This document shows, piece after piece, positions 1 through 41,514 of a stretch of 41,514 bases of DNA. The notes below the pieces were generated by a model. It made no database searches, had not been told where the DNA came from, and saw only the letters and a list, made by a program, of their open reading frames with translations. How positions within the stretch are numbered: the stretch's first letter is position 1; every line of letters starts with the position of its first letter. The DNA is taken from positions 1 to 41,514 of the IMG/VR virus record IMGVR_UViG_3300020021_000023. One strand, 5' to 3'. Made by a program: the position numbers and the translations under genes. This DNA is from a virus.

Positions 1-139
1 GTCGAGCCGGGTGTCGCGATCGACGCGGGTTCTTGCGGCGGCGGGCAGCGGTTCGTCTTCATCGTCGGTTGGCAGGGGTGGGGGCGGCTGATTATTCCGG
101 GTTTTCGATCCCTTCGGCCTTCCCGGACGCCTTTTCTCA
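1..139. repeat. Terminal direct repeat, left copy (circular overlap)
   Basis: Bases 14-139 are identical to 41389-41514. Bases 1-13 still align with 41376-41388 but differ at positions 1, 9, 11 and 13, three of these being A/G changes. The simplest reading is an assembly overlap of a circular molecule (about 41,375 bp), with the extreme end from a variant read. A true terminal repeat of a linear genome is possible, but the repeat lies inside a coding sequence that continues in frame across the join. Confidence 0.9.
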
Positions 140-204
140 GTGTCCGCGCCCAATAAATGGGGAATAGAACCGTTTGAAGACTCGATTTCGGTCACATTTG
201 CCAT
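1..204 (-). CDS. Junction-spanning protein, N-terminal part (continues at 41514)
   Basis: This is the first part of a protein of about 489 residues whose remainder is 41514-40110. It starts with ATG at 204-202, preceded on the minus strand by AAGGAAGGG about 7 nt upstream, a good ribosome binding site. The N-terminus has an AT-hook-like basic patch, KRRPGRPKGSK, at about residues 24-34. A Pro-rich then Asp/Glu-rich linker follows at about 38-55. The frame stays open through base 1 when the two ends are joined. The AT-hook-like patch suggests DNA contact, but I recognise no family. Confidence 0.85.
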   Translation of the reverse strand, partial: MANVTEIESSNGSIPHLLGADTEKRRPGRPKGSKTRNNQPPPPLPTDDEDEPLPAAARTRVDRDTRLD

Positions 205-289
205 CTGAAAGCCCTTCCTTTGTGCGTTTTGCACAATTCCAGCTTAGCTTAGCGTATTGTAACGTCCGTTGGACAGAAAATAAGTTCGC
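205..289. promoter_or_regulatory. Divergent intergenic control region
   Basis: This 85-bp gap separates the minus-strand junction gene (start 204) from the plus-strand virion operon (start 290). It holds an inverted repeat TTGTGC-gtttt-GCACAA at 220-236, a plausible operator or small hairpin. A TTGCAC hexamer (229-234) and a TATTGT hexamer (255-260) resemble -35 and -10 boxes, but the 20-bp spacing is long. Divergent promoters are expected here; the exact boxes are a guess. Confidence 0.4.
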
Positions 290-1447
290 ATGGCATGCTT
301 GCCTCTGCTGATGCCTGCTCTGCGAACCTCATCGCCTGGTCCGATGTATCCAGCGATCGCGCTCGATCGTACGCCGGCATTCGAAGACACCGACCGCGCC
401 ACGCGTCAGACCGTAGAGAAGATGTGCGAGCTGATCCGCGCGTCGATCAGCGACCCGCAAACAGATCCGACGTTGCAGAACATAGCGGCCGACATCAAGC
501 AACGTTACTGCTGGGGCTCTTGCGATCCCGGCGCGCTCGCGTTCGGCGTGTTCTGGTGGGTGAAGCATCACATTACGTTCCGCTCGGACGAAGGCACGAT
601 GTTCCAAGTGGGCGAGCCGAATCAACAGGACTTGCTCATCCGTCCGGACATCTTGGTCAAGATGCAGAAGCCGTCAGAAGACTGCGACGGCTTCACCATG
701 CTGACTGCGGCGCTCCTTACGATCCTCGGTGTGCCGGTGGTGATCGCAACCGTTGCGGTCGACCTCGAAGACCCGACGCGCTGGTCGCATGTGTTCCTCT
801 GCGCGATCGTCAACGGCCGCGTGATGCCGCTCGACACGTCGCACGGGAAGGCGCCTGGCTGGATGGTTCCGCGGTCGCGCATCAACCGGTGGCAGACGTG
901 GACGCTCGACGGGCGGCCGGCGGATGTGCAGATCCCGACGTACCACGGGCTCAATGGTTATTCGCGGTCGGGAGTCGGACAAGTGCGCGGGGCTTCGGTG
1001 TTGCCGTTTCCGATGCGGCGTCGGCTTGCGCAGATTGCGCGGGGAATGTCGGGCCTCGGTCAGACGTGCATCAGTCAGGATGAGGCTGGTAATTGTCTGG
1101 AGTATGACAACTCCGGGCCGCTGGGAAGCTCACCGGGCATAACTGAGGTACCCGATCCGATCTCTTCGGCGGAATACTGCGATGTGGGATGGACGTTAAC
1201 CGGTCCAGGGGTTTGCAGTCAGGCCGTGGGAGGCGCAACTAAACCCGCGTCGGCGTCCCCGAACTATGCGGCGCTCGTGTCCTCTATCGCGAACGCGGCA
1301 AGTTCCGACCTGAGGGCGGTGATCCAACAACCGGCCGCGTTGCTGCAAGCGCAGACCTGGGCGAACCTGTCCGCGTATCTGCCGATCATCGGCGTGGGAA
1401 TTCTGGGCGTGATGTTGCTGAGTTCCGCGATGGGGGGCAAAAAGTGA
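290..1447 (+). CDS. Transglutaminase-like protein with C-terminal membrane helix
   Basis: This 385-residue protein has a transglutaminase-like core at about residues 70-190. The candidate triad is Cys132 in SEDCDGF, His167 in WSHVF and Asp182 in PLDTSHG, which matches the Cys-His-Asp order of papain-like transglutaminase folds. Members of this superfamily crosslink or cleave peptides; here it may act on virion proteins or the host envelope. The middle carries GMSGLGQ, a motif shared with neighbouring small proteins. The C-terminus is a hydrophobic helix (about 363-380) ending GGKK. No clear ribosome binding site precedes ATG 290, so the true start could be a downstream ATG. It heads the plus-strand operon and its stop is followed directly by the next ATG. 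Confidence 0.8.
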   Translation: MACLPLLMPALRTSSPGPMYPAIALDRTPAFEDTDRATRQTVEKMCELIRASISDPQTDPTLQNIAADIKQRYCWGSCDPGALAFGVFWWVKHHITFRSDEGTMFQVGEPNQQDLLIRPDILVKMQKPSEDCDGFTMLTAALLTILGVPVVIATVAVDLEDPTRWSHVFLCAIVNGRVMPLDTSHGKAPGWMVPRSRINRWQTWTLDGRPADVQIPTYHGLNGYSRSGVGQVRGASVLPFPMRRRLAQIARGMSGLGQTCISQDEAGNCLEYDNSGPLGSSPGITEVPDPISSAEYCDVGWTLTGPGVCSQAVGGATKPASASPNYAALVSSIANAASSDLRAVIQQPAALLQAQTWANLSAYLPIIGVGILGVMLLSSAMGGKK

Positions 1448-1954
1448 ATGTACGTACGCTCCAGGGGCTTCGGTCAAACCAGCAGCGAAGGGAGTTCATT
1501 CAATCCGGCATCTCTCTTTGGGCCAATCGCTTCTTTGGCTACGACTCTTTTCAATTTTACGCAAACGTCGGCCACGCAGCGGGACGACACTACTTCGTTC
1601 GCCAACTTCGCCGAAGTCCAGATGCAAAACAATCTGACGCAGTTTCAGAACTGCCAGATTTCGCAGGCAACGGCGGAGGCGAATTTCAATACGATCTGGC
1701 TGTGGCTGGTGCAGCAGTGCTCGCAGCCGCAGTTCGGAACTGCTGGCGGCGCGTGTGTTCACGACCGGCAGGCGGGCGGAAAGTTCGATTGGTTTGCGGG
1801 CTACCTGACGCCGATTCAAACGTCGACGGTGGTTTGTCCGGATACATCGGCGGCGACGACGAACTCTGGCGCTTCGTCGACTCTTGCGGGAATCCCAAGT
1901 TCCTATCTGTGGATAGGCGGCGGCCTTTTGGCGGCTTGGCTGGTGACGAGGTGA
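1448..1954 (+). CDS. Small membrane-anchored protein, MYVR...GFGQ family
   Basis: The 168-residue protein starts MYVRSRGFGQ, the first of several neighbours with a M-Y-x-R-G-x-G-Q-like N-terminus. The body is Gln/Asn/Thr-rich with Cys residues at about 70, 90, 103 and 129. It ends with one hydrophobic segment (YLWIGGGLLAAWLV) and a terminal TR. ATG immediately follows the stop of the transglutaminase-like gene. No known family is recognised. The repeated architecture and position suggest a minor virion or membrane protein. Confidence 0.75.
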   Translation: MYVRSRGFGQTSSEGSSFNPASLFGPIASLATTLFNFTQTSATQRDDTTSFANFAEVQMQNNLTQFQNCQISQATAEANFNTIWLWLVQQCSQPQFGTAGGACVHDRQAGGKFDWFAGYLTPIQTSTVVCPDTSAATTNSGASSTLAGIPSSYLWIGGGLLAAWLVTR

Positions 1955-1955
1955 T

Positions 1956-3104
1956 ATGGGCTATATGAGATCTTCCGGCCTCCGCGTCGTCACCGTCCCC
2001 AATGCCGGGTATGCGCGTGTCCCAGCGAAACGGCTGCGCCTCATTCTGCTCCCTCGCGTTCGTCGCGGCATGGGCGCAACGGGCTCGGATGTGAACTCCT
2101 GCACGCCCCCGAATTCCTGGAACCAGTTCAAGGGCGTTTGCTGCGCTCCTCCCGGAACTCCCGCGGCGGGTGATCCGTGCTCGATCCTGAACGATCCCGG
2201 CTATCTGGCTTCGCAGGCTGCGGACGTAGGGCCGATTGGTCCGAACGGCGTGCCGTTGTCCTCGCCCTCGTTTGCGGACTATCCCGGTTCGCCTACGCGC
2301 CTGGCTGACATCGCGCAGTATCCGAACAACGTTCAACAGGACGTGCAGGTCTGCTACACCAATCCGGGGGCGTCGTTCGTCGACTCGGTTGGAATGCGGG
2401 TAAACTGCCCGGCTCAGAAAACGCAGATTGCACCGGGCGGGCCGGGGAATAACGGTATCTGGGTTTCTTCGTTTCCTTACTCGCAGCTCGCCTCGATGCT
2501 CGCGCCTTCGATCACGGCAACGGCAAACCTTGTAGGTAATGCTCCATTCGCCCTCGCTCCATCGAATCCCGGTGAGGGCATCGCGAAGACTCCGGCGGCG
2601 GGCGCCCCTGCCGTCTCCGTCAAACTCGTGAACGGTTCGGGCGGGTCCAGCTCGTCATTCAACGTGGGGGATTCGTGGCAGGTCATTGTTACCGGGCCTC
2701 CCAACTCTGCGGTGTCCGCGTCCGCTTCGCAGAATGGGACATCGCTTGGCACTTCCCCGATGGGAACGATTGCCGCGAATGGTCAGCTTGTTCTGCAAGG
2801 GACGTTTGCGGCTTCGCAAGTGGGGCAGTGGACAGAGACATGGACAGTCGCGGGAAAGAACGCGGGCTCGGTTTCGTTCTCGGTCGCGGCTCCCGGTAGT
2901 TCCGGTGGTGGTGCCGGGGGCAGCGGCGGGTCGGGTGGTGGTGGCAATGGTTCGGGCGGCGGCGGGTCGCAGAATAGTTCGAGCACTTCAAACCCGTTCG
3001 GCTTTCTGACCAACACTTTCAATATCGGCAGCGTAGCAATTCCGATCTGGGCGGGGCTAGGCGTGGGGCTGGTGGGACTTTTCATGTTGGGGAAAGGGCG
3101 CTGA
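1956..3104 (+). CDS. Surface protein with beta-sandwich-like region, Gly/Ser linker and C-terminal helix
   Basis: This 382-residue protein has a basic N-terminus, a Cys-containing segment (CTPPNSWNQFKGVCCAPPG) and a region at about 205-305 that looks like an Ig-like beta-sandwich (alternating hydrophobic strands, WQVIVTGPP, GQWTETWTV). A very Gly/Ser-rich linker (about 310-340) leads to a terminal membrane helix and the tail GKGR. It follows the previous gene by 1 bp. Its TGA overlaps the ATG of a short element-encoded reading frame (TGATG at 3102-3106). A membrane-anchored spike or adhesin is the best guess. Confidence 0.75.
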   Translation: MGYMRSSGLRVVTVPNAGYARVPAKRLRLILLPRVRRGMGATGSDVNSCTPPNSWNQFKGVCCAPPGTPAAGDPCSILNDPGYLASQAADVGPIGPNGVPLSSPSFADYPGSPTRLADIAQYPNNVQQDVQVCYTNPGASFVDSVGMRVNCPAQKTQIAPGGPGNNGIWVSSFPYSQLASMLAPSITATANLVGNAPFALAPSNPGEGIAKTPAAGAPAVSVKLVNGSGGSSSSFNVGDSWQVIVTGPPNSAVSASASQNGTSLGTSPMGTIAANGQLVLQGTFAASQVGQWTETWTVAGKNAGSVSFSVAAPGSSGGGAGGSGGSGGGGNGSGGGGSQNSSSTSNPFGFLTNTFNIGSVAIPIWAGLGVGLVGLFMLGKGR

Positions 3105-3181
3105 TGGTTTGGCCTACCCGTACTTTCGTTATCACCTCAGCCCGTGTGGGTTCGACATGGGAGGGTTTCAGTGGCGAATAG
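3104..3181 (+). CDS. Short coupled leader ORF inside element E1
   Basis: A 25-codon frame starts MVWPTR, contains VGSTW and ends at TAG 3179-3181. Its ATG overlaps the upstream TGA and its end overlaps the next gene's start. A second copy of the same arrangement lies at 12922-12987, sharing MVWPTR and VGSTW. It may be a translational-coupling leader rather than a functional peptide. Confidence 0.4.
   Translation: MVWPTRTFVITSARVGSTWEGFSGE
3108..3160 (+). repeat. Boundary element E1, forward
   Basis: Outer block TTTGGCCTACCC, inner block GTTCGACATGG. The inner block is followed at once by GAGGG, which serves as the ribosome binding site for GTG 3171. No clear inward partner was found downstream. 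Confidence 0.8.
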
Positions 3182-3704
3182 CAACAGCCTTTTCACGGTC
3201 GCATTGGTTGGCGGCGCGGCGTACTTGCTTTATAACTGGTGGACCTCGCAACCAGCGGCTACAACGACCACGGGAGGCGGAACCACCGGGGGCGGCACGA
3301 CCGGCGGCGGAACCACGGGCGGCGGCACTCCCACTCCACCAGCTACCCCCGCGACCACGCAATACACCGGGGCTGCTGATCTTCTGGCGAACGGCATCGC
3401 CCTGACGATCAAGCTGGCACAGATGACGGCGACGCCCAGCAGTCCGCCTCAACTGAACATCGACCAGTGGAATTATTACTACGCGCAGATCCCCGACGCC
3501 ACTCCGATTACGGGCGATCAGCTCAACGCCATGTTGGCGAAGGCGGGCGCAACCGGCGCGAATCGTAGCTACGTGCTCATGTCCCCTGGTCAGTACGTCG
3601 GCTTACTTCAATCGAGCGGAGTTCCGGGACTATCCGGTTATCTGAGAAACGGTGGCTTTGGTTATTACGGCCTCGCCGATCTCCGAAGGGCAGGGAGGCG
3701 CTAA
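3171..3704 (+). CDS. Membrane protein with Gly/Thr repeats
   Basis: The 177-residue protein (GTG start, GGGAGGG upstream within E1) starts with a hydrophobic segment (about 7-22, VALVGGAAYLLY) followed by NWW. Four tandem GGGTT units make a flexible linker at about 35-55. The rest is a mixed domain rich in Tyr, Gln and Ala (NQWNYYYAQIPD-like and YVLMSPGQYVGLL) with a basic end GRR. Its TAA overlaps the next ATG. Anchor, linker and globular domain suggest an exposed structural protein, but no family is recognised. Confidence 0.75.
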   Translation: MANSNSLFTVALVGGAAYLLYNWWTSQPAATTTTGGGTTGGGTTGGGTTGGGTPTPPATPATTQYTGAADLLANGIALTIKLAQMTATPSSPPQLNIDQWNYYYAQIPDATPITGDQLNAMLAKAGATGANRSYVLMSPGQYVGLLQSSGVPGLSGYLRNGGFGYYGLADLRRAGRR

Positions 3705-3886
3705 TGTACGTGCGCGGCGTTGGGCAAGCCGATCTCACAAGCTGGGGTTACATCTCCCCGTGCGGGCCGAATGGCGCGGCGGGCGCGGCGGCGGCGAGTA
3801 CTCCATCGGCGAATCAAGCGCTGGTCTGGGGCGGGTTTCTGGTGGCGGGGATTGTTCTCGTTGGACTGTTCGGAGGGAACCGGTAA
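3704..3886 (+). CDS. 60-residue membrane protein, MYVRGVGQ
   Basis: It starts MYVRGVGQ, has an Ala-rich middle and ends with one membrane helix (VWGGFLVAGIVLVGLF) and GGNR. ATG overlaps the upstream TAA and its own TAA overlaps the next ATG, so it is translationally coupled on both sides. Its size and single C-terminal helix recall small virion membrane proteins; function unknown. Confidence 0.75.
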   Translation: MYVRGVGQADLTSWGYISPCGPNGAAGAAAASTPSANQALVWGGFLVAGIVLVGLFGGNR

Positions 3887-4194
3887 TGGCGTACCTGCCT
3901 CAGTCCCAAATCGTGATGCCCGCGCGTGGCGGGATCTCCGCGCAGACCTTTGGAATCTCGGGGCGCTTCAATTCGATTGAGGGGCTTTCCGGTTTCGGGC
4001 AGGCGTGCCCGGCGGGGTTCACGATGGATTCGACTGGAACCTGTAGCCAGCCGAGCTGCGACTTTCCGTATGTGTTGAGCAACGGTGTTTGCGTAACGGG
4101 CGCATCGATAATTCCGGGAATCCCGGATTCCTTCGTTTACATCGGCGGCGTGGCGTTGTTGGCTGCGATTATTTTCGGGGGTATGCGGCGCTGA
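3886..4194 (+). CDS. Cys-containing membrane protein with GLSGFGQ motif
   Basis: The 102-residue protein has GLSGFGQ followed by a Cys-rich segment (ACPAGFTMDSTGTC, PSCDFPYVLSNGVC) that could form two disulfides. A single helix (FVYIGGVALLAAIIFGG) and MRR follow. The same order of GLGQ-like motif, Cys-rich segment and terminal helix is seen in neighbours. It is coupled by TAATG and TGATG overlaps. Confidence 0.75.
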   Translation: MAYLPQSQIVMPARGGISAQTFGISGRFNSIEGLSGFGQACPAGFTMDSTGTCSQPSCDFPYVLSNGVCVTGASIIPGIPDSFVYIGGVALLAAIIFGGMRR

Positions 4195-4544
4195 TGTACA
4201 TACGTGGCCTCGCACAGTTCGACTACGACACGAATCCGGGCGCGGAGTTCAATATCAACACGTCCGCGATTCCAACGGCGACGGCCACACCCTCCCAGAT
4301 CGATGCGGCGTTGAACGCGATTGCAAAGTCTTCGTGTGCGGGGATTTGGAACCCGGCTGACCATTCGTGTTCCGATACCGGCGGTCCGTCGACGTGTCCA
4401 TCGGGTTATGTTGCCTCAGGATTTACGTGTGTTGCGGCTCCTGCAGCGGGCGGCGGGGGCGGTTCGTCGGCAATGCCCAGTTGGGTGATTCCGGTAGCTG
4501 CGGCATTGGGCGGGCTCTTTCTGCTGATGGGGATGAGGCGCTGA
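4194..4544 (+). CDS. Cys-containing membrane protein, MYIRGLAQ
   Basis: The 116-residue protein starts MYIRGLAQ. It carries the same kind of Cys pairs as the previous gene (SSCAGIWNPADHSC, STCPSGYVASGFTC), a Gly linker, one helix (WVIPVAAALGGLFLLMG) and the tail MRR. It is a likely paralogue of the 3886 gene. It overlaps both neighbours by TGATG. Confidence 0.75.
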   Translation: MYIRGLAQFDYDTNPGAEFNINTSAIPTATATPSQIDAALNAIAKSSCAGIWNPADHSCSDTGGPSTCPSGYVASGFTCVAAPAAGGGGGSSAMPSWVIPVAAALGGLFLLMGMRR

Positions 4545-4855
4545 TGTACAACCGGGGCTTGGGTCAAGATTGCTCGGCTGGTCCGGCGTGCGCTTGGTAC
4601 GACAACGTTTATGCGACTCAGGGCTGTCTGAATTGGTACGCGGCGTGCGATCCGACGAACCCGTTTTACGTGCTCAACACGAAGGGCCTGATCGTTGGCG
4701 GCGCGGGGGTGCTCGGTCAAACAGCCGGTAGCGCGGTTGCGGCGGCGGGTAATAGTTTTCTGGGGCTCGATCCGAGTTCGGGTATTCCCACATGGATTTG
4801 GGCGGTTGGACTTGTCGGGTTGGGCGTGATGCTCATTCCCAGATTGGTGAAGTGA
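4544..4855 (+). CDS. Membrane protein, MYNRGLGQ
   Basis: The 103-residue protein starts MYNRGLGQ and has four Cys in the first 40 residues. An Ala/Gly stretch follows, then a C-terminal helix (WIWAVGLVGLGVMLI) with RLVK. It belongs to the same set of one-helix proteins as its four upstream neighbours and is coupled to the preceding gene by TGATG. Confidence 0.75.
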   Translation: MYNRGLGQDCSAGPACAWYDNVYATQGCLNWYAACDPTNPFYVLNTKGLIVGGAGVLGQTAGSAVAAAGNSFLGLDPSSGIPTWIWAVGLVGLGVMLIPRLVK

Positions 4856-4858
4856 AAT

Positions 4859-5287
4859 ATGGGCTATTCAAAACCACAATCCGGAATGGGTTGCTCTTGC
4901 AACGGGAAGTGCGGCGGCAACGATCCGATGATCGGCATGGGCTATTTCACCAGCATGGACCCGTCGACCTGGGGAGTCGCGGAGTGGGGCACGGTCGCGG
5001 GCGTGGTGTTCGTTGGCTCGAAGGTGATCGCCTCGCATCCGTTGGTGCGCAGCGGCCGGAAACGCGCGGGCGCGGCGGCGTCGAAGGGCGCGTCTTCCTT
5101 GGGGAATATCGCGCTGCTCGGGATCGGCGCTTACGGGTTGTGGTGGCTCTATTCGCAGTATCAGGCGGGATCGTTGACGCTGCCGGGGTTGGGGGATTAC
5201 CAGCAGCAAGGTTATGTGAATCCTCAGATTTTGCAGAATCCAACGCGCACTAGTGCGGTACAGGTTCCGATTGGTTGGGCGGCGTAA
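4859..5287 (+). CDS. Membrane protein sharing a C-terminal module with the 10103 gene
   Basis: The 142-residue protein has an N-terminal Cys cluster (GCSCNGKCGG) and two hydrophobic segments (about 38-55 and 82-97). Its C-terminus contains GDYQQQGYVNPQIL and VQVPIGW, which closely matches MGDYQVQGFVNPQIL and VLVPTGW at the end of the basic protein at 10103. The shared module suggests two components that contact the same partner, probably in the virion. Confidence 0.75.
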   Translation: MGYSKPQSGMGCSCNGKCGGNDPMIGMGYFTSMDPSTWGVAEWGTVAGVVFVGSKVIASHPLVRSGRKRAGAAASKGASSLGNIALLGIGAYGLWWLYSQYQAGSLTLPGLGDYQQQGYVNPQILQNPTRTSAVQVPIGWAA

Positions 5288-5295
5288 AGCTTTTT

Positions 5296-5544
5296 ATGTT
5301 GGCCTCGGTTAACAATTCGGGACGACGGGCGCTACCTGTTCGACAGGGTGGTGTGCGGGAATGCGGAGAACTTCAACCGCTGTTTGTGTTGGGCCGGATT
5401 CTCATCATGCTCAAAACCCTGACACCGGAAGAACGGGTCTACACGGTGCTCCGCGCCGAATCCCTTCTCAGGGTTTACGGTCACTACTTCCCTCCGCCGA
5501 CTGTCGAACATGATTACTCCGACGTGCAAGGAGGTGATCGATGA
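5296..5544 (+). CDS. Cassette protein between E2 and E3
   Basis: An 82-residue frame begins inside E2 as MLASVNNSG...LPVRQG and ends inside E3 as TVEH...GGDR. The body (LTPEERVYTVLRAESLLRVYGHYF) is predicted helical. Both termini are therefore encoded by the inverted boundary elements. Its stop overlaps the next start (ATGA at 5541). No family is recognised. Confidence 0.6.
   Translation: MLASVNNSGRRALPVRQGGVRECGELQPLFVLGRILIMLKTLTPEERVYTVLRAESLLRVYGHYFPPPTVEHDYSDVQGGDR
5299..5348 (+). repeat. Boundary element E2, forward
   Basis: TTGGCCTCGG...GTTCGACAGGG. Preceded by a T run and the ATG that opens the cassette ORF. Pairs with E3, about 150 bp downstream. Confidence 0.85.
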
Positions 5545-5550
5545 GGCCAA
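5501..5550 (-). repeat. Boundary element E3, reverse
   Basis: CTGTCGAAC...ATGAGGCCAA. The outer block contains both the stop of the cassette ORF and the ATG of the next gene. GGAGG lies inside the variable part, 10 nt before that ATG. Confidence 0.85.
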
Positions 5551-6290
5551 AAAGAAAGAACTCCTCAAACACCCTCTTCGATGCTGCCTACGATCTGGGA
5601 ACCCTCACCCCGGCAGGTCAGATCATCTCAACCGCAGGGCAGGCGTTTAAAAAGCACGTCAAGAACAAAGCGAAGGCAAAACACCGCCGTCGTCCGGTTC
5701 GCGTGGCAACCTCGCGCGGCAACAAAGGGAAGATCGAACGTTTCTACATCCGCACGAACCGAGGATCGCGGCGCAACCCGGAACAACCGGCAGGCGACCG
5801 CTATGAATACTTCCACGGGCGGAAAGCGGACGTCGACACGGACGTAACGGAAACGATCAAGTACCACGCGGTGCTATCGGGAATCGGCAAACTCGTATCA
5901 CTCGAAATCAAGGCGATCAACGGCAACCGGAAAGTGCTGCTCTCGAACTTCAAAGGCGCACTGCTCGCACAGGACGAAAAGGGCAAACAGCTTTACATCG
6001 TGGGCGGCGATCAGGCGGTAAGTCTCAAAGACTTCGGCATCGCGCAGCCGCATGAACTCGAAATTCTCGGGGCGCTCACGTGCGTGGTGTACTTCACGAC
6101 CAAAGACCACCTGAGGCCGGAAGACGGCGGCACGGCGAACTATAAACACAAGTTCGGCGACGGCGCGCGGACGTACAACTTCGGCAAGAACGGGACGCGC
6201 TTCCCCCTGGTCGGATACGACGTGCGAAACAAGATGCTTTCGATTCAGGGCGGGGACTACGACTTGCCAGCAGAGGGGATTGACGGATGA
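5541..6290 (+). CDS. Basic N-terminal DNA-binding-like protein, 249 residues
   Basis: The first 80 residues are strongly basic (KKHVKNKAKAKHRRRP) and contain RRNPEQP, resembling the NPG-type basic proteins elsewhere in the operon. The remainder (about 85-249) is a soluble mixed alpha/beta domain (LVSLEIKAINGNRKVLLSNFK, YIVGGDQAVSLKDFG). The start ATG lies in E3 and has GGAGG upstream. A nucleoid or core protein of the particle is plausible; no family is recognised. Confidence 0.75.
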   Translation: MRPKRKNSSNTLFDAAYDLGTLTPAGQIISTAGQAFKKHVKNKAKAKHRRRPVRVATSRGNKGKIERFYIRTNRGSRRNPEQPAGDRYEYFHGRKADVDTDVTETIKYHAVLSGIGKLVSLEIKAINGNRKVLLSNFKGALLAQDEKGKQLYIVGGDQAVSLKDFGIAQPHELEILGALTCVVYFTTKDHLRPEDGGTANYKHKFGDGARTYNFGKNGTRFPLVGYDVRNKMLSIQGGDYDLPAEGIDG

Positions 6291-6457
6291 TCTGCGAAGT
6301 GCGGGATGGTCGAGTTCATTTCGAAGGCACGGTAGCGGAGCAAGAGCAGTTTGTTTCGCGCGTGAACACGTTCTTCGATGAGAATCCAGATGTTAGGCTG
6401 ACCCCCGAAGAGTTCGTCGCGAAGTTCGCGCAGTCAGTGGAGGGGATCGATGGCTAA
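6287..6457 (+). CDS. Small acidic protein, 56 residues
   Basis: The frame MICEVRDGRVHFEG... is acidic and probably helical (TPEEFVAKFAQSVEG). It overlaps the previous stop by ATGA, and its last codons contain the GAGG ribosome binding site for the next gene. Tight coupling and codon use support a real gene; function unknown. Confidence 0.6.
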   Translation: MICEVRDGRVHFEGTVAEQEQFVSRVNTFFDENPDVRLTPEEFVAKFAQSVEGIDG

Positions 6458-6875
6458 GTATCTTTACTACGTCACTCAGGAAGGTTACAAAGTCGGCGGT
6501 GCGCACGATACGAAAGCCGATGCTAATGCGGAGAAAGCGCGCTTCGTTAAACGTGCCAAAGAAATCGGCGCAAGGCGCAACTTCCGAATCAAGCGGGTGA
6601 AACAGATGGCAAATCCACAATTCGGCTCGTCCGCGTGGCGAAAGAAATACGCTGCAAAAGCAAAACGAAACCGGGCGGCGGCGGCGCGCAAGAACAAGCC
6701 CAAGCGCAAGGCGAAGCAACGCAAAAAGACCGCATCCCACCGGCGGGGAACGGCGGCAAAGAAGAAACGCATGGCTTCGATGATCCGTGGCAACCCGCCC
6801 GGCAACTGGACGAAGGTAAAGGCGTTCCGCGTGGTCAAGAAACACGGCCGCGCAGTGCTGGAGGTTCGCAAGTAG
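6450..6875 (+). CDS. Highly basic Lys/Arg-rich protein
   Basis: The 141-residue protein has a short ordered N-terminus (YLYYVTQEGYKVGGAHDTKADA) and then a Lys/Arg/Ala-rich tail (about 45-125) with a very high net positive charge, typical of nucleic acid condensation. It contains FGSSAWRKKYAAK, nearly repeated as FGSAAWRAKYAHK in the 10103 gene, plus RGNPPGNW. It is likely a DNA-binding core protein of the particle, inferred from composition only. Confidence 0.75.
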   Translation: MAKYLYYVTQEGYKVGGAHDTKADANAEKARFVKRAKEIGARRNFRIKRVKQMANPQFGSSAWRKKYAAKAKRNRAAAARKNKPKRKAKQRKKTASHRRGTAAKKKRMASMIRGNPPGNWTKVKAFRVVKKHGRAVLEVRK

Positions 6876-7987
6876 TGAACTTCATCTTCATCAGCTCGCC
6901 CAGCTTCGAACCGTGGGACTGGACCAATCCCGACGTGCAGGGAATCGGCGGTTCTGAAACCTCGCATATAGAAATGTCGAATCGCCTTTCTGATCGAGGA
7001 CACCAGGTCCACTCCTACGCGCCTACGCCGTTTGAAGACCGGCGCGTCAACCCGCACGGCGTGACCTGGGAGCAATGCAAGTTCGCGGACGCGAAGAAAG
7101 ACGGCGTGTGGATCGTCTACCGCGACCCGACCGTAATCGACGGAATCCCGGAAGGTCAACCGATTTGGCTCATCTGCCAAGATGTCGACTACCCGACGTT
7201 GACGGAAGCGCGGGCGAAGCGACTCACCCGAATCGTGGGCCTCTGCGAAACCCACGGGCGCTATCTGCGCTCGCGCTATTCGTTTGCAGAGGACAAGGTG
7301 TGCATTTCCTCGAACGGCATCAAGTCGGAAGAAATCGCGCGAGCGCTGCTCGATCCCCCGGCGCGCAACCCGAAACGGCTCATGTACGCATCGAGTCCCG
7401 ACCGCGGACTGCTGTACCTCGCGATGATCTTCCAGCGGGCGCGTGAACTGATGCCCGATCTGGAGTTGCACGTCTACTACGGCTTCGACAATATCGAAAA
7501 GATCATCGACAAGTTCCCCGGTGTCCGCAAAAAGACCAACGAAATTCGGAAGATGATGGACCAGCCGGGCCTGGAGTTCCACGGGCGCATGGGACAGCCG
7601 GAACTGATCCGCGAATGGCTGAAGGCCGGCATCTGGTGCCATCCGTCCAGCTTCGCCGAAACGTCATGCATCACCTGCATGGACGCACAGGCCTTGGGCG
7701 CGATCCCGATCACAACGCCAACGTGGGCGATCGGCGATAACGTCGAACACGGCGTGTTCATCGAAGGCGATCCCTACAACTGCAAGCTGACGCGGGCGCG
7801 GTACGTGCTCGAGCTGATGAAGCTCGTGAATGACCCGATCCGGCAGGAAGGCATTCGCGAAAAGATGATGCCTTGGGCGCAAGCTCATTTCGGCTGGGAT
7901 CACTTCGTCGACCAGTGGGAAGACTGGGCGCGCATAGACACTGGCGCTGTGAAACCGTCCTCACGCGTCAAGGAGGTCCACGCTTGA
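6875..7987 (+). CDS. GT-B glycosyltransferase (GT4-like)
   Basis: The 370-residue protein starts at GTG overlapping the upstream TAG. Its N-terminal domain has GGSETSHIEMSNRLSDRGHQV, the usual acceptor-side motif of GT4 enzymes. The C-terminal domain has RLMYASSPDRGL, LEFHGRMGQPEL and PSSFAETSCITCMDAQALG followed by GAIPITT, the nucleotide-sugar region with the E-x7-E-like pattern. It probably transfers a sugar from a nucleotide donor to a virion or host surface target. It is followed by a methyltransferase and a second transferase in one coupled block, pointing to a surface-modification module. Confidence 0.85.
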   Translation: MNFIFISSPSFEPWDWTNPDVQGIGGSETSHIEMSNRLSDRGHQVHSYAPTPFEDRRVNPHGVTWEQCKFADAKKDGVWIVYRDPTVIDGIPEGQPIWLICQDVDYPTLTEARAKRLTRIVGLCETHGRYLRSRYSFAEDKVCISSNGIKSEEIARALLDPPARNPKRLMYASSPDRGLLYLAMIFQRARELMPDLELHVYYGFDNIEKIIDKFPGVRKKTNEIRKMMDQPGLEFHGRMGQPELIREWLKAGIWCHPSSFAETSCITCMDAQALGAIPITTPTWAIGDNVEHGVFIEGDPYNCKLTRARYVLELMKLVNDPIRQEGIREKMMPWAQAHFGWDHFVDQWEDWARIDTGAVKPSSRVKEVHA

Positions 7988-8523
7988 ACGATTGCCTCCG
8001 AGATCCGCTTATCTATAACGGGCAGTTTCCCTTCCAGGCGAAGTACGCAACCGGGCGCGTGCTCAACGTCGGCTGCAACTCGGACGGAGCGGGGTTCCGG
8101 CAACGGGGCGGGGTGAACATCGACTTGTTCCGCAAAGACGACCACACCGGCTGGGATCTCCCGGTCGACGCACAGGCCGACGCGCGGCGGCTCCCGTTCG
8201 GCAAGAATTCGTTCGATTCGGTTGTGCTGGGAGAAATCCTCGAGCACATGCAGACGCACGATGCGGTTGCTTCCTTGCGCGAAGCGAAAACGGTGTTGAA
8301 ACCGGGCGGGCGAGTGGTCGCAACCATTCCGCATGACGACCGCGGCGGGCCGGATCACATCCCGGAATACGCTCCCGGCATCGCGGCCTATCACTACCGC
8401 GAAATCACGCGGTGCGAGTTTTTCGATTGGATCAAGGCGGCGGGGCTCAAGCTGATCGTCTGGGGAAAAATCGTTCACGTGTGGGGCAAAGAGGGAACGG
8501 GGATTGTCGCGGTGTGCCCATGA
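7984..8523 (+). CDS. SAM-dependent methyltransferase (class I)
   Basis: The 179-residue protein starts with TTG, overlapping the upstream stop (TTGA), with AAGGAGG 7 nt before it. Motif I is VLNVGCNSDGAGF, an acidic residue follows in NIDLF, and FDSVVLGEILEHM with KPGGRVVATIPHD are standard class I features. The family methylates small molecules, sugars or proteins; with glycosyltransferases on both sides, sugar or glycan methylation is the best inference. It is slightly shorter than typical stand-alone members. Confidence 0.8.
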   Translation: MNDCLRDPLIYNGQFPFQAKYATGRVLNVGCNSDGAGFRQRGGVNIDLFRKDDHTGWDLPVDAQADARRLPFGKNSFDSVVLGEILEHMQTHDAVASLREAKTVLKPGGRVVATIPHDDRGGPDHIPEYAPGIAAYHYREITRCEFFDWIKAAGLKLIVWGKIVHVWGKEGTGIVAVCP

Positions 8524-8696
8524 TGAATCTCGACAAAATGCGCGCGCTTGCGTTAAGGGACACGTGCCCGATGTGTTTTGGAGAACTCGATACAGGCTGG
8601 GAATGCAACAACTGCGGTTACGACGCAAAGCCGCTTGTCGATGGTGAAAAGCTAATCCGGGGACCGATGGCAGGAGAGGCCAATTCAACATGCTAG
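8520..8696 (+). CDS. Double-CxxC zinc ribbon protein
   Basis: The 58-residue protein has CPMCFGELDTGWECNNCGYD, a four-Cys zinc ribbon. It is a close paralogue of the protein at 16569-16730, which shares TCP-CFGELDTGWECNNCGYDA. The C-terminus AGEANSTC is encoded by element-like sequence E4. The start overlaps the methyltransferase stop (ATGATG). The role is unknown; such ribbons often bind nucleic acids or protein partners. Confidence 0.75.
   Translation: MMNLDKMRALALRDTCPMCFGELDTGWECNNCGYDAKPLVDGEKLIRGPMAGEANSTC
8634..8683 (-). repeat. Boundary element E4, reverse, unpaired
   Basis: CTTGTCGATGG...GAGAGGCCAA. No forward partner was found upstream, since the preceding bases are inside the methyltransferase. 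It may be a cassette remnant. Confidence 0.55.
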
Positions 8697-9412
8697 ACCG
8701 AACCAAAAACATCGGAACTATCGGCTACATGGGCGGACTGATGAGCCTCCCCGAGCCGTTCGCCTGGTCCTTCGCGAATATGCTGCTGTTCACGCATGAA
8801 GCCGTTTGCCAACCGGGGGAACGGATCAAACCGGCGCGTACGGGCTATTCGTTCCATTCGGCGGGCCGGAACGACCTGGTGTCGCAAATCTCCGGGGACT
8901 GGCTGCTGATGCTCGACACGGATTTAGAGTTCGACCCGGATTTCGCAGCGCGGCTGATTACGATGTTCGAACGGTACAAGCTCGACATCGTGACCGGGCT
9001 CTACGCCTACAAGAATCACCCGGAAGTGGCAGTAGTCCACATGCTGAACGAAGAAACCGGACGGCATGAACCGATTTCGAAGTGGGATGAATCGGTCGAA
9101 TTGTTCGAGATCAGCTCCGCGGGCGCGGGGTGCCTGTTGGTCCGCAAATCCGTTTACGAACGGATCGTAACCGAACTTTATGAACCGCCGTTCCAGGTAA
9201 TCGGGGCCTACGGCGAAGACCACTCATTTTTCATGCGGGCGCGCAAGCTCGGCATCAAAGCGTATTGCGCGTGGAAGGTCCAGGCCGCGCATCTGGGCTT
9301 CAAAGCCGTCGAGCACAAGCCCGACCACTCGCTATCGATCTGTAACGAATACACGGTGTCCGGCTACGGCGCCGCAAGGCAAGGAGAGATTCAACATGGC
9401 AATGCAAGTTAG
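8690..9412 (+). CDS. GT-A glycosyltransferase (GT2-like)
   Basis: The 240-residue protein has GDWLLMLDTDLEFDPDF, a DxD metal and nucleotide-sugar site, and GEDHSFFMRARKLG, the usual catalytic ED region of GT2-like enzymes, then HLGFKAVEH. GRNDLV near residue 65 fits the acceptor or donor loop. It is coupled to the zinc ribbon gene. Together with the 6875 and 7984 genes it forms a glycan-modification block in the middle of the virion operon. Confidence 0.85.
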   Translation: MLDRTKNIGTIGYMGGLMSLPEPFAWSFANMLLFTHEAVCQPGERIKPARTGYSFHSAGRNDLVSQISGDWLLMLDTDLEFDPDFAARLITMFERYKLDIVTGLYAYKNHPEVAVVHMLNEETGRHEPISKWDESVELFEISSAGAGCLLVRKSVYERIVTELYEPPFQVIGAYGEDHSFFMRARKLGIKAYCAWKVQAAHLGFKAVEHKPDHSLSICNEYTVSGYGAARQGEIQHGNAS

Positions 9413-9746
9413 CTATTTGTGGCCGACAGCCGGAGCACCCCCGACTGGCGCGGTCGCTGCAAAAGTTTCCACGGTTTCGGTGGGTCTGAACCCGACTAAT
9501 TCGGGCGACACATCGCAAATCCTTACCCACGCCTTCAACCTCTCGAACGCGCAACTGACGCAAGGTTTCCCCTTCGTCTGGTTTGAACCGCTCGACTCGC
9601 TCGCGCAGGGCTCGAACTGGTTTCTGCTTTCGAGCGCACCGAATTTCGTGATCGTGGCCCGCGGAGCTACAACGGCTTCGCTCGACACAACGAACAATGT
9701 CCAGACCATCTGCCGCATGGAACGGATCTGGTCGGGTAGCAAGTAA
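9396..9746 (+). CDS. Small beta-rich protein, 116 residues
   Basis: Predicted mostly beta: NPTNSGDTSQILTHAFNLS, FPFVWFEPLDSL, NFVIVARGATT. It overlaps the end of the glycosyltransferase by 17 bp and has GGAGAG upstream. It is similar in style to the beta-rich virion proteins further downstream, but too short for the shared C-terminal pattern. A small capsid or decoration protein is possible. Confidence 0.65.
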   Translation: MAMQVSYLWPTAGAPPTGAVAAKVSTVSVGLNPTNSGDTSQILTHAFNLSNAQLTQGFPFVWFEPLDSLAQGSNWFLLSSAPNFVIVARGATTASLDTTNNVQTICRMERIWSGSK

Positions 9747-9754
9747 ACGGTTTT

Positions 9755-9859
9755 ATGTTGGCCTCGCCGAACAGTCCGGGACATCGAGATATGAAGGCTC
9801 GACAGTGTAGGATGTCTCGGATTTCGGCGCGGTGGGCACAACCAATTCAAGGAGGCTGA
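9755..9859 (+). CDS. Cassette leader ORF starting in E5
   Basis: A 34-codon frame opens as MLASPNSPGH inside E5 and stops 3 bp before the next ATG, with GGAGG in its last codons. It may encode a peptide or simply feed ribosomes into the 9863 gene. Confidence 0.35.
   Translation: MLASPNSPGHRDMKARQCRMSRISARWAQPIQGG
9758..9806 (+). repeat. Boundary element E5, forward
   Basis: TTGGCCTCGCCG...GCTCGACAG. The first ten bases of the outer block (GGCCTCGCCG) match its partner E6. Confidence 0.85.
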
Positions 9860-9862
9860 TAC

Positions 9863-10096
9863 ATGGCGGACGAACAGAAACCTGAAGTGCCGGAATTCGC
9901 GCAACCCCTGATCGACTATCTGGAAATGCAGTGGCATCCAGATCCGGCGCGGCATCCGGAGCAAGCCCAAAAGCTAATGGCTCTCCGCAGGGCGCTCGCT
10001 TTGCCCGATCCGCCAGAAGAAACGGCCCCTGTCGATGAAACGATAGATGACCTAGCCGCAAATTCCGGCGAGGCCAACAACCAGGAAGGAGAATAG
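9863..10096 (+). CDS. Small acidic cassette protein
   Basis: The 77-residue acidic protein (MADEQKPEVPEFAQPLIDYL...) is predicted helical, with EMQWHPDPARHPEQAQKLMAL. Its C-terminal ANSGEANNQEGE is read through E6. A GGAGG lies 8 nt upstream. It is the main gene of the E5-E6 cassette; function unknown. Confidence 0.65.
   Translation: MADEQKPEVPEFAQPLIDYLEMQWHPDPARHPEQAQKLMALRRALALPDPPEETAPVDETIDDLAANSGEANNQEGE
10029..10077 (-). repeat. Boundary element E6, reverse
   Basis: CTGTCGATG...CGGCGAGGCCAA. Pairs with E5 to bracket about 320 bp. Translated in frame as part of the 9863 protein. Confidence 0.8.
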
Positions 10097-10102
10097 CCCA
10101 CC

Positions 10103-10969
10103 GTGGCAACAACAACCAGAATCACCCGCGTCGTAGGCAATCGCGGACGCGCGTTCGGCTCTCCTTCCAGGAGAAACAAGAGATCCAAAAAACGGGCGAA
10201 GCACGCGGCCCGTCGCAATACCGGCGAAATCCTCGCGTACACGCTCGCAACCGGTAACCCCGGTAGAAAGGCAAAGAGAAAAAAGATGGCAATACGCAAA
10301 CGTAAGCTCAAGTTCGGTTCCGCGGCCTGGCGGGCGAAGTACGCCCACAAGCGAAAACGCACGAATCCAGGACGTCGACGGCGGCATCACGCAGTTTCAC
10401 GGCATCGCCGGCGGTCGACCCGGCCCAACCCAGGAAGGCGCAGCAATATGCGGCGAACACACCGGAGAAATCCCGGCGAGGGCAACATCAACTCGTACCT
10501 GACGAACGCAACCTTCGCAATCGTCGGTGCGATCGGCTCGCGGCTGGGCGCTCAGTTGATCCTTGGCGCCAATAACACGGGGCCGGTTGGCTACATCGCA
10601 AATCTGGCCGTCGGCGGCGCGGGCTGGTGGGTGGCCGAAAAGGTCATGAAGAACCGGGAAGCGGCGAAAGGCATCCTCACGGGTACGCTGATCGGCGTGA
10701 TTCTCCGGCTCCTGAACGACTACACGCCGTTCGGGCAGTACCTCAACAGTTGGGGCATGGGGGATTACCAGGTGCAAGGATTCGTGAATCCTCAAATCCT
10801 GGTCGATCCGACCAACAACTCGCAGGTTCTCGTTCCAACCGGATGGGGGGGCGCTGCGGCGCTTCCCTCCGGTGCTGCTGCGAGTCCGGTCATGGCGGGC
10901 GGCAATCGGGGCGGAATGGGCGCGGCAAGCTATGACGACGGCGGTTTATTCGGGCAGTCCAGCTACTAA
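10103..10969 (+). CDS. NPG-repeat basic protein with membrane segments
   Basis: This 288-residue protein (GTG start) has an extremely basic first half with repeated NPG motifs (GNPGRK, TNPGRRR, PNPGRRS, RRNPGEG) and FGSAAWRAKYAHK. It then has hydrophobic segments (FAIVGAIGSRLGAQLIL, GYIANLAVGGAGWWV, ILTGTLIGVILRLL) and a C-terminal module MGDYQVQGFVNPQIL shared with the 4859 protein. Part of the N-terminus is paralogous to the 6450 protein. A DNA-binding tail plus membrane anchors suggests it links the genome to an internal membrane or shell. This is inference from composition. Confidence 0.75.
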   Translation: MATTTRITRVVGNRGRAFGSPSRRNKRSKKRAKHAARRNTGEILAYTLATGNPGRKAKRKKMAIRKRKLKFGSAAWRAKYAHKRKRTNPGRRRRHHAVSRHRRRSTRPNPGRRSNMRRTHRRNPGEGNINSYLTNATFAIVGAIGSRLGAQLILGANNTGPVGYIANLAVGGAGWWVAEKVMKNREAAKGILTGTLIGVILRLLNDYTPFGQYLNSWGMGDYQVQGFVNPQILVDPTNNSQVLVPTGWGGAAALPSGAAASPVMAGGNRGGMGAASYDDGGLFGQSSY

Positions 10970-11001
10970 GCCGGGCAGTCCTCAGATCAACAGATTTCAG
11001 C

Positions 11002-11024
11002 TTCAAATTTAAAGGAGATTTGAA
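11002..11024 (+). promoter_or_regulatory. Hairpin presenting the ribosome binding site of the 11028 gene
   Basis: TTCAAAT (11002-11008) pairs with ATTTGAA (11018-11024), leaving the loop TTAAAGGAG with the Shine-Dalgarno core exposed. It lies 3 bp before the ATG of a candidate major virion protein. Loop display or mRNA stabilisation would suit high expression. Confidence 0.6.
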
Positions 11025-11027
11025 TTT

Positions 11028-11699
11028 ATGGGAGCAATTCCAGCAACAGCCGCCTTCATGGGCCGCAACACTAATGCCTTCGTGGCGAACACCGTCGATC
11101 AGGAACCGTATCTCTACTGGGATGCCGGAACGCTGATCACGGCGGCGGGATCGCAGGTACAGACTACGTACTTCGCGTTTGCGATTCCTTCCGGGCAGCC
11201 GAATCCGGCGCTCGGTGCCACCAACAACAACAACACGAAGTTGCAGACGAACATGCAGACGGGTAACCAGTTTCCCCCGCCTCGCTGCTTGCTGCTCAAC
11301 GCGATTTGCTTTCAGTACGCCTCGAACATGCTCAAAACGGACATCGACGCCATTGAGAACGGCGCGTATTTCGAGTTCAAAATCTCCGATAAGACCTTCT
11401 ACGAAGGATATCTGCGGGATTGCCCGGCGGGCGCGGGGCTGATGGGCGCTTCGACGAACAACGGCGAATCCGTCTTTACCAACGGCTGGCCTACTCCGGC
11501 GGGACGGCGCACTTTCGGAACGTGGGCAAAGTACATTCCGCCGTTGACGCGGTTCTCGATCAACGTATATTTCAACGGGTCGAATAACATCATTGCCGGG
11601 ACGGCGACGCCTCCGACGATGACGCCCTCGGGATCGGGCGGAACCGGAATGAACATCCGGATTGTGCTCGACGGTATCACCGCTCTTCCGGTGCAGTAG
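11028..11699 (+). CDS. Candidate major capsid protein (beta-rich)
   Basis: This 223-residue soluble protein has the strongest ribosome binding site in the operon (AAAGGAG). It is rich in Asn, Thr and aromatic residues and has alternating hydrophobic strands (FPPPRCLLLNAICFQYA, YFEFKISDKTFYEGYL, FSINVYFNG). Its C-terminal pattern (PLTRFSINVYF, then NIRIVLDGITALP) is shared in form with the 13369, 13850 and 15182 proteins. No HK97-type features (delta domain, protease, portal nearby) are seen. A single jelly roll is my inference, to be tested by structure prediction. Confidence 0.55.
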   Translation: MGAIPATAAFMGRNTNAFVANTVDQEPYLYWDAGTLITAAGSQVQTTYFAFAIPSGQPNPALGATNNNNTKLQTNMQTGNQFPPPRCLLLNAICFQYASNMLKTDIDAIENGAYFEFKISDKTFYEGYLRDCPAGAGLMGASTNNGESVFTNGWPTPAGRRTFGTWAKYIPPLTRFSINVYFNGSNNIIAGTATPPTMTPSGSGGTGMNIRIVLDGITALPVQ

Positions 11700-11719
11700 A
11701 CTGGGATTGTGGGGTTCGC

Positions 11720-11795
11720 TCCGGCCTGGTGTAATCGGCAAAAGCACGTCCAGGGGCATCCTTGGAAGATGTCGGTTCGAATCCGTTAGCTGGTG
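11720..11795 (+). ncRNA. tRNA-like sequence
   Basis: A 76-nt segment resembles a tRNA. The D-arm is GTGT-AATCGGCAAAA-GCAC, the anticodon-like stem is TCCAG/TTGGA, and the T-arm contains GGTTCGAATCC with the conserved TTCGAAT loop. Ends pair 5 of 7 (TCCGGCC/AGCTGGT). The anticodon loop is 8 nt (GGGCATCC) without T33, and the T-stem has a mismatch, so it is probably a decayed tRNA or tRNA mimic. CAT could be the anticodon remnant. Confidence 0.4.
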
Positions 11796-11864
11796 ATGAA
11801 CCTCACAGTTTGAATGGGCAGGGAGTGGCTTCTGGCCGCTACCCAAAACGCCTTGCCTGTTCTT

Positions 11865-11919
11865 TTGTCGGCCTCATCGGGCGTTCGCGTTCTGAGGGGC
11901 CTCCATCGTTCGACATGGG
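11865..11919 (+). repeat. Boundary element E7, forward (empty cassette, left end)
   Basis: TTGTCGGCCTCATCG...GTTCGACATGG. Its inner end GTTCGACATGGGCGGT is complementary, with one bulged T, to the inner end of E8 only 11 bp further on. Confidence 0.85.
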
Positions 11920-11940
11920 CGGTAGCTGTCTATAACCGCC

Positions 11941-11990
11941 CTGTCGAACCATCGGTATCCCATCTGGCCGGGATCTACGGGTAGGCCAGA
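11941..11990 (-). repeat. Boundary element E8, reverse (empty cassette, right end)
   Basis: CTGTCGAACC...GGGTAGGCCA. With E7 it forms a cassette of about 126 bp with no room for a gene. The variable part GGCCTACCCGTA (reverse complement) matches E1. Confidence 0.8.
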
Positions 11991-12007
11991 ACAAAAAGAA
12001 GCCCTCC

Positions 12008-12922
12008 ATGGCCTACACGCCCTTCACTAACGACTACTCCTCGGACATCGCAGGGCAGCAGCGTGCGCAAAACCGGCAAGCTTCACGCCGACAGCAAATA
12101 GCCCAAATCTTCGCGGACGGAAACAACGTTTTGGGTGGGCTGGTTCAGGAGTGCTGCTCCGATCCGGCCTTCGATGGGCAAGCGTTCTACGACGATACTT
12201 CAATCTTGGCCGCAAGTCTTGTGCCCGGGACCCCGGTAACGGCTGCGAATCCCGTCAATGGGATTTTGCAGCCGGCCGTACCTCTCACGCCGAACGACAT
12301 CCTCAGTAAGTCGCTGGGCTTTCCGGTTCGCGCTGGGGGTGGGAGATGGCCGCGGCCGCGCATCCCGGCAAGCTTTCTGCGCAACGGTGCGCGGCGCTAT
12401 CCGGATTACGGGCCGACGCTCGGGGCTCGAAGCTTGGTTCCAGATTGCCCGTGCGGGTTCGCCACTCAGCCGATTGTGATGTCCGCGCCTCAGCCTCCGG
12501 TATCGGTCGGCTCACCGATGCCAGCAGCTCCGCAGAATTGCCCGTATCCCGGTTGCTCGACGGGGAACATTTGCCTCGACCTAATCACCGGTTGCGTGTC
12601 GAATTCGCAGGTAACGCAGCAACAGGTGCAGGCTTGTACGCAGGCGGGTTATGCGACGTTTGGGAATTCAGGCACGTGGCTTTCGGCGATCATGCTCGGA
12701 TGCGGCGGAAATCTTCCTTACCTTGGGACTCCGTTGCCGAATCCTCCGCAGGCTGTGGGATCGATGGAAATGATGTTGCTGCAGGCGAATTCGAAGGGGG
12801 CGGCAGCGTCTTCGAAGGCGAGGGGCATGGGTGGGCTAGGACAATCTGATAATTCAAATGTCGGAGGGTTCTTGGCAGCGGTCGGAGTTTTTGGTATGCT
12901 CGTGTGGGCTTTGAAGAAATGA
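12008..12922 (+). CDS. Cys-rich surface protein with GLGQ motif and C-terminal helix
   Basis: The 304-residue protein has a Gln/Arg-rich helical N-terminus and a Pro/Cys-rich middle (VPDCPCGF, CPYPGCSTGNICLDLITGCV, QACTQAGY). A conserved GMGGLGQ follows, then a terminal helix (VGGFLAAVGVFGMLVWAL) ending KK. The GLGQ-plus-helix ending is the same as in the 1448-4855 cluster. Its TGA overlaps the ATG of a short MVWPTR leader. A membrane-anchored virion protein is likely. The start ATG lacks a strong ribosome binding site. Confidence 0.75.
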   Translation: MAYTPFTNDYSSDIAGQQRAQNRQASRRQQIAQIFADGNNVLGGLVQECCSDPAFDGQAFYDDTSILAASLVPGTPVTAANPVNGILQPAVPLTPNDILSKSLGFPVRAGGGRWPRPRIPASFLRNGARRYPDYGPTLGARSLVPDCPCGFATQPIVMSAPQPPVSVGSPMPAAPQNCPYPGCSTGNICLDLITGCVSNSQVTQQQVQACTQAGYATFGNSGTWLSAIMLGCGGNLPYLGTPLPNPPQAVGSMEMMLLQANSKGAAASSKARGMGGLGQSDNSNVGGFLAAVGVFGMLVWALKK

Positions 12923-12987
12923 TGGTTTGGCCTACTCGCGCAACGCACTGCGCGGCGGGTTTTGTGGGTTCGACATGGACGAATTGA
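12922..12987 (+). CDS. Short coupled leader ORF inside E9
   Basis: A 21-codon frame, MVWPTRATHC...VGSTWTN, begins at TGATG overlapping the previous stop and shares MVWPTR and VGSTW with the leader at 3104. Both are read through element sequence in the same frame. Confidence 0.4.
   Translation: MVWPTRATHCAAGFVGSTWTN
12926..12978 (+). repeat. Boundary element E9, forward
   Basis: TTTGGCCTACTCGCG...GTTCGACATGG, with an internal hairpin CGCGCA/TGCGCG. Pairs with E10. Confidence 0.85.
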
Positions 12988-13000
12988 GAGACATCACGAA

Positions 13001-13369
13001 ATGGGATCGGCGGCTATGATCATCCTTCGCCAGTTGTGCTGGTGGTTGCCGAAGTGCCGCAAATGTGGAAGCCGCGACCCTCTTTTCGCTGACCAATGTT
13101 TCAATTGCTCAGTCGCCGAATCGAAAGCGCAAATGTGGCGCGGCATCGCAGACGCTGCCGTTCAGTTGGCACCGTTGTTTGTTGAAGCTTTCACGCATCG
13201 AACCACCAGGAGCGTGCGACGCTTCGTGCGCAGAAATCCCCGGTTGCGATTGAAAGCCGCCCATTCCGATGAGTTGAAGGAATTGAGAAAAATGGCCGGG
13301 TTGCCTGAGTCCTCACCTGTCGAGCCTGCAAAGCCGACCGATGCTGCTGATAGCGGCGAGGCCAAGTAA
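13001..13369 (+). CDS. Zinc ribbon cassette protein
   Basis: This protein of about 122 residues has CRKCGSRDPLFADQCFNCS, a four-Cys zinc ribbon, after a WWLPK segment. A helical region and a basic patch (RSVRRFVRRNPRLRLK) follow, and the tail is DAADSGEAK, read through E10. The frame is open upstream through E9 (WVRHGR), so the true start could be TTG 12962, ATG 13001 or ATG 13016. Its TAA overlaps the next ATG. A nucleic-acid-binding accessory protein is plausible. Confidence 0.65.
   Translation: MGSAAMIILRQLCWWLPKCRKCGSRDPLFADQCFNCSVAESKAQMWRGIADAAVQLAPLFVEAFTHRTTRSVRRFVRRNPRLRLKAAHSDELKELRKMAGLPESSPVEPAKPTDAADSGEAK
13317..13366 (-). repeat. Boundary element E10, reverse
   Basis: CTGTCGAGCC...GGCGAGGCCAAG. 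Translated as VEP...SGEAK. GAGG sits 8 nt before ATG 13369. Confidence 0.85.
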
Positions 13370-13809
13370 TGACAGACGGAAAACTCACAGCAGCAAAGCT
13401 ACAAGCCTGCGTACGCTACAACTGCCCGCAGGGTAACTTCCTGCAACTGCCCTTCCCCGCTTCCATCTTCGAAATCGACTTGGACAACACGGACGGAACC
13501 GCCTTCCTCTCCGTACCAGGGCAGGAACTAAACGCGCCTCCAAGATACGACTGGCTGATCCACTCTTACTCCGCAATCGTGTCCCTGCCCTACACGTACA
13601 TGCGCATTCAGTGGCCGGATGGGCACTTTTTTTCAAACACTCCGGTAGATATCTGGTCGATGGTGCAGACGGGGAGAAACGGGCGGCTGTTTGAGCGTCC
13701 GAAGTTTATCGAGAAAAACGGCGTGATCCGGATGGACCTTGGAACGTCGCAGACTGATGTTGTGAACGTGAAGGTGTTTTTTGAAGGGTGTTTGTTGATT
13801 CCCGCGTAA
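13369..13809 (+). CDS. Beta-rich virion-like protein, 146 residues
   Basis: The N-terminal strand region (FLQLPFPASIFEIDLDN) and C-terminal pattern (NGVIRMDLGTSQTDVVNVKVFFEGCLLIP) match the ends of the 13850 and 15182 proteins in form: a GxxI-x-hydrophobic-D strand, then a strand ending F-x-G and a hydrophobic stretch. I read it as one jelly-roll-like unit. It starts at the ATG following E10 and is a core gene between two cassettes. Confidence 0.6.
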   Translation: MTDGKLTAAKLQACVRYNCPQGNFLQLPFPASIFEIDLDNTDGTAFLSVPGQELNAPPRYDWLIHSYSAIVSLPYTYMRIQWPDGHFFSNTPVDIWSMVQTGRNGRLFERPKFIEKNGVIRMDLGTSQTDVVNVKVFFEGCLLIPA

Positions 13810-13817
13810 AGTCTTTT

Positions 13818-13853
13818 ATGTTGGCCTCGTCACAGTTGAACGCTAAATCATGA
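13818..13853 (+). CDS. 11-codon leader from truncated element E11
   Basis: MLASSQLNAKS, with its TGA overlapping ATG 13850. It has the same N-terminus as the 16405 ORF, but the inner block of the element is missing. Confidence 0.3.
   Translation: MLASSQLNAKS
13821..13845 (+). repeat. Boundary element E11, forward, truncated
   Basis: TTGGCCTCGTCACAGTTGAAC. Only the outer block and the GTCACA class mark are present; no inner GTTCGACA and no partner. It looks like an excision scar or solo end. Confidence 0.6.
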
Positions 13854-14899
13854 CCAACGGCAACCCGTTACTCTCACGCTGGGCAGGCGACATGTACGCG
13901 CCCACCTGGGCAGGCATCTACAAAATGTTCCCCGGATTCTGCGATGTCGACTTCGATTATCCGTTCGGCAACGCAGGCGACTTCTTCTTCACGCAAACGC
14001 TCGGGCCTTCTGGCTCCGGCACGGAGTTCGCTTTAAAAATCCCGGTGAACATCGACACCGACGCCGATTACCTGGCGCGTGAAATCTACGTGGCGCCGAT
14101 CGCCGGTTCGACCGTGGGCGAATCCGGCGCGATCAACCCGCAGGACTTGAAAATCCGCGTGCGCGACGCCGACGGAAAAGCGATTACCTCGGACTGGGTC
14201 ACAGCTAACGACCTGTGCGGGCCGCTTGGTCCGTGCGCCTTGCCGTTGCGCAAAGGCGGGCTGATCCAAATCGACCTTTGGAACCAGGGCGACGGGACGC
14301 TAGTCGTGCAGATGGGTTTCAAGGGCTGGAAGCGTTTTCCTTGCAATGAAACGCAGGGCGAGATTCCGCCGTTCATGGTGCAGCGGCGCATGTTCTGCGT
14401 CGAGCAGCCGGGCCAGCGCTTCGAAGAGTTCGAGTACTTTTTCGAGTTCGCGAACGGCGCGAACGCTATGTATCCGCCGTGGGTGACGAACCTCCAGCCG
14501 ATTTCGCCGACTCAGATTTTCGCGAAGCTCTCGCTCCCAACTGAACAGGACGCTGATTTCTTGTGGCGCGGCACCACGGGGATGATCATGCAGGACGGCG
14601 GGCCTATTGCGCAGGTGCCGGACGCGTTCTTTCTGATCTTCTACGACCGCGACCAGGTGCCACTGCAAAATGTGGTTCCGCATCCGGGGATCAACCCGAC
14701 GCCTTCCGGACCCTCGGCCGACATGATCCTTTCTAACGGTGGCGGCCGCATGGCTCCGCACTGGCCGGAAATCTTTATCCCACGGGGCGGGGTGATTCCG
14801 GTTGATATTCTGTTGCAGGCTCCTGCGAGTGGGCTTTCGAGTGTGTCTTTTTCACTGAGGGGTTTTAAGGTGTATACCGATGGGGTGTGTGCGAGATGA
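13850..14899 (+). CDS. Internally duplicated beta-rich virion-like protein
   Basis: The 349-residue protein has two similar halves. Each begins with a D-A-D-(Y/F)-L motif (TDADYLAREIYVAP near 65; QDADFLWRGTTGMIM near 233) and ends with G-G-(L/V)-I-x-(I/V)-D strands and F-x-(L/F)-x-G-x-K (KGGLIQIDL...MGFKGWKRFP; RGGVIPVDI...SLRGFKVY). This is the clearest evidence for a repeated domain, consistent with two jelly rolls in one chain. It is a candidate capsid or penton-like protein. Its stop overlaps the next cassette gene (ATGA). Confidence 0.65.
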   Translation: MTNGNPLLSRWAGDMYAPTWAGIYKMFPGFCDVDFDYPFGNAGDFFFTQTLGPSGSGTEFALKIPVNIDTDADYLAREIYVAPIAGSTVGESGAINPQDLKIRVRDADGKAITSDWVTANDLCGPLGPCALPLRKGGLIQIDLWNQGDGTLVVQMGFKGWKRFPCNETQGEIPPFMVQRRMFCVEQPGQRFEEFEYFFEFANGANAMYPPWVTNLQPISPTQIFAKLSLPTEQDADFLWRGTTGMIMQDGGPIAQVPDAFFLIFYDRDQVPLQNVVPHPGINPTPSGPSADMILSNGGGRMAPHWPEIFIPRGGVIPVDILLQAPASGLSSVSFSLRGFKVYTDGVCAR

Positions 14900-15180
14900 A
14901 GTCTTTTAGGTCGGCCTCGTCACAATCGGGTGAGACGGTGCTGGTTCAGCAGCGACATGCAGGCGACGAGGTGCCCTGTCCGGACTGCAAAACCCTCATA
15001 AAATTGCAGCCTTCAGCGTGTACCTGCCGAACTTGCCGGGACACTCTGTACATACCTGAGCACCGCAATTCAAAGGGCAAGCACTGCCCCGCCAGTAGTC
15101 ACGGCTGGAAAGTCCCCGACCTGGTCGGACGCGATCTAGGTGGGTCACCGAGCACGGGAAGACCGGAGGCTAAAGCATAA
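14896..15180 (+). CDS. Zinc ribbon cassette protein (class B cassette)
   Basis: The 94-residue protein reads through E12 at its N-terminus (MKSFRSASSQSGETVLVQQR) and E13 at its C-terminus (LVGRDLGG...GRPEAKA). Between them is a zinc ribbon, CPDCKTLIKLQPSACTCRTC, followed by a second possible metal site (CPASSHGWK). The start overlaps the upstream stop (ATGA). Both ends being element-encoded shows that the elements here are part of the gene. Confidence 0.75.
   Translation: MKSFRSASSQSGETVLVQQRHAGDEVPCPDCKTLIKLQPSACTCRTCRDTLYIPEHRNSKGKHCPASSHGWKVPDLVGRDLGGSPSTGRPEAKA
14911..14959 (+). repeat. Boundary element E12, forward, class B left end
   Basis: TCGGCCTCGTCACAATCGGG...GGTTCAGCAGCGACATG. 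The inner block has the variant TTCAGCAGCGACA seen also in E26 and E53. Confidence 0.85.
15121..15174 (-). repeat. Boundary element E13, reverse, class B right end
   Basis: CTGGTCGGACGC...GGAAGACCGGAGGCTAAA. This variant is shared with E27 and E52, whose partners are also class B. Confidence 0.85.
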
Positions 15181-15181
15181 A

Positions 15182-16390
15182 ATGCCTCAACTGATCGAAC
15201 GAATGCAGCACTTCGTATTCCCCCTTAACACAGCCAATCTAGACCCAGTAGAGGGGCTTACAGTCAAGGTGGATCTGGACGCGCCCTTCCTCTTGCGCGG
15301 CGTGGTGATCTGGAACCTGAACGTACCTACCGAGCAAGGCGTAGATGGACAAATCGCGATCCGCTTCGCGCGTCCGAACGGAACCCTGATCCAGCGGCAG
15401 CTTACCAGCTCGAACCTGATCGCACCGGGGAACCAGTACAACTTCTCAGGCCTCGCGACGAACAAGGCGCTTGCCGCTCCGATCCGTCCGGGCGTCCTCT
15501 ATCCGGCGGGCTCGGTGATAAGCATGGATGTGCTGGGGTTGCCCACGGGCATTGTCGCGCCAACGGGAGCGATCATCATTTTCATCGGCACGAACATTTA
15601 CCGCGAGGGTCAGGTCTGGGCACCGAGCTACCCTCCGAACTGGACGGCGCTGGGGTACCTCGATAACCTCACCGTGCAAAACGTGCCGGTGCCGGGCGGC
15701 TTCCCTTCTCTCAATAATCCTTTCACCGCTCAAGCCGATTCGGACTTCGTGTTTCAAGCGGGCGTCTACACGGATTATTCGCTCTCGGGCACCCCCGCCT
15801 CCGTTGTGATCCATGACAACGACGAAGATATTCTTTTCAAACTTACCGCCGTCGCGGCGGGAGTCGCGGGCAACGCGATATCGATGCAGGTGATTGTTGC
15901 CGGGACGAACACGCCGTTTTCAATCAGCATCGTTGGGCCGACGATCATCGCGACGGCGGCAACCAATGGCGCGGGGGCGTCTCAGAACCTGGGCGATTTC
16001 GTGGCGAACCTGCTGGCAACGCCGGCCTTCAACGCTCTGGTGACGATCGGACCTCCGCAGGGCCTTCCGCAGTTTCCGTTTGGCACGGTGCCGCAGACGT
16101 TCCTGAGCGGCGGCGCGGGCGCTAGCGGGTCCGTGGTCGACCAGCTCGTCGACTTGGGCGTGATCATCCGTGACCCGGCTTACAAAGCGTACTCGAATGA
16201 CTACGTACCGGTGGCGTTGCTGTTTCCTTTCCTTGGGGCTCAGAATCCGGGGTGGCTGTATCCCGAAATTTACGTGCCAAGGCTTTCGCAGCTTTACTTC
16301 GACTTCAATTACCTGTATCCGGGGTTCACCCCTGCTAGTCCGATCACGTTTACACTGGGGTTGAAGGGTATGAAGGTGTATCCGCAGTAG
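15182..16390 (+). CDS. Large beta-rich virion-like protein with inserted domain
   Basis: The 402-residue protein starts at the ATG just after E13. The N-terminal half has APFLLRGVVIWNL and GSVISMDVLGLPTG...IIIFIGTNIY. The C-terminal half has ADSDFVFQAGVY and PEIYVPRLSQLYFDF...FTLGLKGMKVYP, which matches the ends of the 13850 halves. An inserted region at about 215-310 (AGNAISMQVIVAGTN, NLGDFVANLLATPAFNALV) resembles small beta modules common in phage fibres. It is a likely capsid or spike protein with duplicated jelly-roll-like domains. Confidence 0.65.
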   Translation: MPQLIERMQHFVFPLNTANLDPVEGLTVKVDLDAPFLLRGVVIWNLNVPTEQGVDGQIAIRFARPNGTLIQRQLTSSNLIAPGNQYNFSGLATNKALAAPIRPGVLYPAGSVISMDVLGLPTGIVAPTGAIIIFIGTNIYREGQVWAPSYPPNWTALGYLDNLTVQNVPVPGGFPSLNNPFTAQADSDFVFQAGVYTDYSLSGTPASVVIHDNDEDILFKLTAVAAGVAGNAISMQVIVAGTNTPFSISIVGPTIIATAATNGAGASQNLGDFVANLLATPAFNALVTIGPPQGLPQFPFGTVPQTFLSGGAGASGSVVDQLVDLGVIIRDPAYKAYSNDYVPVALLFPFLGAQNPGWLYPEIYVPRLSQLYFDFNYLYPGFTPASPITFTLGLKGMKVYPQ

Positions 16391-16404
16391 GCGGGTTTTC
16401 TTTT

Positions 16405-16569
16405 ATGTTGGCCTCGTCACAGTCGACCGCTTCGCCTGTTCCTCTGCCTGTTCGACATGGGCAAACTGAGCCTTGGACAATCGACTTGAATGATCCCAGA
16501 TTGCAGCCGGTCTACTGGTATGCAAATCGATTTCGTACCCAGTATGCCACCAAAGAAGGGGCGGACTGA
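16405..16569 (+). CDS. Cassette protein starting in E14
   Basis: The 54-residue frame is MLASSQSTASPVPLPVRHGQ... then DLNDPRLQPVYWYANRFRTQ. The whole first 20 residues come from E14. TGA overlaps the next ATG (TGATG). The downstream half looks like a genuine protein sequence, so the element seems to supply the N-terminus. Confidence 0.6.
   Translation: MLASSQSTASPVPLPVRHGQTEPWTIDLNDPRLQPVYWYANRFRTQYATKEGAD
16408..16460 (+). repeat. Boundary element E14, forward
   Basis: TTGGCCTCGTCACAGTCGACC...GTTCGACATGG. Shares GGCCTCGTCACA with its partner E15, 750 bp away. Confidence 0.9.
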
Positions 16570-16730
16570 TGGATCTCAAAAAGGTTCGTGCCGTGGCCCT
16601 GCAAGATACCTGCCCGATCTGTTTCGGAGAACTCGACACAGGCTGGGAGTGCAATAACTGCGGTTATGACGCTATGCCGCTCGTGACGGGCGCGCTACAA
16701 CCAATCGCAGACCCTCAGGGAGGGGTATAG
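16569..16730 (+). CDS. Double-CxxC zinc ribbon, paralogue of the 8520 gene
   Basis: The 53-residue protein has CPICFGELDTGWECNNCGYD, almost identical to the 8520 protein over 30 residues. The copies sit 8 kb apart, one beside a solo element and one inside a full cassette. Start and stop overlap both neighbours (TGATG; TAGTG). Function unknown. Confidence 0.75.
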   Translation: MDLKKVRAVALQDTCPICFGELDTGWECNNCGYDAMPLVTGALQPIADPQGGV

Positions 16731-16960
16731 TGCCGGAGAAAACCGCCAAACCCGCCGTCGTTCGCGCCAAGGCCGTGCATCCAGTCGTCCGCGACCTGAA
16801 GCAGTTCATCTCCGCGTGCGCACAACTGCGGGAACAAGCGCAGCCTGAAAAAGTCGTGGCGAACGTGGGGCGCGCGGTGGGCGAGTTCATCGGCGAGATG
16901 GATGAGGGGTCGAAAAAGCTTATAGGTGAAGTGGTCGGGATGTTCCGGGGGCGGCGATGA
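16730..16960 (+). CDS. Small helical cassette protein
   Basis: The 76-residue basic then amphipathic protein (GTG start, TAGTG overlap) has VRDLKQFISACAQLREQ and VGEFIGEMDEGSKKLIGEVVGMF. No family is recognised. Predicted all-helical; could be a small regulator or structural adaptor. Third gene of the E14-E15 cassette. Confidence 0.65.
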   Translation: MPEKTAKPAVVRAKAVHPVVRDLKQFISACAQLREQAQPEKVVANVGRAVGEFIGEMDEGSKKLIGEVVGMFRGRR

Positions 16961-17220
16961 TAATCTGGGCCGTGCTGAAGGATATAGGAATCCTCATCGC
17001 ACCGTCCAGGATTATCTGCCTTGGCGGCATGCATGAAGCGAAAGCGGGAATATTCGTGGCATCGGTGCGCGACGGCGAAAGTGGAGTGTTCGCGGACATC
17101 GATGAGGCTGAAACCTTCCTGGTCCACCAGTTGAGGAAAAGCATCCGGTCATTCACGCCCCTGACTGTCGAGCACTCCCCCGCCGACCAAGCCGCAAAGT
17201 GTGACGAGGCCAAACCATGA
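16957..17220 (+). CDS. Cassette protein ending in CDEAKP
   Basis: The 87-residue protein has alternating hydrophobic strands (IIWAVLKDIGILIAPSRIIC) and an acidic segment. Its tail TVEHSPADQAAKCDEAKP is encoded by E15. Start and stop overlap neighbours (ATGA). Unknown function. Confidence 0.65.
   Translation: MIIWAVLKDIGILIAPSRIICLGGMHEAKAGIFVASVRDGESGVFADIDEAETFLVHQLRKSIRSFTPLTVEHSPADQAAKCDEAKP
17165..17214 (-). repeat. Boundary element E15, reverse
   Basis: CTGTCGAGC...TGTGACGAGGCCAAA, followed by CC-ATG. GAGG is 7 nt before ATG 17217. Pairs with E14 around three complete genes and most of a fourth. Confidence 0.9.
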
Positions 17221-17852
17221 GCAGCGGATTCTGCGTACCAAAGAACACAGAAAACTTACTGACGCTCTCCCCACTCTATCGGGACTACTGGGGCGAGCAG
17301 ATGGCTGCGTTCACCAGGCGGCTCGACCGCTTCGCGCATCTTGGCTGCTACGTCCCGCGCTTCTACCACGCGCCCGACTCGGCTTCGCAATTCGTTGGAG
17401 TGCAGCCGAACGACTACAAAACGTACTTGCTCTCGCTGCCGGTGGGCTCGTTTATCATCGGCTTTTTGCACACGACTTCAAGCGCTCCGTTTGCGAACGG
17501 TTCACCATCGCCAACGCATCCGCCTCCTAATCCCAGCGGGTTCACGTGCCAGATTACGGACTTGTCCATCGATCACAAATGGTTCTCGCATCCGTGCCCT
17601 GAGGCGTGGTTCATCAACGACAACATGTTGAACGGATCAGACTTTCCGCCGTATCAGGATGCAAACTTCCCGTTCACTTTCCCAAGCTTTCCCCGGTTGC
17701 TTGCGCAGCCGTACCCGGTGGTAGGGCAGGGGCAGTTTCAAGTCGAGTTTTATAACTCTCTCGATACGGTCAACACAGACGTACAGATGACCTTCTTAGT
17801 TCTGGTTCCAGATGGACCTGATGCGAATGCGGGAAGGGTTTCGAACAAGTGA
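17217..17852 (+). CDS. Beta-rich virion-like protein, 211 residues
   Basis: The N-terminus is helical and aromatic (LSPLYRDYWGEQMAAFTRRLDRF). The rest is beta-like and Pro-rich (VGSFIIGFLHTTSS, TCQITDLSIDHKWFSHPC), ending GQFQVEFYNSLDTV...QMTFLVLVPDG, a form of the shared C-terminal pattern. It lies between two cassettes, as the other core structural genes do. Minor capsid role inferred. Confidence 0.55.
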   Translation: MSSGFCVPKNTENLLTLSPLYRDYWGEQMAAFTRRLDRFAHLGCYVPRFYHAPDSASQFVGVQPNDYKTYLLSLPVGSFIIGFLHTTSSAPFANGSPSPTHPPPNPSGFTCQITDLSIDHKWFSHPCPEAWFINDNMLNGSDFPPYQDANFPFTFPSFPRLLAQPYPVVGQGQFQVEFYNSLDTVNTDVQMTFLVLVPDGPDANAGRVSNK

Positions 17853-18082
17853 AGTCTTTTGGGTTGGCCTCATCGGGCGATCGCGCTGCGAACGAACCTG
17901 ACGGCGTTCGACATTCACGGGTTTCCTGGTGGCGAACCATGTTGTTTGAGGCGAGGTGCTGGTGGTGTTGGACGTATCCCAACATTGTCTTCATGCACCT
18001 GATGGGCTACAACCGGCAGACGATCGACTCACTTTGTGAAAGGCACGACGCGAAAATGCCGATTGATCCGAGGGGCGAATGA
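17849..18082 (+). CDS. Cassette protein with element-encoded N-terminus
   Basis: The 77-residue frame (GTG overlapping the upstream stop as GTGA) reads MKSFGLASSGDRAANEPDG-VRHSRV from E16, then an aromatic, Trp- and Cys-rich body (CWWCWTYPNIVFMHLMGY). It ends PRGE, overlapping the next ATG. The N-terminus shows the LAS...VRH signature. Possibly membrane-associated. Confidence 0.65.
   Translation: MKSFGLASSGDRAANEPDGVRHSRVSWWRTMLFEARCWWCWTYPNIVFMHLMGYNRQTIDSLCERHDAKMPIDPRGE
17864..17914 (+). repeat. Boundary element E16, forward
   Basis: TTGGCCTCATCGGGCGATCGCG...GTTCGACATT. Pairs with E17. The variable part resembles E7 and E47 (TCGGGCG, GATCGCGCT). Confidence 0.85.
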
Positions 18083-18222
18083 CCCGCGACCTTGCAGCAC
18101 TCGCGGCGCGCGTCCTCTTGATCTGGTCGACGTGGGCGTTTCATCGCCTGTCAGCACGAAAGCGGCAACGTGTCGAGAAGGCTCAGGCCGCACAAGCCGG
18201 AAACGAGAGCGAGGCCAAATAA
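18079..18222 (+). CDS. Small membrane cassette protein ending ESEAK
   Basis: The 47-residue protein has one hydrophobic segment (ALAARVLLIWSTWAF) and a basic-then-polar tail (RKRQRVEKAQAAQ) ending GNESEAK through E17. The start overlaps the previous stop (ATGA). Likely a one-helix inner membrane protein. Confidence 0.6.
   Translation: MTRDLAALAARVLLIWSTWAFHRLSARKRQRVEKAQAAQAGNESEAK
18170..18219 (-). repeat. Boundary element E17, reverse
   Basis: GTGTCGAGAAGG...GAGCGAGGCCAAA. GAGG lies 10 nt before ATG 18225. Confidence 0.8.
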
Positions 18223-18224
18223 TC

Positions 18225-18758
18225 ATGCCCGTTGAATCCCAATCCGCAGAGGCGTTACAACAGGCGCTCGATACGATGGTCAAGCTGGCGAAATCACGCC
18301 GTACCGTCTGGGGGACGCCGGTTCCTTGGTTCGCGGAGCCGATCTTTGCCAAGGGCTTTGTGGTGGCTCCCGACTTCGGCGCGGCTAACCAGCTCGTCAT
18401 CGCTACCTACGAAGTCCCACGCGGGTACACGACACTATTTTGCGGCGTGGTCTTCGGATACGCCGGGGGCGGGGTGGCACTTCCGGGGCAAGTGCTCTTT
18501 ACCATCGATTCGCTGAACCCGAACCCGGTTGTAGTTTCTCCGCAGCAAGGCTACGCGGTGAAGGACTATGCGAACGTGCCGTTTGCACTGGGAACCTTAG
18601 CGCCTGGGAACCCGTGGCCGGTGGAGTTCAAGTTCGATCAGAATGAAACCGTGCGCATCAAAGGGCAAACGGTTTCAACGGTGGCGACTGGAGCGGGGAA
18701 CTTTTTGTTTGGTGCTCTGTTCGGGTGGCAGTGGGCTACGGCGGGATGGGAAGGCTGA
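18225..18758 (+). CDS. Beta-rich virion-like protein, 177 residues
   Basis: The N-terminal helix (ALQQALDTMVKLAKSRR) is followed by beta-like segments: LVIATYEVPRGYTTLFCGVVFGY, VLFTIDSL, VEFKFDQNETVRIKG, NFLFGALFGWQWA. Its length fits a single jelly roll. It lies in the same core series as 11028, 13369, 13850, 15182 and 17217. The start follows E17 directly. Confidence 0.55.
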   Translation: MPVESQSAEALQQALDTMVKLAKSRRTVWGTPVPWFAEPIFAKGFVVAPDFGAANQLVIATYEVPRGYTTLFCGVVFGYAGGGVALPGQVLFTIDSLNPNPVVVSPQQGYAVKDYANVPFALGTLAPGNPWPVEFKFDQNETVRIKGQTVSTVATGAGNFLFGALFGWQWATAGWEG

Positions 18759-18775
18759 CCGGCGCGTGATTTTTA

Positions 18776-18828
18776 TTTGGCCTCACCGACCATCGCTTTT
18801 CACGTGTGACGGTCGGGGTTCGACATGG
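18776..18828 (+). repeat. Boundary element E18, forward
   Basis: TTTGGCCTCACCGACCATCG...GTTCGACATGG with internal stem CCGACC/GGTCGG. Its outer 19 bases match partner E19 with one mismatch, the best within-pair match. Confidence 0.9.
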
Positions 18829-19313
18829 GGCCGATTATGAGCCGCATGGATAATTGGTTCCGAAAGAAAGACCCGCGGCGAATTCCTCCAAAACCTCTCG
18901 CTTCCCGAAACGACGAGAACCTTGAAAAGATGCAGTCAATCATCGACCGCCAGAAGTCCGGGGAAATTACTGGCGAGCAAGGATCGATTGAAGCCGATGA
19001 GATGTTCATGGAGGCATCCGGGGACGAACGTCTGATCTATTATTCCGACAGCACGGGACTAACCGCCGATTGGCACCCGGACCTGATGCTTTTTCCGCGG
19101 CCGGGCTCGACCGCGGCGAAGTTGATCCCCAGCAATACCGGGATTTTCGCGCGTGGTCCTCAGCGTGGATGGCTCTTCACGAAGCCCGGAGAAACCCCCG
19201 ACTGTATGCCGGATGTCCTGGAGCACTTCACTACCGGATCAAAGGGGTGGATCAACGGACCAGGGCCAACTGTCGAGCGCACCAAAGCCGACGCGCAGAG
19301 CGATGGTCGCTGA
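18825..19313 (+). CDS. Cassette protein of unknown function, 162 residues
   Basis: The start ATG may be 18825, inside the inner block of E18, or 18837. The protein has a basic N-terminus (WFRKKDPRRIPPKP), a helical acidic region (ENLEKMQSIIDRQKSGEITG) and a compact domain (LIYYSDSTGLTADWHPDLMLFPR, GWLFTKPGETPDC). The last residues VERTKADAQSDGR are encoded by E19 and the stop is the TGA of TGAGGCC. No family is recognised. Confidence 0.65.
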   Translation: MGPIMSRMDNWFRKKDPRRIPPKPLASRNDENLEKMQSIIDRQKSGEITGEQGSIEADEMFMEASGDERLIYYSDSTGLTADWHPDLMLFPRPGSTAAKLIPSNTGIFARGPQRGWLFTKPGETPDCMPDVLEHFTTGSKGWINGPGPTVERTKADAQSDGR

Positions 19314-19320
19314 GGCCAAC
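19270..19320 (-). repeat. Boundary element E19, reverse
   Basis: CTGTCGAGC...CGATGGTCGCTGAGGCCAA. GAGG is 7 nt before ATG 19323. Pairs with E18. Confidence 0.9.
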
Positions 19321-19322
19321 CC

Positions 19323-19511
19323 ATGAAATTCGACTTCACAATCAACGTAGGGGAAGTACTCACGGCAGCAGGCTTGCTTGTCGCCTTCTTCGCAGCTCAC
19401 ACCCAGAACATCCGCAAGTTTCAAGCAATTGAAACGAAAATGGACATGATGTACAAGTGGTTTCAGCAAACGGTCATCATGCGGCGAAACGGCGGGGATT
19501 CGGACTTATAA
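19323..19511 (+). CDS. Small holin-like membrane protein
   Basis: The 62-residue protein has one membrane segment (VLTAAGLLVAFFAAHT) near the N-terminus and then a helical, basic tail (KFQAIETKMDMMYKWFQQTVIMRR). Size, topology and charged tail resemble small class III holins or spanin-like helpers. An M23 peptidase lies far downstream, so this is only a candidate lysis gene. Confidence 0.55.
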   Translation: MKFDFTINVGEVLTAAGLLVAFFAAHTQNIRKFQAIETKMDMMYKWFQQTVIMRRNGGDSDL

Positions 19512-19518
19512 TCCTCTC

Positions 19519-20346
19519 ATGAAACAAACCCTCCTACTCACCCTCCTGACGCTCCCGCTTTTCTCTCAAACCATAACCCCATTGCTCACGGACCCCTTCG
19601 CCTACCCCGGCTCAACAGTAAATTTAAATCTGATCTTCACCGACTCGCACTCCGCACCCACACAAACGGCGGGCCTGCAGTGGACGATTGCCATTCCCTC
19701 GGGCCTCACCATGGGAACCCCCAAGCCGGGCGCGTCGGCCGTCACCGCTCAAAAGGCCGTCACCTGCACGGCGGGCGTCTGCGTGCTCTCGGGGAACAAC
19801 GCGAACGTGATCCCCGGCGGCTCGGTGGCGGTGATCCCCTTGACCGTAGGTTCTTCGGACTCGGGGCCGGTGCCGTTCACTATAAGCAGCCTGGTCGCGA
19901 CTTCGGCAAGCGGTACCAATGTGCCGATCACGTTCCCGGATGGGACGGGGAGCAATGCAATTTCGATAAATGTGGTTCCGTCGACGGGGACTACGCCATG
20001 GTTTACGCAGTCGGTGGGGCAGACGGTGTGCACCATTAGCAAGGTCGCGCAAGTGCCCATCCGTGTTTCCTGGACGTGTAACAACCCGTTCGGAGGAACG
20101 TCCGGGAGCTACACGGCGGCGGCGAGTTTTACCGGCGTCAACAGCTTCACGGTTTCACTCAGCAGCCTCGGGGCGGATACGATTTTTTGCACGATCTCAG
20201 TGAACAACACGCCGGCGCCCGCGACGGTTCCATTGCTCACTTCCTTCAATCCGTTCGCGACCGAAACCGCGCTGTCCCCAACCACGGCGGGTTATTTCTG
20301 CAACTCCAATTCTTTCCTTGGTCCTGGCAGCATCATTTGGCCCTAG
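19519..20346 (+). CDS. Secreted cohesin-like protein
   Basis: The 275-residue protein has a signal peptide (KQTLLLTLLTLPLFSQ). A beta-sandwich region at about 25-155 (NLNLIFTDS, LQWTIAIPSGLTMG, VCVLSGNNANVIPGGSVAVIPL) has the spacing of cohesin-like domains common in secreted Acidobacteriota proteins. A second Cys-containing domain follows (VCTISKVAQVPIRVSWTCNNPFG). Likely an exported adhesion or binding protein. Its 3' flank shares TAGTACTCC and TTTTTCCTGATA with the 23998 gene. Confidence 0.65.
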   Translation: MKQTLLLTLLTLPLFSQTITPLLTDPFAYPGSTVNLNLIFTDSHSAPTQTAGLQWTIAIPSGLTMGTPKPGASAVTAQKAVTCTAGVCVLSGNNANVIPGGSVAVIPLTVGSSDSGPVPFTISSLVATSASGTNVPITFPDGTGSNAISINVVPSTGTTPWFTQSVGQTVCTISKVAQVPIRVSWTCNNPFGGTSGSYTAAASFTGVNSFTVSLSSLGADTIFCTISVNNTPAPATVPLLTSFNPFATETALSPTTAGYFCNSNSFLGPGSIIWP

Positions 20347-20487
20347 TACTCCCTGGGCATTATGGGGCGTGCAATCCAGGCTTTTTCCTGATACGATCAA
20401 AACCGTCCTCGGGAGCGCGGCGGCGCACTGGCTGAACCCTTTCCGCCGAACAACCGCGTTTCCCTTGGGCAGAAAGAAAGGGTTCAA
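20347..20487. other. Intergenic region with shared 3' flank sequence
   Basis: 141 bp without a clear gene. It carries TTTTTCCTGATA (about 20381-20392), also present after the 23998 gene at about 26155, and ends with AAGAAAGGG, the ribosome binding site of the next gene. It could be a terminator, promoter or recombination footprint. No boundary element is present. Confidence 0.35.
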
Positions 20488-20730
20488 ATGAACACACCAG
20501 GTCCATCCGCCTCCGGCGCACACACCCGCGTAACCTTGCAGCGTACGGGCATGCCGCTTCAGATTCACGCAACAATCAGTAGCTTCGACCGGAAGACGGG
20601 AGAGTTTACCGCGCTGCTCGATATCGATCCTCAGGGCTCGCCCGCTGAAGCTTTTACCCCGGATGTCAGCACGGGCGTCATTAGCGGGTACACGGATTCC
20701 CTCGGCTTTTCCTGGCAATTGGTCCGGTAA
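20488..20730 (+). CDS. Small unknown protein, 80 residues
   Basis: MNTPGPSASGAHTRVTLQRTG..., then FDRKTGEFTALLDIDPQG and GVISGYTDSLGFSWQLVR, predicted mostly beta. AAAGGG lies 6 nt upstream. Unknown; stands between the secreted protein and a glycosyltransferase. Confidence 0.6.
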   Translation: MNTPGPSASGAHTRVTLQRTGMPLQIHATISSFDRKTGEFTALLDIDPQGSPAEAFTPDVSTGVISGYTDSLGFSWQLVR

Positions 20731-20738
20731 CAACGTCC

Positions 20739-21752
20739 ATGAAAATTATCACACCGGAAAACCACTTCAAGGAGCGCGTGGAGCTGGACCCCGCGCATCG
20801 GCAACTGCACGTCCAGCCGGTTTCCGCTCCGCTTTACATCATCACGGCGATGTTCAACCCGTTGCGCTTCTATTCGCGCTACCGGCTCTATCATTCCTTC
20901 GCGAAGCACTGCGCGGACGCGGGCGCGATCCTCTACACGATAGAACTGGCGCTGCGCGATCGGCACCACGAAGTAACGCGGTTCGACAATCCGCACCACA
21001 TTCAAATCCGCGGACAGTCGGAACTCTGGTACAAAGAAAACCTCGACAATATCGCCATGCGCTTCCTGCCTCAGGACGCGGAATACGTGGCCTTCGTCGA
21101 CGCGGATTTTCACTTCACACGGTCTGACTGGGCGACTGAAACCGTCCAGATGCTTCAGCACCATGAAGCCGTGCAGATGTTCAAGGTGTTGACCTACGAG
21201 ACGTACAACCACGGGACCCATAACACCCTGCGCGGGTTCGCCTACTTGAATGCGCACCAGCAGGAAATCCCCAAAGAGTATGGGCACCTGGGCGCGGTAG
21301 GCGGCGCCTGGGCATTCCGGCGAACGGCGTTAAAGAAGCTCGGATGCTCCAATACCGGCGCTCCCTTGCTCGACCGCTGCATCCTGGGCTCGGGCGATTG
21401 GCACATGGCCTTCGGCTTGGCGATGCGCGAGGACTATCACCCCGAGCTGCGGCTTCCCGGCATCCCGGAGTACGTCAAAACGATTCGCGACTGGAATGCG
21501 CGCGCGGCGGTGCTCGAAGGGAATATCGGCTATGTCGACGCTCACGCGGTCCACCACTGGCATGGGCCGATGGCGAAACGCGGCTACACCACCCGGCCTC
21601 AAATTCTGACGGACAATCATTATGACCCGTCGACCGATGTACGCTACGACGAAAACGGCGTACTGCAACTCTCCGGAAACAAGCCTAAGCTTCGCGATGC
21701 AATCAGGGACTATTTCAAGTCGCGCGACGAAGACTCGATCAACATCCACTAA
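20739..21752 (+). CDS. GT-A-like glycosyltransferase, 337 residues
   Basis: The protein has APLYIITAMFNP, AEYVAFVDADFHFTRSDWA (DxD site), VGGAWAFRRTALKKLG and GSGDWHMAFG, then HAVHHWHGP, a pattern seen in phage-encoded GT-A-like proteins. Metal-dependent sugar transfer is inferred. Unlike the 6875-9412 group, it lies outside the virion core block. Predicted to act in the cytoplasm on a surface or DNA-linked substrate; the target is unknown. Confidence 0.8.
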   Translation: MKIITPENHFKERVELDPAHRQLHVQPVSAPLYIITAMFNPLRFYSRYRLYHSFAKHCADAGAILYTIELALRDRHHEVTRFDNPHHIQIRGQSELWYKENLDNIAMRFLPQDAEYVAFVDADFHFTRSDWATETVQMLQHHEAVQMFKVLTYETYNHGTHNTLRGFAYLNAHQQEIPKEYGHLGAVGGAWAFRRTALKKLGCSNTGAPLLDRCILGSGDWHMAFGLAMREDYHPELRLPGIPEYVKTIRDWNARAAVLEGNIGYVDAHAVHHWHGPMAKRGYTTRPQILTDNHYDPSTDVRYDENGVLQLSGNKPKLRDAIRDYFKSRDEDSINIH

Positions 21753-21773
21753 CCCCAAAAGGAGAACAAAGAC

Positions 21774-22082
21774 ATGGTAGACAAAGCGAAATTGATTGAG
21801 GTTCCAAACCCTCTCCCCGCACCGATCCCCGGCGGCCCGCAGGACGGCTACGAATTTCTCTTTAACAAGCGCTATTACGAAACGCGCGACTCCCGACTGC
21901 GATCATTGGCGCGAGGCATTGCCGCCGGCCTTGACGGAAACGAAGACGCGCTATCGGATGAGGGCCAGACCGAGCTCGCCAATAAGCTTTACAACTGGAA
22001 AGCGCCGGGCGGCGTCGGAGTCTACGGGCCGCATCACGTGGACTTCGATCAGGAAATCGATTACTTGCGGGGCGGGCTTTAA
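21774..22082 (+). CDS. Small unknown protein, 102 residues
   Basis: MVDKAKLIEVPNPLPAPIPGG..., then FLFNKRYYETRDSRLRSLARG and ALSDEGQTELANKLYNW. It has a strong AAGGAG site 11 nt upstream. Soluble and mostly helical; no family recognised. A terminator-like hairpin follows. Confidence 0.65.
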   Translation: MVDKAKLIEVPNPLPAPIPGGPQDGYEFLFNKRYYETRDSRLRSLARGIAAGLDGNEDALSDEGQTELANKLYNWKAPGGVGVYGPHHVDFDQEIDYLRGGL

Positions 22083-22131
22083 TGGGTATTCAAGGGCCGT
22101 CCTCCGTTCCGGGAGTCGATGGGCCTTGATG

Positions 22132-22187
22132 AAAAGAGGGGAGCACCCTGGAAGCTTATTCCTTGTCCTACGGGGTGCTCTCTTTTT
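22132..22187 (+). terminator. Rho-independent terminator
   Basis: AAAAGAG-GGG-AGCACCC (22132-22148) pairs with GGGTGCTCTCTTTT (about 22174-22187, GGG bulge), and the run TCTTTTT merges with the TTTGGCC of E20. It would end transcription of the 21774 gene just before the next cassette. Confidence 0.75.
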
Positions 22188-22239
22188 GGCCTCACCGCTA
22201 ATCGCGCTTCGCGTCGGTTGGTGAGGGTTCGACAATGGG
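22185..22239 (+). repeat. Boundary element E20, forward
   Basis: TTTGGCCTCACC...GGTGAGG-GTTCGACAATGG: a perfect 7-bp internal stem CCTCACC/GGTGAGG. GGGAGG follows as the ribosome binding site for GTG 22247. Pairs with E21. Confidence 0.9.
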
Positions 22240-22246
22240 AGGTTTT

Positions 22247-22512
22247 GTGGACGGGACAAAATCGAAGGGATACGGCTGCTGCGGGGAGGTCACGCGTCTC
22301 GCGAAGAGGGCTGTTGCGCGCTCGAATTGGTGGCGTGGATCGCCGGCGAGCCACACTCGGACCGTCCGCGATGCGCCTGTCCGGTTGCGTCAGATTTTAC
22401 GCGATCCTGGAATGACCTCCTGAATGACGATTCCCGGCAAAAACTGAAGCCGTATCTCCCTCGATTTGTCGGAACGGCCGGCGATGTTCGCGGATCTCTC
22501 CTGGATGCATAA
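22247..22512 (+). pseudogene. Frameshifted small protein (SDRPRC...SWNDLL family)
   Basis: From GTG 22247 the frame reads MDGTK and then needs one extra base in the AAAA run 22258-22261 to continue as IEGIRLLRGGH, then EEGCCALELVAWIAGEPHSD, RPRCACPVASDFTRSWND and PYLPRFVGTAGD, ending at TAA 22512. This domain style (helix, SDxPxC, WND, RLVGT) is known from small actinobacterial and phage proteins of unknown function. Without the shift, GTG 22247 gives an unrelated 58-residue frame that stops at 22423. It could be a sequencing error, a true mutation or programmed slippage. Confidence 0.6.
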
Positions 22513-22536
22513 ACTGGATAGTCGGTGAGGCCAAAA
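22485..22536 (-). repeat. Boundary element E21, reverse, inner block degenerate
   Basis: ...ATAGTCGGTGAGGCCAAAA. The outer block is intact and shares CCTCACCG with E20; the inner TGTCGAAC is lost. GAGG lies 8 nt before ATG 22539. Confidence 0.7.
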
Positions 22537-22538
22537 CA

Positions 22539-22661
22539 ATGAAACATCAATCCTGGATCTCCTCCCGTGACATAGCCCGTATGCAACTGCCCAATGATCG
22601 GCACGGATGGAGGGCGGCATTTAATCGATTGTGGGATTTTCTCCTGGGGGTGAGGGCGTGA
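22539..22661 (+). CDS. Small basic protein, 40 residues
   Basis: MKHQSWISSRDIARMQLP... then GWRAAFNRLWDFLLGVRA. The start is at the correct spacing from the GAGG of E21, and the stop overlaps the next GTG (GTGA). Possibly a truncated or minimal regulator; unknown. Confidence 0.5.
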   Translation: MKHQSWISSRDIARMQLPNDRHGWRAAFNRLWDFLLGVRA

Positions 22662-22942
22662 GGGACTGTGATATCGACCTTTTTGTCGCGCTGGGAACGG
22701 TGTCTGTACTCGCCTGCTTCGCTTTGGGCTTCGCTTTAGCTGCCGTTGACCAGGAATACATCCTAGTGCTAGACCAGCCCGAAGCACTCCTGTCTATCGG
22801 CGTGGTGCAGGCGGGGCTCACCAAAGCGCAAGCGGAGGGCGTGGCGTTTCAAATGAACGAAGCGTTCAAGGGGCGCTCTATCCCGGTTGTGGTGAGAGCA
22901 GAGAGACAAAGGGATATTGGGAATTACCACCCGAAACGCTGA
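22658..22942 (+). CDS. Membrane protein with one helix, 94 residues
   Basis: GTG start. The hydrophobic segment FVALGTVSVLACFALGFALAA is followed by a soluble region (QAGLTKAQAEGVAFQMNEAF). Likely an inner membrane protein with a cytoplasmic or periplasmic domain. Its TGA leads into E22. Confidence 0.6.
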   Translation: MRDCDIDLFVALGTVSVLACFALGFALAAVDQEYILVLDQPEALLSIGVVQAGLTKAQAEGVAFQMNEAFKGRSIPVVVRAERQRDIGNYHPKR

Positions 22943-22945
22943 TGA

Positions 22946-23000
22946 TTTGGCCTTGCCACAGTCGGGAGCGGGCGTCAGGCTGAGAGCGGGCGACATTCGG
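22946..23000 (+). repeat. Boundary element E22, forward, divergent
   Basis: TTTGGCCTTGCCACAGTCGGG...GGGCGACATTCGGAGG. Outer and inner blocks each carry one change; translated in frame with the methyltransferase (GLATVGSGRQ...SGRHSEVG). Confidence 0.75.
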
Positions 23001-23008
23001 AGGTTGGA

Positions 23009-23929
23009 CTGACGAAGCCACTTTGCATCGATCTGTTTTGCGGACTCGGCGGCTGGGCTGATGGGTTTCTCGCCGAAGGCTACGACGTTATTGGATTCGA
23101 CATCGAGCGGACTGGCGGGTATCCCGGCCAGCTCGTGCTTCAGGACGTGCTCACGCTGGACGGCCGGCAGTTCCGCAACGCTGCGGTGATCGTGGCAAGC
23201 CCGCCGTGTCAGGCGTACAGCTATCGGGGAATGCCCTGGGGCGCGATGTGGCGCGAGCACAACCGCATGGATGACGACGGCGGACCAGCGGGAAACTACC
23301 GAGGCAAAGACCCGATATTAAACGATCTCTTTTGGGCATGTTTCAGAATTGCGCGCGAGGCCGGTTTGCCCGTCATCGTCGAGAACGTCAAGAATGCTCA
23401 ACAATTCGTAGGCCCTGCCGCATGGCATTACGGGAGTTTTTATCTGTGGGGAGATGTTCCCGCGCTGATGCCGATTACGCGCCGCATGTTCATGGGCGCA
23501 TGGAACAACGAAGTGCGGGGGAAGATGCGACGGCTGGATATCAGAGACGGAGCCGGACACACCCGACACCTGACCAATCCCGCCGAACATGGTTTGAAGG
23601 GCGGCAACGGCTCATGGTTCAACGTGTCCCACGGCGAACGGCGAGAAGGGAACAGTGCCGGGAATCCGATTCGCGGCGACGGTCTAAAGGGCGTCCCCGG
23701 AATTCGTCTAAAGAATGTGGGTTTCAATGTTGCAAACGCGCAGCGCTGGCGAGAAGAACAGCAAAACGCAGAGATGAAAGCTAATGGCACTATTTCACCC
23801 GGTCGATTGCACGGCAAAAACTCCGATTCCCGCAAAGCAGCCTCCGCACAGATAGCCAAGATACCATTCCCTCTGGCGCAGCATATCGCGAGAGTTTTCA
23901 AACCGCCCATGTCGAACCCTCGTCCCTGA
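23009..23929 (+). CDS. DNA cytosine-C5 methyltransferase
   Basis: This protein of about 306 residues has motif I CIDLFCGLGGWADGF, the catalytic motif IV SPPCQAYSY, motif VI VIVENVKN and the later ITRRMFMG. It methylates cytosine at C5 in DNA, here probably to protect the element from host restriction, since no cognate nuclease is nearby. The frame has no ATG, GTG or TTG near its N-terminus; GGAGG at 22999-23003 places a CTG start at 23009, or the frame runs from the element. The C-terminus (PPMSNPRP) is encoded by E23. It fills the E22-E23 cassette. Confidence 0.85.
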   Translation: MTKPLCIDLFCGLGGWADGFLAEGYDVIGFDIERTGGYPGQLVLQDVLTLDGRQFRNAAVIVASPPCQAYSYRGMPWGAMWREHNRMDDDGGPAGNYRGKDPILNDLFWACFRIAREAGLPVIVENVKNAQQFVGPAAWHYGSFYLWGDVPALMPITRRMFMGAWNNEVRGKMRRLDIRDGAGHTRHLTNPAEHGLKGGNGSWFNVSHGERREGNSAGNPIRGDGLKGVPGIRLKNVGFNVANAQRWREEQQNAEMKANGTISPGRLHGKNSDSRKAASAQIAKIPFPLAQHIARVFKPPMSNPRP

Positions 23930-23958
23930 AGCGCAGCGCCCAAGGCCGGTGAGGCCAA
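23907..23958 (-). repeat. Boundary element E23, reverse
   Basis: CCATGTCGAACC...GCGCAGCGCC...CCGGTGAGGCCAA. Shares the CTGCGC centre of the class A consensus. Its partner E22 is more diverged, suggesting the ends changed independently. Confidence 0.85.
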
Positions 23959-23997
23959 CCTAAAGCCAAACCAAAACCGTTGTAAACTCGAAACTGT

Positions 23998-26130
23998 ATG
24001 AAAAAGCTTCTGCTTCTGCTCTGTCTCCTTCCCTTTGCAGCTCTAGCCCAATCGACCATCAAGCCCGACTGCATCATTCCAGTAAACTTCACCACCACAA
24101 ACGTAACCTCCAATCTGACCTGTGGGAACAACACCCTCGGCATTGCAAACTGGGTCTTCGTCTACTCGAGCACCGGCTTTTCGGCATTGTCCATCGTCGT
24201 CCAAAGCGCTCCGGATGCCGGGGGGACTCCTGGGAGCTGGGGCACGTTCGGCGGAACGGTGCTCACAAACGTCCAGTATCCCGGCAGCTCGGGCATCAAC
24301 CCGAACACGTCGGCTACCAGCGCGAACACCGGATTCGCAGGCTACTTTCCGTGGGTCCGCGTGAACCTCGCGAGCATCACGGGGACAGGGAGGGTTACGG
24401 GCGTGCTGTACGGCTTCCTCAACTCCACACTTGCTAAAGCGGGCTCCGGAGGCGGCGGCGGGGGCGGAGGGCCGACAATCACAGGGAACGCGAACCGGAT
24501 CGTTGTAGCGGGTGCGGGGTGTACGAGTCCGTCGACGGCGACGTGCAATATCGACATTCCGTCGAATGCCGCATTCCCAGGCGCTCCGACTACAACCACG
24601 GCAGCACTGGGTGACAGCAGCACGAAGATTGCAACCACAGCATTTGTGAATAACGCCTTTGCCGGGTGTACGTTTATCACGGGCGCTCTGAGTTGTCCGG
24701 GTCCGATATCTGCCGGGGTTGGCAGCGGCACGACGGGCGCCCTCGACCTTGTCGGATCGACATCCTCGGCGACGTCGACCGTAACCGTGGACGCTACGAA
24801 CACCGCGACTGTGGTGAAACTGCCGAACGATGCGACCAGTGGCCTGTATGTGGTGACCAGTCCAAGCGCGACCCCGACGTCGGGACGGTGCGCACAGTTC
24901 AACGGAACCGGCACGCAAATTGCACCGGCGCCGGCGGCATGCGGAACGGGTAGCGGTGGAACCGGCGCGACAGTGTTTTCGACTACGAATTCGACGACGG
25001 TAACGCAGACCTCTCCTACAACGTTAATCGGCACCGTTACCGGCAGTACCACGGTCGCGGCGAACACTTTTGCAGCCGGGCAAATTCTCGAAGTCGTAGC
25101 TCAGGGCTTTTACTCTACCCCGGTCACTCCAGCCAGCCTGACGATCACGCTCAATATCGGCGGGACAATCCGGTTAACCACGGGCGCGGTTGTGCAAATC
25201 GCATCGGTGACAAGCGGGGTTTGGCGTGTATGGTGTGCGGTGACGACTCGGACGGCGGGAGTATCCGGTACGCAAATTGCGAATTGCATTTTTGAAGGTA
25301 CCGGAGTGAGTCTAACGCCCGCCGAGTCGCCGATGCAGACCAGTTCAACCTGGACGATCGACACGACAAGTACACAGGCAATCGATGTTCTGGCGACCTG
25401 GAGCACGGCCACGGGCGCACCGACGATCACCAGCACGAACGTAGCAGCCTGGTTTCCCGGCAATTCTTCAAGTGGAGGCGGAGCGCCTGGCGGATCTGCG
25501 GGGCAGTGGCAGGCGAACAACGCGGGGTCTTTCGGCGGGTTGACGGGTACCTCGATTCTCCCGGTAGCGGGATGGACGATCCAGAATGCGGCGGTTTTCA
25601 ATAACTTCTCAACGGCGGAAATCGGCGTGTATGTGCTCGACAACTCTTCGTTGAACTGGCGGTTCATCACGCGGGCGGTCCCCGGCGGCGGAACGTATAC
25701 CCTTGCTGCAACGCTGCTGTGCTTGCCTCCGACAAGTTCCAACAGTTCAACCTGTGATTTCGGGCTTTCTGATGGGACGAAGTACGAGAACTACGAAATC
25801 CTCTATCAGGCTGGCAGCAGCGCAGGCGCGAATAACTTGAGAATCGAGCAACTCACCAACACGGGCACAGATGGCGGTCCTGCCTTCGCCGCCACAAAGG
25901 GCTTGACGACATCCTACACGTCCTTTTGCATTGTCGAGGACGGAACACACAGGACGTGGTCGCACTACTCCAATGGAGCATGGGTGCAGGATTTGCAAGA
26001 AGCAACGGGAACGTTTTTGACTCCTACTCTTCTTGCTGTGGGCGGGCTGTCAGCCACTAATGATGCGGGGAAGTTTATGCAGACGAATTTGAAGTACTTG
26101 TTCACGTCGACGGGGACTACGTGCCCTTAG
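23998..26130 (+). CDS. Large secreted fibre-like protein, 710 residues
   Basis: It has a clear signal peptide (MKKLLLLLCLLPFAALAQ). The first 150 residues are beta-rich and a Gly linker follows at about 158-167. The segment GAPTTTTAALGDSSTKIATT-AFV resembles the STKIATTAFV motif of phage tail fibres. The C-terminal part (about 520-710) is LamG-like: FNNFSTAEIGVYVL, WRFITRAVP, RTWSHYSNGAWV. A fibre motif together with a Sec signal is unusual. It may be an exported adhesin, or a receptor-binding protein matured in the host envelope. Confidence 0.7.
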   Translation: MKKLLLLLCLLPFAALAQSTIKPDCIIPVNFTTTNVTSNLTCGNNTLGIANWVFVYSSTGFSALSIVVQSAPDAGGTPGSWGTFGGTVLTNVQYPGSSGINPNTSATSANTGFAGYFPWVRVNLASITGTGRVTGVLYGFLNSTLAKAGSGGGGGGGGPTITGNANRIVVAGAGCTSPSTATCNIDIPSNAAFPGAPTTTTAALGDSSTKIATTAFVNNAFAGCTFITGALSCPGPISAGVGSGTTGALDLVGSTSSATSTVTVDATNTATVVKLPNDATSGLYVVTSPSATPTSGRCAQFNGTGTQIAPAPAACGTGSGGTGATVFSTTNSTTVTQTSPTTLIGTVTGSTTVAANTFAAGQILEVVAQGFYSTPVTPASLTITLNIGGTIRLTTGAVVQIASVTSGVWRVWCAVTTRTAGVSGTQIANCIFEGTGVSLTPAESPMQTSSTWTIDTTSTQAIDVLATWSTATGAPTITSTNVAAWFPGNSSSGGGAPGGSAGQWQANNAGSFGGLTGTSILPVAGWTIQNAAVFNNFSTAEIGVYVLDNSSLNWRFITRAVPGGGTYTLAATLLCLPPTSSNSSTCDFGLSDGTKYENYEILYQAGSSAGANNLRIEQLTNTGTDGGPAFAATKGLTTSYTSFCIVEDGTHRTWSHYSNGAWVQDLQEATGTFLTPTLLAVGGLSATNDAGKFMQTNLKYLFTSTGTTCP

Positions 26131-26171
26131 TACTCCTGATCCATTGTCAGCAGATTCTTTTTCCTGATAGG
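26131..26171. other. Short 3' flank shared with the 19519 gene
   Basis: TAGTACTCC at the stop and TTTTTCCTGATA near 26155 repeat the arrangement after the 19519 gene. It ends at E24. Confidence 0.35.
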
Positions 26172-26223
26172 TTGGCCTCACCGAACCTGAATGTTGCACT
26201 TGAGCGGCGTGGGTTCGACAGGG
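26172..26223 (+). repeat. Boundary element E24, forward
   Basis: TTGGCCTCACCG...GTTCGACAGGG, followed by AGGG and ATG 26232. Internal pairing CCTCACCG/CGGCGTGGG. Pairs with E25. Confidence 0.9.
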
Positions 26224-26231
26224 AGGGTTAA

Positions 26232-26576
26232 ATGCCGATTTATATAACTGAGCGTTCAATCGCGGTACAGGCTCCGGTGTTTTATTGCGACACTTGCGGG
26301 GCGTCGATGGATTTGGTATCCGAACTGGCCGACTTTCGGCTGCTACGGACGGGCGGAAGAGCCGAGGGTATGGCTATGGCTTACGGCTGGCTGCATGAAA
26401 TACCCGGTATTCCGAATACGGTCGAGAAAGCTGTTGCCTCTGCTGCCGGGCGGGGTTGGGTCACGGAGGACATCCACGGAAAAATCATGGCAATATGCCC
26501 TTTGTGCAAAGTGAAGCCAATTGTCGCTGGTGAACATTCGGTCCAAGCCAAAAAGCCGGGCGAGGCCAAACCATGA
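26232..26576 (+). CDS. Zinc-binding cassette protein ending KPGEAKP
   Basis: The 114-residue protein has CDTCGASMD near residue 20 and CPLCKVKP near 94, two CxxC pairs that probably bind one zinc ion around a helical insertion (AYGWLHEIPGIPNTVEKAVA). Tail KKPGEAKP from E25. GGAGGG from E24 is the ribosome binding site. Nucleic-acid or protein adaptor, unknown. Confidence 0.7.
   Translation: MPIYITERSIAVQAPVFYCDTCGASMDLVSELADFRLLRTGGRAEGMAMAYGWLHEIPGIPNTVEKAVASAAGRGWVTEDIHGKIMAICPLCKVKPIVAGEHSVQAKKPGEAKP
26521..26570 (-). repeat. Boundary element E25, reverse
   Basis: TTGTCGCTGGTGAAC...GGGCGAGGCCAAA-CC-ATG. The inner block is the class B left variant (TGTCGCTGGTGAAC) placed at a right end. 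GAGG is 7 nt before ATG 26573. Confidence 0.85.
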
Positions 26577-28132
26577 ACACCGTTTTGCTCGCCGTCGTTA
26601 TACTGCAAACCGTCTCCGTCCCGATAGCGCACAACGACTCAGCACAAACAGGCTGGAACCCCTCAGAATCCCAACTCACCCCCTCAAACGTAGCATCGGG
26701 TAAATTCGGCAAGCTGGGAACCTGGAACGTCGACGGCTTCGTGTTCACCCAACCGCTGCTGGTCCGCTCCGGCTCAACTAACCTCGTGATCGTCTGCACG
26801 CTCGCGAACACGGTTTTCGCCTTCAACGCGGACAAGCCGGGAACCTCGGCCGTCTGGTCGGTCAACTTCGGCACCGGGCGCGGTGGCTGGTCGAACAACG
26901 CATCGTCGGCACTTCAGCTTTACGGCTCGTCATTTGGAATTATCGGCACCCCGGTAGCGGACGAAGCGGGCGGGTTCCTGTACGTCGTGACCTCGAACAC
27001 CACGCCGAACTACCAACTGCGCAAATTGAATCTGACGGATGGTTCGGCGGCGGTTGCGGCGGTTCCGGTTGCTGCATCAGTTCCTGGCACGGGCTCACCG
27101 GGCGATCCGACCAGCGGGCCTAACCTCCTGTTTTCAGCCTCAATGACGACTCAGCGGTGCGCCTTGACGCTCTCGCCCGACGCGTCCACGGTCTACGTCA
27201 CATTCGGCGGCGGCTCGGCGGGAACAATTCCCCCACCCTGGCACGGCTGGGTGCTGTCCTACCAGACTTCGAACCTGACGCAGCTCGCGGCCTTTTGCGC
27301 GACTCCCAACGCGAACGGCGGTTCAATCTGGATGTCCGGCGGGGCTCCCGCGATCGATGCGGCTGGAAACCTGTACGTAGTCACTGGCAGTGAGGGCGCG
27401 TGGGACGGGACGACGGATTTCCCGGACACGATGCTGAAGCTTTCTCCTTCCTTGGTTTTGCTCGACTGGTTCACGCCCTCAAACCACGCCACTTTGGACG
27501 CCAACGATTTCGACTTCGGGGCAACGCGGGCGATGATCTTTCCCGGTACCTCCCTGGTGTTCGGGGCGGGGAAGGATTTCAACGTGTACGGCGTCGACGG
27601 CGGGTGCATGGGCCATCTTCAGGGATCAAGCGGCTGCACGTTGCAGGCTTTCCCAACCAACTCAGGCGGTACGGTAACGAAGTTTTCTGGCTCCTACGGC
27701 GGGGTGACGGCGAACGGGCTGCTGTTTCTCGCCACTACGGCGGGCTCGATTTACGAGTTTTCCTGTCCCTTGGGAATCTGCAACCCGACACCGGTTCACA
27801 CGCAAACGAATACGTACGGATTCCCTGGATCGGCTCAGATGTCCGCATCGAGTAACGGGGCGTCGAACTTGATTCTGTGGGTGGTGACGCCGGCGACCAG
27901 TTCTTTCACGGCGACGGCGGCGGGGACTGTTCGGGCTTTGGACTCGACGCTAACGGAGTTGTGGAACTCGGGTTCAACGCTCGGGACGATGGCGAAGTTT
28001 GTTTCGCCCACGGTTGCGAATGGCAGGGTGTTTGTGCCGACGAATGATAATACACTCATGGTGTTTGGCTTGCTTCCGAGTTCGGGATTGAGGGGGCAGA
28101 GTGCGCTTCGTGGCAGTGGGGGGATAAGATAG
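26573..28132 (+). CDS. Secreted PQQ-like beta-propeller protein, 519 residues
   Basis: A hydrophobic N-terminus (VLLAVVILQTVSVPI) acts as a signal or anchor. The sequence then follows the HND...QTGWNPSES...LTPSNV...FGKLGTWNVDGFVFTQPLLV pattern typical of secreted PQQ-like beta-propellers, with repeated blade motifs (VFAFNAD, GSSFGIIGTPVADEAGGFLYVVTSN). Such proteins are common in Acidobacteriota secretomes. It was probably acquired from the host and may bind a surface or polysaccharide. Its start overlaps the previous cassette gene (ATGA). Confidence 0.75.
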   Translation: MNTVLLAVVILQTVSVPIAHNDSAQTGWNPSESQLTPSNVASGKFGKLGTWNVDGFVFTQPLLVRSGSTNLVIVCTLANTVFAFNADKPGTSAVWSVNFGTGRGGWSNNASSALQLYGSSFGIIGTPVADEAGGFLYVVTSNTTPNYQLRKLNLTDGSAAVAAVPVAASVPGTGSPGDPTSGPNLLFSASMTTQRCALTLSPDASTVYVTFGGGSAGTIPPPWHGWVLSYQTSNLTQLAAFCATPNANGGSIWMSGGAPAIDAAGNLYVVTGSEGAWDGTTDFPDTMLKLSPSLVLLDWFTPSNHATLDANDFDFGATRAMIFPGTSLVFGAGKDFNVYGVDGGCMGHLQGSSGCTLQAFPTNSGGTVTKFSGSYGGVTANGLLFLATTAGSIYEFSCPLGICNPTPVHTQTNTYGFPGSAQMSASSNGASNLILWVVTPATSSFTATAAGTVRALDSTLTELWNSGSTLGTMAKFVSPTVANGRVFVPTNDNTLMVFGLLPSSGLRGQSALRGSGGIR

Positions 28133-28138
28133 TTCTTT

Positions 28139-28204
28139 ATGTCGGCCTCGTCACAAGCGGCAGGAACGTTGACGGTTCACCAGCGACACGGGGGCCGTCC
28201 GTGA
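28139..28204 (+). CDS. Cassette leader ORF from E26
   Basis: A 21-codon frame, MSASSQAAGTLT-VHQRHGGRP, is wholly element-encoded and its TGA overlaps GTG 28201. It has the same layout as the N-terminus of the 14896 protein. Confidence 0.4.
   Translation: MSASSQAAGTLTVHQRHGGRP
28141..28190 (+). repeat. Boundary element E26, forward, class B left end
   Basis: GTCGGCCTCGTCACAAGCGG...GGTTCACCAGCGACACGG. Matches E53 almost exactly in ACGTTGACGGTTCACCAGCG. Confidence 0.9.
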
Positions 28205-28572
28205 TCGTCCAGGATGGGGTTGAGGTTCTCGAATCTATCAGCCTGGCGTTCCCGAACATCTCTCCGGTGGACATGGCCCACCTGTTTGACCGTTGCAGCG
28301 TCAAGGTTACCGTCAACCATAAGCTGATCGCAGACCCCTCACTTAAGCACTTTGATCCGGTAGGAGATTGGCATCGCTTCGAACTCGAATACAAAGTAAA
28401 GCCGGGCGATTCTGTGGTAGTCCACTTCGACACCGTCCCCCCATTCACGACAGAATACGGCCTGACGCTTAATGCTGCTTTGAGTTTTCGCGGGAACATT
28501 AACGCCCTCCACCTGGCCGGACGCTTCAACGCCGAACGAAGCCACCCCGGAAGACCGGAGGCCAAAGCATAA
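28201..28572 (+). CDS. Class B cassette protein, 123 residues
   Basis: GTG start, mostly beta: VTVNHKLIADPS, FELEYKVKPGDSVVVHFD, YGLTLNAALSF. Tail HLAGRFNAERSHPGRPEAKA encoded by E27, matching the C-termini of the 14896 and 39580 proteins. Its TAA overlaps the M23 start. Function unknown. Confidence 0.65.
   Translation: MIVQDGVEVLESISLAFPNISPVDMAHLFDRCSVKVTVNHKLIADPSLKHFDPVGDWHRFELEYKVKPGDSVVVHFDTVPPFTTEYGLTLNAALSFRGNINALHLAGRFNAERSHPGRPEAKA
28513..28566 (-). repeat. Boundary element E27, reverse, class B right end
   Basis: CTGGCCGGACGC...GGAAGACCGGAGGCCAAA. Same class as E13 and E52. Confidence 0.9.
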
Positions 28573-29162
28573 TGTACGTACGCCGCGGCTTCGGTGCCAC
28601 ACTGACCCCACCCATCTCAGGCTCACCGATCATCTCCTCACTCTTCGGACCACGTACCCAACCGACTCCAGGAGCATCGACAAACCACCAGGGCATCGAC
28701 TACGCGGTACCCGTGGGCACGCCCGTCTTAGCGGCAGGGGACGGCGTAGTCACATTTGCGGGGCAGCAAAGCGGCTTCGGCAACACAGTCATTGTGTACA
28801 ACGGCAACGGCGTAACGACGCTCTATGGGCATTTGTCGAGCATCGGGGTTGCGGTAGGCCAGCCGGTTTCAGACGGCTCTCAGATCGCGCTATCGGGCAA
28901 CACGGGCACAACGTCGGGGCCGAACCTGCACTTTGCGGTTTTTGATAACGGGGTGGCGGTCGATCCCACGACGCAGCTCGCGCCGATCGACACGTTCAGC
29001 CTTGCGGATTCGACCGCGACAGACACGCCCTCGTTTTTCGATTCCTTGTCCTCGGACTTCTCGGACTTCACCGATTCAACGGACGCCTCGACGGTCAGTC
29101 CTGGGTTAGTTTTGGGTGGGATCGCGCTGGGGTTGCTGGGGCTGTGGGCGGCTACGCGGTAG
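28572..29162 (+). CDS. M23 peptidase with C-terminal membrane helix
   Basis: The 196-residue protein starts MYVRRGFGA, like the small virion proteins. It then has an M23 domain: NHQGIDYAVPVGTPVLAAGDG, VIVYNGNGVTTLYGHLSSI and GPNLHFAVF give the HxxxD, HLS and HxH-like residues of zinc-dependent endopeptidases that cut peptidoglycan crosslinks. A terminal helix (LVLGGIALGLLGLWA) and TR follow. Domain plus anchor suggest a virion-borne entry enzyme or a lysis factor. The MYVR start links it to the structural set. Its last bases overlap the convergent minus-strand gene. Confidence 0.85.
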   Translation: MYVRRGFGATLTPPISGSPIISSLFGPRTQPTPGASTNHQGIDYAVPVGTPVLAAGDGVVTFAGQQSGFGNTVIVYNGNGVTTLYGHLSSIGVAVGQPVSDGSQIALSGNTGTTSGPNLHFAVFDNGVAVDPTTQLAPIDTFSLADSTATDTPSFFDSLSSDFSDFTDSTDASTVSPGLVLGGIALGLLGLWAATR

Positions 29163-29310
29163 GGCCTAGCGGGTCGATCAGCCGGTCGAGAACTCCAAAG
29201 AAGACGAAGATAACCGCCACTCCCACAAGCAACACAAGCAAGGGAATCATGGCGAGGATCACCAGAAAGTAGAACAGGTTCTTTAGGTTTGTCCAGAAAC
29301 GTTCGATCAT
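29152..29310 (-). CDS. Small membrane protein, 52 residues
   Basis: MIERFWTNLKNLFYFLVIL..., a long hydrophobic stretch (FYFLVILAMIPLLVLLVGVAVIFVFF), probably one or two helices. Last gene of the minus operon; it overlaps the M23 gene end by 11 bp in a convergent arrangement. GAGG of E28 lies 9 nt before its ATG. Holin-like size and position next to the peptidase make it a lysis candidate. Confidence 0.65.
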   Translation of the reverse strand: MIERFWTNLKNLFYFLVILAMIPLLVLLVGVAVIFVFFGVLDRLIDPLGPTA

Positions 29311-29313
29311 TAT

Positions 29314-29358
29314 TTTGGCCTCACCAACCGCGAGCCTCTTTGAACTGTTCGACATGTG
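29314..29358 (+). repeat. Boundary element E28, forward
   Basis: TTTGGCCTCACC...GTTCGACATGTGG. Right end, in transcript sense, of the E28-E29 cassette on the minus strand. Confidence 0.8.
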
Positions 29359-29360
29359 GC

Positions 29361-29555
29361 TCATTTTTTGCCGTTGGCAATCTCTCTATCGCGCCATCGG
29401 GCTTCCCAGAACTCCCGGCGCAACTGCTCGGCCTCGGATTTCGACAGCTTCCCTTCCTTCAGACCGGCGGCGATCATGCGGAACAAACGGACCCGGAGCG
29501 ATTCCGTGTTCCGGGAACGCAGGTGCGCTTCGTTTCTTTGGACTTTGGCGGTCAT
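29361..29555 (-). CDS. Helical cassette protein with MTAKVQRNEA N-terminus
   Basis: The 64-residue protein MTAKVQRNEAHLRSRNTESL... is Arg/Glu-rich and helical (EGKLSKSEAEQLRREFWEARWRD). Its N-terminus is shared with the chimeric 29792 gene. The start overlaps the previous stop (ATGA). Confidence 0.65.
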   Translation of the reverse strand: MTAKVQRNEAHLRSRNTESLRVRLFRMIAAGLKEGKLSKSEAEQLRREFWEARWRDREIANGKK

Positions 29556-29749
29556 CTGTAATCGCTGACCTCTATCACGTCGCGCATTGTGCCGGTCTGC
29601 GATTCGCCCAGCCGTGGACGCCAATCAGCCTGATCCACCTGCGTTTGAACCGCATCCGTTGCCATGCACCAATGGCCCTCGCCATCGAAGAAACCAACCT
29701 CGATATCCGGCATCGTCAATAGTTTTTGAGCCAATTCCCTTGTCGTCAT
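29552..29749 (-). CDS. Small cassette protein, 65 residues
   Basis: MTTRELAQKLLTMPDIEVGF-FDGEGHW... with a helix and then strands; ends VIEVSDYR. This order (helix, PD-x-E-V, short strands) resembles small phage proteins of unknown function. AAGGG lies 6 nt upstream, just after E29. Confidence 0.65.
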   Translation of the reverse strand: MTTRELAQKLLTMPDIEVGFFDGEGHWCMATDAVQTQVDQADWRPRLGESQTGTMRDVIEVSDYR

Positions 29750-29760
29750 TGAACCCTTTC

Positions 29761-29811
29761 CATGTCGAACCCGATTCCTCAACGCGCGATCTCAGTGCTG
29801 TTGAGGCCAAA
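29761..29811 (-). repeat. Boundary element E29, reverse
   Basis: CATGTCGAACC...AACGCGCGATC...GTTGAGGCCAAA. Left end for the minus strand; its outer block encodes SLWPQQH and the stop of the 29792 gene. Confidence 0.85.
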
Positions 29812-30007
29812 GACTCGAAATCCTGTTCAACTCCTCCTGTGAACAGTGCGACGAACTCATAATCACAATCACGTCCCCCGGCAGCGAACCGGACAACGCA
29901 ATCGTTCCTACCGGCAACTCCAGCACCGCGCACAACAAGCGGGCGCGTAGTGTTTCGGTATTGCGGCATCGCATTGCGGCTTCGTTTCTTTGGGCTTTGG
30001 CGGTCAT
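29792..30007 (-). CDS. Chimeric gene: MTAK N-terminus fused to a DUF192 C-terminus
   Basis: 71 residues. The first 24 (MTAKAQRNEAAMRCRNTETL) match the 29361 protein. The rest (AVLELPVGTIALSGSLPGDV-IVIMSSSHCSQEELNRISSLW) matches the last 45 residues of the DUF192 protein at 30278. The DNA match to 30291-30420 is close to identity over the first 70 bp, so the fusion is recent. It stops within E29, at the place where the parent stops within E30. A shuffled, perhaps non-functional product. Confidence 0.65.
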   Translation of the reverse strand: MTAKAQRNEAAMRCRNTETLRARLLCAVLELPVGTIALSGSLPGDVIVIMSSSHCSQEELNRISSLWPQQH

Positions 30008-30231
30008 AGATCCCTTGCCTCCGGCTGTTTCAAGCGTAGGCATTGCTTTTTGACGCTGCCGAACGACTCCCAGCACAGTTCGATGTTTTCTTCTCGCAAC
30101 AATCGATTGACCACGCCAGGATTGAACGCCGTACAGAGTACAGTACCTTCGTGCCTTATTCTGTGGATTGCCTCAACCGCATGTTTCGACAGCGGATGTG
30201 TCTTAGTTCCGTTTAACGGTGTCCAGTTCAT
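30004..30231 (-). CDS. Small unknown protein, 75 residues
   Basis: MNWTPLNGTKTHPLSKHAVE-AIHRIRHEG... then GVVNRLLREENIELCWESFG and KKQCLRLKQ. Compact and helical. AGGAAGGGG from E30 is the ribosome binding site. The start of the next gene overlaps its stop. Unknown. Confidence 0.6.
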   Translation of the reverse strand: MNWTPLNGTKTHPLSKHAVEAIHRIRHEGTVLCTAFNPGVVNRLLREENIELCWESFGSVKKQCLRLKQPEARDL

Positions 30232-30243
30232 TGCAAGCCCCTT

Positions 30244-30297
30244 CCTGGTCGAACGCTCTCAACTCCCCGCGCAGCCGTCAGGCCGAATGAGGCCAAA
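30244..30297 (-). repeat. Boundary element E30, reverse, TGGTCGAACG variant
   Basis: CCTGGTCGAACGCTCTC...CCGCGCAGCCG...AATGAGGCCAAA. Left end on the minus strand without a separate right end. Confidence 0.8.
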
Positions 30298-30712
30298 GAC
30301 TCGAAATCCTACTCAACTCCTCCTGTGAACAGTGCGAAGAACTCATAATCACAATCACGTCCCCCACTCTGGTACCGGACTGCGCAATCACCCCGGCGGG
30401 CAATTCGAGCACGGCTGACAGCTCCGGCGGAATCCGCGTATTGAAGTGGCACGTAGGCGGGGCGTCGGAAAGCGCTTTCTGAACCCGGTGGGTCAACATG
30501 TCGATAAAAAGCACGTCGATGTTCATGGACATCTGGACCGTGTGAATCGCGTTGCACCCTTCGAAGAACAGTCCGGCACCTGGCTGGAACTCTTGGGCGC
30601 TCACTCCGATCAGGCCGTTTAGCTTCTCTTCGCGCGTCGATGCAATGTCGGCGTGGGTTGCCAGAATCGAGGTTCTGGTTGCATTGGTGATTCTGAGAGT
30701 GGGCCGTGTCAT
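30278..30712 (-). CDS. DUF192-family protein
   Basis: 144 residues. LNGLIGVSAQEFQPGAGLFF, then HTVQMSMNIDVLFIDMLTHR, APPTCHF and AVLELPAGVIAQSGTRVGDV follow the DUF192 pattern (RGLM...GMLF...FWMKNT...IDLIFID...VLELPAG...GD). DUF192 proteins are small beta domains of unknown biochemical role, often exported in bacteria. There is no signal peptide here. Its stop lies in E30; its last 45 residues were copied into the 29792 gene. The start overlaps the previous stop (ATGA). Confidence 0.75.
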   Translation of the reverse strand: MTRPTLRITNATRTSILATHADIASTREEKLNGLIGVSAQEFQPGAGLFFEGCNAIHTVQMSMNIDVLFIDMLTHRVQKALSDAPPTCHFNTRIPPELSAVLELPAGVIAQSGTRVGDVIVIMSSSHCSQEELSRISSLWPHSA

Positions 30713-30993
30713 TTTGGGTTGGCCTCCGGTCTTCCTTGTTCGGCTTCGGGCGGCTGTCGGCGTCCGACCAGGTCGGGGACTAGATTCTTCCCAACGAAGA
30801 GGCGCTTGAACCGTTCGCCGTCCACCTTGACGAGGATTCGCTTGTCCGTGACTTTTTCCACGATTCCCTTCAATGTCGGCATGGTCCTGTGCATGACTCG
30901 CATTCCGGGGAGAAATACTGGTCCTGGTCGAACGCTTTCAGGCTCACGTGCAGAACCCGCGCCGACTGAGGCCAAAACATCATCGTTTGCCAT
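30709..30993 (-). CDS. KOW-like small protein with translated element at both ends
   Basis: 94 residues from ATG 30993 (AGGA 8 nt upstream). Residues 6-24 (VLASVGAG-SAREPESVRPG) are read through E32. The core TLKGIVEKVTDKRILVKVDG-ERFKRLFVGKNLV looks like a KOW-type beta motif. The end DLVGRRQPPEAEQGRPEANPK is from E31. A shorter start at ATG 30903 would skip E32. Candidate RNA- or protein-binding adaptor. Confidence 0.65.
   Translation of the reverse strand: MANDDVLASVGAGSAREPESVRPGPVFLPGMRVMHRTMPTLKGIVEKVTDKRILVKVDGERFKRLFVGKNLVPDLVGRRQPPEAEQGRPEANPK
30719..30772 (+). repeat. Boundary element E31, forward, class B
   Basis: TTGGCCTCCGGTCTTCC...GCGTCCGACCAGG. Translated in reverse sense as LVGRR...GRPEAN. 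Pairs with E32. Confidence 0.85.
30923..30976 (-). repeat. Boundary element E32, reverse, TGGTCGAACG variant
   Basis: CCTGGTCGAACGCTTTCAGG...GACTGAGGCCAAAA. Nearly the same as E49 in its inner 28 bases. Confidence 0.85.
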
Positions 30994-31052
30994 TGGTGGA
31001 AATCCTATCACAACACCGGACCGTTTTCGATAGTTCCAAACCGATTCCGGTA

Positions 31053-31220
31053 CTAGGTCCAGACGTTGCCGTTATCGTCGATCACTCGCACGGCGCTGCG
31101 CTTTTGGATCGTCAATGCGCGCGCGGTTTGAATTGCCAGCGGGAGGGATGCGAACGGGCCGTATCCCTCCAGTTCTGTCCAGGTGTTGCGGAATCTGCAC
31201 TGGCATTCTAGGTAGTACAT
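31053..31220 (-). CDS. Small unknown protein, 55 residues
   Basis: MYYLECQCRFRNTWTELEGY-GPFASL... then ALTIQKRSAVRVIDDNGNVW. A typical short phage-type beta/alpha protein with LxxA...VRVIDxxGxV. Start lies just downstream of E33, about 20 bp from its outer block. No family is named. Confidence 0.6.
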   Translation of the reverse strand: MYYLECQCRFRNTWTELEGYGPFASLPLAIQTARALTIQKRSAVRVIDDNGNVWT

Positions 31221-31225
31221 GGGGA

Positions 31226-31564
31226 TTAGCCTCTTGGGTTGGCCTCACCGGCCTGTTGTTCTGGCGCGTCGGGGGCTGAGGGTTCGACATGGAGGGCTTC
31301 CTGGTTCTCGGAAATAGCGCTCTCGATCTCATCGCGGGTCAGGGCTCCATACCTCACGTCCGGTCCGCCCCACACTTGTCTGCTAAGCTTGCGAAGTTCG
31401 AGAATATTCAAGAGTCCCTGGCTGTTCCTTATCAGTTGGGCTTCCAGTCTCTTACAGCGCTCGCACTCCGGCTGTCGAGCACTCTCCCCTTCCCGCGAAG
31501 CATCCGATTGTGGCGAGGCCAAACCATAAGATTCAAACCCTGCCCGGCAACCATCGCAGATCAC
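31226..31564 (-). CDS. Zinc-finger-like cassette protein with internal element
   Basis: 112 residues. MICDGCRAGFESYG holds one CxxC; then residues from E34 (LASPQSDASREGESARQP) separate it from ECERCKRLEAQL, the second CxxC. A helical region and the E33-encoded tail VEPSAPDAPEQQAGEANPRG follow. The element thus sits between the two halves of a probable zinc site. Confidence 0.7.
   Translation of the reverse strand: MICDGCRAGFESYGLASPQSDASREGESARQPECERCKRLEAQLIRNSQGLLNILELRKLSRQVWGGPDVRYGALTRDEIESAISENQEALHVEPSAPDAPEQQAGEANPRG
31239..31292 (+). repeat. Boundary element E33, forward
   Basis: TTGGCCTCACCGGCCTG...GTTCGACATGG. Translated in reverse sense as VEPSAPDAPEQQAGEA. Pairs with E34. Confidence 0.85.
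31472..31523 (-). repeat. Boundary element E34, reverse
   Basis: CTGTCGAGC...GATTGTGGCGAGGCCAAA. In-frame as LASPQ...ESARQP within the 31226 protein. Confidence 0.85.
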
Positions 31565-31914
31565 GGGCCTTGGTCCGTCCGACCAGGAATGACGCTCTGG
31601 GGTCCCCGCGTGGCCGCGTAAATTCCTAGGTCTGCCAACTCATGCAATTCCCCTACTATGCTGGCAATCTCAGCTTTTGTTCTTGAACCTTCGATCAAAG
31701 ACCTGATGCTTTCCAGGGCGCCGAACATTTGGTAAGACGCTGCCAATAATTGCGCCGTCGCCTCCCCGTTGTGTGCCGGGTACACTGTGGCGATCGCGCC
31801 GTCGTCGTTTTTGATGAGAATCCACCGTTCGCCCTTGCTCCCTCGGGCTTTTCCTTCTTCGTCGATTACGATTTGGACTTCGTAGGGTCCTGGTGCTGGT
31901 GACTGGTTTTTCAT
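31561..31914 (-). CDS. Unknown protein, 117 residues
   Basis: PGPYEVQIVIDEEGKARG, then ERWILIKNDDGAIATVYPAH and a helical segment (ATAQLLAASYQMFGALESIR, TKAEIASIVGELHELADLG). The end SVIPGRTDQGP lies in a partial class B element (E35). It resembles small phage proteins of the LIAAAPELLE group. Start overlaps the previous stop (ATGA). Confidence 0.65.
   Translation of the reverse strand: MKNQSPAPGPYEVQIVIDEEGKARGSKGERWILIKNDDGAIATVYPAHNGEATAQLLAASYQMFGALESIRSLIEGSRTKAEIASIVGELHELADLGIYAATRGPQSVIPGRTDQGP
31565..31587 (+). repeat. Boundary element E35, forward, partial
   Basis: GGGCCTTGGTCCGTCCGACCAGG. Outer and inner blocks are fused without the variable middle; probably a deletion remnant. 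Confidence 0.5.
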
Positions 31915-32294
31915 TTTGTTTTGGCCTCCAATTGGCTATCTGGCTCCGTGGGGTTATTGTTCGTCCGACCAGGAAGGGTTTCGCGGCCCTCCGCTTTGGC
32001 GATGGCTACGGTGGCGGGGCGGCACATATCACACAAGTTTCCCCTGGGATGCCTAGGTTCGCCAGGGGTCTTGCCGCATCCTGCGCATTTGATTGCCCTC
32101 AGCGCTTGCAGTAGCTCCGGCGCGGCGGCGATCAGATTCGCTCTGTAGTGATATTTAATCCAAGAAACGGGATCGCTGTATTTCTCAACGCGCGATGTAG
32201 TCGCTAAGATTTTTCCCTGTTCATCACGAATGCAGGCGCCCGCTTCATCGTGTTCACCAGTGAATCCCGATATTACCCATTTTTCTGTGCTCAC
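31911..32294 (-). CDS. LIAAAPELL-type phage protein, 127 residues
   Basis: GTG start with AGGAGATG upstream. KWVISGFTGEHDEAG, NLIAAAPELLQALRAIKCAG and CGKTPGEPRHPRGNLCDMC (possible zinc site) are followed by AIAKAEGR. The LIAAAPELL...AIAKAEG frame is a common small phage protein type of unknown role. The tail LPGRTNNN...SQLEAKTK comes from E36. The next gene (32291) is its tandem relative. Confidence 0.7.
   Translation of the reverse strand: MSTEKWVISGFTGEHDEAGACIRDEQGKILATTSRVEKYSDPVSWIKYHYRANLIAAAPELLQALRAIKCAGCGKTPGEPRHPRGNLCDMCRPATVAIAKAEGRETLPGRTNNNPTEPDSQLEAKTK
31919..31973 (+). repeat. Boundary element E36, forward, class B
   Basis: TTGGCCTCCAATTGG...TTCGTCCGACCAGG. Right end for the 31911 gene. 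Its partner is the half-element E37. Confidence 0.8.
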
Positions 32295-32623
32295 AATTCA
32301 TCTCCTGGTCGAACGCGTCCCTCCGCTTTGGCGATGGCTGCGCGGGCGGTTTTATAGCGCTGAAGGGTGTCGTCCATTGAATCGTGATTGGCGTCGATGG
32401 CGATAATGTCCCTCAATGCGTCCAGCAGCTCCGGCGCGGCGGCGATCAGTCGGACGTTGGCTATTTCTTCGGCAGTCCAACCTTGATCCTTGTCGTCCTG
32501 GGGGCCGACCCCACATACCGGACGTCCGGAAGCATCCAGAATACCGATCACGTCAGCCCTCTCGAAGGATGCAAGATACGATTCTTCCATCCTCCACGGG
32601 CCAAGCCAATGCTTCGCGCTCAT
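32291..32623 (-). CDS. LIAAAPELL-type phage protein, 110 residues
   Basis: MSAKHWLGPWRMEESYLASF, then VRLIAAAPELLDALRDIIAI and ARAAIAKAEGRVRPGDEL. Paralogue of the 31911 gene; both contain CCCTCCGCTTTGGCGATGGC-type DNA at the same place. The ORF extends 26 codons upstream, but ATG 32623 overlaps the previous stop (ATGA) and is preferred. Confidence 0.7.
   Translation of the reverse strand: MSAKHWLGPWRMEESYLASFERADVIGILDASGRPVCGVGPQDDKDQGWTAEEIANVRLIAAAPELLDALRDIIAIDANHDSMDDTLQRYKTARAAIAKAEGRVRPGDEL
32303..32318 (-). repeat. Boundary element E37, reverse, inner half only
   Basis: TCCTGGTCGAACGCG with no GAGGCCAA. It supplies AGGAG for the GTG of the 31911 gene. Confidence 0.5.
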
Positions 32624-32874
32624 GCGGCCTCCGCGATTCCCAGCGTAGCTTCGGAGCGATTCAGCTTCGCGCGTAACTGCTGGTTTTGCTGTTTCATCCA
32701 AGTCAATTGTAAGTTGAGGTTTCGGATCAGGGCCAGCAGATCGTCGATCTCCCGCGCCCGTTCGGTTGCGTCTAGTGTGTTTGGGTCCATGCGTCGATTA
32801 TGCGATTCTGACGCGGGGCGGGGAATGGTACGGAAGTGCCGAATAAGAGGGGAAAACGCCTTAGTTCTTCTCAT
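32620..32874 (-). CDS. Coiled-coil protein, 84 residues
   Basis: The C-terminal half (EIDDLLALIRNLNLQLTWMK, QQNQQLRAKLNRSEATLG) is a coiled coil. Start either ATG 32874, 7-9 nt after the GAGG of E38, or ATG 32790. Dimerising regulator or scaffold possible; unknown. Confidence 0.6.
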   Translation of the reverse strand: MRRTKAFSPLIRHFRTIPRPASESHNRRMDPNTLDATERAREIDDLLALIRNLNLQLTWMKQQNQQLRAKLNRSEATLGIAEAA

Positions 32875-32877
32875 GGA

Positions 32878-32930
32878 TTTGGCCTCACCGGGTACTGGTC
32901 TGCGCGGGTGGGGTTGTGGGTTCGACATGG
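32878..32930 (+). repeat. Boundary element E38, forward
   Basis: TTTGGCCTCACCGGG...CTGCGCGGGTGGGG...GTTCGACATGG. Centre and inner block match partner E39. Confidence 0.9.
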
Positions 32931-32948
32931 GAAGGTTCCGTTGCATAA

Positions 32949-33218
32949 TTACCCGTTCAGGCGTCTCCACCGTTCTTTCGCTTTCTGCAGTAGGGCTACC
33001 ACTCGGAGTACTTCCGGGTCGGAGATCAGTGAATCGTCCGGCACTTTTCGAAGTTGGTCGTCAAACCGGTGTGGCTTAAAGCATTTGATACATATCCCGA
33101 TATCGCCGGAGCCCGGTAGTGTATCTCCGGAAACTCTGTCTGCCTCGTATCCGCACGACGGACAGGCGGTCCTGGGAACTTTCGATTCAAAGTTACAGTG
33201 TTTCAGTCGATTGGTCAC
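32949..33218 (-). CDS. Zinc ribbon cassette protein, 89 residues
   Basis: GTG start 10 nt after GGAGGAG in E39. RTACPSCGYEADRVSG and IGICIKCFKPHRFDDQ give a CxxC...CxxC ribbon, followed by a helical, basic C-terminus (LRVVALLQKAKERWRRLNG). Likely nucleic-acid binding. Confidence 0.7.
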   Translation of the reverse strand: MTNRLKHCNFESKVPRTACPSCGYEADRVSGDTLPGSGDIGICIKCFKPHRFDDQLRKVPDDSLISDPEVLRVVALLQKAKERWRRLNG

Positions 33219-33226
33219 AACTCCTC

Positions 33227-33279
33227 CATGTCGAACCCGCACCCCTCACGCGCAGCCGTCAAGGCCCGTGAGGCCAAAC
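33227..33279 (-). repeat. Boundary element E39, reverse
   Basis: CCATGTCGAACCC...ACGCGCAGCCGTC...CGTGAGGCCAAA. Good example of the class A consensus. Confidence 0.9.
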
Positions 33280-33285
33280 CATCAT

Positions 33286-33519
33286 CTACCCGCCGCCCAA
33301 CACCCACTGATCCACCGTCTGCCAGATCAACCCGGAAGGCAGAATAAACGGCTTTTTCAAAATTACCAACGTCAACTTCACCCCGTCGTAGTTGTACTTC
33401 AGATCGATCCCCTTGAAGCTCAACACGCCTGCGGTACCCTCCGGTAAGGCGACACCCTGTAGTAAGAGACGGGAGCGTAAGGCGTCGAACTGCTGGGGTG
33501 TGAGGGAGTAGATTTTCAT
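33286..33519 (-). CDS. Small beta-rich protein, 77 residues
   Basis: MKIYSLTPQQFDALRSRLLL, then GVLSFKGIDLKYNYDGVKLT and LVILKKPFILPSGLIWQTVD. The order 'LTPQQFDALR...DL.Y.Y.G..L...I..KP' is a known style of small phage protein without assigned function. Start overlaps the upstream stop (ATGA). Confidence 0.65.
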   Translation of the reverse strand: MKIYSLTPQQFDALRSRLLLQGVALPEGTAGVLSFKGIDLKYNYDGVKLTLVILKKPFILPSGLIWQTVDQWVLGGG

Positions 33520-33824
33520 TTGGCCTCCGGTCCCGCACCGCTGCTTCGGTCGGCGGTATCGCGTCCGTCCAGGACTGGCGCTAGCGGATTCCCAACCGGC
33601 AAGCCGGCATACTCGCACAACTCGGCGATTCGCCGAATCAACTCAGGACCGTTTTCAGCCCGGAACAGGGCGCAGGGCACCAGTTCTCCCGACGTGTCAT
33701 CCCATTCCCTCATCAGTGGATGCCGGATGCCGACAAAGAATTTCTTGCAGCCGGGTTGCTGGCATTCACACGGCTGTACCAGAAACTCGGGACCCGGCTC
33801 GCGTTTACGCCTCTTTATTTTCAC
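33516..33824 (-). CDS. Basic cassette protein ending GPEAK, 102 residues
   Basis: GTG start with GGGAGGGG upstream. CECQQPGCKKFFVGIRHP suggests a small metal site, followed by an acidic/helical part (LIRRIAELCEYAGLPVG). Tail from E40. Unknown. Confidence 0.65.
   Translation of the reverse strand: MKIKRRKREPGPEFLVQPCECQQPGCKKFFVGIRHPLMREWDDTSGELVPCALFRAENGPELIRRIAELCEYAGLPVGNPLAPVLDGRDTADRSSGAGPEAK
33519..33573 (+). repeat. Boundary element E40, forward, class B
   Basis: TTTGGCCTCCGGTCCC...GCGTCCGTCCAGG. Encodes LDGRDTADRSSGAGPEAK in reverse sense. Its partner E41 is class A, so classes can mix. Confidence 0.85.
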
Positions 33825-33833
33825 AACCCCTCC

Positions 33834-33882
33834 CTGTCGAACCCACGGCTCCCACGCGCGGACTCAAGTCCGGTGAGGCCAA
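33834..33882 (-). repeat. Boundary element E41, reverse
   Basis: CTGTCGAACCCACGGCTCCC...GTCCGGTGAGGCC. With its flanks it is nearly identical to E43, 300 bp away. Internal stem GGACT-CAA-GTCC. Confidence 0.95.
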
Positions 33883-33894
33883 CGAAAACACATC

Positions 33895-34131
33895 TCATTT
33901 GTCGGCCTCGCCGGGATGTGCGGCTTGGACCGGCTCCGAAGTCTCGACAGTTGGCTTTTCGGTGATTTCCAGATGGAAACCGTAGACCCGATCGTTGAAT
34001 AAGACTTCAACCGGTAGCCCGGTCAGCCTTTCGAGATCGAACGCTTGCCGGCAGACGTCGTGCAAAAAACTGCCGTTGTTCGCCCGGACCTGTACCAACT
34101 CTATCTCGCTGAATTGCTTATGTATGCTCAC
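33895..34131 (-). CDS. Small cassette protein ending PGEADK, 78 residues
   Basis: GTG start, GGGAGGG upstream from E43. MSIHKQFSEIELVQVRANNG, then CRQAFDLERLTGLPVEVLF and HLEITEK, an alpha/beta mix. Its C-terminus (VETSEPVQAAHPGEADK) is from E42. The gene is bracketed by E42 and E43. Confidence 0.65.
   Translation of the reverse strand: MSIHKQFSEIELVQVRANNGSFLHDVCRQAFDLERLTGLPVEVLFNDRVYGFHLEITEKPTVETSEPVQAAHPGEADK
33899..33950 (+). repeat. Boundary element E42, forward
   Basis: TTGTCGGCCTCGCCGGG...GTCTCGACAG. Pairs with E43. The 15 bp between E41 and E42 is one of the shortest cassette gaps. Confidence 0.85.
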
Positions 34132-34514
34132 AAACCCTCCCTGTCGAACCCACGGCTCCCACGCGCAGACTCAAGTCCGGTGAGGCCAAAATATCGCAGT
34201 CGAAACATCCGGATCAACCCGTACCGATCCAGCCGATGCACCAACCAAAACCGTTTTCCAAGCGTGTGATGCGATTTCGGAAGCCCCCGCTCATGATGCA
34301 CCCGGCAGAACGGCAGCACTTCCCAGCCGTCGCACAACTGCGAAAGCCCACGCATCCCCACGTGACAAACCTGCACCCACCTACGCGACCCACAGACCGC
34401 GCACGGCTGCTCTCTGATCCAATCCCAGTACGCGAGGATCTCCGGCGGCACGACGTAGCGGCGCGGCTTGCGCTTGAGCCAGGAACGGCGGAGGGGTGTG
34501 TAGCGGGCGATCAT
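34128..34514 (-). CDS. HNH/DUF968-like protein with element-encoded tail
   Basis: 128 residues. PCAVCGSRRWVQVCHVGMRG, then LPFCRVHHERGLPKSHHTLG and KRFWLVHRLD follow the pattern of small phage HNH-like proteins (CxxC...H, then C..HH..G...H). Zinc coordination and a beta-beta-alpha nuclease fold are inferred. The end RYFGLTGLESARGSRGFDR is read through E43 in another frame, so the natural C-terminus appears replaced. Start ATG overlaps the upstream stop. Confidence 0.75.
   Translation of the reverse strand: MIARYTPLRRSWLKRKPRRYVVPPEILAYWDWIREQPCAVCGSRRWVQVCHVGMRGLSQLCDGWEVLPFCRVHHERGLPKSHHTLGKRFWLVHRLDRYGLIRMFRLRYFGLTGLESARGSRGFDREGL
34141..34190 (-). repeat. Boundary element E43, reverse
   Basis: CTGTCGAACCCACGGCTCCC...AGTCCGGTGAGGCCAAA. 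Nearly identical to E41. Supplies GGGAGGG for the 33895 gene. Confidence 0.95.
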
Positions 34515-34696
34515 TCGGTGCCTGCGCACGCGCCGATCCACAGCAACGCTATTGCTGCGGCGGAAAAGAAAACACAGCCTAGAATGTTCCAGCCGCCTCC
34601 CCAGGAGATCGCGGTCGGCATAATCCATCCGATGTTTCCTATTAGGATTCCCACCACGACTCCGAACACTAGGCCGATAACCCGCTCTCGTTTCAC
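34511..34696 (-). CDS. Two-helix membrane protein, 61 residues
   Basis: GTG start 12 nt after the inner block of E44. Two hydrophobic segments (VIGLVFGVVVGILIGNIGWI and ILGCVFFSAAAIALLWIGA) separated by a short polar loop. Likely a small inner-membrane protein. The end overlaps the 34128 start (ATGA). Confidence 0.65.
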   Translation of the reverse strand: MKRERVIGLVFGVVVGILIGNIGWIMPTAISWGGGWNILGCVFFSAAAIALLWIGACAGTE

Positions 34697-34953
34697 AATT
34701 CCCCATGTCGAACCCGGCACCCCCCACGCGCAGCCGTCGAGGCCGGTGAGGCCAACCCCAAAAGCTTCCTTCCCCACGCCGTTACCGGCTTTCCATCCCG
34801 TACATGCACCACACATTCCCCCTGTGGCCGATCTCCGCTTTCGTTCCATCCGTAGGAACCTGATCCCTTTCCACCTTCGCTTGCCGGGCCGTTTCCGAGC
34901 TGATGCGCACGTCCGCCGAAACGCTGCACTGAGAATCTGATGGGTTCGTTCAT
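34693..34953 (-). CDS. Small protein with element-encoded C-terminus (LASPAS...VRHGEL)
   Basis: 86 residues. The body MNEPIRFSVQRFGGRAHQLG is followed by CVVHVRDGKPVTAWGRKLLG. The last 20 residues (LASPASTAARGGCRVRHGEL) come from E44. In this case the left element end supplies a C-terminus rather than an N-terminus. Start is ATG after GAGG in E45. Confidence 0.65.
   Translation of the reverse strand: MNEPIRFSVQRFGGRAHQLGNGPASEGGKGSGSYGWNESGDRPQGECVVHVRDGKPVTAWGRKLLGLASPASTAARGGCRVRHGEL
34703..34756 (-). repeat. Boundary element E44, reverse
   Basis: CCATGTCGAACCCGGC...ACGCGCAGCCGTCGAGG...GGTGAGGCCAA. Class A consensus; no own right end. Confidence 0.9.
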
Positions 34954-35183
34954 GGTTTGGCCTCGTTACGGGTTGCGGCTTGGACGGGCGCGGCACCGTC
35001 GACAAGCGGCGATTCATTCACGGTCAACATCAATTCTTCCCTGACTGCGAAGATGTTCACGGGGGCCTTGAATTTCTGCCCGACCTGAATAGCCCACTCT
35101 TCGGCCATTTCCTTTGTGGGGCAGAATGTTTGCACGGTTCGCCCGTCTTCTTTAACGCCAACAACTACAGCGCGGAACTTCAT
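34950..35183 (-). CDS. Small cassette-end protein ending RNEAKP, 77 residues
   Basis: MKFRAVVVGVKEDGRTVQTF, then FCPTKEMAEEWAIQVGQKF and VNIFAVREELMLTV. The KFRAVVVG...W-tail style recalls small phage beta/alpha proteins. Tail from E45. Start ATG overlaps the upstream stop. Confidence 0.65.
   Translation of the reverse strand: MKFRAVVVGVKEDGRTVQTFCPTKEMAEEWAIQVGQKFKAPVNIFAVREELMLTVNESPLVDGAAPVQAATRNEAKP
34956..35004 (+). repeat. Boundary element E45, forward
   Basis: TTTGGCCTCGTTACGGG...GGCACCGTCGACAAG. Right end without a clear left partner upstream of the 35180 gene. Confidence 0.75.
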
Positions 35184-35557
35184 AACCAGCGTTTCTCCTT
35201 CCAGGGCAGTTCAGCCGGCGGAAACGGGCTCAACGGCTTGTACAGATCGGGCGGCCGGGTGTCAGCCACGTAGTACGGGATATGCCGGGCCGGAATCGAC
35301 ATCTTGCCGTCGTCGACCAGGCACCAGCCACGCGGATCGACCGCTTTGATTACTTCGCGGGTTGCGCCCAAGGAAAGACCCATGCCCGGCTGAAGCGCGT
35401 CGAAGCGTACGCCGTTCTGAGTTCGCTGGACGCGGTTCATGGCGTCGAGCTGTTCATGGTACTTCCGGACGCTCCACGCGTGCTCTGCGATGTAGTAGAG
35501 GGCTCCCAGCAGCATACAGGCTCCGGTGGTGAGGAGAAATATTTCAGGGGTGTTCAT
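35180..35557 (-). CDS. Membrane-anchored protein, 125 residues
   Basis: N-terminal helix (IFLLTTGACMLLGALYYIA), then a coiled segment and a soluble domain with VRFDALQPGMGLSLGATREV and GWCLVDDGKMSIPARHIPY. Unknown. It overlaps its neighbour at 35183 (ATGA). Confidence 0.65.
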   Translation of the reverse strand: MNTPEIFLLTTGACMLLGALYYIAEHAWSVRKYHEQLDAMNRVQRTQNGVRFDALQPGMGLSLGATREVIKAVDPRGWCLVDDGKMSIPARHIPYYVADTRPPDLYKPLSPFPPAELPWKEKRWL

Positions 35558-35559
35558 TG

Positions 35560-35613
35560 TTTGGCCTCCGGTCCGGCTTAGTGGCTTCGATCAGTCTGGG
35601 AGCGTCCGACCAG
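35560..35613 (+). repeat. Boundary element E46, forward, class B
   Basis: TTTGGCCTCCGGTCCGG...AGCGTCCGACCAGG. Pairs with E47 (class A). Partly translated as LVGRSQTDRSH. Confidence 0.85.
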
Positions 35614-35829
35614 GATTGAGTATTCCAACCGCTTGATTGCTTCCTTCAGATGGATAACCTCTTCCATCGATTCAGCCCACTCCGCACCGGTCTGGCATTT
35701 CGCAATATCCAGCACCTTGGAAATCCTGCCTTTCAGCCAAAAGATTACATCCGCAGTTTGCAGTTCGGCGACAGCCATCCGAAGGCTCTCCATCGCACGC
35801 GACATATCGGCGGTTATCGTTTCGCACAT
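35578..35829 (-). CDS. Helical cassette protein ending LVGRSQTDRSH, 83 residues
   Basis: MCETITADMSRAMESLRMAV, then ADVIFWLKGRISKVLDIAKC and WAESMEEVIHLKEAIKRLEY. Predicted helix-rich; unknown. Start overlaps the previous stop (TAATG). Confidence 0.65.
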   Translation of the reverse strand: MCETITADMSRAMESLRMAVAELQTADVIFWLKGRISKVLDIAKCQTGAEWAESMEEVIHLKEAIKRLEYSILVGRSQTDRSH

Positions 35830-36212
35830 TACTGCACCCTCCCGGCGCCCGCCGTCTTCGCAGGCGCGAAAATGTCATCCGGCAGATATTCTTCCATCGT
35901 GTCCTCTAAAATCTGATTGCGCTGTTTTGTCGACGGCTTGCGATATCCCGACCGGTCAACCCGTGGGGCAATAGCCGCATGTCGAACACGCCCGCCTTGG
36001 AGCGAAGCGCGATCGTCCGATGAGGCCAAAATGAACGCATCTAAGAATCTTGCCAACCTCCGTACCCCAGTCAGCCACAACACCCCAGCACCAAGGGACA
36101 CGGCAAGAAAGAAGCCAAGCCCGACAAAAGCGGCAGGGCGTCCGCCGGCTGAAATCACGATTCCCGTTATCAGCACCGAACCGGCGAGAAAGGCGAGTGA
36201 GTTTTTAATCAT
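35829..36212 (-). CDS. Membrane protein with internal element-encoded region, 127 residues
   Basis: Start at ATG 36212 (AGGAG 9 nt upstream). Two helices (LAFLAGSVLITGIVISAG, AAFVGLGFFLAVSLGAGVLW) are followed by RLARFLDAFI, then LASSDDRASLQGGRVRHA read from E47, then a basic region (RVDRSGYRKPSTKQRNQILE). It looks like an upstream gene fused in frame to the left end of the E46-E47 cassette. Confidence 0.65.
   Translation of the reverse strand: MIKNSLAFLAGSVLITGIVISAGGRPAAFVGLGFFLAVSLGAGVLWLTGVRRLARFLDAFILASSDDRASLQGGRVRHAAIAPRVDRSGYRKPSTKQRNQILEDTMEEYLPDDIFAPAKTAGAGRVQ
35977..36030 (-). repeat. Boundary element E47, reverse
   Basis: GCATGTCGAACACGCCC...GCGCGATCGTCCGATGAGGCCAAA. In frame as LASSD...GRVRH in the 35829 protein. 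Confidence 0.85.
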
Positions 36213-36283
36213 TGGGTCCATCTCCTGATAAAGAGTTTGCCTGTTTGCCTTGCGCGGATCAATGGTACTTTCGCCGTAGAAAT
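36213..36283. other. Short intergenic gap
   Basis: 71 bp between the minus genes at 36212 and 36284. It holds the AGGAG for the 36212 start and no element or gene that I can see. Confidence 0.4.
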
Positions 36284-36538
36284 CTACTTACTCTGGGCCT
36301 TAGTACGTTGGGTCTGCTTTCCGCATTTGCAGACGAGGAGCGATGTCGGGTTCATGCGTCCGCACTCGCACGCACGGCGGGAACCTGCGCGACGTGTCCA
36401 TTTCTTTCCGGCACGCATTCTGCCATCTGCCAATCTTTTCGCGCTGGTAGCCAAACCGTGCGCGCGGCTGGTCGACGAAGCCCAGTCAACCCATCGTTCA
36501 AGATCAAACGGCTTCCCGTCTTTGCCCGCTCCGCTCAT
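36284..36538 (-). CDS. Zinc ribbon protein, 84 residues
   Basis: MSGAGKDGKPFDLERWVDWA, a helical and basic middle, then ACECGRMNPTSLLVCKCGKQ, a CxC...CxC ribbon. Not bracketed by elements on either side. Overlaps the 36535 stop (ATGA). Unknown role. Confidence 0.65.
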   Translation of the reverse strand: MSGAGKDGKPFDLERWVDWASSTSRAHGLATSAKRLADGRMRAGKKWTRRAGSRRACECGRMNPTSLLVCKCGKQTQRTKAQSK

Positions 36539-36708
36539 GAGCGTTCCCGCATTTCGTACACGCGCGGCAACCCCTCGGCTTGGAGCTGGTCGAACTTTCC
36601 CAGATCGGTGAGGTAGCCGGCGCGGCGGGCTTTTTGTCGCTGCCTCTGTTCGCGGGCGTTTTTTTCTCGCCGCGCTTTCTTCCGGGCTGTGTGTGAACGA
36701 AAGCTCAT
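36535..36708 (-). CDS. Small basic protein, 57 residues
   Basis: MSFRSHTARKKARREKNARE, then RQKARRAGYLTDLGKFDQLQ and LPRVYEMRERS. GGAGGTG lies 4 nt upstream. Highly basic N-terminus; possible nucleic-acid contact. Below 60 residues but with strong start and stop coupling. Confidence 0.6.
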   Translation of the reverse strand: MSFRSHTARKKARREKNAREQRQRQKARRAGYLTDLGKFDQLQAEGLPRVYEMRERS

Positions 36709-37199
36709 TCCACCTCCAGGGGTCCAAGATGTACCGGGTTATCCTGGCGTTCGTCGCAGAGTCCGCATAGACCTTCGGGGCCTAGTACTTTGGGACGGAA
36801 ACGGTGCCGCGGTTCTTTTTTGTCGGCCTCGGCATGGTGTGCGGCTTGTTCGGCTCGGGTTTGCTCGACATAGGCCGCTATCTTTCTGTCCAGGGCGTGG
36901 ATTTCATCGCGATCCCACCAACCGCACAGCGCACACTGGAATGTGTTTTTCAGGGATTCGAACCTGTGTGGAATCCTCCGGTAGTCTTCCCACGTCGGCA
37001 TTCCTGGTCGAACGCTTTCAGGCTCACGCGCAGGGCTCGAACTGACTGAGGCCAATGCATAGGCCTTGTCACCCTCTACGGCTCGGACATCCTTTTCACC
37101 ATCGACACGTGGGAAGGGTGCCTCGGATATCCACTTTTTGTACTTCTCATCCGACAGCACGAAGCAACCGCGCAAAGCCCACCAAACCCAACGAAGCAT
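36705..37199 (-). CDS. CxxC protein with a cassette in frame
   Basis: 164 residues. The first 47 (LRWVWWALRGCFVLSDEKYK...) lead into YALASVSSSPAREPESVRPG from E49. Then follow MPTWEDYRRIPHRFESLKNT and CALCGWWDRDEIH, the E48-encoded VEQTRAEQAAHHAEADKK, and finally HRFRPKVLGPEGLCGLCDER with PVHLGP. The two HRF...CxLC...H units are alike, one inside and one outside the E48-E49 bracket. The whole frame is open, so either a cassette entered a gene in frame or the gene was built by duplication. Confidence 0.6.
   Translation of the reverse strand: MLRWVWWALRGCFVLSDEKYKKWISEAPFPRVDGEKDVRAVEGDKAYALASVSSSPAREPESVRPGMPTWEDYRRIPHRFESLKNTFQCALCGWWDRDEIHALDRKIAAYVEQTRAEQAAHHAEADKKEPRHRFRPKVLGPEGLCGLCDERQDNPVHLGPLEVE
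36820..36873 (+). repeat. Boundary element E48, forward
   Basis: TTGTCGGCCTCGGCATG...TTGCTCGACATAGG. Pairs with E49 within one ORF. Confidence 0.8.
37003..37054 (-). repeat. Boundary element E49, reverse, TGGTCGAACG variant
   Basis: CCTGGTCGAACGCTTTCAGG...GACTGAGGCCAA. Translated as LASVSSSPAREPESVRPG, very close to the E32 translation. Confidence 0.85.
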
Positions 37200-37212
37200 T
37201 TTGAAACCCCTT

Positions 37213-37266
37213 TCCTGGTCGAACGCTCTCAGCTCGACGCCTCAAAACCGCCGACTGAGGCCAAAG
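37213..37266 (-). repeat. Boundary element E50, reverse
   Basis: TCCTGGTCGAACGCTCTC...GACTGAGGCCAAAG. Left end with no separate partner; the small 37242 ORF ends inside it (FGLSRRF). Confidence 0.8.
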
Positions 37267-37349
37267 AATAATCGAAAAGAAATTACCGCGCAACCACCCA
37301 AAAGGGCTAAGAGGTACCATTTCAACCCTCGAAAATAGATTTCACGCAT
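37242..37349 (-). CDS. Tiny membrane protein, first gene of the minus operon
   Basis: 35 residues: MREIYFRGLKWYLLALLGGC-AVISFRLFFGLSRRF. One hydrophobic helix, AAGGAA upstream. It would be the first product from the divergent control region. Confidence 0.45.
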   Translation of the reverse strand: MREIYFRGLKWYLLALLGGCAVISFRLFFGLSRRF

Positions 37350-37580
37350 TTCCTTACGCAGAAAATGCGCAACTGGTTGCGTAATATGTTGCGCAAGAAC
37401 GCGCACCCGGTTGCGTCTACCATCCTTTTTAACTGGATACAACCTTTTTGATAGAAAACAACAACAGCCTGGGCGAACAAATGGAGTATTGCGGGTTGTT
37501 GTTGTTGCTGGGTACAATTCTCTCCTGATTCCGTGATAAGATAAGTCTGGGTCCAGGCTGCTCAGCACCCATTGAGCGGA
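37350..37580. promoter_or_regulatory. Candidate origin and divergent control region
   Basis: A gene-poor stretch of about 230 bp between divergent genes. It has three iteron-like sites: TGCGCAACTGGTTGCGTA (37366-37383), TTGCGCAA (37389-37396) and GCGCACCCGGTTGCG (37401-37415), followed by an AT-richer part and a dyad of CAACAACA against TGTTGTTG (about 37460-37508). The same 18-bp palindrome recurs twice inside the initiator gene. This fits binding sites of the adjacent replication protein, and an origin or operator here. Confidence 0.6.
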
Positions 37581-37599
37581 ATGGTAAATGCTCCGGTGA

Positions 37600-37658
37600 G
37601 GCGGCGTGGCTTCGTCTCCTGGCCGCCAACCGGGGCAATAACTTTCTTAGGAGACGAA
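37600..37658 (+). promoter_or_regulatory. Hairpin sequestering the initiator ribosome binding site
   Basis: TTCGTCTCCT (37611-37620) is a perfect 10-bp complement of AGGAGACGAA (37649-37658), which contains the Shine-Dalgarno AGGAG of ATG 37662. A competing stem GGCGGC (37600-37605) with GCCGCC (37622-37627) overlaps the left arm. This could act as a translational switch for replication control. Confidence 0.65.
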
Positions 37659-37661
37659 CAA

Positions 37662-38627
37662 ATGGCTTCGCCTGCGCTGGTTTCGACAAAGACCCCGACC
37701 GCTGGATTTTTCCAAGTCCCCAGTTCCTTCGCCGAAAACCAAGCTTCCATGATTCCCGCTGAAAGAGCGCTGGGGCTCATCCTATTTCGCCGCGCAACAG
37801 ACAGCCGGGGAATCACTCACTTTGAAGGCACTGCTACGATATCAGATCGTACGTGGGAATCCTGGACGGGAATGAAACCCCGCATGAAGGAACTCGCGAT
37901 CAAGGGCCTACGCGAACGCGGTCTTGGAGTCGAGGGCCGGGGCGATACCGCGAAATTCCGCTTCGATGTCAACCGCTGGAATGAATCACTGAAAGATCAA
38001 ACCCGTTCCAACTACGACCCGAAACGAACCGAACGCGATCAAGCCGCGGCGGCCAAAAAGGTACATCCGGATTGCGCAACCAGTTGCGCGAAGCTTCGTG
38101 AACTGCAAGCCAAAGAAGGCGGATCAAATCAGACAAGTGCTTTGCTTGTAATGCCAGTCGCGCAACCAGTTGCGCAAAGCAAGAAGTCCGTATCGTCCGA
38201 TCCGGAAGTAAAGTGGGTAAAAACTCTGGCCGCGATGCGGTCGCAGTTTGCCTCGGCGGGCGTCGAGTTACTATTGAAACTCATCGCGATCCTCTGGGCG
38301 ATTACCGGGCTCGACAAGGTTTCGGATTACGTTCTCGCTGAAGCGATCAAGCAGGCGTACGCGGAAAGTCTTGGCCGGTGGAGGTCGCCGATGCTTCTCC
38401 TTACCACGGTTCCCAATGTGCTCAAGGGCTGGAAGGCCAAGGGGCAACCGATGGACGACACGGGCGAGGATGCCGGGCATGTTTCCTTGTCGCCTCCCAG
38501 TGCTCGCGATGTGGAGCGGGCGCGGAAGATTGCCGACGATGTCAAATCGGGACGAAAGGTTAATCCTCCGTACGATCCATTCGACATTGAGTGGGCGGCG
38601 CAAGTTTTGAGCGAAACGAAGACCTGA
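37662..38627 (+). CDS. Replication-initiator-like protein
   Basis: 321 residues. FQVPSSFAENQASMIPAERA, then LGLILFRRATDSRGITHFEG and ISDRTWESWTGMKPRMKELA-IKGLRERGL form a winged-helix-like region (about 16-90), as in plasmid and phage initiators of the RepA/DnaD type. The C-terminal third is helical (LDKVSDYVLAEAIKQAYAES), perhaps for partner loading. The palindrome TGCGCAACCAGTTGCG occurs twice in its coding DNA. The start at 37662 has TAGGAG; an in-frame ATG at 37581 could give a 27-residue longer form whose translation would melt the hairpin. Confidence 0.7.
   Translation: MASPALVSTKTPTAGFFQVPSSFAENQASMIPAERALGLILFRRATDSRGITHFEGTATISDRTWESWTGMKPRMKELAIKGLRERGLGVEGRGDTAKFRFDVNRWNESLKDQTRSNYDPKRTERDQAAAAKKVHPDCATSCAKLRELQAKEGGSNQTSALLVMPVAQPVAQSKKSVSSDPEVKWVKTLAAMRSQFASAGVELLLKLIAILWAITGLDKVSDYVLAEAIKQAYAESLGRWRSPMLLLTTVPNVLKGWKAKGQPMDDTGEDAGHVSLSPPSARDVERARKIADDVKSGRKVNPPYDPFDIEWAAQVLSETKT
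38073..38090. promoter_or_regulatory. Iteron-like palindrome inside the initiator gene
   Basis: TGCGCAACCAGTTGCGCG. Same core as sites at 37366 and 38159. Confidence 0.55.
38159..38177. promoter_or_regulatory. Iteron-like palindrome inside the initiator gene
   Basis: CGCGCAACCAGTTGCGCAA. Encodes AQPVAQ; the near-perfect palindrome argues for a protein site rather than chance codon use. Confidence 0.55.
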
Positions 38628-38710
38628 TGCCGATCCGTCCCGAGTTGAAACAATTCTACGGCGTCGAGTGGAAGACCGTAACGCGGCCTCGGATTCTGGC
38701 GGGCCGATGA
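38627..38710 (+). CDS. Truncated HNH-like gene start
   Basis: 27 residues, MPIRPELKQFYGVEWKTVTR..., matching the first lines of phage HNH endonucleases (MPIRPE...W..IS..I), then cut at ILAGR. A degenerate outer block (CGGCCTCGG) lies at the break. Its start and stop overlap neighbours (TGATG; ATGA). Confidence 0.45.
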   Translation: MPIRPELKQFYGVEWKTVTRPRILAGR

Positions 38711-38991
38711 AGGCCGGGCTGTACAAAGCGATCGATAAGAAGTACGCGGAGATGGAAGCGTCGATCAAGCTGCGTTTCCGGGAAGCTCACATGCGGATAG
38801 AGCGGCTTGAAAAGCAGGTCGGTAATCTCGCCCTCGAATTGGTCCTCATTAAGCAAGACTTCGAACACCACACACATAAAGTGTCCGGGTACGTCCAAGC
38901 TGGAGAAACGGTTTTAGAAACCGCTCCACCGGAGCGACAGTCTGTGAATGTCGAACGAGCTCGACCCCATGCACAGACTCAAGCCCGCTGA
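38707..38991 (+). CDS. Coiled-coil protein, 94 residues
   Basis: MKAGLYKAIDKKYAEMEASI, then HMRIERLEKQVGNLALELVL, a heptad-like coil. The tail NVERARPHAQTQAR comes from E51 and the stop is the TGA of TGAGGCC. It may work with the initiator upstream. Unknown family. Confidence 0.65.
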   Translation: MKAGLYKAIDKKYAEMEASIKLRFREAHMRIERLEKQVGNLALELVLIKQDFEHHTHKVSGYVQAGETVLETAPPERQSVNVERARPHAQTQAR

Positions 38992-38999
38992 GGCCAAAA
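38947..38999 (-). repeat. Boundary element E51, reverse
   Basis: ATGTCGAACGAGC...CAGACTCAAGCCCGCTGAGGCCAAAA. The left partner would be the degenerate block near 38690. Confidence 0.8.
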
Positions 39000-39000
39000 C

Positions 39001-39037
39001 AAAAAGCCCTCCCAGCTTTTCACGGCTGAAAGGGCTT
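39001..39037 (-). terminator. Rho-independent terminator of the 39074 gene
   Basis: On the minus strand AGCCCT...CAGC...GCTG...AGGGCT forms a stem followed by TTTTTG. It lies about 40 bp past the stop of the 39074 gene and may also slow plus-strand transcription from the initiator operon. Confidence 0.7.
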
Positions 39038-39073
39038 GAAAGGTTCCAAATGAATTATCCGCTTGTCAGCTTA

Positions 39074-39580
39074 TCACGTCACAAGCTCAACCGCTTTTTC
39101 CTCCGCGTATTTCCCCGGCTCCTCCAAATCGTTTCGCATTCCGGTGAAGACTTCGATGAGAATACATTCCAGGGCCGATCGTACGATGTCCTCGTGGGCT
39201 ACCATACCTTCGGCGGCATGATCCAGTGCGGCAACGGTATCGACTAACCTCTGTGAAAGGTTTCGACATTGCGCAGTCAGCGACTCATCCGAGAACCGCG
39301 CGTTCAACGTCTGCTGGTGAACCTCCCAGCGTTTCCTGTCGCGCTCCGCTTTTAGTTCCGGGTCAGTGGTTCTGAAGTTCCGCAGGAATAACCAGCCGCA
39401 ATAGAACAGGGCTTGCGCGTCCATGGCTCGGGCTACGTCGGGATGCTTTTCCTGGAAATGCTGAGACAGTCCTTCGATATACTTGCGCAGCCGTGCGTTC
39501 GGTTCGCCGATGACTTGTAAGCGGGGTCCTGTGAACTTCTGTCCGCAGAAGCATGTGGTGATGTCCGCGAGTTCGTTCAT
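39074..39580 (-). CDS. C2H2-like zinc protein, 168 residues
   Basis: Residues 9-45 contain TTCFCGQKFTGPRLQVIGEP...HFQEKH, a Cys-x-Cys...His-x4-His arrangement. A long helical part follows (RKRWEVHQQTLNARFSDESL, ALDHAAEGMVAHEDIVRSAL). Start ATG 39580 follows the class B end E52 and overlaps the previous stop (TAATG). Unknown role. Confidence 0.65.
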   Translation of the reverse strand: MNELADITTCFCGQKFTGPRLQVIGEPNARLRKYIEGLSQHFQEKHPDVARAMDAQALFYCGWLFLRNFRTTDPELKAERDRKRWEVHQQTLNARFSDESLTAQCRNLSQRLVDTVAALDHAAEGMVAHEDIVRSALECILIEVFTGMRNDLEEPGKYAEEKAVELVT

Positions 39581-40044
39581 TATGGTTTGGCCTCCGGTCT
39601 TCCGTCGTTCTGCGATTCGGCGGGGTCGCGTCCGACCAGGTCAAGCGCTGCTTGCACGACGGCCAAACGCTTTTCAGCGTCCCTCAATTGCTGCTTATAC
39701 AACGGCAGCACCATGTTCGCGGCCGCTTTCATGTCCGGACTTTCGCCGACAAAAAGCAGCGAGGTAGCTTCGATGGATGCTCGCAGGCTCTCCACTCTTT
39801 CTGTCGCTTCGTAAAGATCATCCGGACTGGTTGCCGGGCTTGCCTGCGAATCCCTCAACCTCTGTTCGAATTCGCAGCACAGATAATTTCTGATCGCGAT
39901 TTGCAGTGGAGCGATTCCCAAACCCGGAAAGACGCGCGGTAGAATCGCGCACAGTTCGGACGCTAACGTCTCAGCGGCTTCGATATCTTCGCGCAGATCA
40001 TCGTCGGAAGGCACCCAATAATACGGATCATCTGGCGGAAACAT
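39580..40044 (-). CDS. Class B cassette protein, 154 residues
   Basis: MFPPDDPYYWVPSDDDLRED, a helical middle (FEQRLRDSQASPATSPDDLY, SLLFVGESPDMKAAANMVLP, LYKQQLRDAEKRLAVVQ) and the E52 tail LVGRDPAESQNDGRPEAKP. GGAGGGATTCC from E53 precedes ATG 40044. The gene fills the E52-E53 cassette. Unknown. Confidence 0.7.
   Translation of the reverse strand: MFPPDDPYYWVPSDDDLREDIEAAETLASELCAILPRVFPGLGIAPLQIAIRNYLCCEFEQRLRDSQASPATSPDDLYEATERVESLRASIEATSLLFVGESPDMKAAANMVLPLYKQQLRDAEKRLAVVQAALDLVGRDPAESQNDGRPEAKP
39586..39640 (+). repeat. Boundary element E52, forward, class B right end
   Basis: TTTGGCCTCCGGTCTTCC...GCGTCCGACCAGG. Same class as E13 and E27; partner E53 is the matching left class. Confidence 0.9.
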
Positions 40045-40053
40045 GGAATCCCT

Positions 40054-40103
40054 CCTGTCGCTGGTGAACCGTCAACGTCTCGCCCGATTGTGACGAGGCC
40101 AAA
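40054..40103 (-). repeat. Boundary element E53, reverse, class B left end
   Basis: CCTGTCGCTGGTGAACCGTC...GATTGTGACGAGGCCAAA. Nearly identical to E26 over the inner 20 bases. Confidence 0.9.
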
Positions 40104-40109
40104 CCATCA

Positions 40110-41514
40110 TTACGCCGCACTGTTTCCTCCAATCTCAATGACTCCATCACTAGGTGCTGACTCTTCCTCCTCATCCACTGGTAGCGTAAAGAACTGTTCT
40201 AAAAACGCCATGCGTTGCTGCTCTGGTCCAATCTCGACACTCAACTGCGGATGCTCGGCGATCATCTGCCCAAGCACACCGGGTCCAAGCTCACGCCGCA
40301 TATCTGCCCACTTGAACATGCCATGTCCTTCTAAGAACCAATCCCGGAAGTAGAACCCTCCCAAGCCGTCCGGATCTTTGAAGCGCTCCATCATTTGCGG
40401 GGCAATGTGAACAACGAACATTCCCCACTTGTTGCAGTGCTGCAAGAACGTCCGCTGTTCAGGCGTCAGATTCGGGTCTTCGGCCGGCGCCGTCGTTGCT
40501 GTTGTGGCTTGTGGCGGCGGGCCGTGTGGTGGCGGTGCGGCGGGGAGTGCTTGCGGGTTCGTCTGCGGCGGCGTCCAGGCGTGCGGGGCGGGCTTCGACT
40601 TGCCGTTGTTGATCATCTCCAGTACTCCGGGAATTGCTTCAGACACGCCCTCAACAATGGTTTGCAGCGGGTTTTCCCACCATGCACCGGGCTTCGAATC
40701 GCCCATCAGTTCCTTCGCGGCAAGCAGGGCAGGCTGGATTTCCTTGATCTGCTCGAGCAGGTTCTTCTGGGGGGTGGTTGCCTTGTTGCGGAGTTCCTTC
40801 AACTCTTCGCGAAGCTCTTTCCGATCGGCGCGGAGTTCTTCGATTATCAGATTGAAGGCTGAATTGTCCGGCGGCAGGGGCGCGGCCGGTGCGGGCTTGT
40901 TCAGCGCGGCATCGATCAACTTCCCGACCAGAACATCCGAACCGCTGCTCTTGCTCGCGAACCGCTCTACCATGTCCATCTGCTCTTTCATGCTGAACCC
41001 TGGGGGATACATGTTAGCGACTCCGTTCTGTTGTTGCTGCTGCGCGATTAGCTTCGGTCCTGCCCACTTCCAAACTTCGTTTGCGGGATCGTCGATCCAG
41101 TCTCCAGGCGGAACCCGCGGCGGATAGTCCATGTTCAGGATGTCGAAATATTCCTTCGCCCATCGCTTGTACTCCCCCGTCGTCTGGTCGATGTTCAGGA
41201 TATCGATGCGATAGACGCCCGAACCCTCGTCGAGCATGATTCGATCCTTGTCGAAAGGACCCGCATACTTGCGGATGTTGATCGGCCTTCCTCCGCTCCG
41301 GCGGTCGACCGTGGGCGCGACTCGATAGAGGTAGGCGATAGTGCGATCCCAGTCCGCGGGCTTGTAGTTTGCGAGTTCGAGCCAGATATCGCGATCGACG
41401 CGGGTTCTTGCGGCGGCGGGCAGCGGTTCGTCTTCATCGTCGGTTGGCAGGGGTGGGGGCGGCTGATTATTCCGGGTTTTCGATCCCTTCGGCCTTCCCG
41501 GACGCCTTTTCTCA
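40110..41514 (-). CDS. Junction-spanning protein, main part (continues into 204-1)
   Basis: The larger part of the 489-residue protein. After the junction come RDIWLELANYKPADWDRTIA and KYAGPFDKDRIMLDEGSGVY. Residues at about 243-285 form a coiled coil (IIEELRADRKELREELKELR) and a Pro/Ala-rich linker follows at about 330-372. The C-terminal domain has FLQHCNKWGMFVVHIAPQMM and FYFRDWFLEGHGMFKWADM, ending acidic. The N-terminal AT-hook-like patch, coil and linker suggest a DNA-associated adaptor or scaffold. It is the largest minus-strand gene and has no recognised family. The TAA is followed by E53. Confidence 0.8.
   Translation of the reverse strand, partial: EKRRPGRPKGSKTRNNQPPPPLPTDDEDEPLPAAARTRVDRDIWLELANYKPADWDRTIAYLYRVAPTVDRRSGGRPINIRKYAGPFDKDRIMLDEGSGVYRIDILNIDQTTGEYKRWAKEYFDILNMDYPPRVPPGDWIDDPANEVWKWAGPKLIAQQQQQNGVANMYPPGFSMKEQMDMVERFASKSSGSDVLVGKLIDAALNKPAPAAPLPPDNSAFNLIIEELRADRKELREELKELRNKATTPQKNLLEQIKEIQPALLAAKELMGDSKPGAWWENPLQTIVEGVSEAIPGVLEMINNGKSKPAPHAWTPPQTNPQALPAAPPPHGPPPQATTATTAPAEDPNLTPEQRTFLQHCNKWGMFVVHIAPQMMERFKDPDGLGGFYFRDWFLEGHGMFKWADMRRELGPGVLGQMIAEHPQLSVEIGPEQQRMAFLEQFFTLPVDEEEESAPSDGVIEIGGNSAA
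41376..41514. repeat. Terminal direct repeat, right copy (circular overlap)
   Basis: Counterpart of 1-139; identical over 41389-41514. Removing one copy joins the junction-spanning reading frame without a shift. Confidence 0.9.

Follow-up and report, generated by a model that had tools for sequence, protein, structure and literature searches.

It has long been asked how phages gain and lose accessory genes exactly at gene borders, with conserved boundary sequences as one debated answer and illegitimate recombination with subsequent selection as the other (PMC3029335). The viral DNA studied here (41,514 nucleotides, called the window below) raises this question through a family of short sites at its gene junctions. 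An earlier note on this DNA claimed about 53 copies of an element with two conserved blocks and a variable middle; 42-43 strict two-block copies are found, and about seven more degenerate ones (at 13821, 14911, 22534, 22947, 28142, 29315, and 40102) bring the total near that number. The two strands together have 41 exact copies of TTGGCCTC/GAGGCCAA, compared with 0.96 expected from a third-order Markov estimate for the window. When up to two mismatches are allowed, the window has 42 two-block matches, whereas 60 dinucleotide shuffles gave 0.75 on average and never more than 3, i.e., the blocks are not equally frequent in random sequence, and a slightly different two-block rule gave 43 matches in the window versus five in the reversed sequence. 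The claimed placement at gene junctions holds as well, since 50% of the outer site edges are no more than 20 bp away from a called gene end versus 3.8% of random points, and the reading as a real repeated family that is under selection or has spread repeatedly is supported.

A single site is about 49 bp long and carries three blocks: an outer block, TTGGCCTC; a middle block near CTTCGCG, i.e., (G)CTTCG(CG), about 20 bp in; and an inner block, CGTTCGAC[C/A], 41-42 bp in, which is close to four helical turns. The two blocks described before are thus retained, but the site middle is not wholly variable because it contains the third block. The constraint acts on DNA. With RNA parameters and single sites only, the RNAalifold consensus fold is near zero in most classes and the folding energies of individual sites are close to those of shuffles, and secondary structure was rejected as the recognized feature. 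Translation runs through the 3' site in three frames (VEK..NEAK, LVERS.., PGRT.., and SWSNA..); therefore, no single peptide is kept, and a conserved C-terminal peptide tag was rejected. The blocks are conserved also at ends without translational use.

The copies had been seen as spread over the molecule in both orientations; the family is real, but its members are mostly arranged as inverted pairs, with either a small ORF or a short spacer between them. The TTGGCCTC ends point outward, one lying directly at the stop of a core gene and the other at the start of the following one, and the inner blocks face one small gene or almost nothing (a spacer of 9-42 bp), the whole slot unit being 105-1300 bp in size. 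This order, stop - site ... inverted site - start, holds across genomes, and adjacent copies alternate in orientation in 248 of 320 adjacent pairs from nine contigs. The two ends of a slot belong to different length classes, and the 3' sites lie within the coding end of the cargo. Cargo is mostly oriented as its neighbors, which needs either selection or directional insertion, and many of the cargo ORFs, besides being short, score weakly as coding sequence. Some inserts have one site only (F9/F12), and some gene-junction inserts have no site (F2/F11). The inverted pairs delimiting slots, their unlike ends, and the sequence-unrelated sister families of the same architecture described below were all missed in the earlier note.

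In the first part of the elements' range, an element at 3109..3157 (+) follows the stop of gene 1956-3104 and precedes gene 3171-3704, and slot F1->F2 has its left element at 5299..5345 (+) and its right element at 5502..5550 (-), the latter overlapping the start of gene 5541-6290. A Zn-ribbon cargo insert (8524..8689, +) with its 3' (E) element at 8636..8683 (-) lies between genes 7984-8523 and 8690-9412, at a junction that has no insert in the close relative L257. Cargo 9863-10096 is framed by a left element (9758..9804, +) and a right (E) element (10030..10077, -), a gene-free slot with a 26 bp interior by 11868..11915 (+) and 11942..11989 (-), and cargo 13001-13369 by 12927..12975 (+) and a right (E) element at 13318..13365 (-) with a TAATG junction to the next gene. 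Only a degenerate outer block is present at 13821..13828 (+). Further left and right elements are located at 14911..14957 (+, degenerate, type D) and 15123..15173 (-, type C), at 16408..16457 (+) and 17166..17213 (-, E), at 17864..17913 (+) and 18171..18218 (-, E), at 18777..18825 (+, cargo 18825-19313) and 19271..19319 (-, E), at 22186..22234 (+) and 22475..22534 (-, degenerate), and at 22947..22995 (+, degenerate, with C5 DNA methylase-like cargo) and 23910..23958 (-).

Farther along the window, cargo ORF 26232-26576 has a left element at 26172..26220 (+) and a right element with a degenerate inner block at 26522..26569 (-), and cargo 28201-28572 has a degenerate type D left element (28142..28188, +) and a type C right element (28515..28565, -). 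A short variant (29315..29354, +) and elements at 29763..29810 (-) and 30247..30296 (-) come before the minus-strand cargo 30709-30903, the 3' and 5' elements of which are at 30719..30769 (+) and 30926..30975 (-). Another minus-strand cargo has its 3' element at 31239..31289 (+), with a 5' element at 31473..31522 (-), and elements at 31921..31970 (+), 32879..32927 (+), and 33229..33277 (-) follow. Minus-strand cargo 33516-33824 (3' element 33520..33570, +; 5' element 33835..33882, -) stands back to back with minus-strand cargo 33895-34131 (3' element 33902..33949, +; 5' element 34142..34189, -). The DUF968-like gene 34128-34727 has a 5' element at 34706..34755 (-), followed by an element at 34957..35004 (+) and by minus-strand cargo 35578-35829 with 3' and 5' elements at 35561..35611 (+) and 35980..36029 (-). 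Beyond elements at 36823..36870 (+), 37006..37055 (-), 37217..37264 (-), and 38949..38997 (-), minus-strand cargo 39580-40044 has a type C 3' element (39587..39637, +) and a type D 5' element (40056..40102, -).

The same site family and a syntenic core are present in nine related virus contigs, in which cargo turns over in conserved slots. Orthologous slots keep their sites with interiors ranging from 9 to over 600 bp (9, 24, 30, 42, 261, and 338 bp in slot F10/F2), and homologous cargo was found in only two of 26 same-slot genome pairs. Site-middle similarity is 0.485 within slots versus 0.380 between slots, and site-length agreement is 0.62 versus 0.35; since both agree more within slots, the slots are inherited. 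The F9/F12 junction is empty in L257, G002, G006, G012, G014, and G016-G019 and occupied in G000, G001, and G004, and the F3/F14 junction is likewise empty or occupied among relatives. Between the window and L257 (about 80% identical), homology ends at sites and cargo differs in two slots; the same cargo gene is also found in different slots. Homology breakpoints fall within 15 bp of a site in 20.6% of cases compared with 7.7% for random points, a clustering that is in part confounded, gene ends being breakpoints by nature.

Two other families, TTGGCGAC..CGTTCCCC and TTGGCGCTCTTCTC..GCGTTCGC, occur in three further relatives with the same layout and a block spacing of about 42 bp, so that there are three lineage-specific site families. 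The spacing in the sister lineages is TTGGCGAC-42-CGTTCCCC and TTGGCGCTC-42/45-GCGTTCGC, and these sites are used like the TTGGCCTC family. That the blocks belong to no known family, as had been proposed, agrees with Rfam (0 matches at the gathering threshold) and with the gene-free unit, which has no DNA match in 50,697 phage and 72,556 plasmid records. When viral and Acidobacteriota sequences were searched, as the earlier note had suggested, a stricter pattern matched six contigs of 2.9 million, all from this viral clade, and none of 297 Acidobacteriota genomes. An Acidobacteriota host is plausible, since a related provirus lies inside an Acidobacteriota genome. Matches listed for bacterial genome contigs are about as many as chance gives for 16 fixed bases, a 9-step gap, and 257 Gb, and among the matches listed none clustered like those in viral contigs; copies in bacterial genomes were rejected.

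We consider it somewhat more probable than otherwise that protein-recognized inverted site pairs frame exchangeable single-gene slots between core genes and that recognition is lineage-specific. Each inverted pair frames one slot, located between two core genes; either one protein or a protein pair, with specificity differing between viral lineages, would recognize the paired sites; and recombination there would exchange or insert the intervening DNA, and therefore accessory genes would turn over with core genes and slot positions persisting. The exchange may be performed by a dedicated recombinase encoded by the virus, host, or a helper, with the blocks as its putative binding sites. No recombinase family was found among the window proteins scanned, and none could be identified in the two 41-kb genomes that have terminal repeats (G000 and G003). 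Two window proteins have no phage protein matches, a single-protein scan with window 15182-16390 gave no relative, and the predicted structures of F28 and F5 were of poor quality. PHROG integrase, invertase, and transposase matches in relatives are all one serine recombinase (58-kb group), which was rejected as the mover: it is absent from G000 and G003 and present in G016 and G021, both without a strong site family. Neither a mover enzyme nor a consistent target duplication was found, and the exchange chemistry is therefore inferred.

The sites could instead be terminal inverted repeats of non-autonomous single-gene transposons, i.e., MITE-like units that hop as a whole with a transposase in trans, which we regard as unlikely. 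MITEs had been named as a precedent, and the inverted ends, the unit size of 105-1300 bp, and the presence or absence at orthologous junctions fit, as do AATGGG and AATATG direct repeats, suggestive 6-bp repeats seen at two F3/F14 insertions only. The constant-length target-site duplication of MITE or IS-type transposons, however, is absent overall (5-mers, eight observed versus 5.4 expected; 6-mers, three versus 1.4; permutation), slots are inherited while their interior changes, and the two ends are unlike in length class. The family is limited to one viral clade, no transposase was found, and an autonomous parent carrying one was found neither in the viral collection matches nor in the 297 Acidobacteriota genomes, although a parent that has diverged, or one in a host not sampled, could have escaped this search. 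Mycobacteriophage mobile elements (MPMEs), of two related types, are similar in that they too are small, mobile, and bounded by inverted ends within viral genomes (MPME1 is 439 bp, and insertion adds a 6-bp sequence; PMC3029335), whereas here the cargo differs almost every time, the slots pass on by inheritance, and each site of about 49 bp has three blocks.

Quite improbable, in our view, is a reading in which a viral protein binds gene boundaries at lineage-specific operator or architectural sites (stoperator-like, or for packaging or condensation) and cargo turns over through ordinary mosaicism, which takes place at gene ends. Many copies per genome, the gene-junction location, and a lineage-specific consensus would agree with this, but not the inverted pairs with outer blocks abutting both flanking genes, the two-sided sites around gene-free interiors of 9-42 bp, or the sites inside the cargo 3' coding end. 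Cluster A stoperators, repressor sites that stop transcription, are likewise many asymmetric protein sites across a phage genome (PMC9283540), but no description has them as pairs in inverted orientation around genes that are exchanged. Cluster K start-associated sequences (SAS) are 13 bp, nearly all in one orientation and immediately upstream of starts, and ESAS repeats have a subcluster-specific consensus (PMC3203893). The likeness lies in many short gene-boundary repeats and, for ESAS, the group-specific consensus; the precedent claimed earlier fails, however, as the blocks differ from the GGGATAGGAGCCC consensus and the sites here occur in pairs, have both orientations, and are present at gene 3' ends too.

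Short common sequences serving as boundary linkers, where phage annealing recombination swaps modules, would explain why homology breaks at sites and why some 3' ends are alike within one genome, but just two or three short blocks are conserved, with a diverged middle, and the fixed spacing of about 42 bp, the inverted pairing, and the lineage-specific sequence switch are not needed for this, making it very unlikely. Signals for translation or RNA processing, with GAGG acting as Shine-Dalgarno or with the two ends pairing over a long range, are already disfavored and highly improbable: GAGGCCAAAYCATG puts a Shine-Dalgarno some 7 nt upstream of the following start and AGGAGG precedes cargo starts, but each block is conserved also at the end without translational use, the consensus fold is absent with energies equal to shuffles, and by inspection no matched changes between the two ends were seen.

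The paired-site slots resemble integrons, in which small single-gene cassettes turn over at fixed recombination sites (attC/attI). Here, in contrast, each slot has two inverted, apparently unfolded sites, whereas attC is folded; an attC-like single-strand hairpin was not found (consensus fold near zero with RNA parameters on single sites), no integrase gene (in integrons, a tyrosine recombinase) was seen among the window proteins scanned, and no tandem array grows from one attI.

The borders carry explicit, paired, lineage-specific sites between which cargo turns over, and the question of exchange at gene borders thus becomes directly testable. If a site-specific enzyme is responsible, viruses would have a system akin to integrons, from which orthogonal tools for cassette exchange might be derived. 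The genome appears to be built with labeled docking slots for gene swapping. It is conceivable, at somewhat less than even chances, that this Acidobacteriota-associated virus clade runs genome-wide gene exchange through dozens of inverted-site slots with mutually incompatible site codes in sister lineages; if true, these codes would limit exchange to viruses with a common code.

Forty-two copies of a two-block site, i.e., TTGGCCTC and GTTCGACA about 33 nt apart with no more than 2 mismatches tolerated, were found in the window, compared with a mean of 0.75 and a maximum of 3 in 60 dinucleotide shuffles. A slightly different rule gave 43 copies versus 5 in the reversed sequence; with about seven degenerate copies on top, these counts come close to the ~53 proposed in the earlier note. 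Relatives were gathered from IMG/VR by a pattern scan and protein-anchored scans, and the same site family was found in nine virus contigs (G001-G006, G012, L257, and G014), which share, in whole or in part, the core gene order F0-F6-F7-F3-...-F10-F2-F11-F8-F9-F12-F4-F19-F5-F20-F26-F27-F21 (F numbers denote protein families). A stricter 22-base pattern occurs in only six contigs among 2.9 million, every one of the window's clade, and in 0 of 297 genomes of the Acidobacteriota sample. Most of the window proteins scanned have no family match, and the two tested against known phages gave none.

The window, an IMG/VR virus record of 41,514 bp, carries a 138-bp direct terminal repeat (2-139 and 41377-41514, 98% identical), which supports a complete or circular record; the repeat of G003, a 41-kb relative, is 127 bp. 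Several small proteins at 1448-4855 and 28572-29162, many with an MYVRG.GQ-like start and a C-terminal membrane segment, are encoded in tandem with stop/start overlaps and are possibly a virion membrane protein family. Duplicated segments (29802-29934 and 30288-30420, 83% identical) lie beside a DUF192-like gene (30278-30712).

The site copies are arranged as inverted pairs. In the window and eight relatives (nine contigs), adjacent sites have opposite orientations in 248 of 320 cases (126 +-, 122 -+, 39 ++, and 33 --). One outer block sits a few bases past a gene's stop codon, the other a few bases upstream of the next gene's start codon (GAGGCCAAAYCATG), so the site pair fills the gap, or slot, between two core genes. 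A slot holds a single small ORF (the cargo) or little; interiors can be as short as 9 bp, and in many gene-free units, which measure ~140 bp, the interior is 42 bp. The two ends of a slot are unlike each other: among the 45 of 84 slots with an assignable cargo direction (the other 39 were left out), site length is a multiple of 3 in 32 for the site at the cargo 3' end and in 2 for the one at the 5' end. In L257, a site (~3531-3579) lies within core gene F8, at its 3' end (the protein finishes with VETGVEAKA*), as though this core gene had taken over the end of a slot.

Slots persist while their cargo turns over. The F9/F12 junction holds a 166-bp Zn-ribbon gene with a site at its end in the window and is empty in L257 (~80% identical to the window overall), with stop and start overlapping (ATGCTAG); it is empty in most relatives, and the inserts of G001 and G004 differ. 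F3/F14 is empty in G006 and G012 and occupied in G001, G005, and G014, and the F10/F2 interiors of six genomes measure 9, 24, 30, 42, 261, and 338 bp with no homologous cargo. Shared cargo was detectable in 2 of 26 same-slot genome pairs. Site middles from one slot resemble each other more than those from different slots do (0.485 versus 0.380), and their lengths also agree more often (0.62 versus 0.35). The same cargo gene occupies two G005 slots and occurs in G014, with a partial copy elsewhere in G004. Window/L257 homology ends at or beside sites and restarts past them in three places, and over all genome pairs 20.6% of homology breakpoints fall within 15 bp of a site versus 7.7% of random points, which is supporting evidence only because gene ends are natural breakpoints. 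Please note also the 77% identical Zn-ribbon cargo genes in two different window slots (8521-8638 and 16567-16684). Junction F2->F11 carries site-free small-gene inserts in L244 and L254 (346 bp) and L249 (202 bp) with a common right end, GGNGAGGCGCGGGACTGCTG|ATGA, which may mark a further class of boundary.

Other families of like design are present in relatives that have this core and lack TTGGCCTC sites: TTGGCGAC-42-CGTTCCCC in G018 and G019 (38 and 29 copies versus 3 and 1 when the sequence is reversed as a control) and TTGGCGCTCTTCTC-42/45-GCGTTCGC(GC) in G017 (28 versus 0). These sites occur in either orientation, with a gene end no farther than 20 bp from the outer edge in 36-60% of cases (3.5-5.3% for random points), and pairing is looser (alternation in 17-19 of 26-34 neighbours). 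No strong family was seen in G016 and G021. Enriched short words in the more distant L270, L284, and L269 (GCCATCGC, CGAGCTCG, and ACCGGAGC) could be further boundary families.

The earlier note's guess of an Acidobacteriota host gains support, falling short of proof for the window, from a related provirus in 1 of 396 Acidobacteriota genomes, with F27, F20, F5, F1, F2, and F0 in order. This provirus (L333, G282:C10:84,900-98,100) is an integrated, diverged relative of the window's virus group; no enriched site family was found in it.

The constraint on the sites is at the level of DNA. In class consensus sequences, the outer block is followed at ~20 bp by a middle block (~CTTCG(CG)) and at 41 bp by an inner block, CGTTCGAC[C/A], which continues with AGGAG in most classes; the 3' site is read in three different frames between slots, and no common fold was found. 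Among known systems, SAS/ESAS are start-linked repeats mostly in one orientation (PMC3203893), MPME are two related ultra-small elements (PMC3029335), and stoperators are repressor sites (PMC9283540). In the open-access literature, we found no description of paired, lineage-specific slots of this kind, so their apparent novelty holds within that scope.

Four other readings are less probable, each agreeing less closely with one or more of the results above: the sites as ends of transposons, as operator or architectural sites, as linkers for homologous recombination, or as translation signals. Target duplications were not significant. Against translation signals, AGGAG is kept at the cargo 3' end and TTGGCCTC, with its GAGG, at the 5' end, where each is on the wrong strand. 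A serine recombinase, to which the PHROG invertase, integrase, and transposase matches all correspond, is a core gene in the larger genomes of the group; it was rejected as the mover, being missing from the 41-kb G000 and G003 and present in G016 and G021, where no strong site family was seen. The simplest reading is that the paired sites would be recognised by a protein, with helical spacing, and would frame slots whose content is exchanged, and that this recognition may have diverged between viral lineages.

Follow-up and report, generated by a model that had tools for sequence, protein, structure and literature searches.

The window analysed here, a stretch of 41,514 nucleotides, is a circle of 41,375 bp (~41.4 kb) whose ends repeat over 139 nt (left copy 1-139, right copy 41376-41514, with 4 mismatches, all inside the first 13 nt), and it belongs to an apparently undescribed family (~33-46 kb) of probably tailless, membrane-containing bacterial viruses. 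On balance, and with some reserve, we favour the reading that it is the complete circular genome of a virus with an internal membrane that carries no packaging motor and is assembled around condensed DNA. A tailless membrane particle with jelly-roll shell proteins and no packaging ATPase had been proposed in a preliminary description of this DNA: a gene block conserved in the family, a match to a structural protein of SSIP-1 (Salisaeta icosahedral phage 1) and an excess of membrane anchors argue for the particle, but not for its jelly rolls.

The circle and its relatives

Contig scans gave as relatives of the window five circle-like contigs (33-45 kb), ~46 kb of a longer record, G006, and five fragments. 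The seven long members considered below are the window, the circle-like G001, G005, G008, G010 and G011, and the element part of G006; 11 of the 16 gene families tracked are present in all seven, including four of the six genes singled out in the preliminary description (those starting at 11028, 13369, 13850, 15182, 17217 and 18225). The open frames of all six exist at these starts, that of 18225 being an internal ATG in a longer frame, and as each is 50-59% identical in G001 the six frames can be taken as real genes. Genes are named here by their first position and lie on the plus strand unless stated. Core proteins present in all seven long members are also encoded on the minus strand at 39074-39580 and at 40110-41514, the 5' end of the latter running across the join of the circle (on at ~140-204), and a putative replication initiator (37662-38627, 6/7 long members) resembles PHROG 678, "replication initiation O-like", at a weak E-value of 0.015.

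Used as queries against phage records, 13850, 11028, 5541, 18225, 290, 10103 and the G010 homologue of 11028 returned nothing at E < 0.01, and the M23 peptidase gene was the only query with wide matches among these records. By the proteins tried, the family is tied to 50,697 phage records through one virion gene only, which, judged by sequence, appears to be its single virion link to a known virus. Matches at E 0.001-0.1 between mechanically called frames and known phages were attributed to chance, except those of 290 to gp34 of SSIP-1 and of a PAPS reductase. No capsid protein in Pfam, PHROGs, PDB or nine phage genomes matched the family in sequence, profiles run against the PDB had no hit at E < 0.2, and comparison of 20 window proteins with PHROGs yielded no credible portal, HK97-fold capsid or tail gene, except for M23-domain matches to tail proteins. 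Two scans of genome contigs contained no relative of the window, plasmids searched with the G010 homologue of 5541 gave no match, and a dispersed element, sought among viral contigs with one exact and too strict pattern, had no match there. No description of the family was found in the literature on tailless or jelly-roll viruses without ATPase, on SPV1 and on SSIP-1 relatives (subscription papers being mostly outside this search), or in that on the datasets of six of the contigs and on donor strands in capsids. The near-absence of relatives among phage records would mean that the family marks unmapped viral diversity.

Virion-like genes, membrane anchors and basic proteins

The block from 9396 to 18758, which opens with a small core protein (9396-9746, 6/7 long members), would supply the shell and the vertices. 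The strongest candidate in it for a main capsid protein is 11028 (11028-11699, 7/7 long members). Its family has 11 members, 41-88% identical to the window copy, in all of which a C-terminal VQ is conserved; one of the 11 was matched by a PHROG of unknown function (E 0.006). The rest of the shell, or the vertices, may be formed by the products of 13369, 13850 and 15182 together with two core proteins of the block, 17217 (17217-17852, 7/7 long members) and 18225 (18225-18758, 5/7).

Genes 13369, 13850 and 15182 together hold five copies of one beta-rich domain, a single one in 13369 (13369-13809), two in 13850 (13850-14899, clear homologues in 4/7 long members) and two in 15182 (15182-16390, 7/7), the second half of which has an inserted domain. 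HHalign comparison of the sub-family profiles gave 95-96% in all four pairings of a 13850 domain with a 15182 domain, and 67% for 15182a against 15182b; 13369 scored 58% with 13850a and 43% with 15182a, and among 120 pairs the best with any other family reached 3.7%. The beta pattern which the preliminary description had seen in all six genes is consequently upheld for these three, but is an impression only for 11028, 17217 and 18225, none of which has a sequence link to the other genes of the six. The same description had seen two similar halves in 13850: compared directly they match weakly (Z 2.2, equalled by 7 of 150 shuffles; HHalign 32%), but the duplication is real, because each half strongly matches each half of 15182.

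The jelly-roll fold itself was not confirmed. The two proteins modelled, 13850 and 11028, both gave AlphaFold models (pLDDT 39.2 from a 2-row alignment and 38.7 from a 3-row alignment, respectively) too poor to settle the question, and none of the Foldseek hits of these two models reached E 0.001 (0/820, 0/210 and 0/188). With the 13850 model, Foldseek listed the STIV capsid at E 7.6e-3 (prob 0.23), and the best VIA-align hits were p24 GOLD domains (Z 10.0, 2.4 A over 92 residues, residues 46-160), which suggests that the first half of 13850 is a beta-sandwich, and no more; the best hit of the 11028 model had Z 5.0 (3.6 A, 87 residues).

The link to SSIP-1 is provided by 290 (290-1447, 7/7 long members), which encodes a transglutaminase-like protein with a C-terminal membrane anchor, a layout identical to that of the SSIP-1 structural protein gp34. 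The two match by blastp at E 5e-5, and when the 290 profile was run against the 1524 ORFs of nine phages, gp34 (E 7.7e-6) was the sole match at E 0.3 or better. C-terminal anchors are also carried by a Gly-rich protein (1956-3104, 7/7 long members, anchor recognised by hydrophobicity), by the product of 12008-12922 (4/7) and by an M23 peptidase, a muralytic enzyme (28572-29162, Pfam PF01551 E 6e-32). Such an anchor was scored in 52/426 mechanically called genes of the seven family elements, in 7/57 of SSIP-1 and in 9/276 from five sets of tailed phages (29/426, 4/57 and 1/276 under a stricter rule); as PRD1 and P23-77 have none by the same rule, it does not mark membrane phages in general. Several of the anchored proteins, including the transglutaminase-like enzyme, would thereby be fixed in the viral membrane, and the anchored cell-wall peptidase may serve entry or exit.

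Directly before 11028 lies 10103 (10103-10969), in which a Lys/Arg-rich domain is followed by a hydrophobic one. Its first 130 residues have a net charge of +44 (+29 to +48 across 11 family members), and we infer that it is a candidate DNA-condensing membrane protein. A second basic N-terminus, with a net charge of +18 over the first 130 residues, is found in the core protein 5541 (5541-6290, 7/7 long members), and a C-terminal motif is common to 10103 and the small membrane protein 4859 (4859-5287, 7/7), with cross-matches between both families.

Packaging and the nature of the element

The strict Walker-A pattern has only two matches in the 405 frames of the circle, both unconserved, and no conserved GK[ST] column was found in the 16 family alignments, in agreement with the earlier observation that the circle encodes no Walker-motif ATPase. 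No credible Walker-A protein was found in the window, G001, G005, G010 or G011, and G008 encodes a single one, which Pfam PF00271 marks as a helicase. Profiles of FtsK, HerA-type DUF87, A32 and three terminases had no match in the family elements, and the large-terminase profiles PF03237, PF03354 and PF05876 none in the window or the other circles. HK97-type packaging genes, also looked for, were not found in the element.

These motor searches are imperfect, which leaves some room for a tailless virus that borrows a motor (a host FtsK/HerA-like ATPase) or encodes an unrecognisable one with no standard P-loop. In control genomes the Walker-A pattern recovered the motor of SSIP-1, PM2, PRD1 and P23-77 but failed on the lambda terminase, and the likely P-loop of HK97 was touched only by the relaxed GK[ST] form; PF01580 recovered 3/4 motor-bearing tailless phages, PF03237 2/4 tailed phages, PF03354 1/2 tailed phages and PF04665 1/4 controls. 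However, PF05876, a profile that recovers lambda at E 4e-53, is without a match in the family, and a hidden motor would need a core family to be an ATPase without its motif, so that we regard this explanation as unlikely.

The sole terminase match lies in the tailed half of G006 (85.9 kb): a family element takes up the first ~46 kb of this record, and genes of a tailed phage, among them a frame of tape-measure size, fill the rest. This record favours the helper-dependent element that the preliminary description had put forward as an option, that is, a satellite with its own surface proteins packaged by a co-infecting tailed phage, which would need no motor because the helper packages it. The two halves of G006 also have 91-96% identical stretches in common (316, 194 and 120 bp); as the junction sits among these shared repeats, a chimaeric assembly is equally likely. 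Moreover, the terminase match occurs in only 1/12 family records and none of the 16 element families was found in the tailed half of G006. Satellites that borrow a helper capsid would not need a virion-like block, and the other circles encode a large conserved one. We therefore consider a satellite quite unlikely.

A non-viral origin, also raised in the preliminary description, would make the circle a plasmid-like element producing a secreted or cell-surface structure. The family has no cultured relative, the window carries glycosyltransferase genes, one of family 4-like type (6752-7987, Pfam PF13439 E 6e-6, under its cut-off) and one of family 2 (8690-9412, PF00535 E 6e-9), and the 19519 and 23998 proteins, read directly, start with apparent signal peptides, all of which would suit such an element. 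Against it, the relaxase profile PF03432 matched none of the seven long members, the circle has no Walker-A partition ATPase, the anchored cell-wall peptidase and the homology of 290 to gp34 of SSIP-1 accord better with a virion and, as a weak argument, the family records all come from a viral collection; we judge this origin very improbable.

Known viruses and a possible assembly route

SSIP-1 has a circular dsDNA genome of similar size (43.8 kb) and, in addition to gp34, resembles the family in a PAPS reductase in common with G001 and in several further proteins with tail anchors, of which one, from a reading of its sequence, looks lysozyme-like. It differs in having an integrase, a primase and the packaging ATPase gp40, which the pattern finds in SSIP-1 and not in the window, and only 1/16 families matches it at E < 0.01, the structural-protein set not being in common. 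PM2, PRD1 and P23-77 are also tailless membrane phages, the records of PM2 and P23-77 being circular, but each of them, unlike the window, carries the gene of a packaging ATPase with a Walker-A motif, and no core family has a credible homologue there. The FtsK/HerA-type ATPase usual in the double-jelly-roll lineage of Varidnaviria is absent in the Odin and FLiP groups, and it is not in the window. According to PMC5894146, the Odin group and FLiP are prokaryotic viruses with jelly-roll shells and without packaging ATPase. Odin genomes are of 7-11 kb and that of FLiP (Finnlakeviridae) is single-stranded and of 9.2 kb. FLiP proteins had no credible match in the family: 10103 at first resembled a structural protein of FLiP (E 6e-4 with a profile of 3 sequences), but this match weakened to E 0.13 with the deeper profile of 11 sequences and was for this reason put down to Arg-rich composition.

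As far as descriptions can be likened, the closest functional analogue is SPV1 (Portogloboviridae), in which circular dsDNA forms a nucleoprotein coil within an inner membrane and a single-jelly-roll shell, and which has glycosyltransferase and methyltransferase genes and encodes no polymerase, a packaging ATPase not being mentioned (PMC8459092). Unlike the family, SPV1 has a genome of 20 kb and a hyperthermophilic archaeal host. The motorless jelly-roll viruses compared have genomes of 7-20 kb, so that this family, at 33-45 kb, would fall outside their range. In the discussion of PMC5894146, dsDNA of tens of kb is taken to depend on an ATP-driven motor for its entry into a shell.

For the motorless membrane virus that we favour, the following route can be envisaged. 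The circular DNA, replicated with a viral initiator and the replisome of the host, would be condensed by 10103, with its charged head joined to a hydrophobic domain, and by 5541; membrane and shell would then assemble around the condensed DNA, with no packaging motor supplied by the virus. If this is true, the limit on the size of a dsDNA genome that can be enclosed without a motor becomes directly testable.

We also put forward, as a tentative and rather doubtful proposal, that the family represents a separate high-rank lineage of motorless, tailless bacterial viruses with circular dsDNA of 33-45 kb, with condensation by membrane-bound basic proteins and split-domain vertices that receive a strand from spikes. 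In such a split domain, the shell protein would lack its last beta strand and take it in trans from interchangeable spike proteins, which would provide it with their C-terminal tails. The 15182 protein of the window has its last strand intact (LGLKGMKVYPQ); in three genomes (G001, G006 and G008) its homologue ends before this strand (KGxKVY), and separate proteins there end in it. That spike-like proteins which differ in other respects have this C-terminal strand in common suggests a plug-in switch of receptor binding.

Six genes and their relatives

The preliminary description had placed genes for beta-rich, virion-like proteins at 11028, 13369, 13850, 15182, 17217 and 18225 (genes are named by start coordinate), and open frames are indeed present at all six positions, each with a homologue of 50-59% identity in G001 (IMGVR_UViG_3300024323_000005), a 41-kb contig retrieved with protein 13850 and colinear, in reversed orientation, with window 0.3-18.8 kb. 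Because their ends repeat (in the window over 139 nt, the 4 mismatches lying close to one edge; in G001 over 127 nt, exactly), both appear to be ~41-kb circles. No relative of 13850, 11028, 5541, 18225, 290 or 10103 was found among known phage records (best E 0.09). Searching viral contigs with a three-row profile of 10103, we collected ten loci, eight of them in previously unseen contigs. The other long members are G005 (35,587 bp), G008 (44,983 bp), G010 (35,311 bp) and G011 (32,955 bp), with exact end repeats of 127, 123, 67 and 123 nt respectively, and G006 (85,924 bp), without end repeat.

Most families were detected across these five contigs at E <= 1e-3 using profiles from the window, G001 and two fragments only. 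With deepened profiles, to be read with caution as they include the very matches they retrieve, all seven long members share 11 of the 16 families (290, 1956, 4859, 5541, 10103, 11028, 13369, 15182, 17217, 40110 and 39074); 9396 and 37662 occur in six, 18225 in five and 12008 in four. Members of the 4859 family were chosen by hand, and 13369 has weak matches in G005, G010 and G011, to larger proteins (E 4e-7 to 3e-5). Clear homologues of 13850 are present in four genomes, the family table giving six; the matches in G005 and G010 are the frame of the 15182 homologue.

In G006 the family element occupies the first ~46 kb, and the remainder has tailed-phage genes, including a terminase, and none of the 16 element families. 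Positions 85,609-85,924, the end of the contig, are 95.6% identical to 41,623-41,938, and the halves have two further stretches in common (93% and 91% identity); this one contig would fit either recombination of element and tailed phage within one host or a chimaeric assembly.

Dispersed over the window, at 41 places from 5301 to 40100 on both strands, is an element 44-49 nt long (GGCCTC ... TTCGAC or variants), against 0.56 copies expected; G001 has 22. For 33 of the 41 copies a gene end is no more than 40 nt away, against a random mean of 11 and a maximum of 21 (n=200), and the element often encodes the ..EAKP or ..PEAKA termini of small proteins. It is absent from G008 (L035-L037) and from the first 46 kb of G006 (L030-L032), where other dispersed intergenic repeats are found (AAAGCGCG ... 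GAGCGCCAACA in G008 and GCTACTCCAG in G006), as if each virus had a repeat of its own.

Search for a packaging motor

The Walker pattern [AG]x4GK[ST], which picks up the annotated ATPase of SSIP-1 (Salisaeta icosahedral phage 1), PM2, PRD1 and P23-77, gave no conserved match in the window circle (2 of 405 frames) or in G001 (1 of 392). G005, G010 and G011 had 2, 3 and 1 matches, all outside the core families. G008 had four, of which one is apparently genuine, its protein having 480 residues and a helicase C domain. Of three matches in the G006 element half, one falls at the C-terminus of the 10103 homologue and is absent from other members. No conserved GK[ST] column exists in the 16 family alignments. 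The pattern is imperfect for terminases, detecting those of P22 and T7 and missing that of lambda; in HK97 only a relaxed form touches the likely P-loop, the site of which is our own reading.

Profiles of the FtsK, HerA-type DUF87 and A32 ATPases were also without match: PF01580 in 12 family records (three of four motor-bearing tailless controls detected), PF01935 in two records and PF04665 in seven family members (one of four controls). The terminase profiles PF03354 (one of two controls) and PF05876 (lambda detected at E 4e-53) found nothing in seven members, and PF03237 (two of four controls) matched one of 12 records, in the tailed half of G006. The earlier remark that no packaging ATPase is encoded is confirmed for the window, whose two pattern matches are unconserved, and the profiles are without match in the elements.

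The beta-rich repeat domain and its last strand

A C-terminal beta pattern had been proposed for all six proteins. In pairwise alignments with 150 shuffles, the first (a) and second (b) repeat domains gave Z of 13.7 for 13850b-15182a and 9.6 for 13850a-15182b, the other cross pairs 6.9 and 5.1, and 13850b-13369 4.3. Comparison of profiles (120 pairs) gave 95-96% for the four 13850 x 15182 cross pairs, 67% for 15182a-b, 58% for 13369-13850a, 43% for 13369-15182a and 19% for 15182b-13369, but only 2.2% for 13850b-13369. As both methods otherwise agree, the pattern is real for the five domains of 13369, 13850 and 15182, and 13850 is a duplication as first described, although its two halves alone show this poorly (32%). 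By contrast, sequence comparison does not link 11028, 17217 and 18225 to it, pairs with which reach Z of at most 3.1 (17217-11028; 1 of 150 shuffles equally good), pairs including any other family giving at most 3.7% by profile. The second repeat of the window's 15182 has an inserted domain of ~100 residues with no counterpart in the other six members of the alignment.

The AlphaFold models for 13850 and 11028 (pLDDT 39) gave no usable match in fold searches, and jelly rolls are therefore not claimed; at this confidence a beta-sandwich makes up the first half of the 13850 model, whose Foldseek list includes STIV and chlorovirus capsid proteins, without significance.

In the alignment, 15182 of G001, G006 and G008 ends before the final strand of the window protein (..TFTLGLKGMKVYPQ), and in each genome the missing strand closes, or nearly closes, a protein encoded downstream in the same direction. 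G001 has two such carriers of ~420 residues; the carrier in G006 is an FG-GAP propeller protein (PF14312, E 2e-30) and that in G008 a short frame. A search of every frame in eight sets found the motif [LIVF]x[LIVF][KR]GxK[VIA][YF] 11 times, in each case no more than 14 residues from the C-terminus (shuffled expectation 0.05), a count that is descriptive, the motif having been composed after the first cases were seen. The sites are four 13850 second domains, the window's 15182, the four downstream carriers and two G008 proteins remote from the block (627-1925 and 2980-4233). In G005, G010 and G011, 15182 is intact but its last strand deviates from the motif, which accounts for the lack of a match. 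We hypothesize that the 15182 domain, as a shell protein, might be completed in trans by strands of interchangeable spikes. A tRNA-Met gene (L037:4809-4882) is located where the short G008 frame starts and is possibly an exchange or integration site.

Membrane proteins and comparison with tailless viruses

The earlier observation and its interpretation are each borne out in part. Our working model is a tailless membrane virus without motor, in which assembly would proceed around condensed DNA. SPV1 is similar in outline (PMC8459092), and the Odin and FLiP groups share the lack of a motor (PMC5894146, PMC6260650), with the window-family genomes ~1.6 to 6 times larger than those of the three; the family is not assigned to any of them.

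A C-terminal hydrophobic segment (mechanically chosen genes, threshold 1.4) was counted in 52 of 426 genes of the seven elements, in 7/57 of SSIP-1, 2/15 of PM2, 2/14 of FLiP and none of 22 in either PRD1 or P23-77, and in 9 of 276 for lambda, P22, HK97, T7 and the tailed half of G006; a stricter first rule gave 29/426 for the elements, 4/57 for SSIP-1 and 1/276 for the tailed sets. A part of the frames counted are probably not genes. The first 130 residues of 10103 carry a net charge of +29 to +48, followed by a conserved hydrophobic domain (11 members), and 5541 has +5 to +30 in nine members.

Protein 290 resembles gp34 of SSIP-1, annotated as structural (blastp E 5e-5; two-row profile E 7e-4; seven-row profile E 7.7e-6); in nine phages (1524 frames) the seven-row profile matched nothing else at E <= 0.3. 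A transglutaminase-like core is common to the two proteins, as are a C-terminal hydrophobic stretch and a short tail, and their eight-row alignment holds an invariant D-C-D, one histidine and one aspartate; Pfam names the transglutaminase-like domain in gp34 (E 9e-7) and not in the window's copy of 290. The PAPS reductase of G001 has relatives in SSIP-1 (E 1.5e-30) and P23-77, which is weak evidence since lambda also has one annotated.

Two membrane proteins of the window, 4859-5287 and 10103-10969, share the C-terminal motif GDYQxQ..VNPQIL, also found in relatives. Apparent signal peptides (N-terminal hydrophobic stretches) occur in 19519-20346, 23998-26130 and 26573-28132, the last with a weak PQQ/propeller match, and the window further encodes a DUF192 protein at 30278-30712 (E 4e-11) and, at 23135-23929 (E 1e-4), a partial C-5 cytosine methyltransferase.

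Follow-up and report, generated by a model that had tools for sequence, protein, structure and literature searches.

The 122-bp segment at positions 11868-11989 of the IMG/VR virus record IMGVR_UViG_3300020021_000023 (the window hereafter, analysed over its whole length of 41,514 nucleotides) consists of two inverted copies of a ~48-bp repeat, E7 and E8, facing each other, and we consider it somewhat probable, at roughly 55%, that it represents the cargo-free form of an intergenic, directional platform, the E cassette, which would be standard in its clade. Each cassette comprises a leader and a tail end, as imperfect inverted copies of one ~50-bp element, and sits exactly between the stop of one gene and the start of the next, in operon direction; according to this reading, genes could be gained, exchanged or lost between these common ends with the translation of the neighbours unbroken. 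The most likely driver would be homologous recombination involving E copies carried by relatives that infect together, a route also proposed for the PeSL of T4-like phages, and the inner hairpin of an empty unit would be a consequence of two inverted inner ends meeting.

The E7/E8 unit and its surroundings

The preliminary description of E7 facing E8, with a 15-bp stem, one bulge and an 11-nt loop, matches the sequence exactly: GTTCGACA (11908-11915) is followed by a bulged T, GGGCGGT (11917-11923), the loop AGCTGTCTATA, ACCGCCC (11935-11941) and TGTCGAAC (11942-11949). Two of its measurements were revised, as the inner blocks, placed ~20 bp apart, are separated by 26 bp, and the outer ends, set at 11865 and 11990 (126 bp), were corrected to 11868 and 11989. 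The predicted RNA fold of the inner hairpin reaches -25.8 kcal/mol (z -6.7, with 0 of 200 shuffles equally good) and the DNA fold a z of -7.5, and the hairpin pattern occurs once in the window and in none of 100 shuffles. The E8 outer tail block reads GTAGGCCAG in place of GAGGCCAA, and the next start codon lies 18 nt on; given this degenerate block and this distance, the E7/E8 copy is without the usual ribosome-binding layout. The coordinates of this and the other features of the window are collected in Table 1.

Table 1. Positions of the E7/E8 unit, its neighbours and further E-bounded features in the window.
Feature	Position	Strand	Description
E7	11868-11915	+	leader-type end; outer block TCGGCCTC, inner block GTTCGACA; profile match E=1.2e-5
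Core of E7/E8 unit	11916-11941	+	26 bp, cargo-free
E8	11942-11989	-	second end, inverted; outer block degenerate, GTAGGCCAG; profile match E=0.039
Inner hairpin	11908-11949	+	15 bp, one bulged T, 11-nt loop; RNA and DNA folding
Upstream gene	11028-11699	+	223 aa; putative virion (capsid-like) protein; kept in E-bearing and E-less relatives
Non-coding structured gap	11700-11867	+	between putative virion gene and E7/E8 unit
Downstream gene	12008-12922	+	304 aa
Single tail end, 58-aa cargo ORF	8636-8683	-	same junction empty in G005, G007, G008, G009
Unit, 63-aa ORF	5299-5550		close relative G005: different, longer cargo
Unit, 77-aa ORF	9758-10077		G005: nearly empty 133-bp unit
Unit, cargo ORF ends in tail end	12927-13365
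Unit	14911-15173
Unit	16408-17213
Unit	17864-18218
Unit, 158-aa ORF	18777-19319
Unit	22186-22534
Unit, 114-aa ORF	26172-26569		G008 same junction: 142-bp empty unit
Unit, 123-aa ORF	28142-28565
Unit, minus-strand half	32879-33277
Unit, 154-aa ORF, minus strand	39587-40102

The unit is preceded by a gap that is itself strongly structured (fold z -3.7 for 11700-11849), and nearly all relatives, E-bearing or E-less, have a gap of ~85-200 nt after the putative virion gene. Structured gaps were likewise located 3' of this gene at 44210-44342 in G001, 32647-32784 in G006, 6578-6711 in G007 and 32347-32489 in G008; a hairpin in that gap, GGTGGGAGCGGTAGTTCTGGGAGGAACGTTCTCCAC, is common to the E-bearing relatives, and the E-less ones have other structured-looking gaps. 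The tRNA-like neighbour proposed earlier is not recognisable as a tRNA by either program used: ARAGORN reported none in the window, and the Rfam search gave nothing at E<=1 in 11650-12050, so that the structured gap is assigned to no Rfam family. Nor is this the sole long non-coding gap of the virion region, as had been stated, since E-bounded units also lie at 5299-5550, 9758-10077, 12927-13365 and 14911-15173.

An ordinary transcription terminator, or a chance hairpin after the putative virion gene, would be in keeping with a stem in the non-coding gap adjoining that gene; however, both arms are members of the E family, the hairpin is not followed by a T-run, and the position of the E pair is conserved in relatives, which makes this account most improbable. 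Across E, no promoter or terminator signature was found, sigma-70 promoters being no more frequent than in shuffles, with a promoter of non-sigma-70 type possible.

Regarding the nature of these genomes, we take them to be viral from sequence features, namely the HerA/FtsK-type ATPase of the relatives, which was not found in the window, and the putative virion protein, which has no usable fold. The structure model of the latter was too poor for use (mean pLDDT 34), sequence searches of the PDB were empty, and among cultured phages neither the window DNA nor this protein was matched. A relative of the putative virion gene lies on a 3.3-kb contig (L080) binned with a Candidatus Sulfotelmatobacter (Acidobacteriota) MAG, a weak hint of an acidobacterial host. 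A 138-bp direct repeat (98%) at the window ends (2-139 and 41377-41514) suggests a circular or terminally redundant genome; despite this end repeat, the window lacks the ATPase and the serine recombinase present in the large relatives. In its minus-strand half, near-duplicate neighbouring segments that include E arms (29802-29934/30288-30420 and 33809-33882/34116-34189) are a recent local duplication. Among the relatives, an in-frame interruption of ~1 kb close to the P-loop of the HerA-like ATPase ORF in G004 (L021; 16045-18045) is a candidate intein; G006 carries a full and a partial second ATPase copy adjacent to each other (39063-40133 and 40478-40816, minus strand), the longer match with one in-frame TGA; G008 is the only relative in which a transposase of the IS1595 family (56137-56562) and a protein with sigma-70 region 4 (4544-4684) were found; and one tRNA gene each was located in L021 (5748-5823, Glu), L026 (17120-17194, Thr) and L051 (13653-13726, Met).

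The E family and the architecture of its cassettes

E spans ~48-50 bp and comprises an outer block, TTGGCCTC, a variable middle and an inner block near GTTCGAC(A/C), the two blocks lying ~40-42 bp apart, start to start, in nearly every copy. A total of 333 copies was collected in 10 contigs, this figure including profile matches and window copies added by hand, with ends refined. By profile counts there are 79 copies in G008 (63 kb), 72 in G001, 61 in G006, 44 in the window and 30 in G004, and the control search of reversed sequences from seven records returned one match below E 1. The relatives were gathered by pattern and protein scans; all genomes are metagenomic, some fragmentary, and genes were called with a simple in-house model. 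In more distant relatives with the same operon, E is either missing or no more frequent than expected by chance, and its spread is therefore within one clade; no copy was found within the 5.5 kb of L092, a relative at 62% identity, or in the bacterial genomes scanned, and the open-access literature yielded no description of the repeat.

The orientations of E copies alternate (137 +- and 131 -+ neighbours, versus 55 alike), and 128 facing pairs, or units, were delimited, with 12-30 in each of the larger records and cores of 9 to >1000 bp. From the upstream stop to TTGGCCTC the distance is most often 4 nt, from GAGGCCAA to the ATG most often 3 nt (49/113), and outer ends lie mostly within 3-11 nt of gene stops or starts; each facing pair is thus a unit placed exactly between genes. 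Many junctions are without E. The units also have a polarity: among those with one end of type C or B and the other of type D or A, the leader type (D/A) precedes the tail type (C/B) along the genes in all 50 and follows it in none.

This placement bears on the possibility that a viral DNA-binding protein engaged in recombination, genome organisation or partition binds to the E copies, which would flank genes only since intergenic space is safe. The end blocks, ~41 bp apart in nearly every copy and strongly conserved in both orientations, whether coding or not, would agree with such sites, but the exact abutment to stops and starts and the strict leader/tail polarity are left unaccounted for and a candidate protein is missing; we regard this account as very unlikely.

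In many units the cargo ORF begins 7-14 nt inside the leader end, preceded by an SD-like AGGAGG, and in many its stop lies at -6, +4 or +7 relative to the outer tail end; the tail end therefore codes for a C-terminal tail in one of three frames, and conservation is accordingly at the nucleic-acid level. In a filled cassette, the leader end would provide the cargo gene with an SD-like sequence just inside the inner block (CGTTCGACC-AGGAGG-start), the tail end would encode the last residues and the stop of the cargo, and the tail outer block GAGGCCAA, usually a few nt before the ATG, may act as the ribosome-binding site of the downstream gene. Against these translational roles, SD-like motifs are only moderately commoner at leader inner ends (76/113) than at tail inner ends (55/113). 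Conservation of the outer block is about as high at leader ends, where it plays no part in ribosome binding, and this leaves a further role unexplained.

Given the strict polarity and the stop/start placement, a role at the RNA level is a real possibility. E would in that case be an intercistronic RNA element, in which the outer blocks TTGGCCTC...GAGGCCAA pair and mask the downstream ribosome-binding site until a ribosome terminating upstream opens the pairing, the inner hairpin silencing the inner SD when cargo is lacking. Such an element would explain why empty units also follow the operon polarity and why an outer block lies a few nt after the upstream stop and another a few nt before the downstream start, and it would agree with the strong inner stem and with D and C inner arms that differ mainly at two positions, G-U pairs being kept. 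Nevertheless, the arms of a unit show no covariation beyond that of shuffled arms, which speaks against it, as do the inner stems of two G001 units, which contain an A-C mismatch, and the many filled units whose inner ends do not pair; we judge this alternative distinctly unlikely. Long-range pairing of the two arms as the main constraint on E was considered separately and rejected, same-unit arms matching no better than those of other units.

Turnover of content between common ends

Relatives support the earlier reading of the E7/E8 segment as an empty unit. All five E-bearing relatives that cover this junction (G001, G002, G006, G007 and G008) carry a unit there, nearly empty in G008, built around a 71-nt core in G007, and enclosing a short ORF in G002 and a basic-protein gene (MALKFGSPAWRKKYAPKK...) in G006 and G001, the latter two being the cargo-bearing counterpart that had been suggested as a check. 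Since relatives have both ends together at the same junction, E7 and E8 are not unrelated remnants of two units, the objection foreseen in the preliminary description; the E7/E8 copy itself may formerly have held cargo. In G005, G008 and G009, a gene related to the basic one is found elsewhere, away from any unit; the closest relative, G005, ends before this junction. Conversely, none of the 10 E-less records covering it (L068-L072, L075-L079) has an E unit there, most having just the gap of ~85-200 nt, and L068 a longer insert without E.

Cargo-free units constitute a recurrent class across genomes. Seventeen units of 137-142 bp, found in G001, G006, G007, G008 and G009, have the common core AGGAG..GGTTTTGTCTTCGCGGGTAGAAAA..CTCCT, an 18th of 141 bp (G008 26267) is without it, and eight further cargo-free units measure 105-133 bp, including the 122-bp E7/E8 unit.

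Content varies at orthologous junctions. The 271 comparisons made comprise 110 of nothing with nothing, 64 of unit with unit, mostly of different lengths, and 34 of unit with nothing, the remainder being single E with nothing (31), with a unit (26) or with single E (6). At J1 (window 8523|8690), the genes of G005, G007, G008 and G009 overlap by 7 nt, and three distinct small inserts, each closed by a tail E, are found in the window, G006 and G002. At J2 and J4, the units of the window and G005 differ in length and content; when their arms were compared as a test of whole-unit replacement, the right arms looked unrelated and the left arms borderline. The genes on either side of a 138-bp unit of G008 are contiguous, overlapping or separated by no more than a few nt in G009, G006, G001 and G002.

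Clean present/absent junctions between nearly overlapping genes are also what a non-autonomous transposon family (MITE-, REPIN- or MPME-like) would leave, with E copies as terminal inverted repeats for a transposase or recombinase acting in trans and the 137-142 bp units as the minimal mobile form. The uniformity of that class, with its common core at non-orthologous junctions of several genomes, and the ~50-bp inverted ends, an arrangement that E7/E8 displays, would accord with this origin. Transposition, however, predicts target duplications and matched, co-inherited ends, and neither was seen: in 87 units there was no target-site duplication (2-9 nt matches were no commoner than in shuffled flanks), arms within one unit were no more alike than arms between units, and arm co-inheritance was weak (Mantel r 0.16-0.29). 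Further, units are always oriented with the operon, and no transposase or recombinase is linked to E, the IS1595 transposase being confined to G008. We therefore hold transposition to be unlikely, and the MITE-like core proposed earlier is not sustained in the strict sense, the ends being unmatched, without target duplication or linked transposase, in strict 5'-to-3' operon polarity and independent of the serine recombinase. The candidacy of the latter as the E enzyme is weakened by its absence from the E-rich window and its presence in 7/8 E-less relatives.

The lack of target duplications and of matched, co-inherited ends, together with a recombinase untied to E, favours exchange of cassettes by recombination between common ends, the route supposed for the directional cassette, whose ends would be shaped so that translation continues. 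In three G001 units, the tail arms are 82-92% identical and the leader arms 60-68%, as would be expected if the ends recombine separately. A broader version of this proposal, which we advance only tentatively and hold to be rather doubtful, is that operons throughout the lineage are built on one direction-aware docking cassette, whose two different, inverted ends carry translation signals for both guest and neighbour, with genes plugged in and out at fixed junctions and a ~140-bp blank, here in a 122-bp variant, as the default filler.

Comparison with known systems

The PeSL cassettes of T4-like phages were reportedly described by Arbiol et al. in 2010 and Comeau et al. in 2014. As summarised from other work in PMC4503421, PeSLs are mobile regulatory cassettes with an early promoter and a terminator stem-loop, and the features outlined there that resemble E are short intergenic stem-loop cassettes, many per genome, in variable regions, and gene shuffling between relatives (PMC4503421). 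E, in contrast, has neither promoter or terminator signature nor T-run, the cargo of its units is enclosed by two inverted ~50-bp ends that differ in type, and it also occurs in the virion operon.

The SAS and ESAS of Cluster K mycobacteriophages are genome-wide repeats tied to translation starts, SAS being a one-sided upstream element with a 4-13 bp spacer at non-structural genes, and ESAS containing imperfect inverted repeats of 17 bp, separated by a spacer of variable length and located immediately before genes (PMC3203893). E is likewise spread over the genome and linked to starts but constitutes a pair of ends enclosing cargo, and the absence of the SAS consensus GGGATAGGAGCCC from the window argues against membership. 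Mycobacteriophage MPMEs and the YungJamal gene 60 insertion are likewise small, bear inverted repeats and lie between phage genes, and closely related phages differ in having them; MPMEs, of ~440 bp, have their own 123-residue ORF (PMC4351075). On the basis of this published description they are set apart from E, whose units differ in their cargo or lack it, with 12-30 facing pairs in each of the larger records.

MITEs and REPINs resemble E as short inverted-repeat units without cargo, of a uniform size class and in many copies, but E is without target duplication, its ends are unmatched, it follows operon polarity, and most of its units have cargo genes. In lambdoid phages, boundary or linker sequences, which are conserved short sequences at junctions, have been proposed to guide modular exchange; E differs in that a single repeat family recurs, as inverted pairs, at dozens of junctions. 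Integron attC sites are comparable to E in that gene cassettes are bounded by imperfect inverted repeats of variable length, yet the attC core GTTRRRY (/ RYYYAAC) is essentially absent from E outer ends (2/333), and no integrase was found among the Pfam matches of the window's proteins.

The exchange of single genes in tight phage operons without breaking their neighbours is a long-standing question, and dozens of standard junctions per genome, with orthologous ones empty, filled or re-filled and with a uniform empty form, make the exchange mechanism directly testable; E units also mark accessory-gene sites in a group of viruses in which no cultured representative was found. In their working, PeSLs are the closest to E, followed by SAS/ESAS and then by phage mobile elements. 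Since membership in PeSL, SAS, MITE and attC is in each case contradicted by the feature tested, we place the E cassettes as a variant among modular-exchange cassettes, and give a minority chance to their being a category of their own.

Follow-up and report, generated by a model that had tools for sequence, protein, structure and literature searches.

Repeated 50-bp elements at gene junctions in one group of viruses look like plug-in points for gene swapping

The viral DNA analyzed here (the window; the whole 41,514 bp of IMG/VR record IMGVR_UViG_3300020021_000023) contains two short sequences that differ at only one of 19 bases when one is read in reverse complement (18779-18797 against 19299-19317; GGCCTCACCGACCATCGCT starting at 18779 on the plus strand and GGCCTCAGCGACCATCGCT at 19317 on the minus strand), raising the question of whether they are the inverted repeats of a single unit. 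The preliminary description of the window, where the two copies were numbered E18 and E19, took such matching as what a unit of this kind should show, and its near-match is indeed present. The two elements bracket a 162-aa ORF that matches no known family and has a distant homologue in a related virus (G011, 5142-5249; 53% over 36 aa). The two ends of the window carry a 138-bp direct repeat, 98% identical (2-139 and 41377-41514), and the record is therefore probably nearly complete or a circular assembly.

E18 and E19 belong to a family of about 48 elements in the window, mostly 47-51 bp long, with the pattern TTGGCCTC-N33-GTTCGACA or TTGGCCTC-N33-GTCCGACC and variants thereof (Table 1); related genomes carry up to 76 elements each. 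Within a nearly fixed length of ~50 bp, TTGGCCTC forms the outer block and GTTCGACA/C the inner one, with CTTCG marking a weaker centre between them. The frequency of TTGGCCTC in the window exceeds expectation 26-fold, and in the related virus G005 the element pattern yielded 62 matches (29 forward, 33 reverse) vs none for a reversed control pattern. Across 100 aligned 49-bp copies, information peaks at positions 23-25 (TTC), 41-49 (CGTTCGACC) and 51-54 (GGAG) and at the outer end, where conservation is biased because the outer word was fixed by the word-based element search.

Table 1. Coordinates of the boundary elements and associated features in the window. S and E denote the two positions relative to accessory genes that are described in the text.
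Feature	Position	Strand	Remarks
Boundary element	3109..3157	+	
Boundary element S	5299..5345	+	junction empty in G004 (L008)
Boundary element E	5502..5550	-	includes start codon of gene at 5541
Zinc-ribbon-like small ORF region	8521..8638	+	repeated (77%) at 16567-16684
Boundary element, E only	8636..8683	-	gene + E added between core genes abutting in G001
E5 boundary element S	9758..9804	+	G001 has a small unit here; junction empty in G004
E6 boundary element E	10030..10077	-	
S of gene-free unit	11868..11915	+	122-bp unit
E of gene-free unit	11942..11989	-	122-bp unit, S at 11868..11915
Boundary element	12927..12975	+	
Boundary element	13318..13365	-	
Boundary element	14911..14956	+	GCGAC inner end
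Boundary element	15123..15173	-	TTAGCCTC outer end
E14 boundary element	16408..16457	+	
E15 boundary element	17166..17213	-	
Boundary element	17864..17913	+	
Boundary element	18171..18218	-	
E18 boundary element S	18777..18825	+	upstream of ORF 18825-19313; HMM E=6e-4
Accessory ORF bracketed by E18/E19	18825..19313	+	162 aa, no family match
E19 boundary element E	19271..19319	-	overlaps ORF 3' end; next ATG 19323; HMM E=3e-7
Boundary element	22186..22234	+	
Boundary element	23910..23958	-	
Boundary element	26172..26220	+	
Boundary element	26522..26569	-	GCGACA inner end, just upstream of gene at 26573
Boundary element	28142..28186	+	
Boundary element	28515..28565	-	
Boundary element	29315..29354	+	short
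Boundary element	29763..29810	-	
Boundary element	30247..30296	-	
Boundary element	30719..30769	+	
Boundary element	30926..30975	-	
Boundary element	31239..31289	+	
Boundary element	31473..31522	-	
Boundary element	31921..31970	+	
Boundary element	32879..32927	+	
Boundary element	33229..33277	-	
Boundary element	33520..33570	+	
Boundary element	33835..33882	-	variable core 97% identical to 34142-34189, outer flanks unrelated
Boundary element	33902..33949	+	
Boundary element	34142..34189	-	recent copy of or from 33835-33882
Boundary element	34706..34755	-	
Boundary element	34957..35004	+	
Boundary element	35561..35611	+	
Boundary element	35980..36029	-	
Boundary element	36823..36870	+	
Boundary element	37006..37055	-	
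Boundary element	37217..37264	-	
Boundary element	38949..38997	-	
Boundary element	39587..39637	+	
Boundary element	40057..40102	-	GCGAC inner end

The elements are arranged by a clear orientation rule. One copy (the S position) follows the stop codon of a gene and precedes the start of a small accessory gene, and an inverted copy (the E position) lies over the 3' end of the accessory gene and ends at the start codon of the next gene; for rightward genes, the plus copy is S and the minus copy is E, whereas beyond about 29 kb the leftward genes show the mirror image. Plus copies followed by minus copies are overrepresented among neighbours in the window (19 vs 12.0 expected, a value reached by 0 of 4000 shuffles), in G005 (32 vs 18.8) and in G017 (24 vs 16.2), bearing out the earlier observation of inward-facing pairs around genes. 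The partners differ in subtype, S copies being mostly of the type GGCCTCA and E copies often GGCCTCG or GGCCTCC, with the caveat that the roles are noisy assignments, made from the closest gene with a good score, and that genes were called by a simple codon-usage script that misses small ORFs. Testing for stop/start overlap (RTGA) failed to distinguish the two positions. A conserved C-terminal peptide encoded by the E copies was rejected by eye: the reading frame differs from copy to copy and in some is soon closed by a stop codon, which means that the constraint does not act on a single peptide.

Pair-specific matching did not withstand comparison with the rest of the family. Over the full 49-bp elements, E18 and E19 are identical at 34 positions, 20 of 21 in the outer part and 14 of 28 in the inner part; their outer score of 12/14 is equalled by seven non-partner pairs in the window and exceeded by four, and their whole-element score ranks 72 among 1128 window pairs. 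The words that E5/E6 and E14/E15 were said to share are present (9760/10075 and 16410/17211) but recur elsewhere: GGCCTCGCCG opens four elements (9760+, 10075-, 13363-, 33904+), and GGCCTCGTCACA, with six occurrences in the window (13823+, 14913+, 16410+, 17211-, 28144+, 40100-), is therefore not specific to a pair. The preliminary description had itself named a permutation of partners as the check. With elements collected by a rule combining the outer word, an inner CGAC word and a limited distance, and with partners defined as plus-then-minus neighbours, the mean match of the 18 window pairs over the outer 14 nt was 5.06 vs 4.56 after shuffling of the partners (p=0.20), and their score over the whole element was 0.25 vs 0.12 (p=0.44). 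In G005, G016, G017 and G006, partners were slightly less alike than shuffled ones (permutation, p=0.87-0.99), and among 218 paired elements from eight genomes the nearest relative was never the partner, with ~6 such cases expected by chance. The pair-specific claim is thus refuted by its own yardstick, and E18/E19 is an ordinary outlier, the likeness of its outer 21 bases being one of many chance or conversion matches in the family. The step from there to a unit with its own inverted repeats fails as well: partners do not match across the set, S and E are mostly different subtypes, and what is copied, as described below, is the single ~50-bp element.

Using the glycosyltransferase-like window protein encoded at 6635-7987 as a query, we found 16 related virus contigs (metagenomic, some of them fragments and designated here by G numbers), 7 of which carry the same elements, and two further carriers were found by pattern; a first search of viral contigs for the window's own variant gave no match. 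The query gene belongs to a core block (6635-9412; glycosyltransferase, methyltransferase and a second glycosyltransferase) that is conserved in nearly all relatives. Elsewhere in the window, 28572-29162 is a peptidase M23-like gene with matches to PHROG metallo-endopeptidase/endolysin families, the product of which is likely a lysis or tail enzyme; no known phage structural family was recognized among the window proteins searched. Other relatives carry elements of equal size, nearly all 47-53 bp, written in two other dialects: TTGGCGACC..GGTCGTTCCCCG in G008, G012, G013 and G010 (one copy in G010) and TTGGCGCTCTTCTC..GCGTTCGCGC in G009. In G011, G014 and G015 no elements were found, and these could carry an unrecognized dialect. 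As a family the elements are absent from bacterial and archaeal genomes: a scan of 84,980 species genomes for the dialect 1 pattern found it in six unrelated contigs, once in each, which looks like chance.

Presence of the elements at a given junction is polymorphic. In 338 comparisons of orthologous junctions among dialect 1 viruses and G004, which are not mutually independent, elements were found in both viruses in 101, in neither in 159 and in only one in 78. There are units with both ends that one virus has and another lacks at the corresponding junction. Among the clear differences, a ~145-bp unit of G005 lies between two genes that in both G007 and G017 share 4 bp, with overlapping stop and start codons, an insert of 505 bp in G005 corresponds to 0 bp in G017, 10 bp in G006 and 8 bp in G003, and the window and G001 carry units at two junctions that are empty, at about 15-70 bp, in G004. 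At the c3/c4 junction, the window and G016 contain a gene and an E without a recognizable S, G006 has a short in-frame E, and G001, G002, G005 and G007 have nothing there. Gene c2 ends in a lone E, but only in G001 and G005. One small gene is located between c10 and c12 in G005 and between c12 and c15 in G016, and is present in two copies in G017; the zinc-ribbon-like ORF of the window likewise occurs twice (8521-8638 and 16567-16684), and both observations speak for movement of cassettes. No target-site duplication was visible by eye at several empty junctions in viruses that are only 70-80% identical. Between viruses, element likeness follows the junction rather than the partner, with outer 12-nt values of 0.52-0.56 at orthologous junctions vs 0.36-0.39 at other junctions.

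The best reading of these observations, which we put forward tentatively and at somewhat less than even confidence, is that the elements are virus-specific DNA boundaries and serve as sites for the exchange of accessory genes. The element would function as double-stranded DNA, recognized in either orientation by a protein that would differ between dialects, and would form the common end of accessory gene cassettes; a gene with its flanking element or elements could be gained, lost or swapped between core genes while the neighbours remain undisturbed, and element copies may overwrite one another by ectopic conversion or copying and so stay alike. E18 and E19 with their ORF would be one such cassette. 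Counting against these boundary sites, no recombinase or transposase tracks the elements, and no target-site duplication is visible at the empty junctions inspected. Junction-specific likeness was expected to be lower in the inner than in the outer half, a drop that is not clear for S elements and modest for E elements. Conversion among old elements could also account, without any movement, for the near-identical copies described below.

The serious rival is that the elements are gene-expression signals, that is, promoters or translation or mRNA-processing signals at gene starts, with the E copy giving the next gene its ribosome site or translational coupling; we consider this possible, albeit unlikely. 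Element position and orientation follow transcription, and the strictness of this tie suggests a gene-expression constraint, against the boundary-site reading. In 57% of S copies and 25% of E copies (39% and 0%, respectively, in dialect 2), a Shine-Dalgarno word and a start codon are found no more than 40 nt from the inner end, the outer end of dialect 1 E copies, GAGGCCAA-N-ATG, looks like a ribosome site, GGAGGCC is also used at native junctions free of elements, elements are long-lived at the same junction, and gene-free units fold into long hairpins (z of -3 to -7). However, the outer ends in dialects 2 and 3 (GGTCGCCAA, GAGAAGAGCGCCAA) lose the ribosome word, so that a Shine-Dalgarno function fails there as the cause of outer-end conservation, and a single family serves both gene ends, in either orientation, as no one RNA signal could; on these two points the earlier contention that a plain shared ribosome-binding site is insufficient stands. 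Moreover, many orthologous junctions work without an element, and no Rfam family was matched. RNA pairing between partners was rejected by exchanging halves between units, partner ends pairing no better than shuffled ones, and an internal hairpin was rejected as well: covariation was confined to neighbouring columns, and RNAalifold gave no covarying structure.

The unit that is copied bears on a further alternative, the picture favoured by the preliminary description, in which S and E are the terminal inverted repeats of one MITE- or REPIN-like transposable doublet that is mobilized by a transposase in trans and sometimes carries genes as cargo. Pairs that face inward, gene-free units of 105-142 bp that fold as hairpins, several related small units scattered over G005 (most with 72-82% identity) and units missing at orthologous sites are all in line with such doublets. 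Nevertheless, among 9298 within-genome pairs of elements, the 43 with a variable-core identity of at least 0.78 have an element identity of 0.89, vs 0.27 for the flanks 16-30 bp outside and 0.35 for those 16-45 bp inside. In G013, the cores of the elements at 31838 and 40619 are identical and the flanks unrelated, and the window elements at 33882 and 34189 are another such near-identical pair. Near-identical copies thus share the element alone, implying that the copied or converted unit is a single element and not a pair, and 10 of the 43 pairs join a copy in the S role to one in the E role. Given also that partners are unmatched and do not specifically pair, that E-only additions occur, that units keep the same direction relative to transcription, and that no Y1 transposase, no shared DDE transposase and, by eye in viruses only 70-80% identical, no target duplication was seen, we regard the transposable doublet as improbable. 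Separately, two 133-bp stretches of the window (29802-29934 and 30288-30420) are 83% identical, the likeness stopping at the outer end of the element; this is a local gene duplication adjoining elements.

Chance, by which a G+C-rich genome, a common 8-mer and a forgiving eye would have produced the pattern, holds for the pair-specific claim, as the E18/E19 match lies within the chance range of the family, but is refuted, with practically nothing left in its favour, for the family itself by the excess of TTGGCCTC, the empty reversed-pattern control, the rigid spacing and the alternating strands.

Turning back to the boundary elements and the enzymes that might act on them, a serine recombinase is encoded in all larger relatives (e.g. 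G005, 44087-44755) but is missing from the window and G018, 41-kb members that have elements, and is present in G011, G014 and G015, where none were found; it was rejected because its presence does not track the elements. In G014 (L047; contig positions 29733-29770) and G015 (L049; 28181-28243), clusters of the palindrome GTGCAACCGGTTGCAC with the serine recombinase gene about 1.3-1.8 kb away are possibly sites of that enzyme. An IS1595-type transposase gene occurs only in G005 (L023; 55747-56658). The tyrosine integrase family PF00589 was absent from 17 records (control found in 14 of 14), the Y1 transposase (RAYT) family PF01797 was found in none of 14 (control found), and no RecT was detected.

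The family looks like a set of previously undescribed plug-in points for gene swapping, found only in this virus group. In a bolder version, which we hold to be rather unlikely, it would be an exchange system of the virus family, with orientation-independent 50-bp sites that bracket accessory genes and are copied singly from junction to junction, dialects that co-diverged with a putative recognition protein, and swaps occurring only within a dialect. The joints of phage mosaics are usually invisible; here many are marked by a recognizable element, dozens per genome and in several dialects, which makes the addition of small accessory genes between core genes testable by breakpoint counting. Should a dedicated recognition protein underlie the dialects, the viruses would have a gene-exchange system of their own.

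Literature searches found no description of these elements, and each of several known systems resembles them in part. In mobile insertion cassettes, IS ends enclose passenger genes but no transposase gene. The accessory genes here likewise lie between inward-facing ends with no transposase gene, but no source IS or transposase was found, the unit ends are unmatched and E-only additions occur. Integron cassettes (attC) need a tyrosine recombinase integrase, and PF00589 is absent here. The REP and REPIN sequences of bacteria also exist in many short copies per genome and form inverted doublets that fold, with their spacer, as hairpins (PMC3116915), much as the gene-free units here fold strongly, albeit without partner-specific pairing. 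REP sequences, however, are bacterial, palindromic, 20-40 bp long and RAYT-linked, whereas the elements described here have no Y1 transposase and no conserved internal hairpin, most of their doublets enclose genes, and copying involves single elements rather than the doublet. The SAS and ESAS repeats of Cluster K mycobacteriophages, of unknown function, are likewise phage-specific repeats at gene starts with a consensus that differs by subcluster (PMC3203893); they are located upstream of genes in nearly always one orientation, with none at gene ends, and ESAS carry 17-bp inverted repeats with spacers of mostly 4-13 bp, whereas the present elements occur in both orientations and at gene ends, too. 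Finally, the promoter-early stem-loops (PeSLs) of T4-type phages are short repeated intergenic motifs at gene junctions, reported to shuffle accessory genes between related phages (PMC4503421), and short repeated motifs at gene junctions with shuffling of accessory genes are found here as well. A PeSL combines an early promoter with a stem-loop terminator; in the element described here no covarying internal structure was found, and it has a nearly fixed length of ~49 bp, surrounds genes in both orientations and shifts in dialect between lineages.

Follow-up and report, generated by a model that had tools for sequence, protein, structure and literature searches.

Within the virus record analysed here (the window, 41,514 bases, with an end repeat of 138 nt at 98% identity), a 71-codon gene on the minus strand (29792-30007) joins the beginning of one neighbouring gene to the end of another. 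This chimera has two ages; its recent part ends abruptly at a dispersed intergenic element, the element bodies beyond that point do not match, and the same arrangement recurs elsewhere. Judged from divergence, only the last ~70 nt and the junction between gene and element appear to have been recently common to the chimera and the gene that it resembles there. The locus is best filed as gene conversion between two related gene ends, with a dispersed intergenic repeat as its boundary.

Composition of the chimeric gene

Read along the minus strand, the locus runs from a DUF192 gene (30278-30712) through element E30 (30236-30300, plus strand, CTGGTCGAACGC subclass), a gene at 30004-30231, the chimera, element E29 (29752-29814, plus strand, CATGTCGAACCC subclass) and a gene at 29552-29749 to the gene we call MTAK (29361-29555). 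All of these genes are encoded on the minus strand, and the two intervening genes overlap the start codons of the chimera and of MTAK, respectively (ATGA). We take the E29 and E30 of an earlier sequence-only reading to be these two elements. Additional elements of the same family lie at 29311-29365 (minus strand) and 30915-30979 (plus strand), and the gene upstream of DUF192 reads across another, at 30715-30780 (minus strand), which the DUF192 start follows directly.

The gene at 30278-30712 matches PF02643 (E 4e-11, 43.3 bits, above the curated cut-off of 27); the same profile search assigned no family to the chimera alone. The first 24 codons of the chimera (MTAKAQRNEAAMRCRNTETLRARL) are identical to those of the MTAK gene at 18 positions, and the 47 codons that follow continue the frame and pair with the final 47 codons of DUF192. 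At the nucleotide level, 29934-30007 matches the first 74 nt of the MTAK gene (29482-29555) at 77-80%, and the 133 nt at 29802-29934 are 83% identical to 30288-30420. The MTAK homology begins exactly at both start codons (30007, 29555) and stops at 29934, where the DUF192 match starts. The sequence-only reading had described a neighbour's N-terminus fused to the DUF192 end, with a DNA match between the two DUF192-related blocks, and both descriptions are borne out.

Two ages within the chimera

Identity between the chimera and the DUF192 gene changes in a single step at 29879 (change-point permutation 1 in 10,000): 75 of 78 positions agree on the element side (29802-29879 against 30288-30365, both minus strand), versus 35 of 55 beyond it (29880-29934 against 30366-30420; Fisher 2e-6). 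About 10 nt of the 78-nt tract is the conserved end of the element itself, and with this included the previously reported near identity over ~70 bp is confirmed. The window holds no third copy of the tract (2 matches, 0 expected). Synonymous sites follow the same step, with dS 0.13 (dN 0.05) across the terminal 26 codons and dS 2.17 (dN 0.24) across the adjoining 18, the first of the DUF192 part (p 0.003 for the contrast), so that the near identity reflects recency rather than protein constraint. A sharp change in divergence that includes synonymous sites and falls within older homology is the signature expected of gene conversion.

The remainder of the chimera is old. Its MTAK part differs from the MTAK gene with dS 0.91 and dN 0.15, and its older DUF192 part is about equally distant from the resident DUF192 gene (35/54 identical) and from the DUF192 ortholog of a related record, G002 (33/54; resident to G002, 32/54), which, together with the high dS, indicates that the fusion is old. 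Over the recent part the corresponding values are 67/72 for chimera and resident, 43/72 for chimera and G002, and 39/72 for resident and G002. The claim that the chimera is recent therefore fails, and recent duplication holds for the terminal 78 nt but not for the rest. The DUF192 tail of the chimera may, by these distances, have come from another viral lineage. Ratios of dN to dS of approximately 0.1-0.2 in both old parts suggest that both are translated and have been kept under purifying selection, some of which may predate the fusion.

The tract edge and the two elements

The recent tract comes to an abrupt stop where each element has its conserved end, a stretch of ~10 bp (TGAGGCCAAA, the A-end) common to most elements. 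E29 and E30 are of separate subclasses and 75% identical, a level reached by 57 of the 946 element pairs in the window; the nearest relatives of each fall within its subclass. Among the six related records DUF192 is carried by three (G001, G002 and G003), in none of which does an element lie at its 3' end. The G002 gene (57% identical) ends at its own stop codon, which both the DUF192 gene of the window and the chimera lack; each instead reads five codons into its element and stops there, at element positions 42 and 40, respectively, in keeping with the earlier observation that both copies end in an element at the same codon. Their last three residues differ because they are translated from element sequence. 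Among genes facing an element in the same way, one other stop lies in an element body (G001, position 39) and two lie in element margins (G003, positions 7 and 56).

It had also been proposed that the duplication ends at the element, and this stands for the recent tract, which ends at the A-end of both elements, but not for the fusion, whose breakpoints map well away from them: the fusion point (29934) is ~120 nt from the nearest element and the MTAK start-codon boundary (30007/29555) ~190 nt from any. The unrearranged order in relatives is seen in part, as a DUF192 3' end free of an element in G001-G003; the order stays incomplete, since a loose tblastn of the six related records gave, among the rows shown for MTAK, the chimera and DUF192, no convincing MTAK gene or second DUF192 fragment.

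The history that we consider probable, though well short of certain, is an old fusion followed by a short gene conversion of the gene end up to the element A-end. An in-frame fusion of two gene ends would have produced the chimera, which purifying selection would have maintained. Later, the last ~70 nt of the gene and the gene-element junction would have been copied between the chimera and DUF192, in either direction. Homology between the DUF192 tails would anchor such a tract on one side; on the other it would stop within the ~10-bp A-end, beyond which the element bodies, of different subfamilies, are unmatched. We infer that the agent was homologous conversion rather than a dedicated recombinase, and that the common A-end served as the anchor.

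A family of intergenic elements in an uncharted virus group

Profiles were built from the window and then from relatives, which had been found by element patterns and have genes in common with the window; a retrained profile, which had come to favour a single subclass, was combined with the original one. These profiles identified 277 elements in seven related records (44 in the window, 55 in G001, 28 in G002, 61 in G003, 74 in G004, 13 in G005 and 2 in G006) and none in reversed sequence. Further subclasses that surfaced later raise the total to at least 309 (44-49 in the window), so all counts are lower bounds. The elements are ~62 bp long, occur in both orientations, reach a density of roughly one per kb where the records are larger, and have conserved ends and a variable middle (aaaCctCTCCTGGTCGAACG...GaTGAGGCCAAAacA). 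They are concentrated at gene ends (245 of 277, against 78 expected at random), with 10 inside genes (179 expected) and 22 in neither position.

At a forward element, the reading frame of the upstream gene usually continues into the element, and GAGGCCAAA precedes the start codon of the next gene. At a reverse element, the upstream gene usually has its stop codon immediately outside TTTGGCCTC, and the start codon of the next gene comes after the other end (GTTCGACCAGGAGG in one subclass). Forward elements at 28504-28569, 30715-30780 and 39583-39648 of the window, among others, encode C-terminal tails whose last residues ahead of the stop codon are EAKP, EAKA, EANP or similar. Start codons at the A-end carry a Shine-Dalgarno-like sequence in 85 of 87 cases and those at the opposite B-end in 39 of 44, compared with 210 of 376 elsewhere, a comparison biased towards finding such sequences because the gene-calling heuristic rewards Shine-Dalgarno matches. 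Counted independently of gene calls, GAGG or GGAG occurs at the A-end of 287 of the 309 elements and the Shine-Dalgarno complement at the B-end of 200. Most elements thus carry, as read from their motifs, a putative Shine-Dalgarno sequence facing outward at each end.

Two further arrangements were seen. Pairs of elements of opposite orientation stand back-to-back within the 145-nt gap that separates the same two genes in G001 (17826-17970), G003 (56334-56481) and G005 (11287-11434). A divergent class of similar build (AGCGCGAACG...GGAGCGCCAA) lies beside start codons, mostly in one genome (G001 8013-8076, 35088-35152, 48917-48984, 38638-38701 and 6479-6543).

The virus group to which these records belong is uncharted. 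GenBank phage relatives were found neither by megablast of 24000-41000 nor by tblastn of the 11028-11699 protein or DUF192. Peptide scans of a viral contig collection returned no match for DUF192 or MTAK and one distant match for M23 (L055, 31%), and ten of the largest genes in the window have no PHROG match. Among 50 proteins scanned from several genomes, single members match HerA/FtsK-type ATPases, a terminase PHROG, an integrase PHROG (1 of 50) and a resolvase; the predicted fold of a candidate structural protein is of poor quality (mean pLDDT 42.6). The element pattern gave six single matches in a genome contig collection, in unrelated taxa, which we read as chance.

Recurrence of element-bounded tracts

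Element-bounded conversion is a recurring pattern. Of 14 intragenomic duplications, each of which covers 50 nt or more of non-element sequence in both copies, four have the same end inside an element in both copies (the window locus, G001 39838/40527, G003 37425/39585 and G004 51983/53044), and two end in an element in one copy only (G001 3638/4053, window 8559/16605). The last of these is a duplicated cysteine-rich segment (8559-8638 and 16605-16684, 86%), one copy of which ends at an element and the other at a possibly decayed element. Identity over the 60 nt nearest the element versus the rest is 95/67% at the window chimera locus, 97/78% and 95/77% in the two G001 cases and 93/78% in G003; the G004 case (75/81%) has no gradient and switches in mid-element. 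All five tested element-bounded ends face the A-end, and A-end-bounded tracts thus occur, in two related genomes, in three of the four other testable cases. Comparison with eight ends of duplications that lack an element end gives p 0.03, in a small sample. Where cross-genome homologies end in elements (in both genomes for 62 ends and in one for 39), no identity gradient is seen.

It is conceivable, if unlikely, that the elements are bystanders, and that ordinary phage mosaicism leaves breakpoints that survive best at gene junctions, many of which happen to be occupied by elements. In cross-genome comparison, endpoints appeared enriched at elements when measured against coverage (182 of 1168, 90 expected), an excess that disappeared with gene junctions as the reference, where 192 fell at element-bearing junctions and 205 were expected for a random choice of junction. 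The MTAK homology, too, begins precisely at a start codon that has no element nearby. Against the bystander account, abrupt near-identical tracts reach the A-end at four of the five element-bounded ends and are absent at other ends. Conservation of gene adjacency is lower at elements (55/104 versus 107/164, p 0.054; 55/413 versus 107/624, p 0.098), a difference that is at most suggestive, as genome pairs are not independent. The element-mediated rearrangement proposed in the sequence-only reading is accordingly supported in part, with similar tracts at elements in G001 and G003 but no excess of breakpoints over other junctions; a causal role of the element in tracts or in rearrangement is putative.

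Copying and possible mobility of the elements

Elements also behave as dispersed, copied units. At least 113 element pairs share 84% identity or more, with flank identity mostly ~0.2-0.5 among the pairs listed, and the clearest recent copy in the window (33824-33886 and 34131-34193) is 94% identical with flanks at 0.42 and 0.25. Among 90 conserved gene adjacencies an element is present in both genomes in 20, in one in 17 and in none in 53, so near-identical copies with unrelated flanks are accompanied by presence and absence at orthologous junctions. One such junction, between glycosyltransferase and methyltransferase genes, has an element in G004 (28900-29130) and G006 (3360-3560) and none detected in the window (7860-8030), G001 or G005, with the position of GGAGG kept.

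Copying as units, and the orientation of all five tested ends towards the A-end, would fit a process that moves elements and that cuts or switches template at the A-end, carrying along 50-80 nt of the adjoining gene end. We regard such a process as quite unlikely to explain the locus: the fusion point lies ~120 nt from an element, and the elements could be linked to no enzyme of mobility. A serine recombinase (PF00239) is encoded in three of the seven records (G001 41451-41891, where it adjoins an element, G003 31861-32301 and G004 44306-44746) and is absent from the window, and is therefore not needed for the window's elements. Repeats at element edges, such as target-site duplications would leave, are no more frequent than expected by chance (29 versus 28.6), and only 4.7 of 15 end positions match as terminal inverted repeats; a transposon or MITE is rejected on these grounds.

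That a metagenome assembler created or collapsed the near-identical 78 nt is very improbable even for a metagenome-derived record, as 3 of the 78 positions distinguish the two tracts, each tract is part of an open frame, and two other records have similar ones.

Comparison with known systems

Gene conversion between paralogous genes occurs in phage genomes, and the chimera resembles such cases in its short recent tract within old homology, but here the tract has its edge within a dispersed element that stands outside the paralogy. Integron attC sites are ~60 bp long, lie between small genes in gene-cassette arrays, carry the core boxes RYYYAAC and GTTRRRY, and belong to systems with the tyrosine integrase IntI. 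The elements are likewise ~60-bp sites between small genes; unlike attC sites, they occur in both orientations and have no conserved fold (mean z over 277 elements -0.38 forward and -0.10 reverse, with an empty alignment fold) and no core boxes (none in 309 elements on either strand, where shuffles give 0.18). Rfam returned no match for the elements.

Promoter early stem-loops (PeSLs) of T4-like phages (Arbiol et al. 2010, Comeau et al. 2014, as summarised in part of PMC4503421) are also short, dispersed intergenic cassettes tied to gene shuffling. The elements differ from them in having neither a conserved stem-loop nor an excess of promoters (one sigma-70-like promoter, the only type covered, in the 7 kb at 29000-36000, versus 2.7 in shuffles), their shared feature being translation starts on both strands. 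In cluster K mycobacteriophages, the 13-bp SAS GGGATAGGAGCCC lies just upstream of starts, almost always in one orientation, and SAS/ESAS are proposed in PMC3203893 as possible targets for homologous recombination. The link between repeats and gene starts is common to both, but the elements, ~62 bp long, point either way, have a start at each end and, in addition, supply upstream genes with their 3' ends; membership of the SAS family is ruled out by the different consensus, the different length and the two orientations. By analogy the elements might work like PeSLs or start-associated sequences, though the features of those systems that we tested were absent. The literature covered, mostly abstracts with parts of PMC3203893, PMC4177764 and PMC4503421, contained no recognised description of the elements.

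Implications

It has long been asked what keeps phage genomes mosaic, and whether short repeats at the borders of genes promote exchange or simply mark where it happened. To this question the locus contributes a dated case, an old fusion with a recent patch edged by an element. The elements themselves are the larger and more interesting find. A tentative and somewhat doubtful extension is that they are hundreds of mobile, ~62-bp, two-way gene linkers whose A-end seeds conversion, so that gene ends are copied or swapped; they would be translation-level cassettes without known integron or transposon features. If so, such linkers would end the upstream gene and start the downstream gene in either orientation, by means of outward Shine-Dalgarno sequences at both ends. 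With about one element per kb, the family would make the question of promotion or marking statistically testable with more genomes.

Follow-up and report, generated by a model that had tools for sequence, protein, structure and literature searches.

In integrons, every cassette carries a single attC site with RYYYAAC/GTTRRRY ends, and the recombinase is the tyrosine recombinase IntI. Phage morons come with their own promoter and terminator and have no shared boundary element. The nearest published counterparts of the repeats described here are REPINs, viral MITEs and the SAS/ESAS repeats, each of which shows the design only in part and departs from it in a defining feature. REPINs are REP doublets that form hairpins, lie in extragenic regions of bacterial chromosomes, hold no cargo and are tied to RAYT (Y1) transposases (PMC3116915). 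MITEs have been described in viral genomes including those of pandoraviruses, as far as the accessible parts of these sources tell (PMC6004678; PMC4495683). The 13-bp and 17-bp SAS and ESAS repeats of cluster K mycobacteriophages lie at gene starts only, almost all in one orientation (PMC3203893).

The window, that is the whole stretch of DNA analysed, is a 41,514-nt virus record from IMG/VR. Most accessory genes in its clade are probably carried as cassettes between inverted elements of about 46-50 nt, and this explanation, in which we have reasonable confidence when taken as a whole, includes the origin of a 164-codon frame from modules that ran together. Like REPINs, the elements form short inverted pairs with a preferred spacing (44 nt here), many copies per genome, a predicted hairpin and no transposase inside the unit. 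Unlike REPINs, most units carry an open reading frame (ORF), the element ends lie in reading frames, the units occur in viruses and no match to a Y1 transposase (PF01797) was obtained in nine virus records, a set to which host genes do not belong. The likeness to MITEs consists of terminal inverted repeats, many copies per virus genome, non-autonomous units and sites that are filled or empty at the gene level, whereas the units here are mostly located between core genes and carry a gene, and no transposase or parent transposon was recognised, nor any convincing target-site duplication (the ATG/CAT that both outer flanks tend to hold is part of the element consensus). SAS/ESAS are likewise conserved repeats at the starts of a subset of phage genes, with inverted repeats and an unknown function, but the elements here are about 48 nt long and stand at both gene start and gene end, in opposite, alternating orientation. 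Small single-gene cassettes in series with a conserved element of about 50 nt recall integrons; we rejected an integron cassette array, given that the ends are GTCGARC and GAGGCCAA instead of attC, that each cassette has two inverted sites and that no tyrosine integrase (PF00589) was matched in the nine records, some of them possibly incomplete (positive control, 14/14). Accessory genes that lie between core genes and differ among relatives are also a feature of morons, but the units here all share one boundary element. A gene-cassette arrangement with two inverted elements was not found described in the open-access literature.

The comparison covered nine related virus records including the window. 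The eight others are multi-element IMG/VR contigs recovered by the element pattern or by core-protein search; seven have core genes in common with the window, and the eighth (G002) is tied to it by the elements and weaker protein matches only. Several of the nine records are fragments and the relatives are distant, about 30-60% identical over most compared flanks. Phage records contained no relatives of the two window proteins queried. Element scans of GTDB genomes gave no match in one case and 11 single-hit contigs in the other, approximately the chance estimate, and therefore indicate no cellular source or host. The genome family is GC-rich (58% GC). The two ends of the record (2-139 and 41377-41514) form a direct repeat that is 98% identical, which suggests a circular or terminally redundant genome. 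A core protein of 223 residues (11028-11699), conserved in six relatives, might be a capsid protein; its AlphaFold model has a mean pLDDT of 41, too poor for classification.

Elements were searched for with a two-ended weight matrix and a length term, trained on exact copies and iterated. The matrix, the codon model and the strand calls come from home-made scripts, and the strand assigned to a unit rests on the codon model. With a cut-off of at least 14 bits, the nine virus records contain 350 elements against 4 in reversed-sequence controls, where a score of at least 20 bits was reached by one scan window in 668 kb. The elements are 46-50 nt long and have a variable middle between nucleotide ends that are near-invariant in both orientations, one reading GTCGAAC, GTCGAGC or GTCGGGC and the other GAGGCCAA followed by AAMCAT. 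Adjacent elements alternate in orientation in 270 of 335 cases (shuffles 173±9, maximum 207). The features discussed below are collected in Table 1.

Table 1. Positions in the window of the elements, units and reading frames discussed in the text.
Feature	Position	Strand	Remarks
Cassette flanked by two core genes, missing from the syntenic site of G004	5299..5550	+	
Empty unit, two inverted elements 28 nt apart	11868..11989	+	Same position in G004, 38739-38881
Cassette absent from the syntenic site of G004	16408..17213	+	5' element 16408-16456, 3' element 17167-17213
In-frame element inside gene 35829-36221 (-)	35981..36029	+	37.1 bits
Next gene, MSFRSHTARKK...	36535..36708	-	Start overlaps the 164-codon frame's stop (ATGA)
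164-codon ORF, parts A+B+C	36705..37199	-	ATG start
Part C, HRF...CGLC...H, without its own start codon	36708..36818	-	Stop overlaps the next ATG
Part B, HRF...CALC...H cargo, tail from E48	36819..37001	-	Homologous segment in G007: QCALCGWWDRDEIHALDRKIAAY
E48, diverged 3' element of part B	36823..36869	-	47 nt; 21-22 bits (21.1-22.2)
E49, 5' element of part B	37007..37055	+	31-35 bits (31.3-34.6)
Part A, residues 1-48, small gene	37056..37199	-	Separate-gene homologue in G008
Candidate degenerate 3' element of part A	37060..37106	-	11.4 bits, 5.8 with the larger training set
E50, element	37218..37264	+	35.0-37.5 bits; 5' end of part A's unit, reverse relative to the gene

Viewed along the gene strand, the 5' element (TTGGCCTC...GTTCGAC) stands directly before a small ORF and the 3' element (GTCGARC...GAGGCCAA) overlaps the C-terminus of that ORF. 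Inward-facing pairs enclose either a small ORF or almost nothing, and their inside distances have a sharp peak at 44 nt (18 of 138 pairs lie at 40-44 nt, mostly exactly 44) and otherwise amount to a few hundred nt. The interior of empty units is conserved, CAGGAG...CTCCTG. The bases just inside the two unit ends are G-G or T-T in 74 of 90 units (Fisher p=4e-11); among cargo units, the ends match in 53 of 68, where a within-virus permutation expects 44.6 and attained the observed value in 7 of 5000 runs. This association within pairs may, against the cassette model, stem from a common origin instead of a joint function.

The 3' element typically ends GAG GCC AAx CCA TGA (commonly GAG GCC AAA CCA TGA); the stop of the ORF overlaps the ATG of the next gene, for which GAGG is the likely ribosome-binding site. 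That a unit can usually be read at either end is explained by its elements: the 3' element provides the stop of the upstream ORF together with the next GAGG/ATG, and the 5' element, in its 49-nt form, reads LAS...SVRPG. Translational coupling under selection would then keep the 3' end in frame. One frame is open from the 5' to the 3' element in 26 of the 90 units with a clear strand (16/68 with cargo, 10/22 empty), and there are 104 frames that run across an element and extend 40 or more codons beyond it in both directions. The earlier note had seen a whole cassette in frame inside the 164-codon ORF and had said that an insertion preserving the frame on both sides, or a tandem duplication within a gene, would be remarkable. 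The preservation of the frame is real, but given that in-frame units are common in the family it needs no special coincidence. A milder form of the claim survives, as in-frame elements do occur inside real genes: one gene of the window, conserved in five relatives, has an element where the alignment shows only a variable linker in those relatives, and further cases are found in genes of G003 and G007.

Units may be gained and lost whole, as inverted-repeat modules. Aligned empty sites in relatives support such whole-unit gain or loss, as far as genome comparison can tell. Apart from the two window cassettes with an empty counterpart in G004, protein-guided alignment of the same two flanking genes places a unit in G008, G003 and G006 and none in G005, and at another such pair of genes a unit in G007 and G008 and none in G009. 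The gaps at empty sites close almost completely, down to a few bases (21 for window 16408-17213 against G004); the flanks are too distant for a base-level definition, and 'empty site' is therefore meant at the gene level. A single core junction holds units of 131, 170, 224, 328 and 497 nt in five viruses. Window 290-1447 is one fused gene, as in G004, and its counterpart in G009 (10400-12200), G003 (17050-18400) and G007 consists of two genes with an empty unit between them.

Three further places in the window deserve mention. Direct repeats at 29482-30420, 77-83% identical, extend across neighbouring cassettes and could reflect a recent duplication. Segments 8521-8638 and 16567-16684, which are 77% identical and lie near or inside two different cassettes, might be copied cargo. 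An apparent half element (13810-13849) is located between two core genes, at a position where G004 has a cassette gene.

E48 and E49 are genuine members of the element family. As the earlier note had proposed, they bound a cassette that is in frame on both sides: the ORF continues without a stop across E49, the cargo and E48, both elements exceed the score cut-off, and the HRF...CxLC...H motifs it had noticed in the cargo and in the C-terminal flank are present at residues 78-101 and 132-157. On the coding strand E49 reads TTGGCCTC...GTTCGAC and is translated as LASVSSSPAREPESVRP, in the reading frame also used by elements W 30927, G4 12184 and G3b 14512, while E48 has diverged ends (GTCGAGC...GAGGCCGA) and encodes VEQTRAEQAAHHAEAD. 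The pair is an ordinary cassette around the zinc-finger-like part B. The homologue of B in G007 (E about 3e-4) belongs to an ORF ending in a 3' element, in which another N-terminal domain precedes the zinc-like segment, the two being joined by a stretch that resembles a 5' element, SSPAVSTVRPGE. A related gene of G003 has the same N-terminal domain, a full in-frame 5' element and then the zinc-like segment; the B-like zinc cassette of G003 is bounded by both elements and stops at EAKQ. Part A has its homologue at G8c 5246-5326 in G008 (tblastn E=3e-4), where it is a gene of its own with a start right after a 3' element, continues in frame into the next 5' element (LASSRVEASTEGKSVRPGDGLS) and stops there. 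A separate gene with an independent start is the kind of result that the earlier note had itself named as refuting its proposal. No homologue of part C was found in the nine virus records, IMG/VR or phages, and searches with the complete ORF in IMG/VR, phage records and the relatives were equally negative. Pfam searches with the whole ORF and its parts, and PHROGs searches with the parts, gave nothing usable.

Another question regards how three such parts came to share one frame. The tandem duplication suggested by the two motifs did not hold up: BLASTP found no similarity between B and C, a protein shuffle gave p of about 0.06 and the DNA is without similarity. A homologue of A that is a separate gene, homologues of B that lie in separate genes, the lack of an A-C gene and the lack of similarity between B and C all point to modules that ran together. 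The 164-codon frame thus looks like adjacent cassettes joined through lost stop codons, not like an insertion into one gene. Modules A, B and C would lie head to tail, and the stops that normally separate them would be missing, leaving a single frame. For the stop after B such a loss is suggested by comparing the end of window element 33902-33948, GAGGCCGACAAATGA, with the counterpart end of E48, GAGGCCGACAAAAAAGA. The candidate 3' element of part A adjoins E49 at a distance of 4 nt and has its first 15 nt in common with the accepted element 8637-8683. Against run-together modules, this candidate is a weak one, at 5.8 bits with the larger training set, and part C has neither start nor homologue, making its former existence as a separate module a guess. 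Parts B and C may also form a genuine protein with two motifs.

Other origins of the frame can be weighed against the same observations. One of them, after a reading raised in the earlier note, is that cassette B was inserted in frame into an existing A-C gene whose product is still a single protein. The open frame, the overlap of its final stop with the next ATG and the occurrence of in-frame elements inside conserved genes would all suit such an event, but no homologue with A joined to C exists in the nine records or came up in IMG/VR, and the known homologue of A is a separate gene, which leaves the insertion decidedly improbable. It is also unlikely, if less markedly, that the 164 codons are a chance open frame in GC-rich DNA, with B alone or nothing at all being translated. 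Open frames across elements are common, our home-made gene finder passed over this ORF and its codon scores are near neutral; however, for A and B there are homologues at the protein level in this frame, and it outscores the two other frames of the same strand for A and B, and weakly for C.

For the elements themselves, the main rival to the cassette explanation is a role in RNA, which we regard as possible though doubtful. The inverted pairs would fold in the transcript, enclose each gene in an RNA domain and control translation, processing or stability, and gain or loss would be the usual turnover of genes at sites where the structure has to be retained. Empty units are indeed predicted to fold strongly (-51 to -75 kcal/mol) and conserve both inner and outer stems, the base pair just inside the unit covaries, and the AGGAG-like sequence of the 5' side is complementary to the 3' side. 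Moreover, 3' elements differ from 5' elements chiefly by A-to-G exchanges at positions 5-6 (69, as opposed to 5 in the reverse direction), a difference that preserves G-U pairing in the sense RNA alone. This exchange is, however, a difference between classes and not between individual pairs, and may reflect coding. Covariation in the alignment of empty units is almost nil (term 0.01), the outer half is without pair-specific covariation, units are missing from certain junctions although the genes on both sides are otherwise retained, and Rfam had no match for the element in the loci of the window and two relatives. RNA and mobility roles may coexist. Alternatively, the elements could encode conserved peptide tags, LAS...SVRPG at the N-terminus and VE/VGR...EAK at the C-terminus, that affect the proteins carrying them, in packaging for instance. 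Many cargo ORFs do gain similar terminal peptides through the open frames, but 3' elements of 47, 48 and 49 nt shift the frame at the GTCG end and leave only EAK constant; we rank tags very low, as the least credible of these readings, because of this varying frame. The gene start inside or after many 48-nt 5' elements and the near-invariance of the nucleotide ends in both orientations also speak against them.

If cassettes are the better description, the enzyme that would move them could be sought among the clade's own genes. A serine recombinase (PF00239) is present in four of the nine records (L079, L080, L081 and L082, in G002, G003, G008 and G007, respectively) and no such gene is found in the window. 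Each of these genes has a 3' element on one side and, on the other, an in-frame 5' element that encodes its last ~15-20 residues; the elements flank many genes, however. The solved structures closest to the G003 recombinase are DNA invertases, and the invertase-type recombinase of the four relatives is one candidate enzyme for unit movement. A more far-reaching version would be a dedicated cassette system of the clade, in which the two inverted ~48-nt ends of each gene combine three roles (mobility ends, RNA structure and translational couplers), units are inserted between or inside genes with the frame kept, domains are fused in frame (the 164-codon frame being one example) and the serine recombinase of the clade runs the process. 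This version is speculative, and we think it rather unlikely to hold in full.

Should the cassette explanation be true, an operon of these viruses could take up or lose single genes without breaking the translation of their neighbours, at a boundary that is recognisable by sequence. The same boundary element would allow accessory genes to be listed across an entire clade of uncultured viruses, and it would provide a way to test whether in-frame joints between cassettes make new fused proteins.

Follow-up and report, generated by a model that had tools for sequence, protein, structure and literature searches.

A candidate pseudoknot that would capture the Shine–Dalgarno sequence of a phage replication initiator gene

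The window analysed here is the whole of virus record IMGVR_UViG_3300020021_000023 (41,514 bases). A 125-bp direct repeat is present at both ends, with the left copy offset by 13 bases; because bases 14-138 equal bases 41389-41513, the window is a complete phage genome of ~41.4 kb, save for a few odd bases or a small overhang at the ends. This terminal direct repeat and the genes that the window has in common with other phage records identify the element as a phage, not a plasmid. Most of the encoded proteins have no match in PHROGs or Pfam, and no relatives were recovered with the structural genes of the window as bait. The phage MW202524, which encodes a related glycosyltransferase, was considered as a relative and set aside, its initiator region being unrelated.

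The gene of interest is a rightward gene amid a mostly leftward region (37662-38627, + strand). Its 321-residue product is reasonably taken to be an O-like replication initiator, on the basis of weak matches and of its likeness to the initiators of the relatives described below. The match to phrog_678, the PHROG family of O-like initiators, is weak (E = 0.015; E = 1.8e-4 in the single-genome search), and the protein is 22% identical over the alignment to the initiators of two relatives (G002 and G003), a value below what a single search could establish. The initiators gave no Pfam match, and neither protein homologs of the window initiator nor an ortholog accompanied by the leader were found among viral contigs, GTDB genomes and annotated phages; an AlphaFold model made without an alignment (pLDDT 47.5) was too poor for a structure search. 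Two palindromic repeats, GCGCAACCAGTTGCGC, lie inside the gene (38072-38177, +; at 38074-38089 and 38160-38175) and are candidate origin sites; initiator genes with an internal origin often carry such repeats. More copies of the palindrome (37366-37415, +) are located upstream of a candidate promoter, TTGCGG-17-TACAAT (37489-37517, +), a weak consensus match found by eye and by scan and absent from a stricter scan, from which a transcript would begin near 37524. An inverted repeat, AACAACAACA / TGTTGTTGTT (37457-37466 / 37497-37506), flanks the candidate promoter.

The Shine–Dalgarno (SD) sequence of the initiator, AGGAG (37649-37653), lies 8 nt ahead of its ATG at 37662 and belongs to the segment AGGAGACGAA (37649-37658, +), which pairs perfectly over 10 bp with the upstream anti-SD segment TTCGTCTCCT (37611-37620, +), leaving a 28-nt loop between the arms. 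The perfect 10-bp hairpin around the SD described in the original prediction is thus exact in both arms, and is referred to here as S2. A second stem had been proposed to compete with it, formed by GGCGGC (37600-37605) and GCCGCC (37622-37627). This stem also exists, forming the distal 6 bp of S1, a 15-bp hairpin (37589-37637, +; the outer 9 bp are 37589-37597/37629-37637) which holds the anti-SD within its 16-nt loop; S1 and S2 have no base in common, however, and the stems cross rather than compete. Because they use different bases and cross, their topology is that of an H-type pseudoknot with the anti-SD in the S1 loop. The connecting loops are L1 (37606-37610, 5 nt), L2 (37621, 1 nt) and the A/U-rich L3, AUAACUUUCUU (37638-37648, +, 11 nt), and these lengths look compatible with helices of such size, as judged from general pseudoknot knowledge. 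An 8-bp hairpin further upstream (37558-37579, +; fold of 37556-37582: −10.1 kcal/mol, z = −2.0) resembles the first hairpin, P1, of the leaders in the relatives. An upstream in-frame ATG at 37581, likewise noted in the original prediction, is present and would add 27 residues to the initiator (37581-37661, +), but it has a poor SD and is probably not the main start; the suggestion that ribosomes starting there open the structure gained nothing beyond the open frame itself, and 27 open codons are unremarkable. S1 was also considered as an intrinsic terminator and rejected, since it lacks a following U-run in the window, and in the relatives a short U-run begins only 4-5 nt past the stem.

A 10-bp inverted repeat is unremarkable in itself (for perfect repeats with arms of 10 bp or more and loops up to 60 nt, 3 are seen in the window versus 2.35 expected), but its position over the SD is rare: a stem of at least 10 bp covered the initiator SD in 3 of 2000 shuffled leaders (P = 0.0015), and among the 106 genes of the window and one relative (G001) that have a clear SD, only one other (20488-20730, 11 bp) carries a perfect stem of such length there. 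S1 stands out from shuffled sequences (z = −4.4 to −4.6), with an energy of −29.9 kcal/mol when its loop is left open, and none of 1000 shuffles gave an equally stable fold around the anti-SD. The original prediction had further described the SD as sealed, but the energies do not show it to be unusually closed: calculated without pseudoknots, the cost of opening the SD is average (3.15 kcal/mol versus a median of 3.26 kcal/mol over the 106 genes), and pseudoknot-free folding makes the leader bistable, with the probability of the SD stem ranging from 0 to 0.97 depending on the RNA ends chosen. Sealing therefore cannot be claimed from secondary structure alone, and it is the pseudoknot, together with the relatives, that carries the case. 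Elsewhere in the window, an 11-bp perfect hairpin, TGAACCCTTTC/GAAAGGGTTCA (20433-20486), places its right arm over the SD of the 80-residue gene at 20488-20730; under a looser criterion it has the second-best pseudoknot score.

Four phage records with genes in common with the window were obtained when a dispersed repeat of ~50 bases in the window was searched in IMG/VR: 3300027609_000006 (G001), 3300043811_000165 (G002), 3300050821_013320 (G003) and 3300040398_000008 (G004). Two of the repeat patterns used in this viral search yielded relatives and one was without a match. The repeat itself, TCG(A/G)AC...GAGGCCAA, has 25 copies in the window (for example 28512-28566, 30718-30772, 35560-35614 and 39586-39640) and 34 in G001 (L015-L017), on both strands. 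Copies often immediately precede a start codon and supply its SD through their GGAGG, or else overlap a stop codon (TGAGG); in this the repeat resembles the cluster K mycobacteriophage start-associated sequences (PMC3203893), though its own sequence is different. The only GTDB contig matching the repeat pattern (L031, JAILHF010000020.1, from a Lachnospiraceae MAG) has one copy, possibly by chance.

The relatives carry two types of initiator. Those of G001 and G004 are of one type (67% identity) and have a weak PHROG match to a primosomal protein, and those of G002 and G003 are of the other and match the replication initiation family phrog_9474 (E = 3e-16 and 8e-16). Tandem 21-bp repeats, likely origin iterons, are found inside the initiator genes of G001 (L015:10943-11016) and G002 (L032:2049-2100). 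In each relative the initiator leader has two hairpins, P1 and the 10-bp P2, and immediately ahead of the SD a segment complementary to the entire P2 loop, the pairing being CCACGAA/UUCGUGG in G001, CCCGAA/UUCGGG in G003 and G004, and CCAGCA/UGCUGG in G002. In all four the loop partner forms the loop of a small hairpin, P3, which has the SD as its 3' strand; an alternative reading of the leaders is therefore a pair of kissing hairpins. In G002 and G003 the SD next to the loop partner belongs to a short ORF lying between the structured leader and the initiator, of 18 codons in G002 (L032:2634 down to 2578, − strand; overlap ATGA) and 11 codons in G003 (L035:13672-13707; overlap GTGA); as the stop of each overlaps the initiator start, translational coupling to the initiator is probable.

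Every tabulated pair of P1, P2, P3 and the loop pairing is retained in the four relatives, where the loop-to-SD-region complementarity is conserved, at the same locus, through compensatory changes. One P1 pair is variously A-U, C-G and U-A, further double changes are seen in P2 (G-C to A-U), P3 (C-G to A-U and U-A to C-G) and the loop pairing (C-G to A-U and A-U to C-G), and G001 has a matched one-base insertion on both sides of the loop pairing. The pairs were tabulated by script from arms chosen by hand (MAFFT placed the loop partners one base off), and with four sequences, three of them close, the compensation is covariation in kind and not a statistical test. The window leader has no sequence similarity to those of the relatives, and the covariation therefore supports the architecture and not the exact pairs of the window; the plan, in which the loop of a leader hairpin is complementary to the SD region, is nevertheless the same at the initiator locus of the window and all four relatives. 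G003 and G004 have nearly the same leader ahead of unrelated initiators. The leader has thus been kept independently of the protein behind it and behaves as a regulatory module.

When the 352 predicted genes of the five phages (from a simple gene caller) were ranked by a pseudoknot score, which is a sum of stem energies and not a full free energy, the window initiator came first (−45.1), and the G001 and G004 initiators, at −28.6 each, took fourth and fifth place. The short G002 and G003 ORFs, whose length kept them off the gene list, scored −29.5 and −28.6, such that the initiator leaders of all five phages reach −28.6 or better; among 4224 shuffled leaders, 8 reach −28, one reaches −36 and none reaches −40. 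Strong scores near an SD were also obtained at L034:2846-3391 (−) in G002 (−34.6) and at L016:12945-13121 in G001 (−39.0), neither with a known family. A gene-blind scan of both strands of the five genomes, for hairpins with a downstream complement of the whole loop, returned 7 matches against 2.3 expected; four of these have stems of 10 bp or more, and they are the initiator leaders of the four relatives. A looser scan for loops of the window type (6-bp stem, 8-nt partner) was not specific (3 seen, 3.7 expected), so that the case of the window rests on its full 15-bp and 10-bp structure.

We infer from these results that the 5' leader of the initiator mRNA probably acts in cis as a translational brake. 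S1 (37589-37637) would fold first during RNA synthesis and display the anti-SD TTCGTCTCCT in its loop; the emerging SD would then be captured by this loop as the 10-bp S2, and the resulting H-type pseudoknot would bar ribosomes from the initiator start codon, keeping basal initiator synthesis low until the lock is opened or outcompeted. The stabilizing or opening factor is, as a best guess, an RNA-binding protein of the phage or its host, and might be the initiator, which would then regulate itself; such autogenous binding is conjectured from the example of T4 gene 32 and gene 43 (PMC3014915). A brake is the simplest reading for the window, because the pairing buries the SD itself. As an explanation of the whole, we give the SD-capturing pseudoknot brake a probability of about 0.64. 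The interpretation in the original prediction is supported in part. Structural control of initiator translation is favored, whereas copy-number control of the plasmid type does not suit a phage genome; since the window is not a plasmid, the timing of replication onset is the more fitting target of control.

The loop partner of the relatives lies next to the SD and does not cover it, and the pairing there could therefore repress or activate, with P3 either locked shut or pried open. The latter leads to an activating role of the kind found in IncI-alpha plasmids, in which the upstream loop would pair beside the SD and pry open the SD-holding P3, so that the initiator is translated. The position of the loop partner within the P3 loop, with the SD as the P3 3' strand, in four of four relatives agrees with this, as does the pseudoknot that switches on repZ, the initiator gene of ColIb-P9 (according to titles cited in PMC10724649). 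We nonetheless regard activation as unlikely: the S2 arm of the window covers the SD, with no real P3, and the pairing there must hide it; a promoter for an antisense RNA was not found by the sigma-70-type consensus scan; and an upstream leader ORF of the plasmid type is absent. It is less probable again that the leader is plainly bistable (in essence the view of the original prediction), with S1 and an extended SD hairpin exclusive of each other in practice, S1 alone leaving the SD open, and transcription speed, temperature or a ribosome on the leader setting the balance and hence expression. The near-equal energies of the pseudoknot-free folds, and the dependence of the SD stem on the RNA ends, speak for this model, but exclusion is not forced, because S1 and S2 share no bases, and the relatives keep the loop-to-SD-region pairing together with the hairpin that encloses it.

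Chance must also be weighed, namely that the SD stem of the window is a functionless complementarity in a G+C-rich leader and only the leader of the relatives is real. Perfect 10-bp repeats do occur at the chance rate in the window, its leader has no close relatives, and the loose scan for its type was not specific; set against this are the rarity of such a stem at the SD (P = 0.0015), the stability of S1 (z = −4.5), the top rank among 352 genes, and the recurrence of this architecture at the corresponding locus of each of the four relatives, which together make chance improbable, to a slightly greater degree than bistability. A riboswitch like those for preQ1 or SAM (SAM-II), in which a small-molecule ligand would stabilize an SD-occluding pseudoknot, is the least credible of these explanations: it has the same topology, a hairpin loop paired with the SD region as an H-type pseudoknot, but no Rfam covariance model matched the window or the searched regions of the relatives (L015, L032, L035 and L039) at the gathering score, the leaders gave no meaningful weak match either, and conservation of unpaired sequence is slight between G002 and the other relatives and absent with the window. 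The SD-capturing brake thus remains our preferred reading.

Some plasmids are known to control their replication initiator through an RNA pseudoknot, and the nearest known parallels to the present leaders are those of the IncI-alpha type and of T4 gene 32. As in the RepZ/RepA leaders of the IncI-alpha, IncB and IncL/M plasmids, of which ColIb-P9 repZ is an example, a leader hairpin loop can pair at the initiator SD in the window and in the four relatives; in the relatives a second hairpin, P3, also holds the SD and the loop partner, and in two of them a short ORF is probably coupled to the initiator. Unlike in the plasmids, these two short ORFs lie 3' of the structure and are not upstream leader ORFs; the window offers nothing but the in-frame ATG (37581) and an ORF of 3 codons starting at ATG 37588, and it has only a 3-bp candidate for P3, which does not amount to an SD hairpin. 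The original prediction remarked on the lack of an obvious antisense RNA, and a scan limited to the sigma-70-type consensus found no antisense promoter in the window, G002, G003 or G004, and one poor candidate in G001. The element is moreover a phage, with no protein relation seen, and the plasmid pseudoknot, reported to be the switch for repZ translation in the titles cited in PMC10724649, activates, whereas the window pairing covers the SD and predicts repression.

In the preQ1 and SAM-II riboswitches a hairpin loop pairs downstream to form an H-type pseudoknot that takes in the SD, and the Escherichia coli rpsO pseudoknot likewise takes in the SD region. The phage leaders differ from these riboswitches in having no covariance-model match or conserved ligand core, and from the rpsO (S15) translational operator, which contains a pseudoknot (PMC3014915), in that the latter controls a ribosomal protein gene and has no sequence relation to them. 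The gene 32 pseudoknot of T4, T2 and RB69 is, like the one proposed here, a pseudoknot in a phage mRNA leader upstream of a replication protein gene, but the T4 structure lies ~67 nt upstream of the start, nucleates gp32 binding and does not itself pair with the SD; in 2010 it was described as possibly the only viral pseudoknot in translational autoregulation (PMC3014915). No description of the present leader was found in the open-access literature. The phage leaders thus resemble both plasmid initiator pseudoknots and SD-capturing operators and are assigned to neither; the plasmid family is not invoked because the upstream leader ORF is absent, the window has no SD hairpin and an antisense RNA was not found.

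We propose, tentatively and at somewhat less than even odds, that an undescribed SD-capturing pseudoknot or kissing-loop module precedes the initiators across a clade of uncultured phages, is kept when an unrelated initiator takes the place of the original, and governs when replication begins with no antisense RNA involved. If this is true, the clade would use a plasmid-like pseudoknot principle to decide when replication starts, and would have conserved the leader although the initiator behind it was exchanged.
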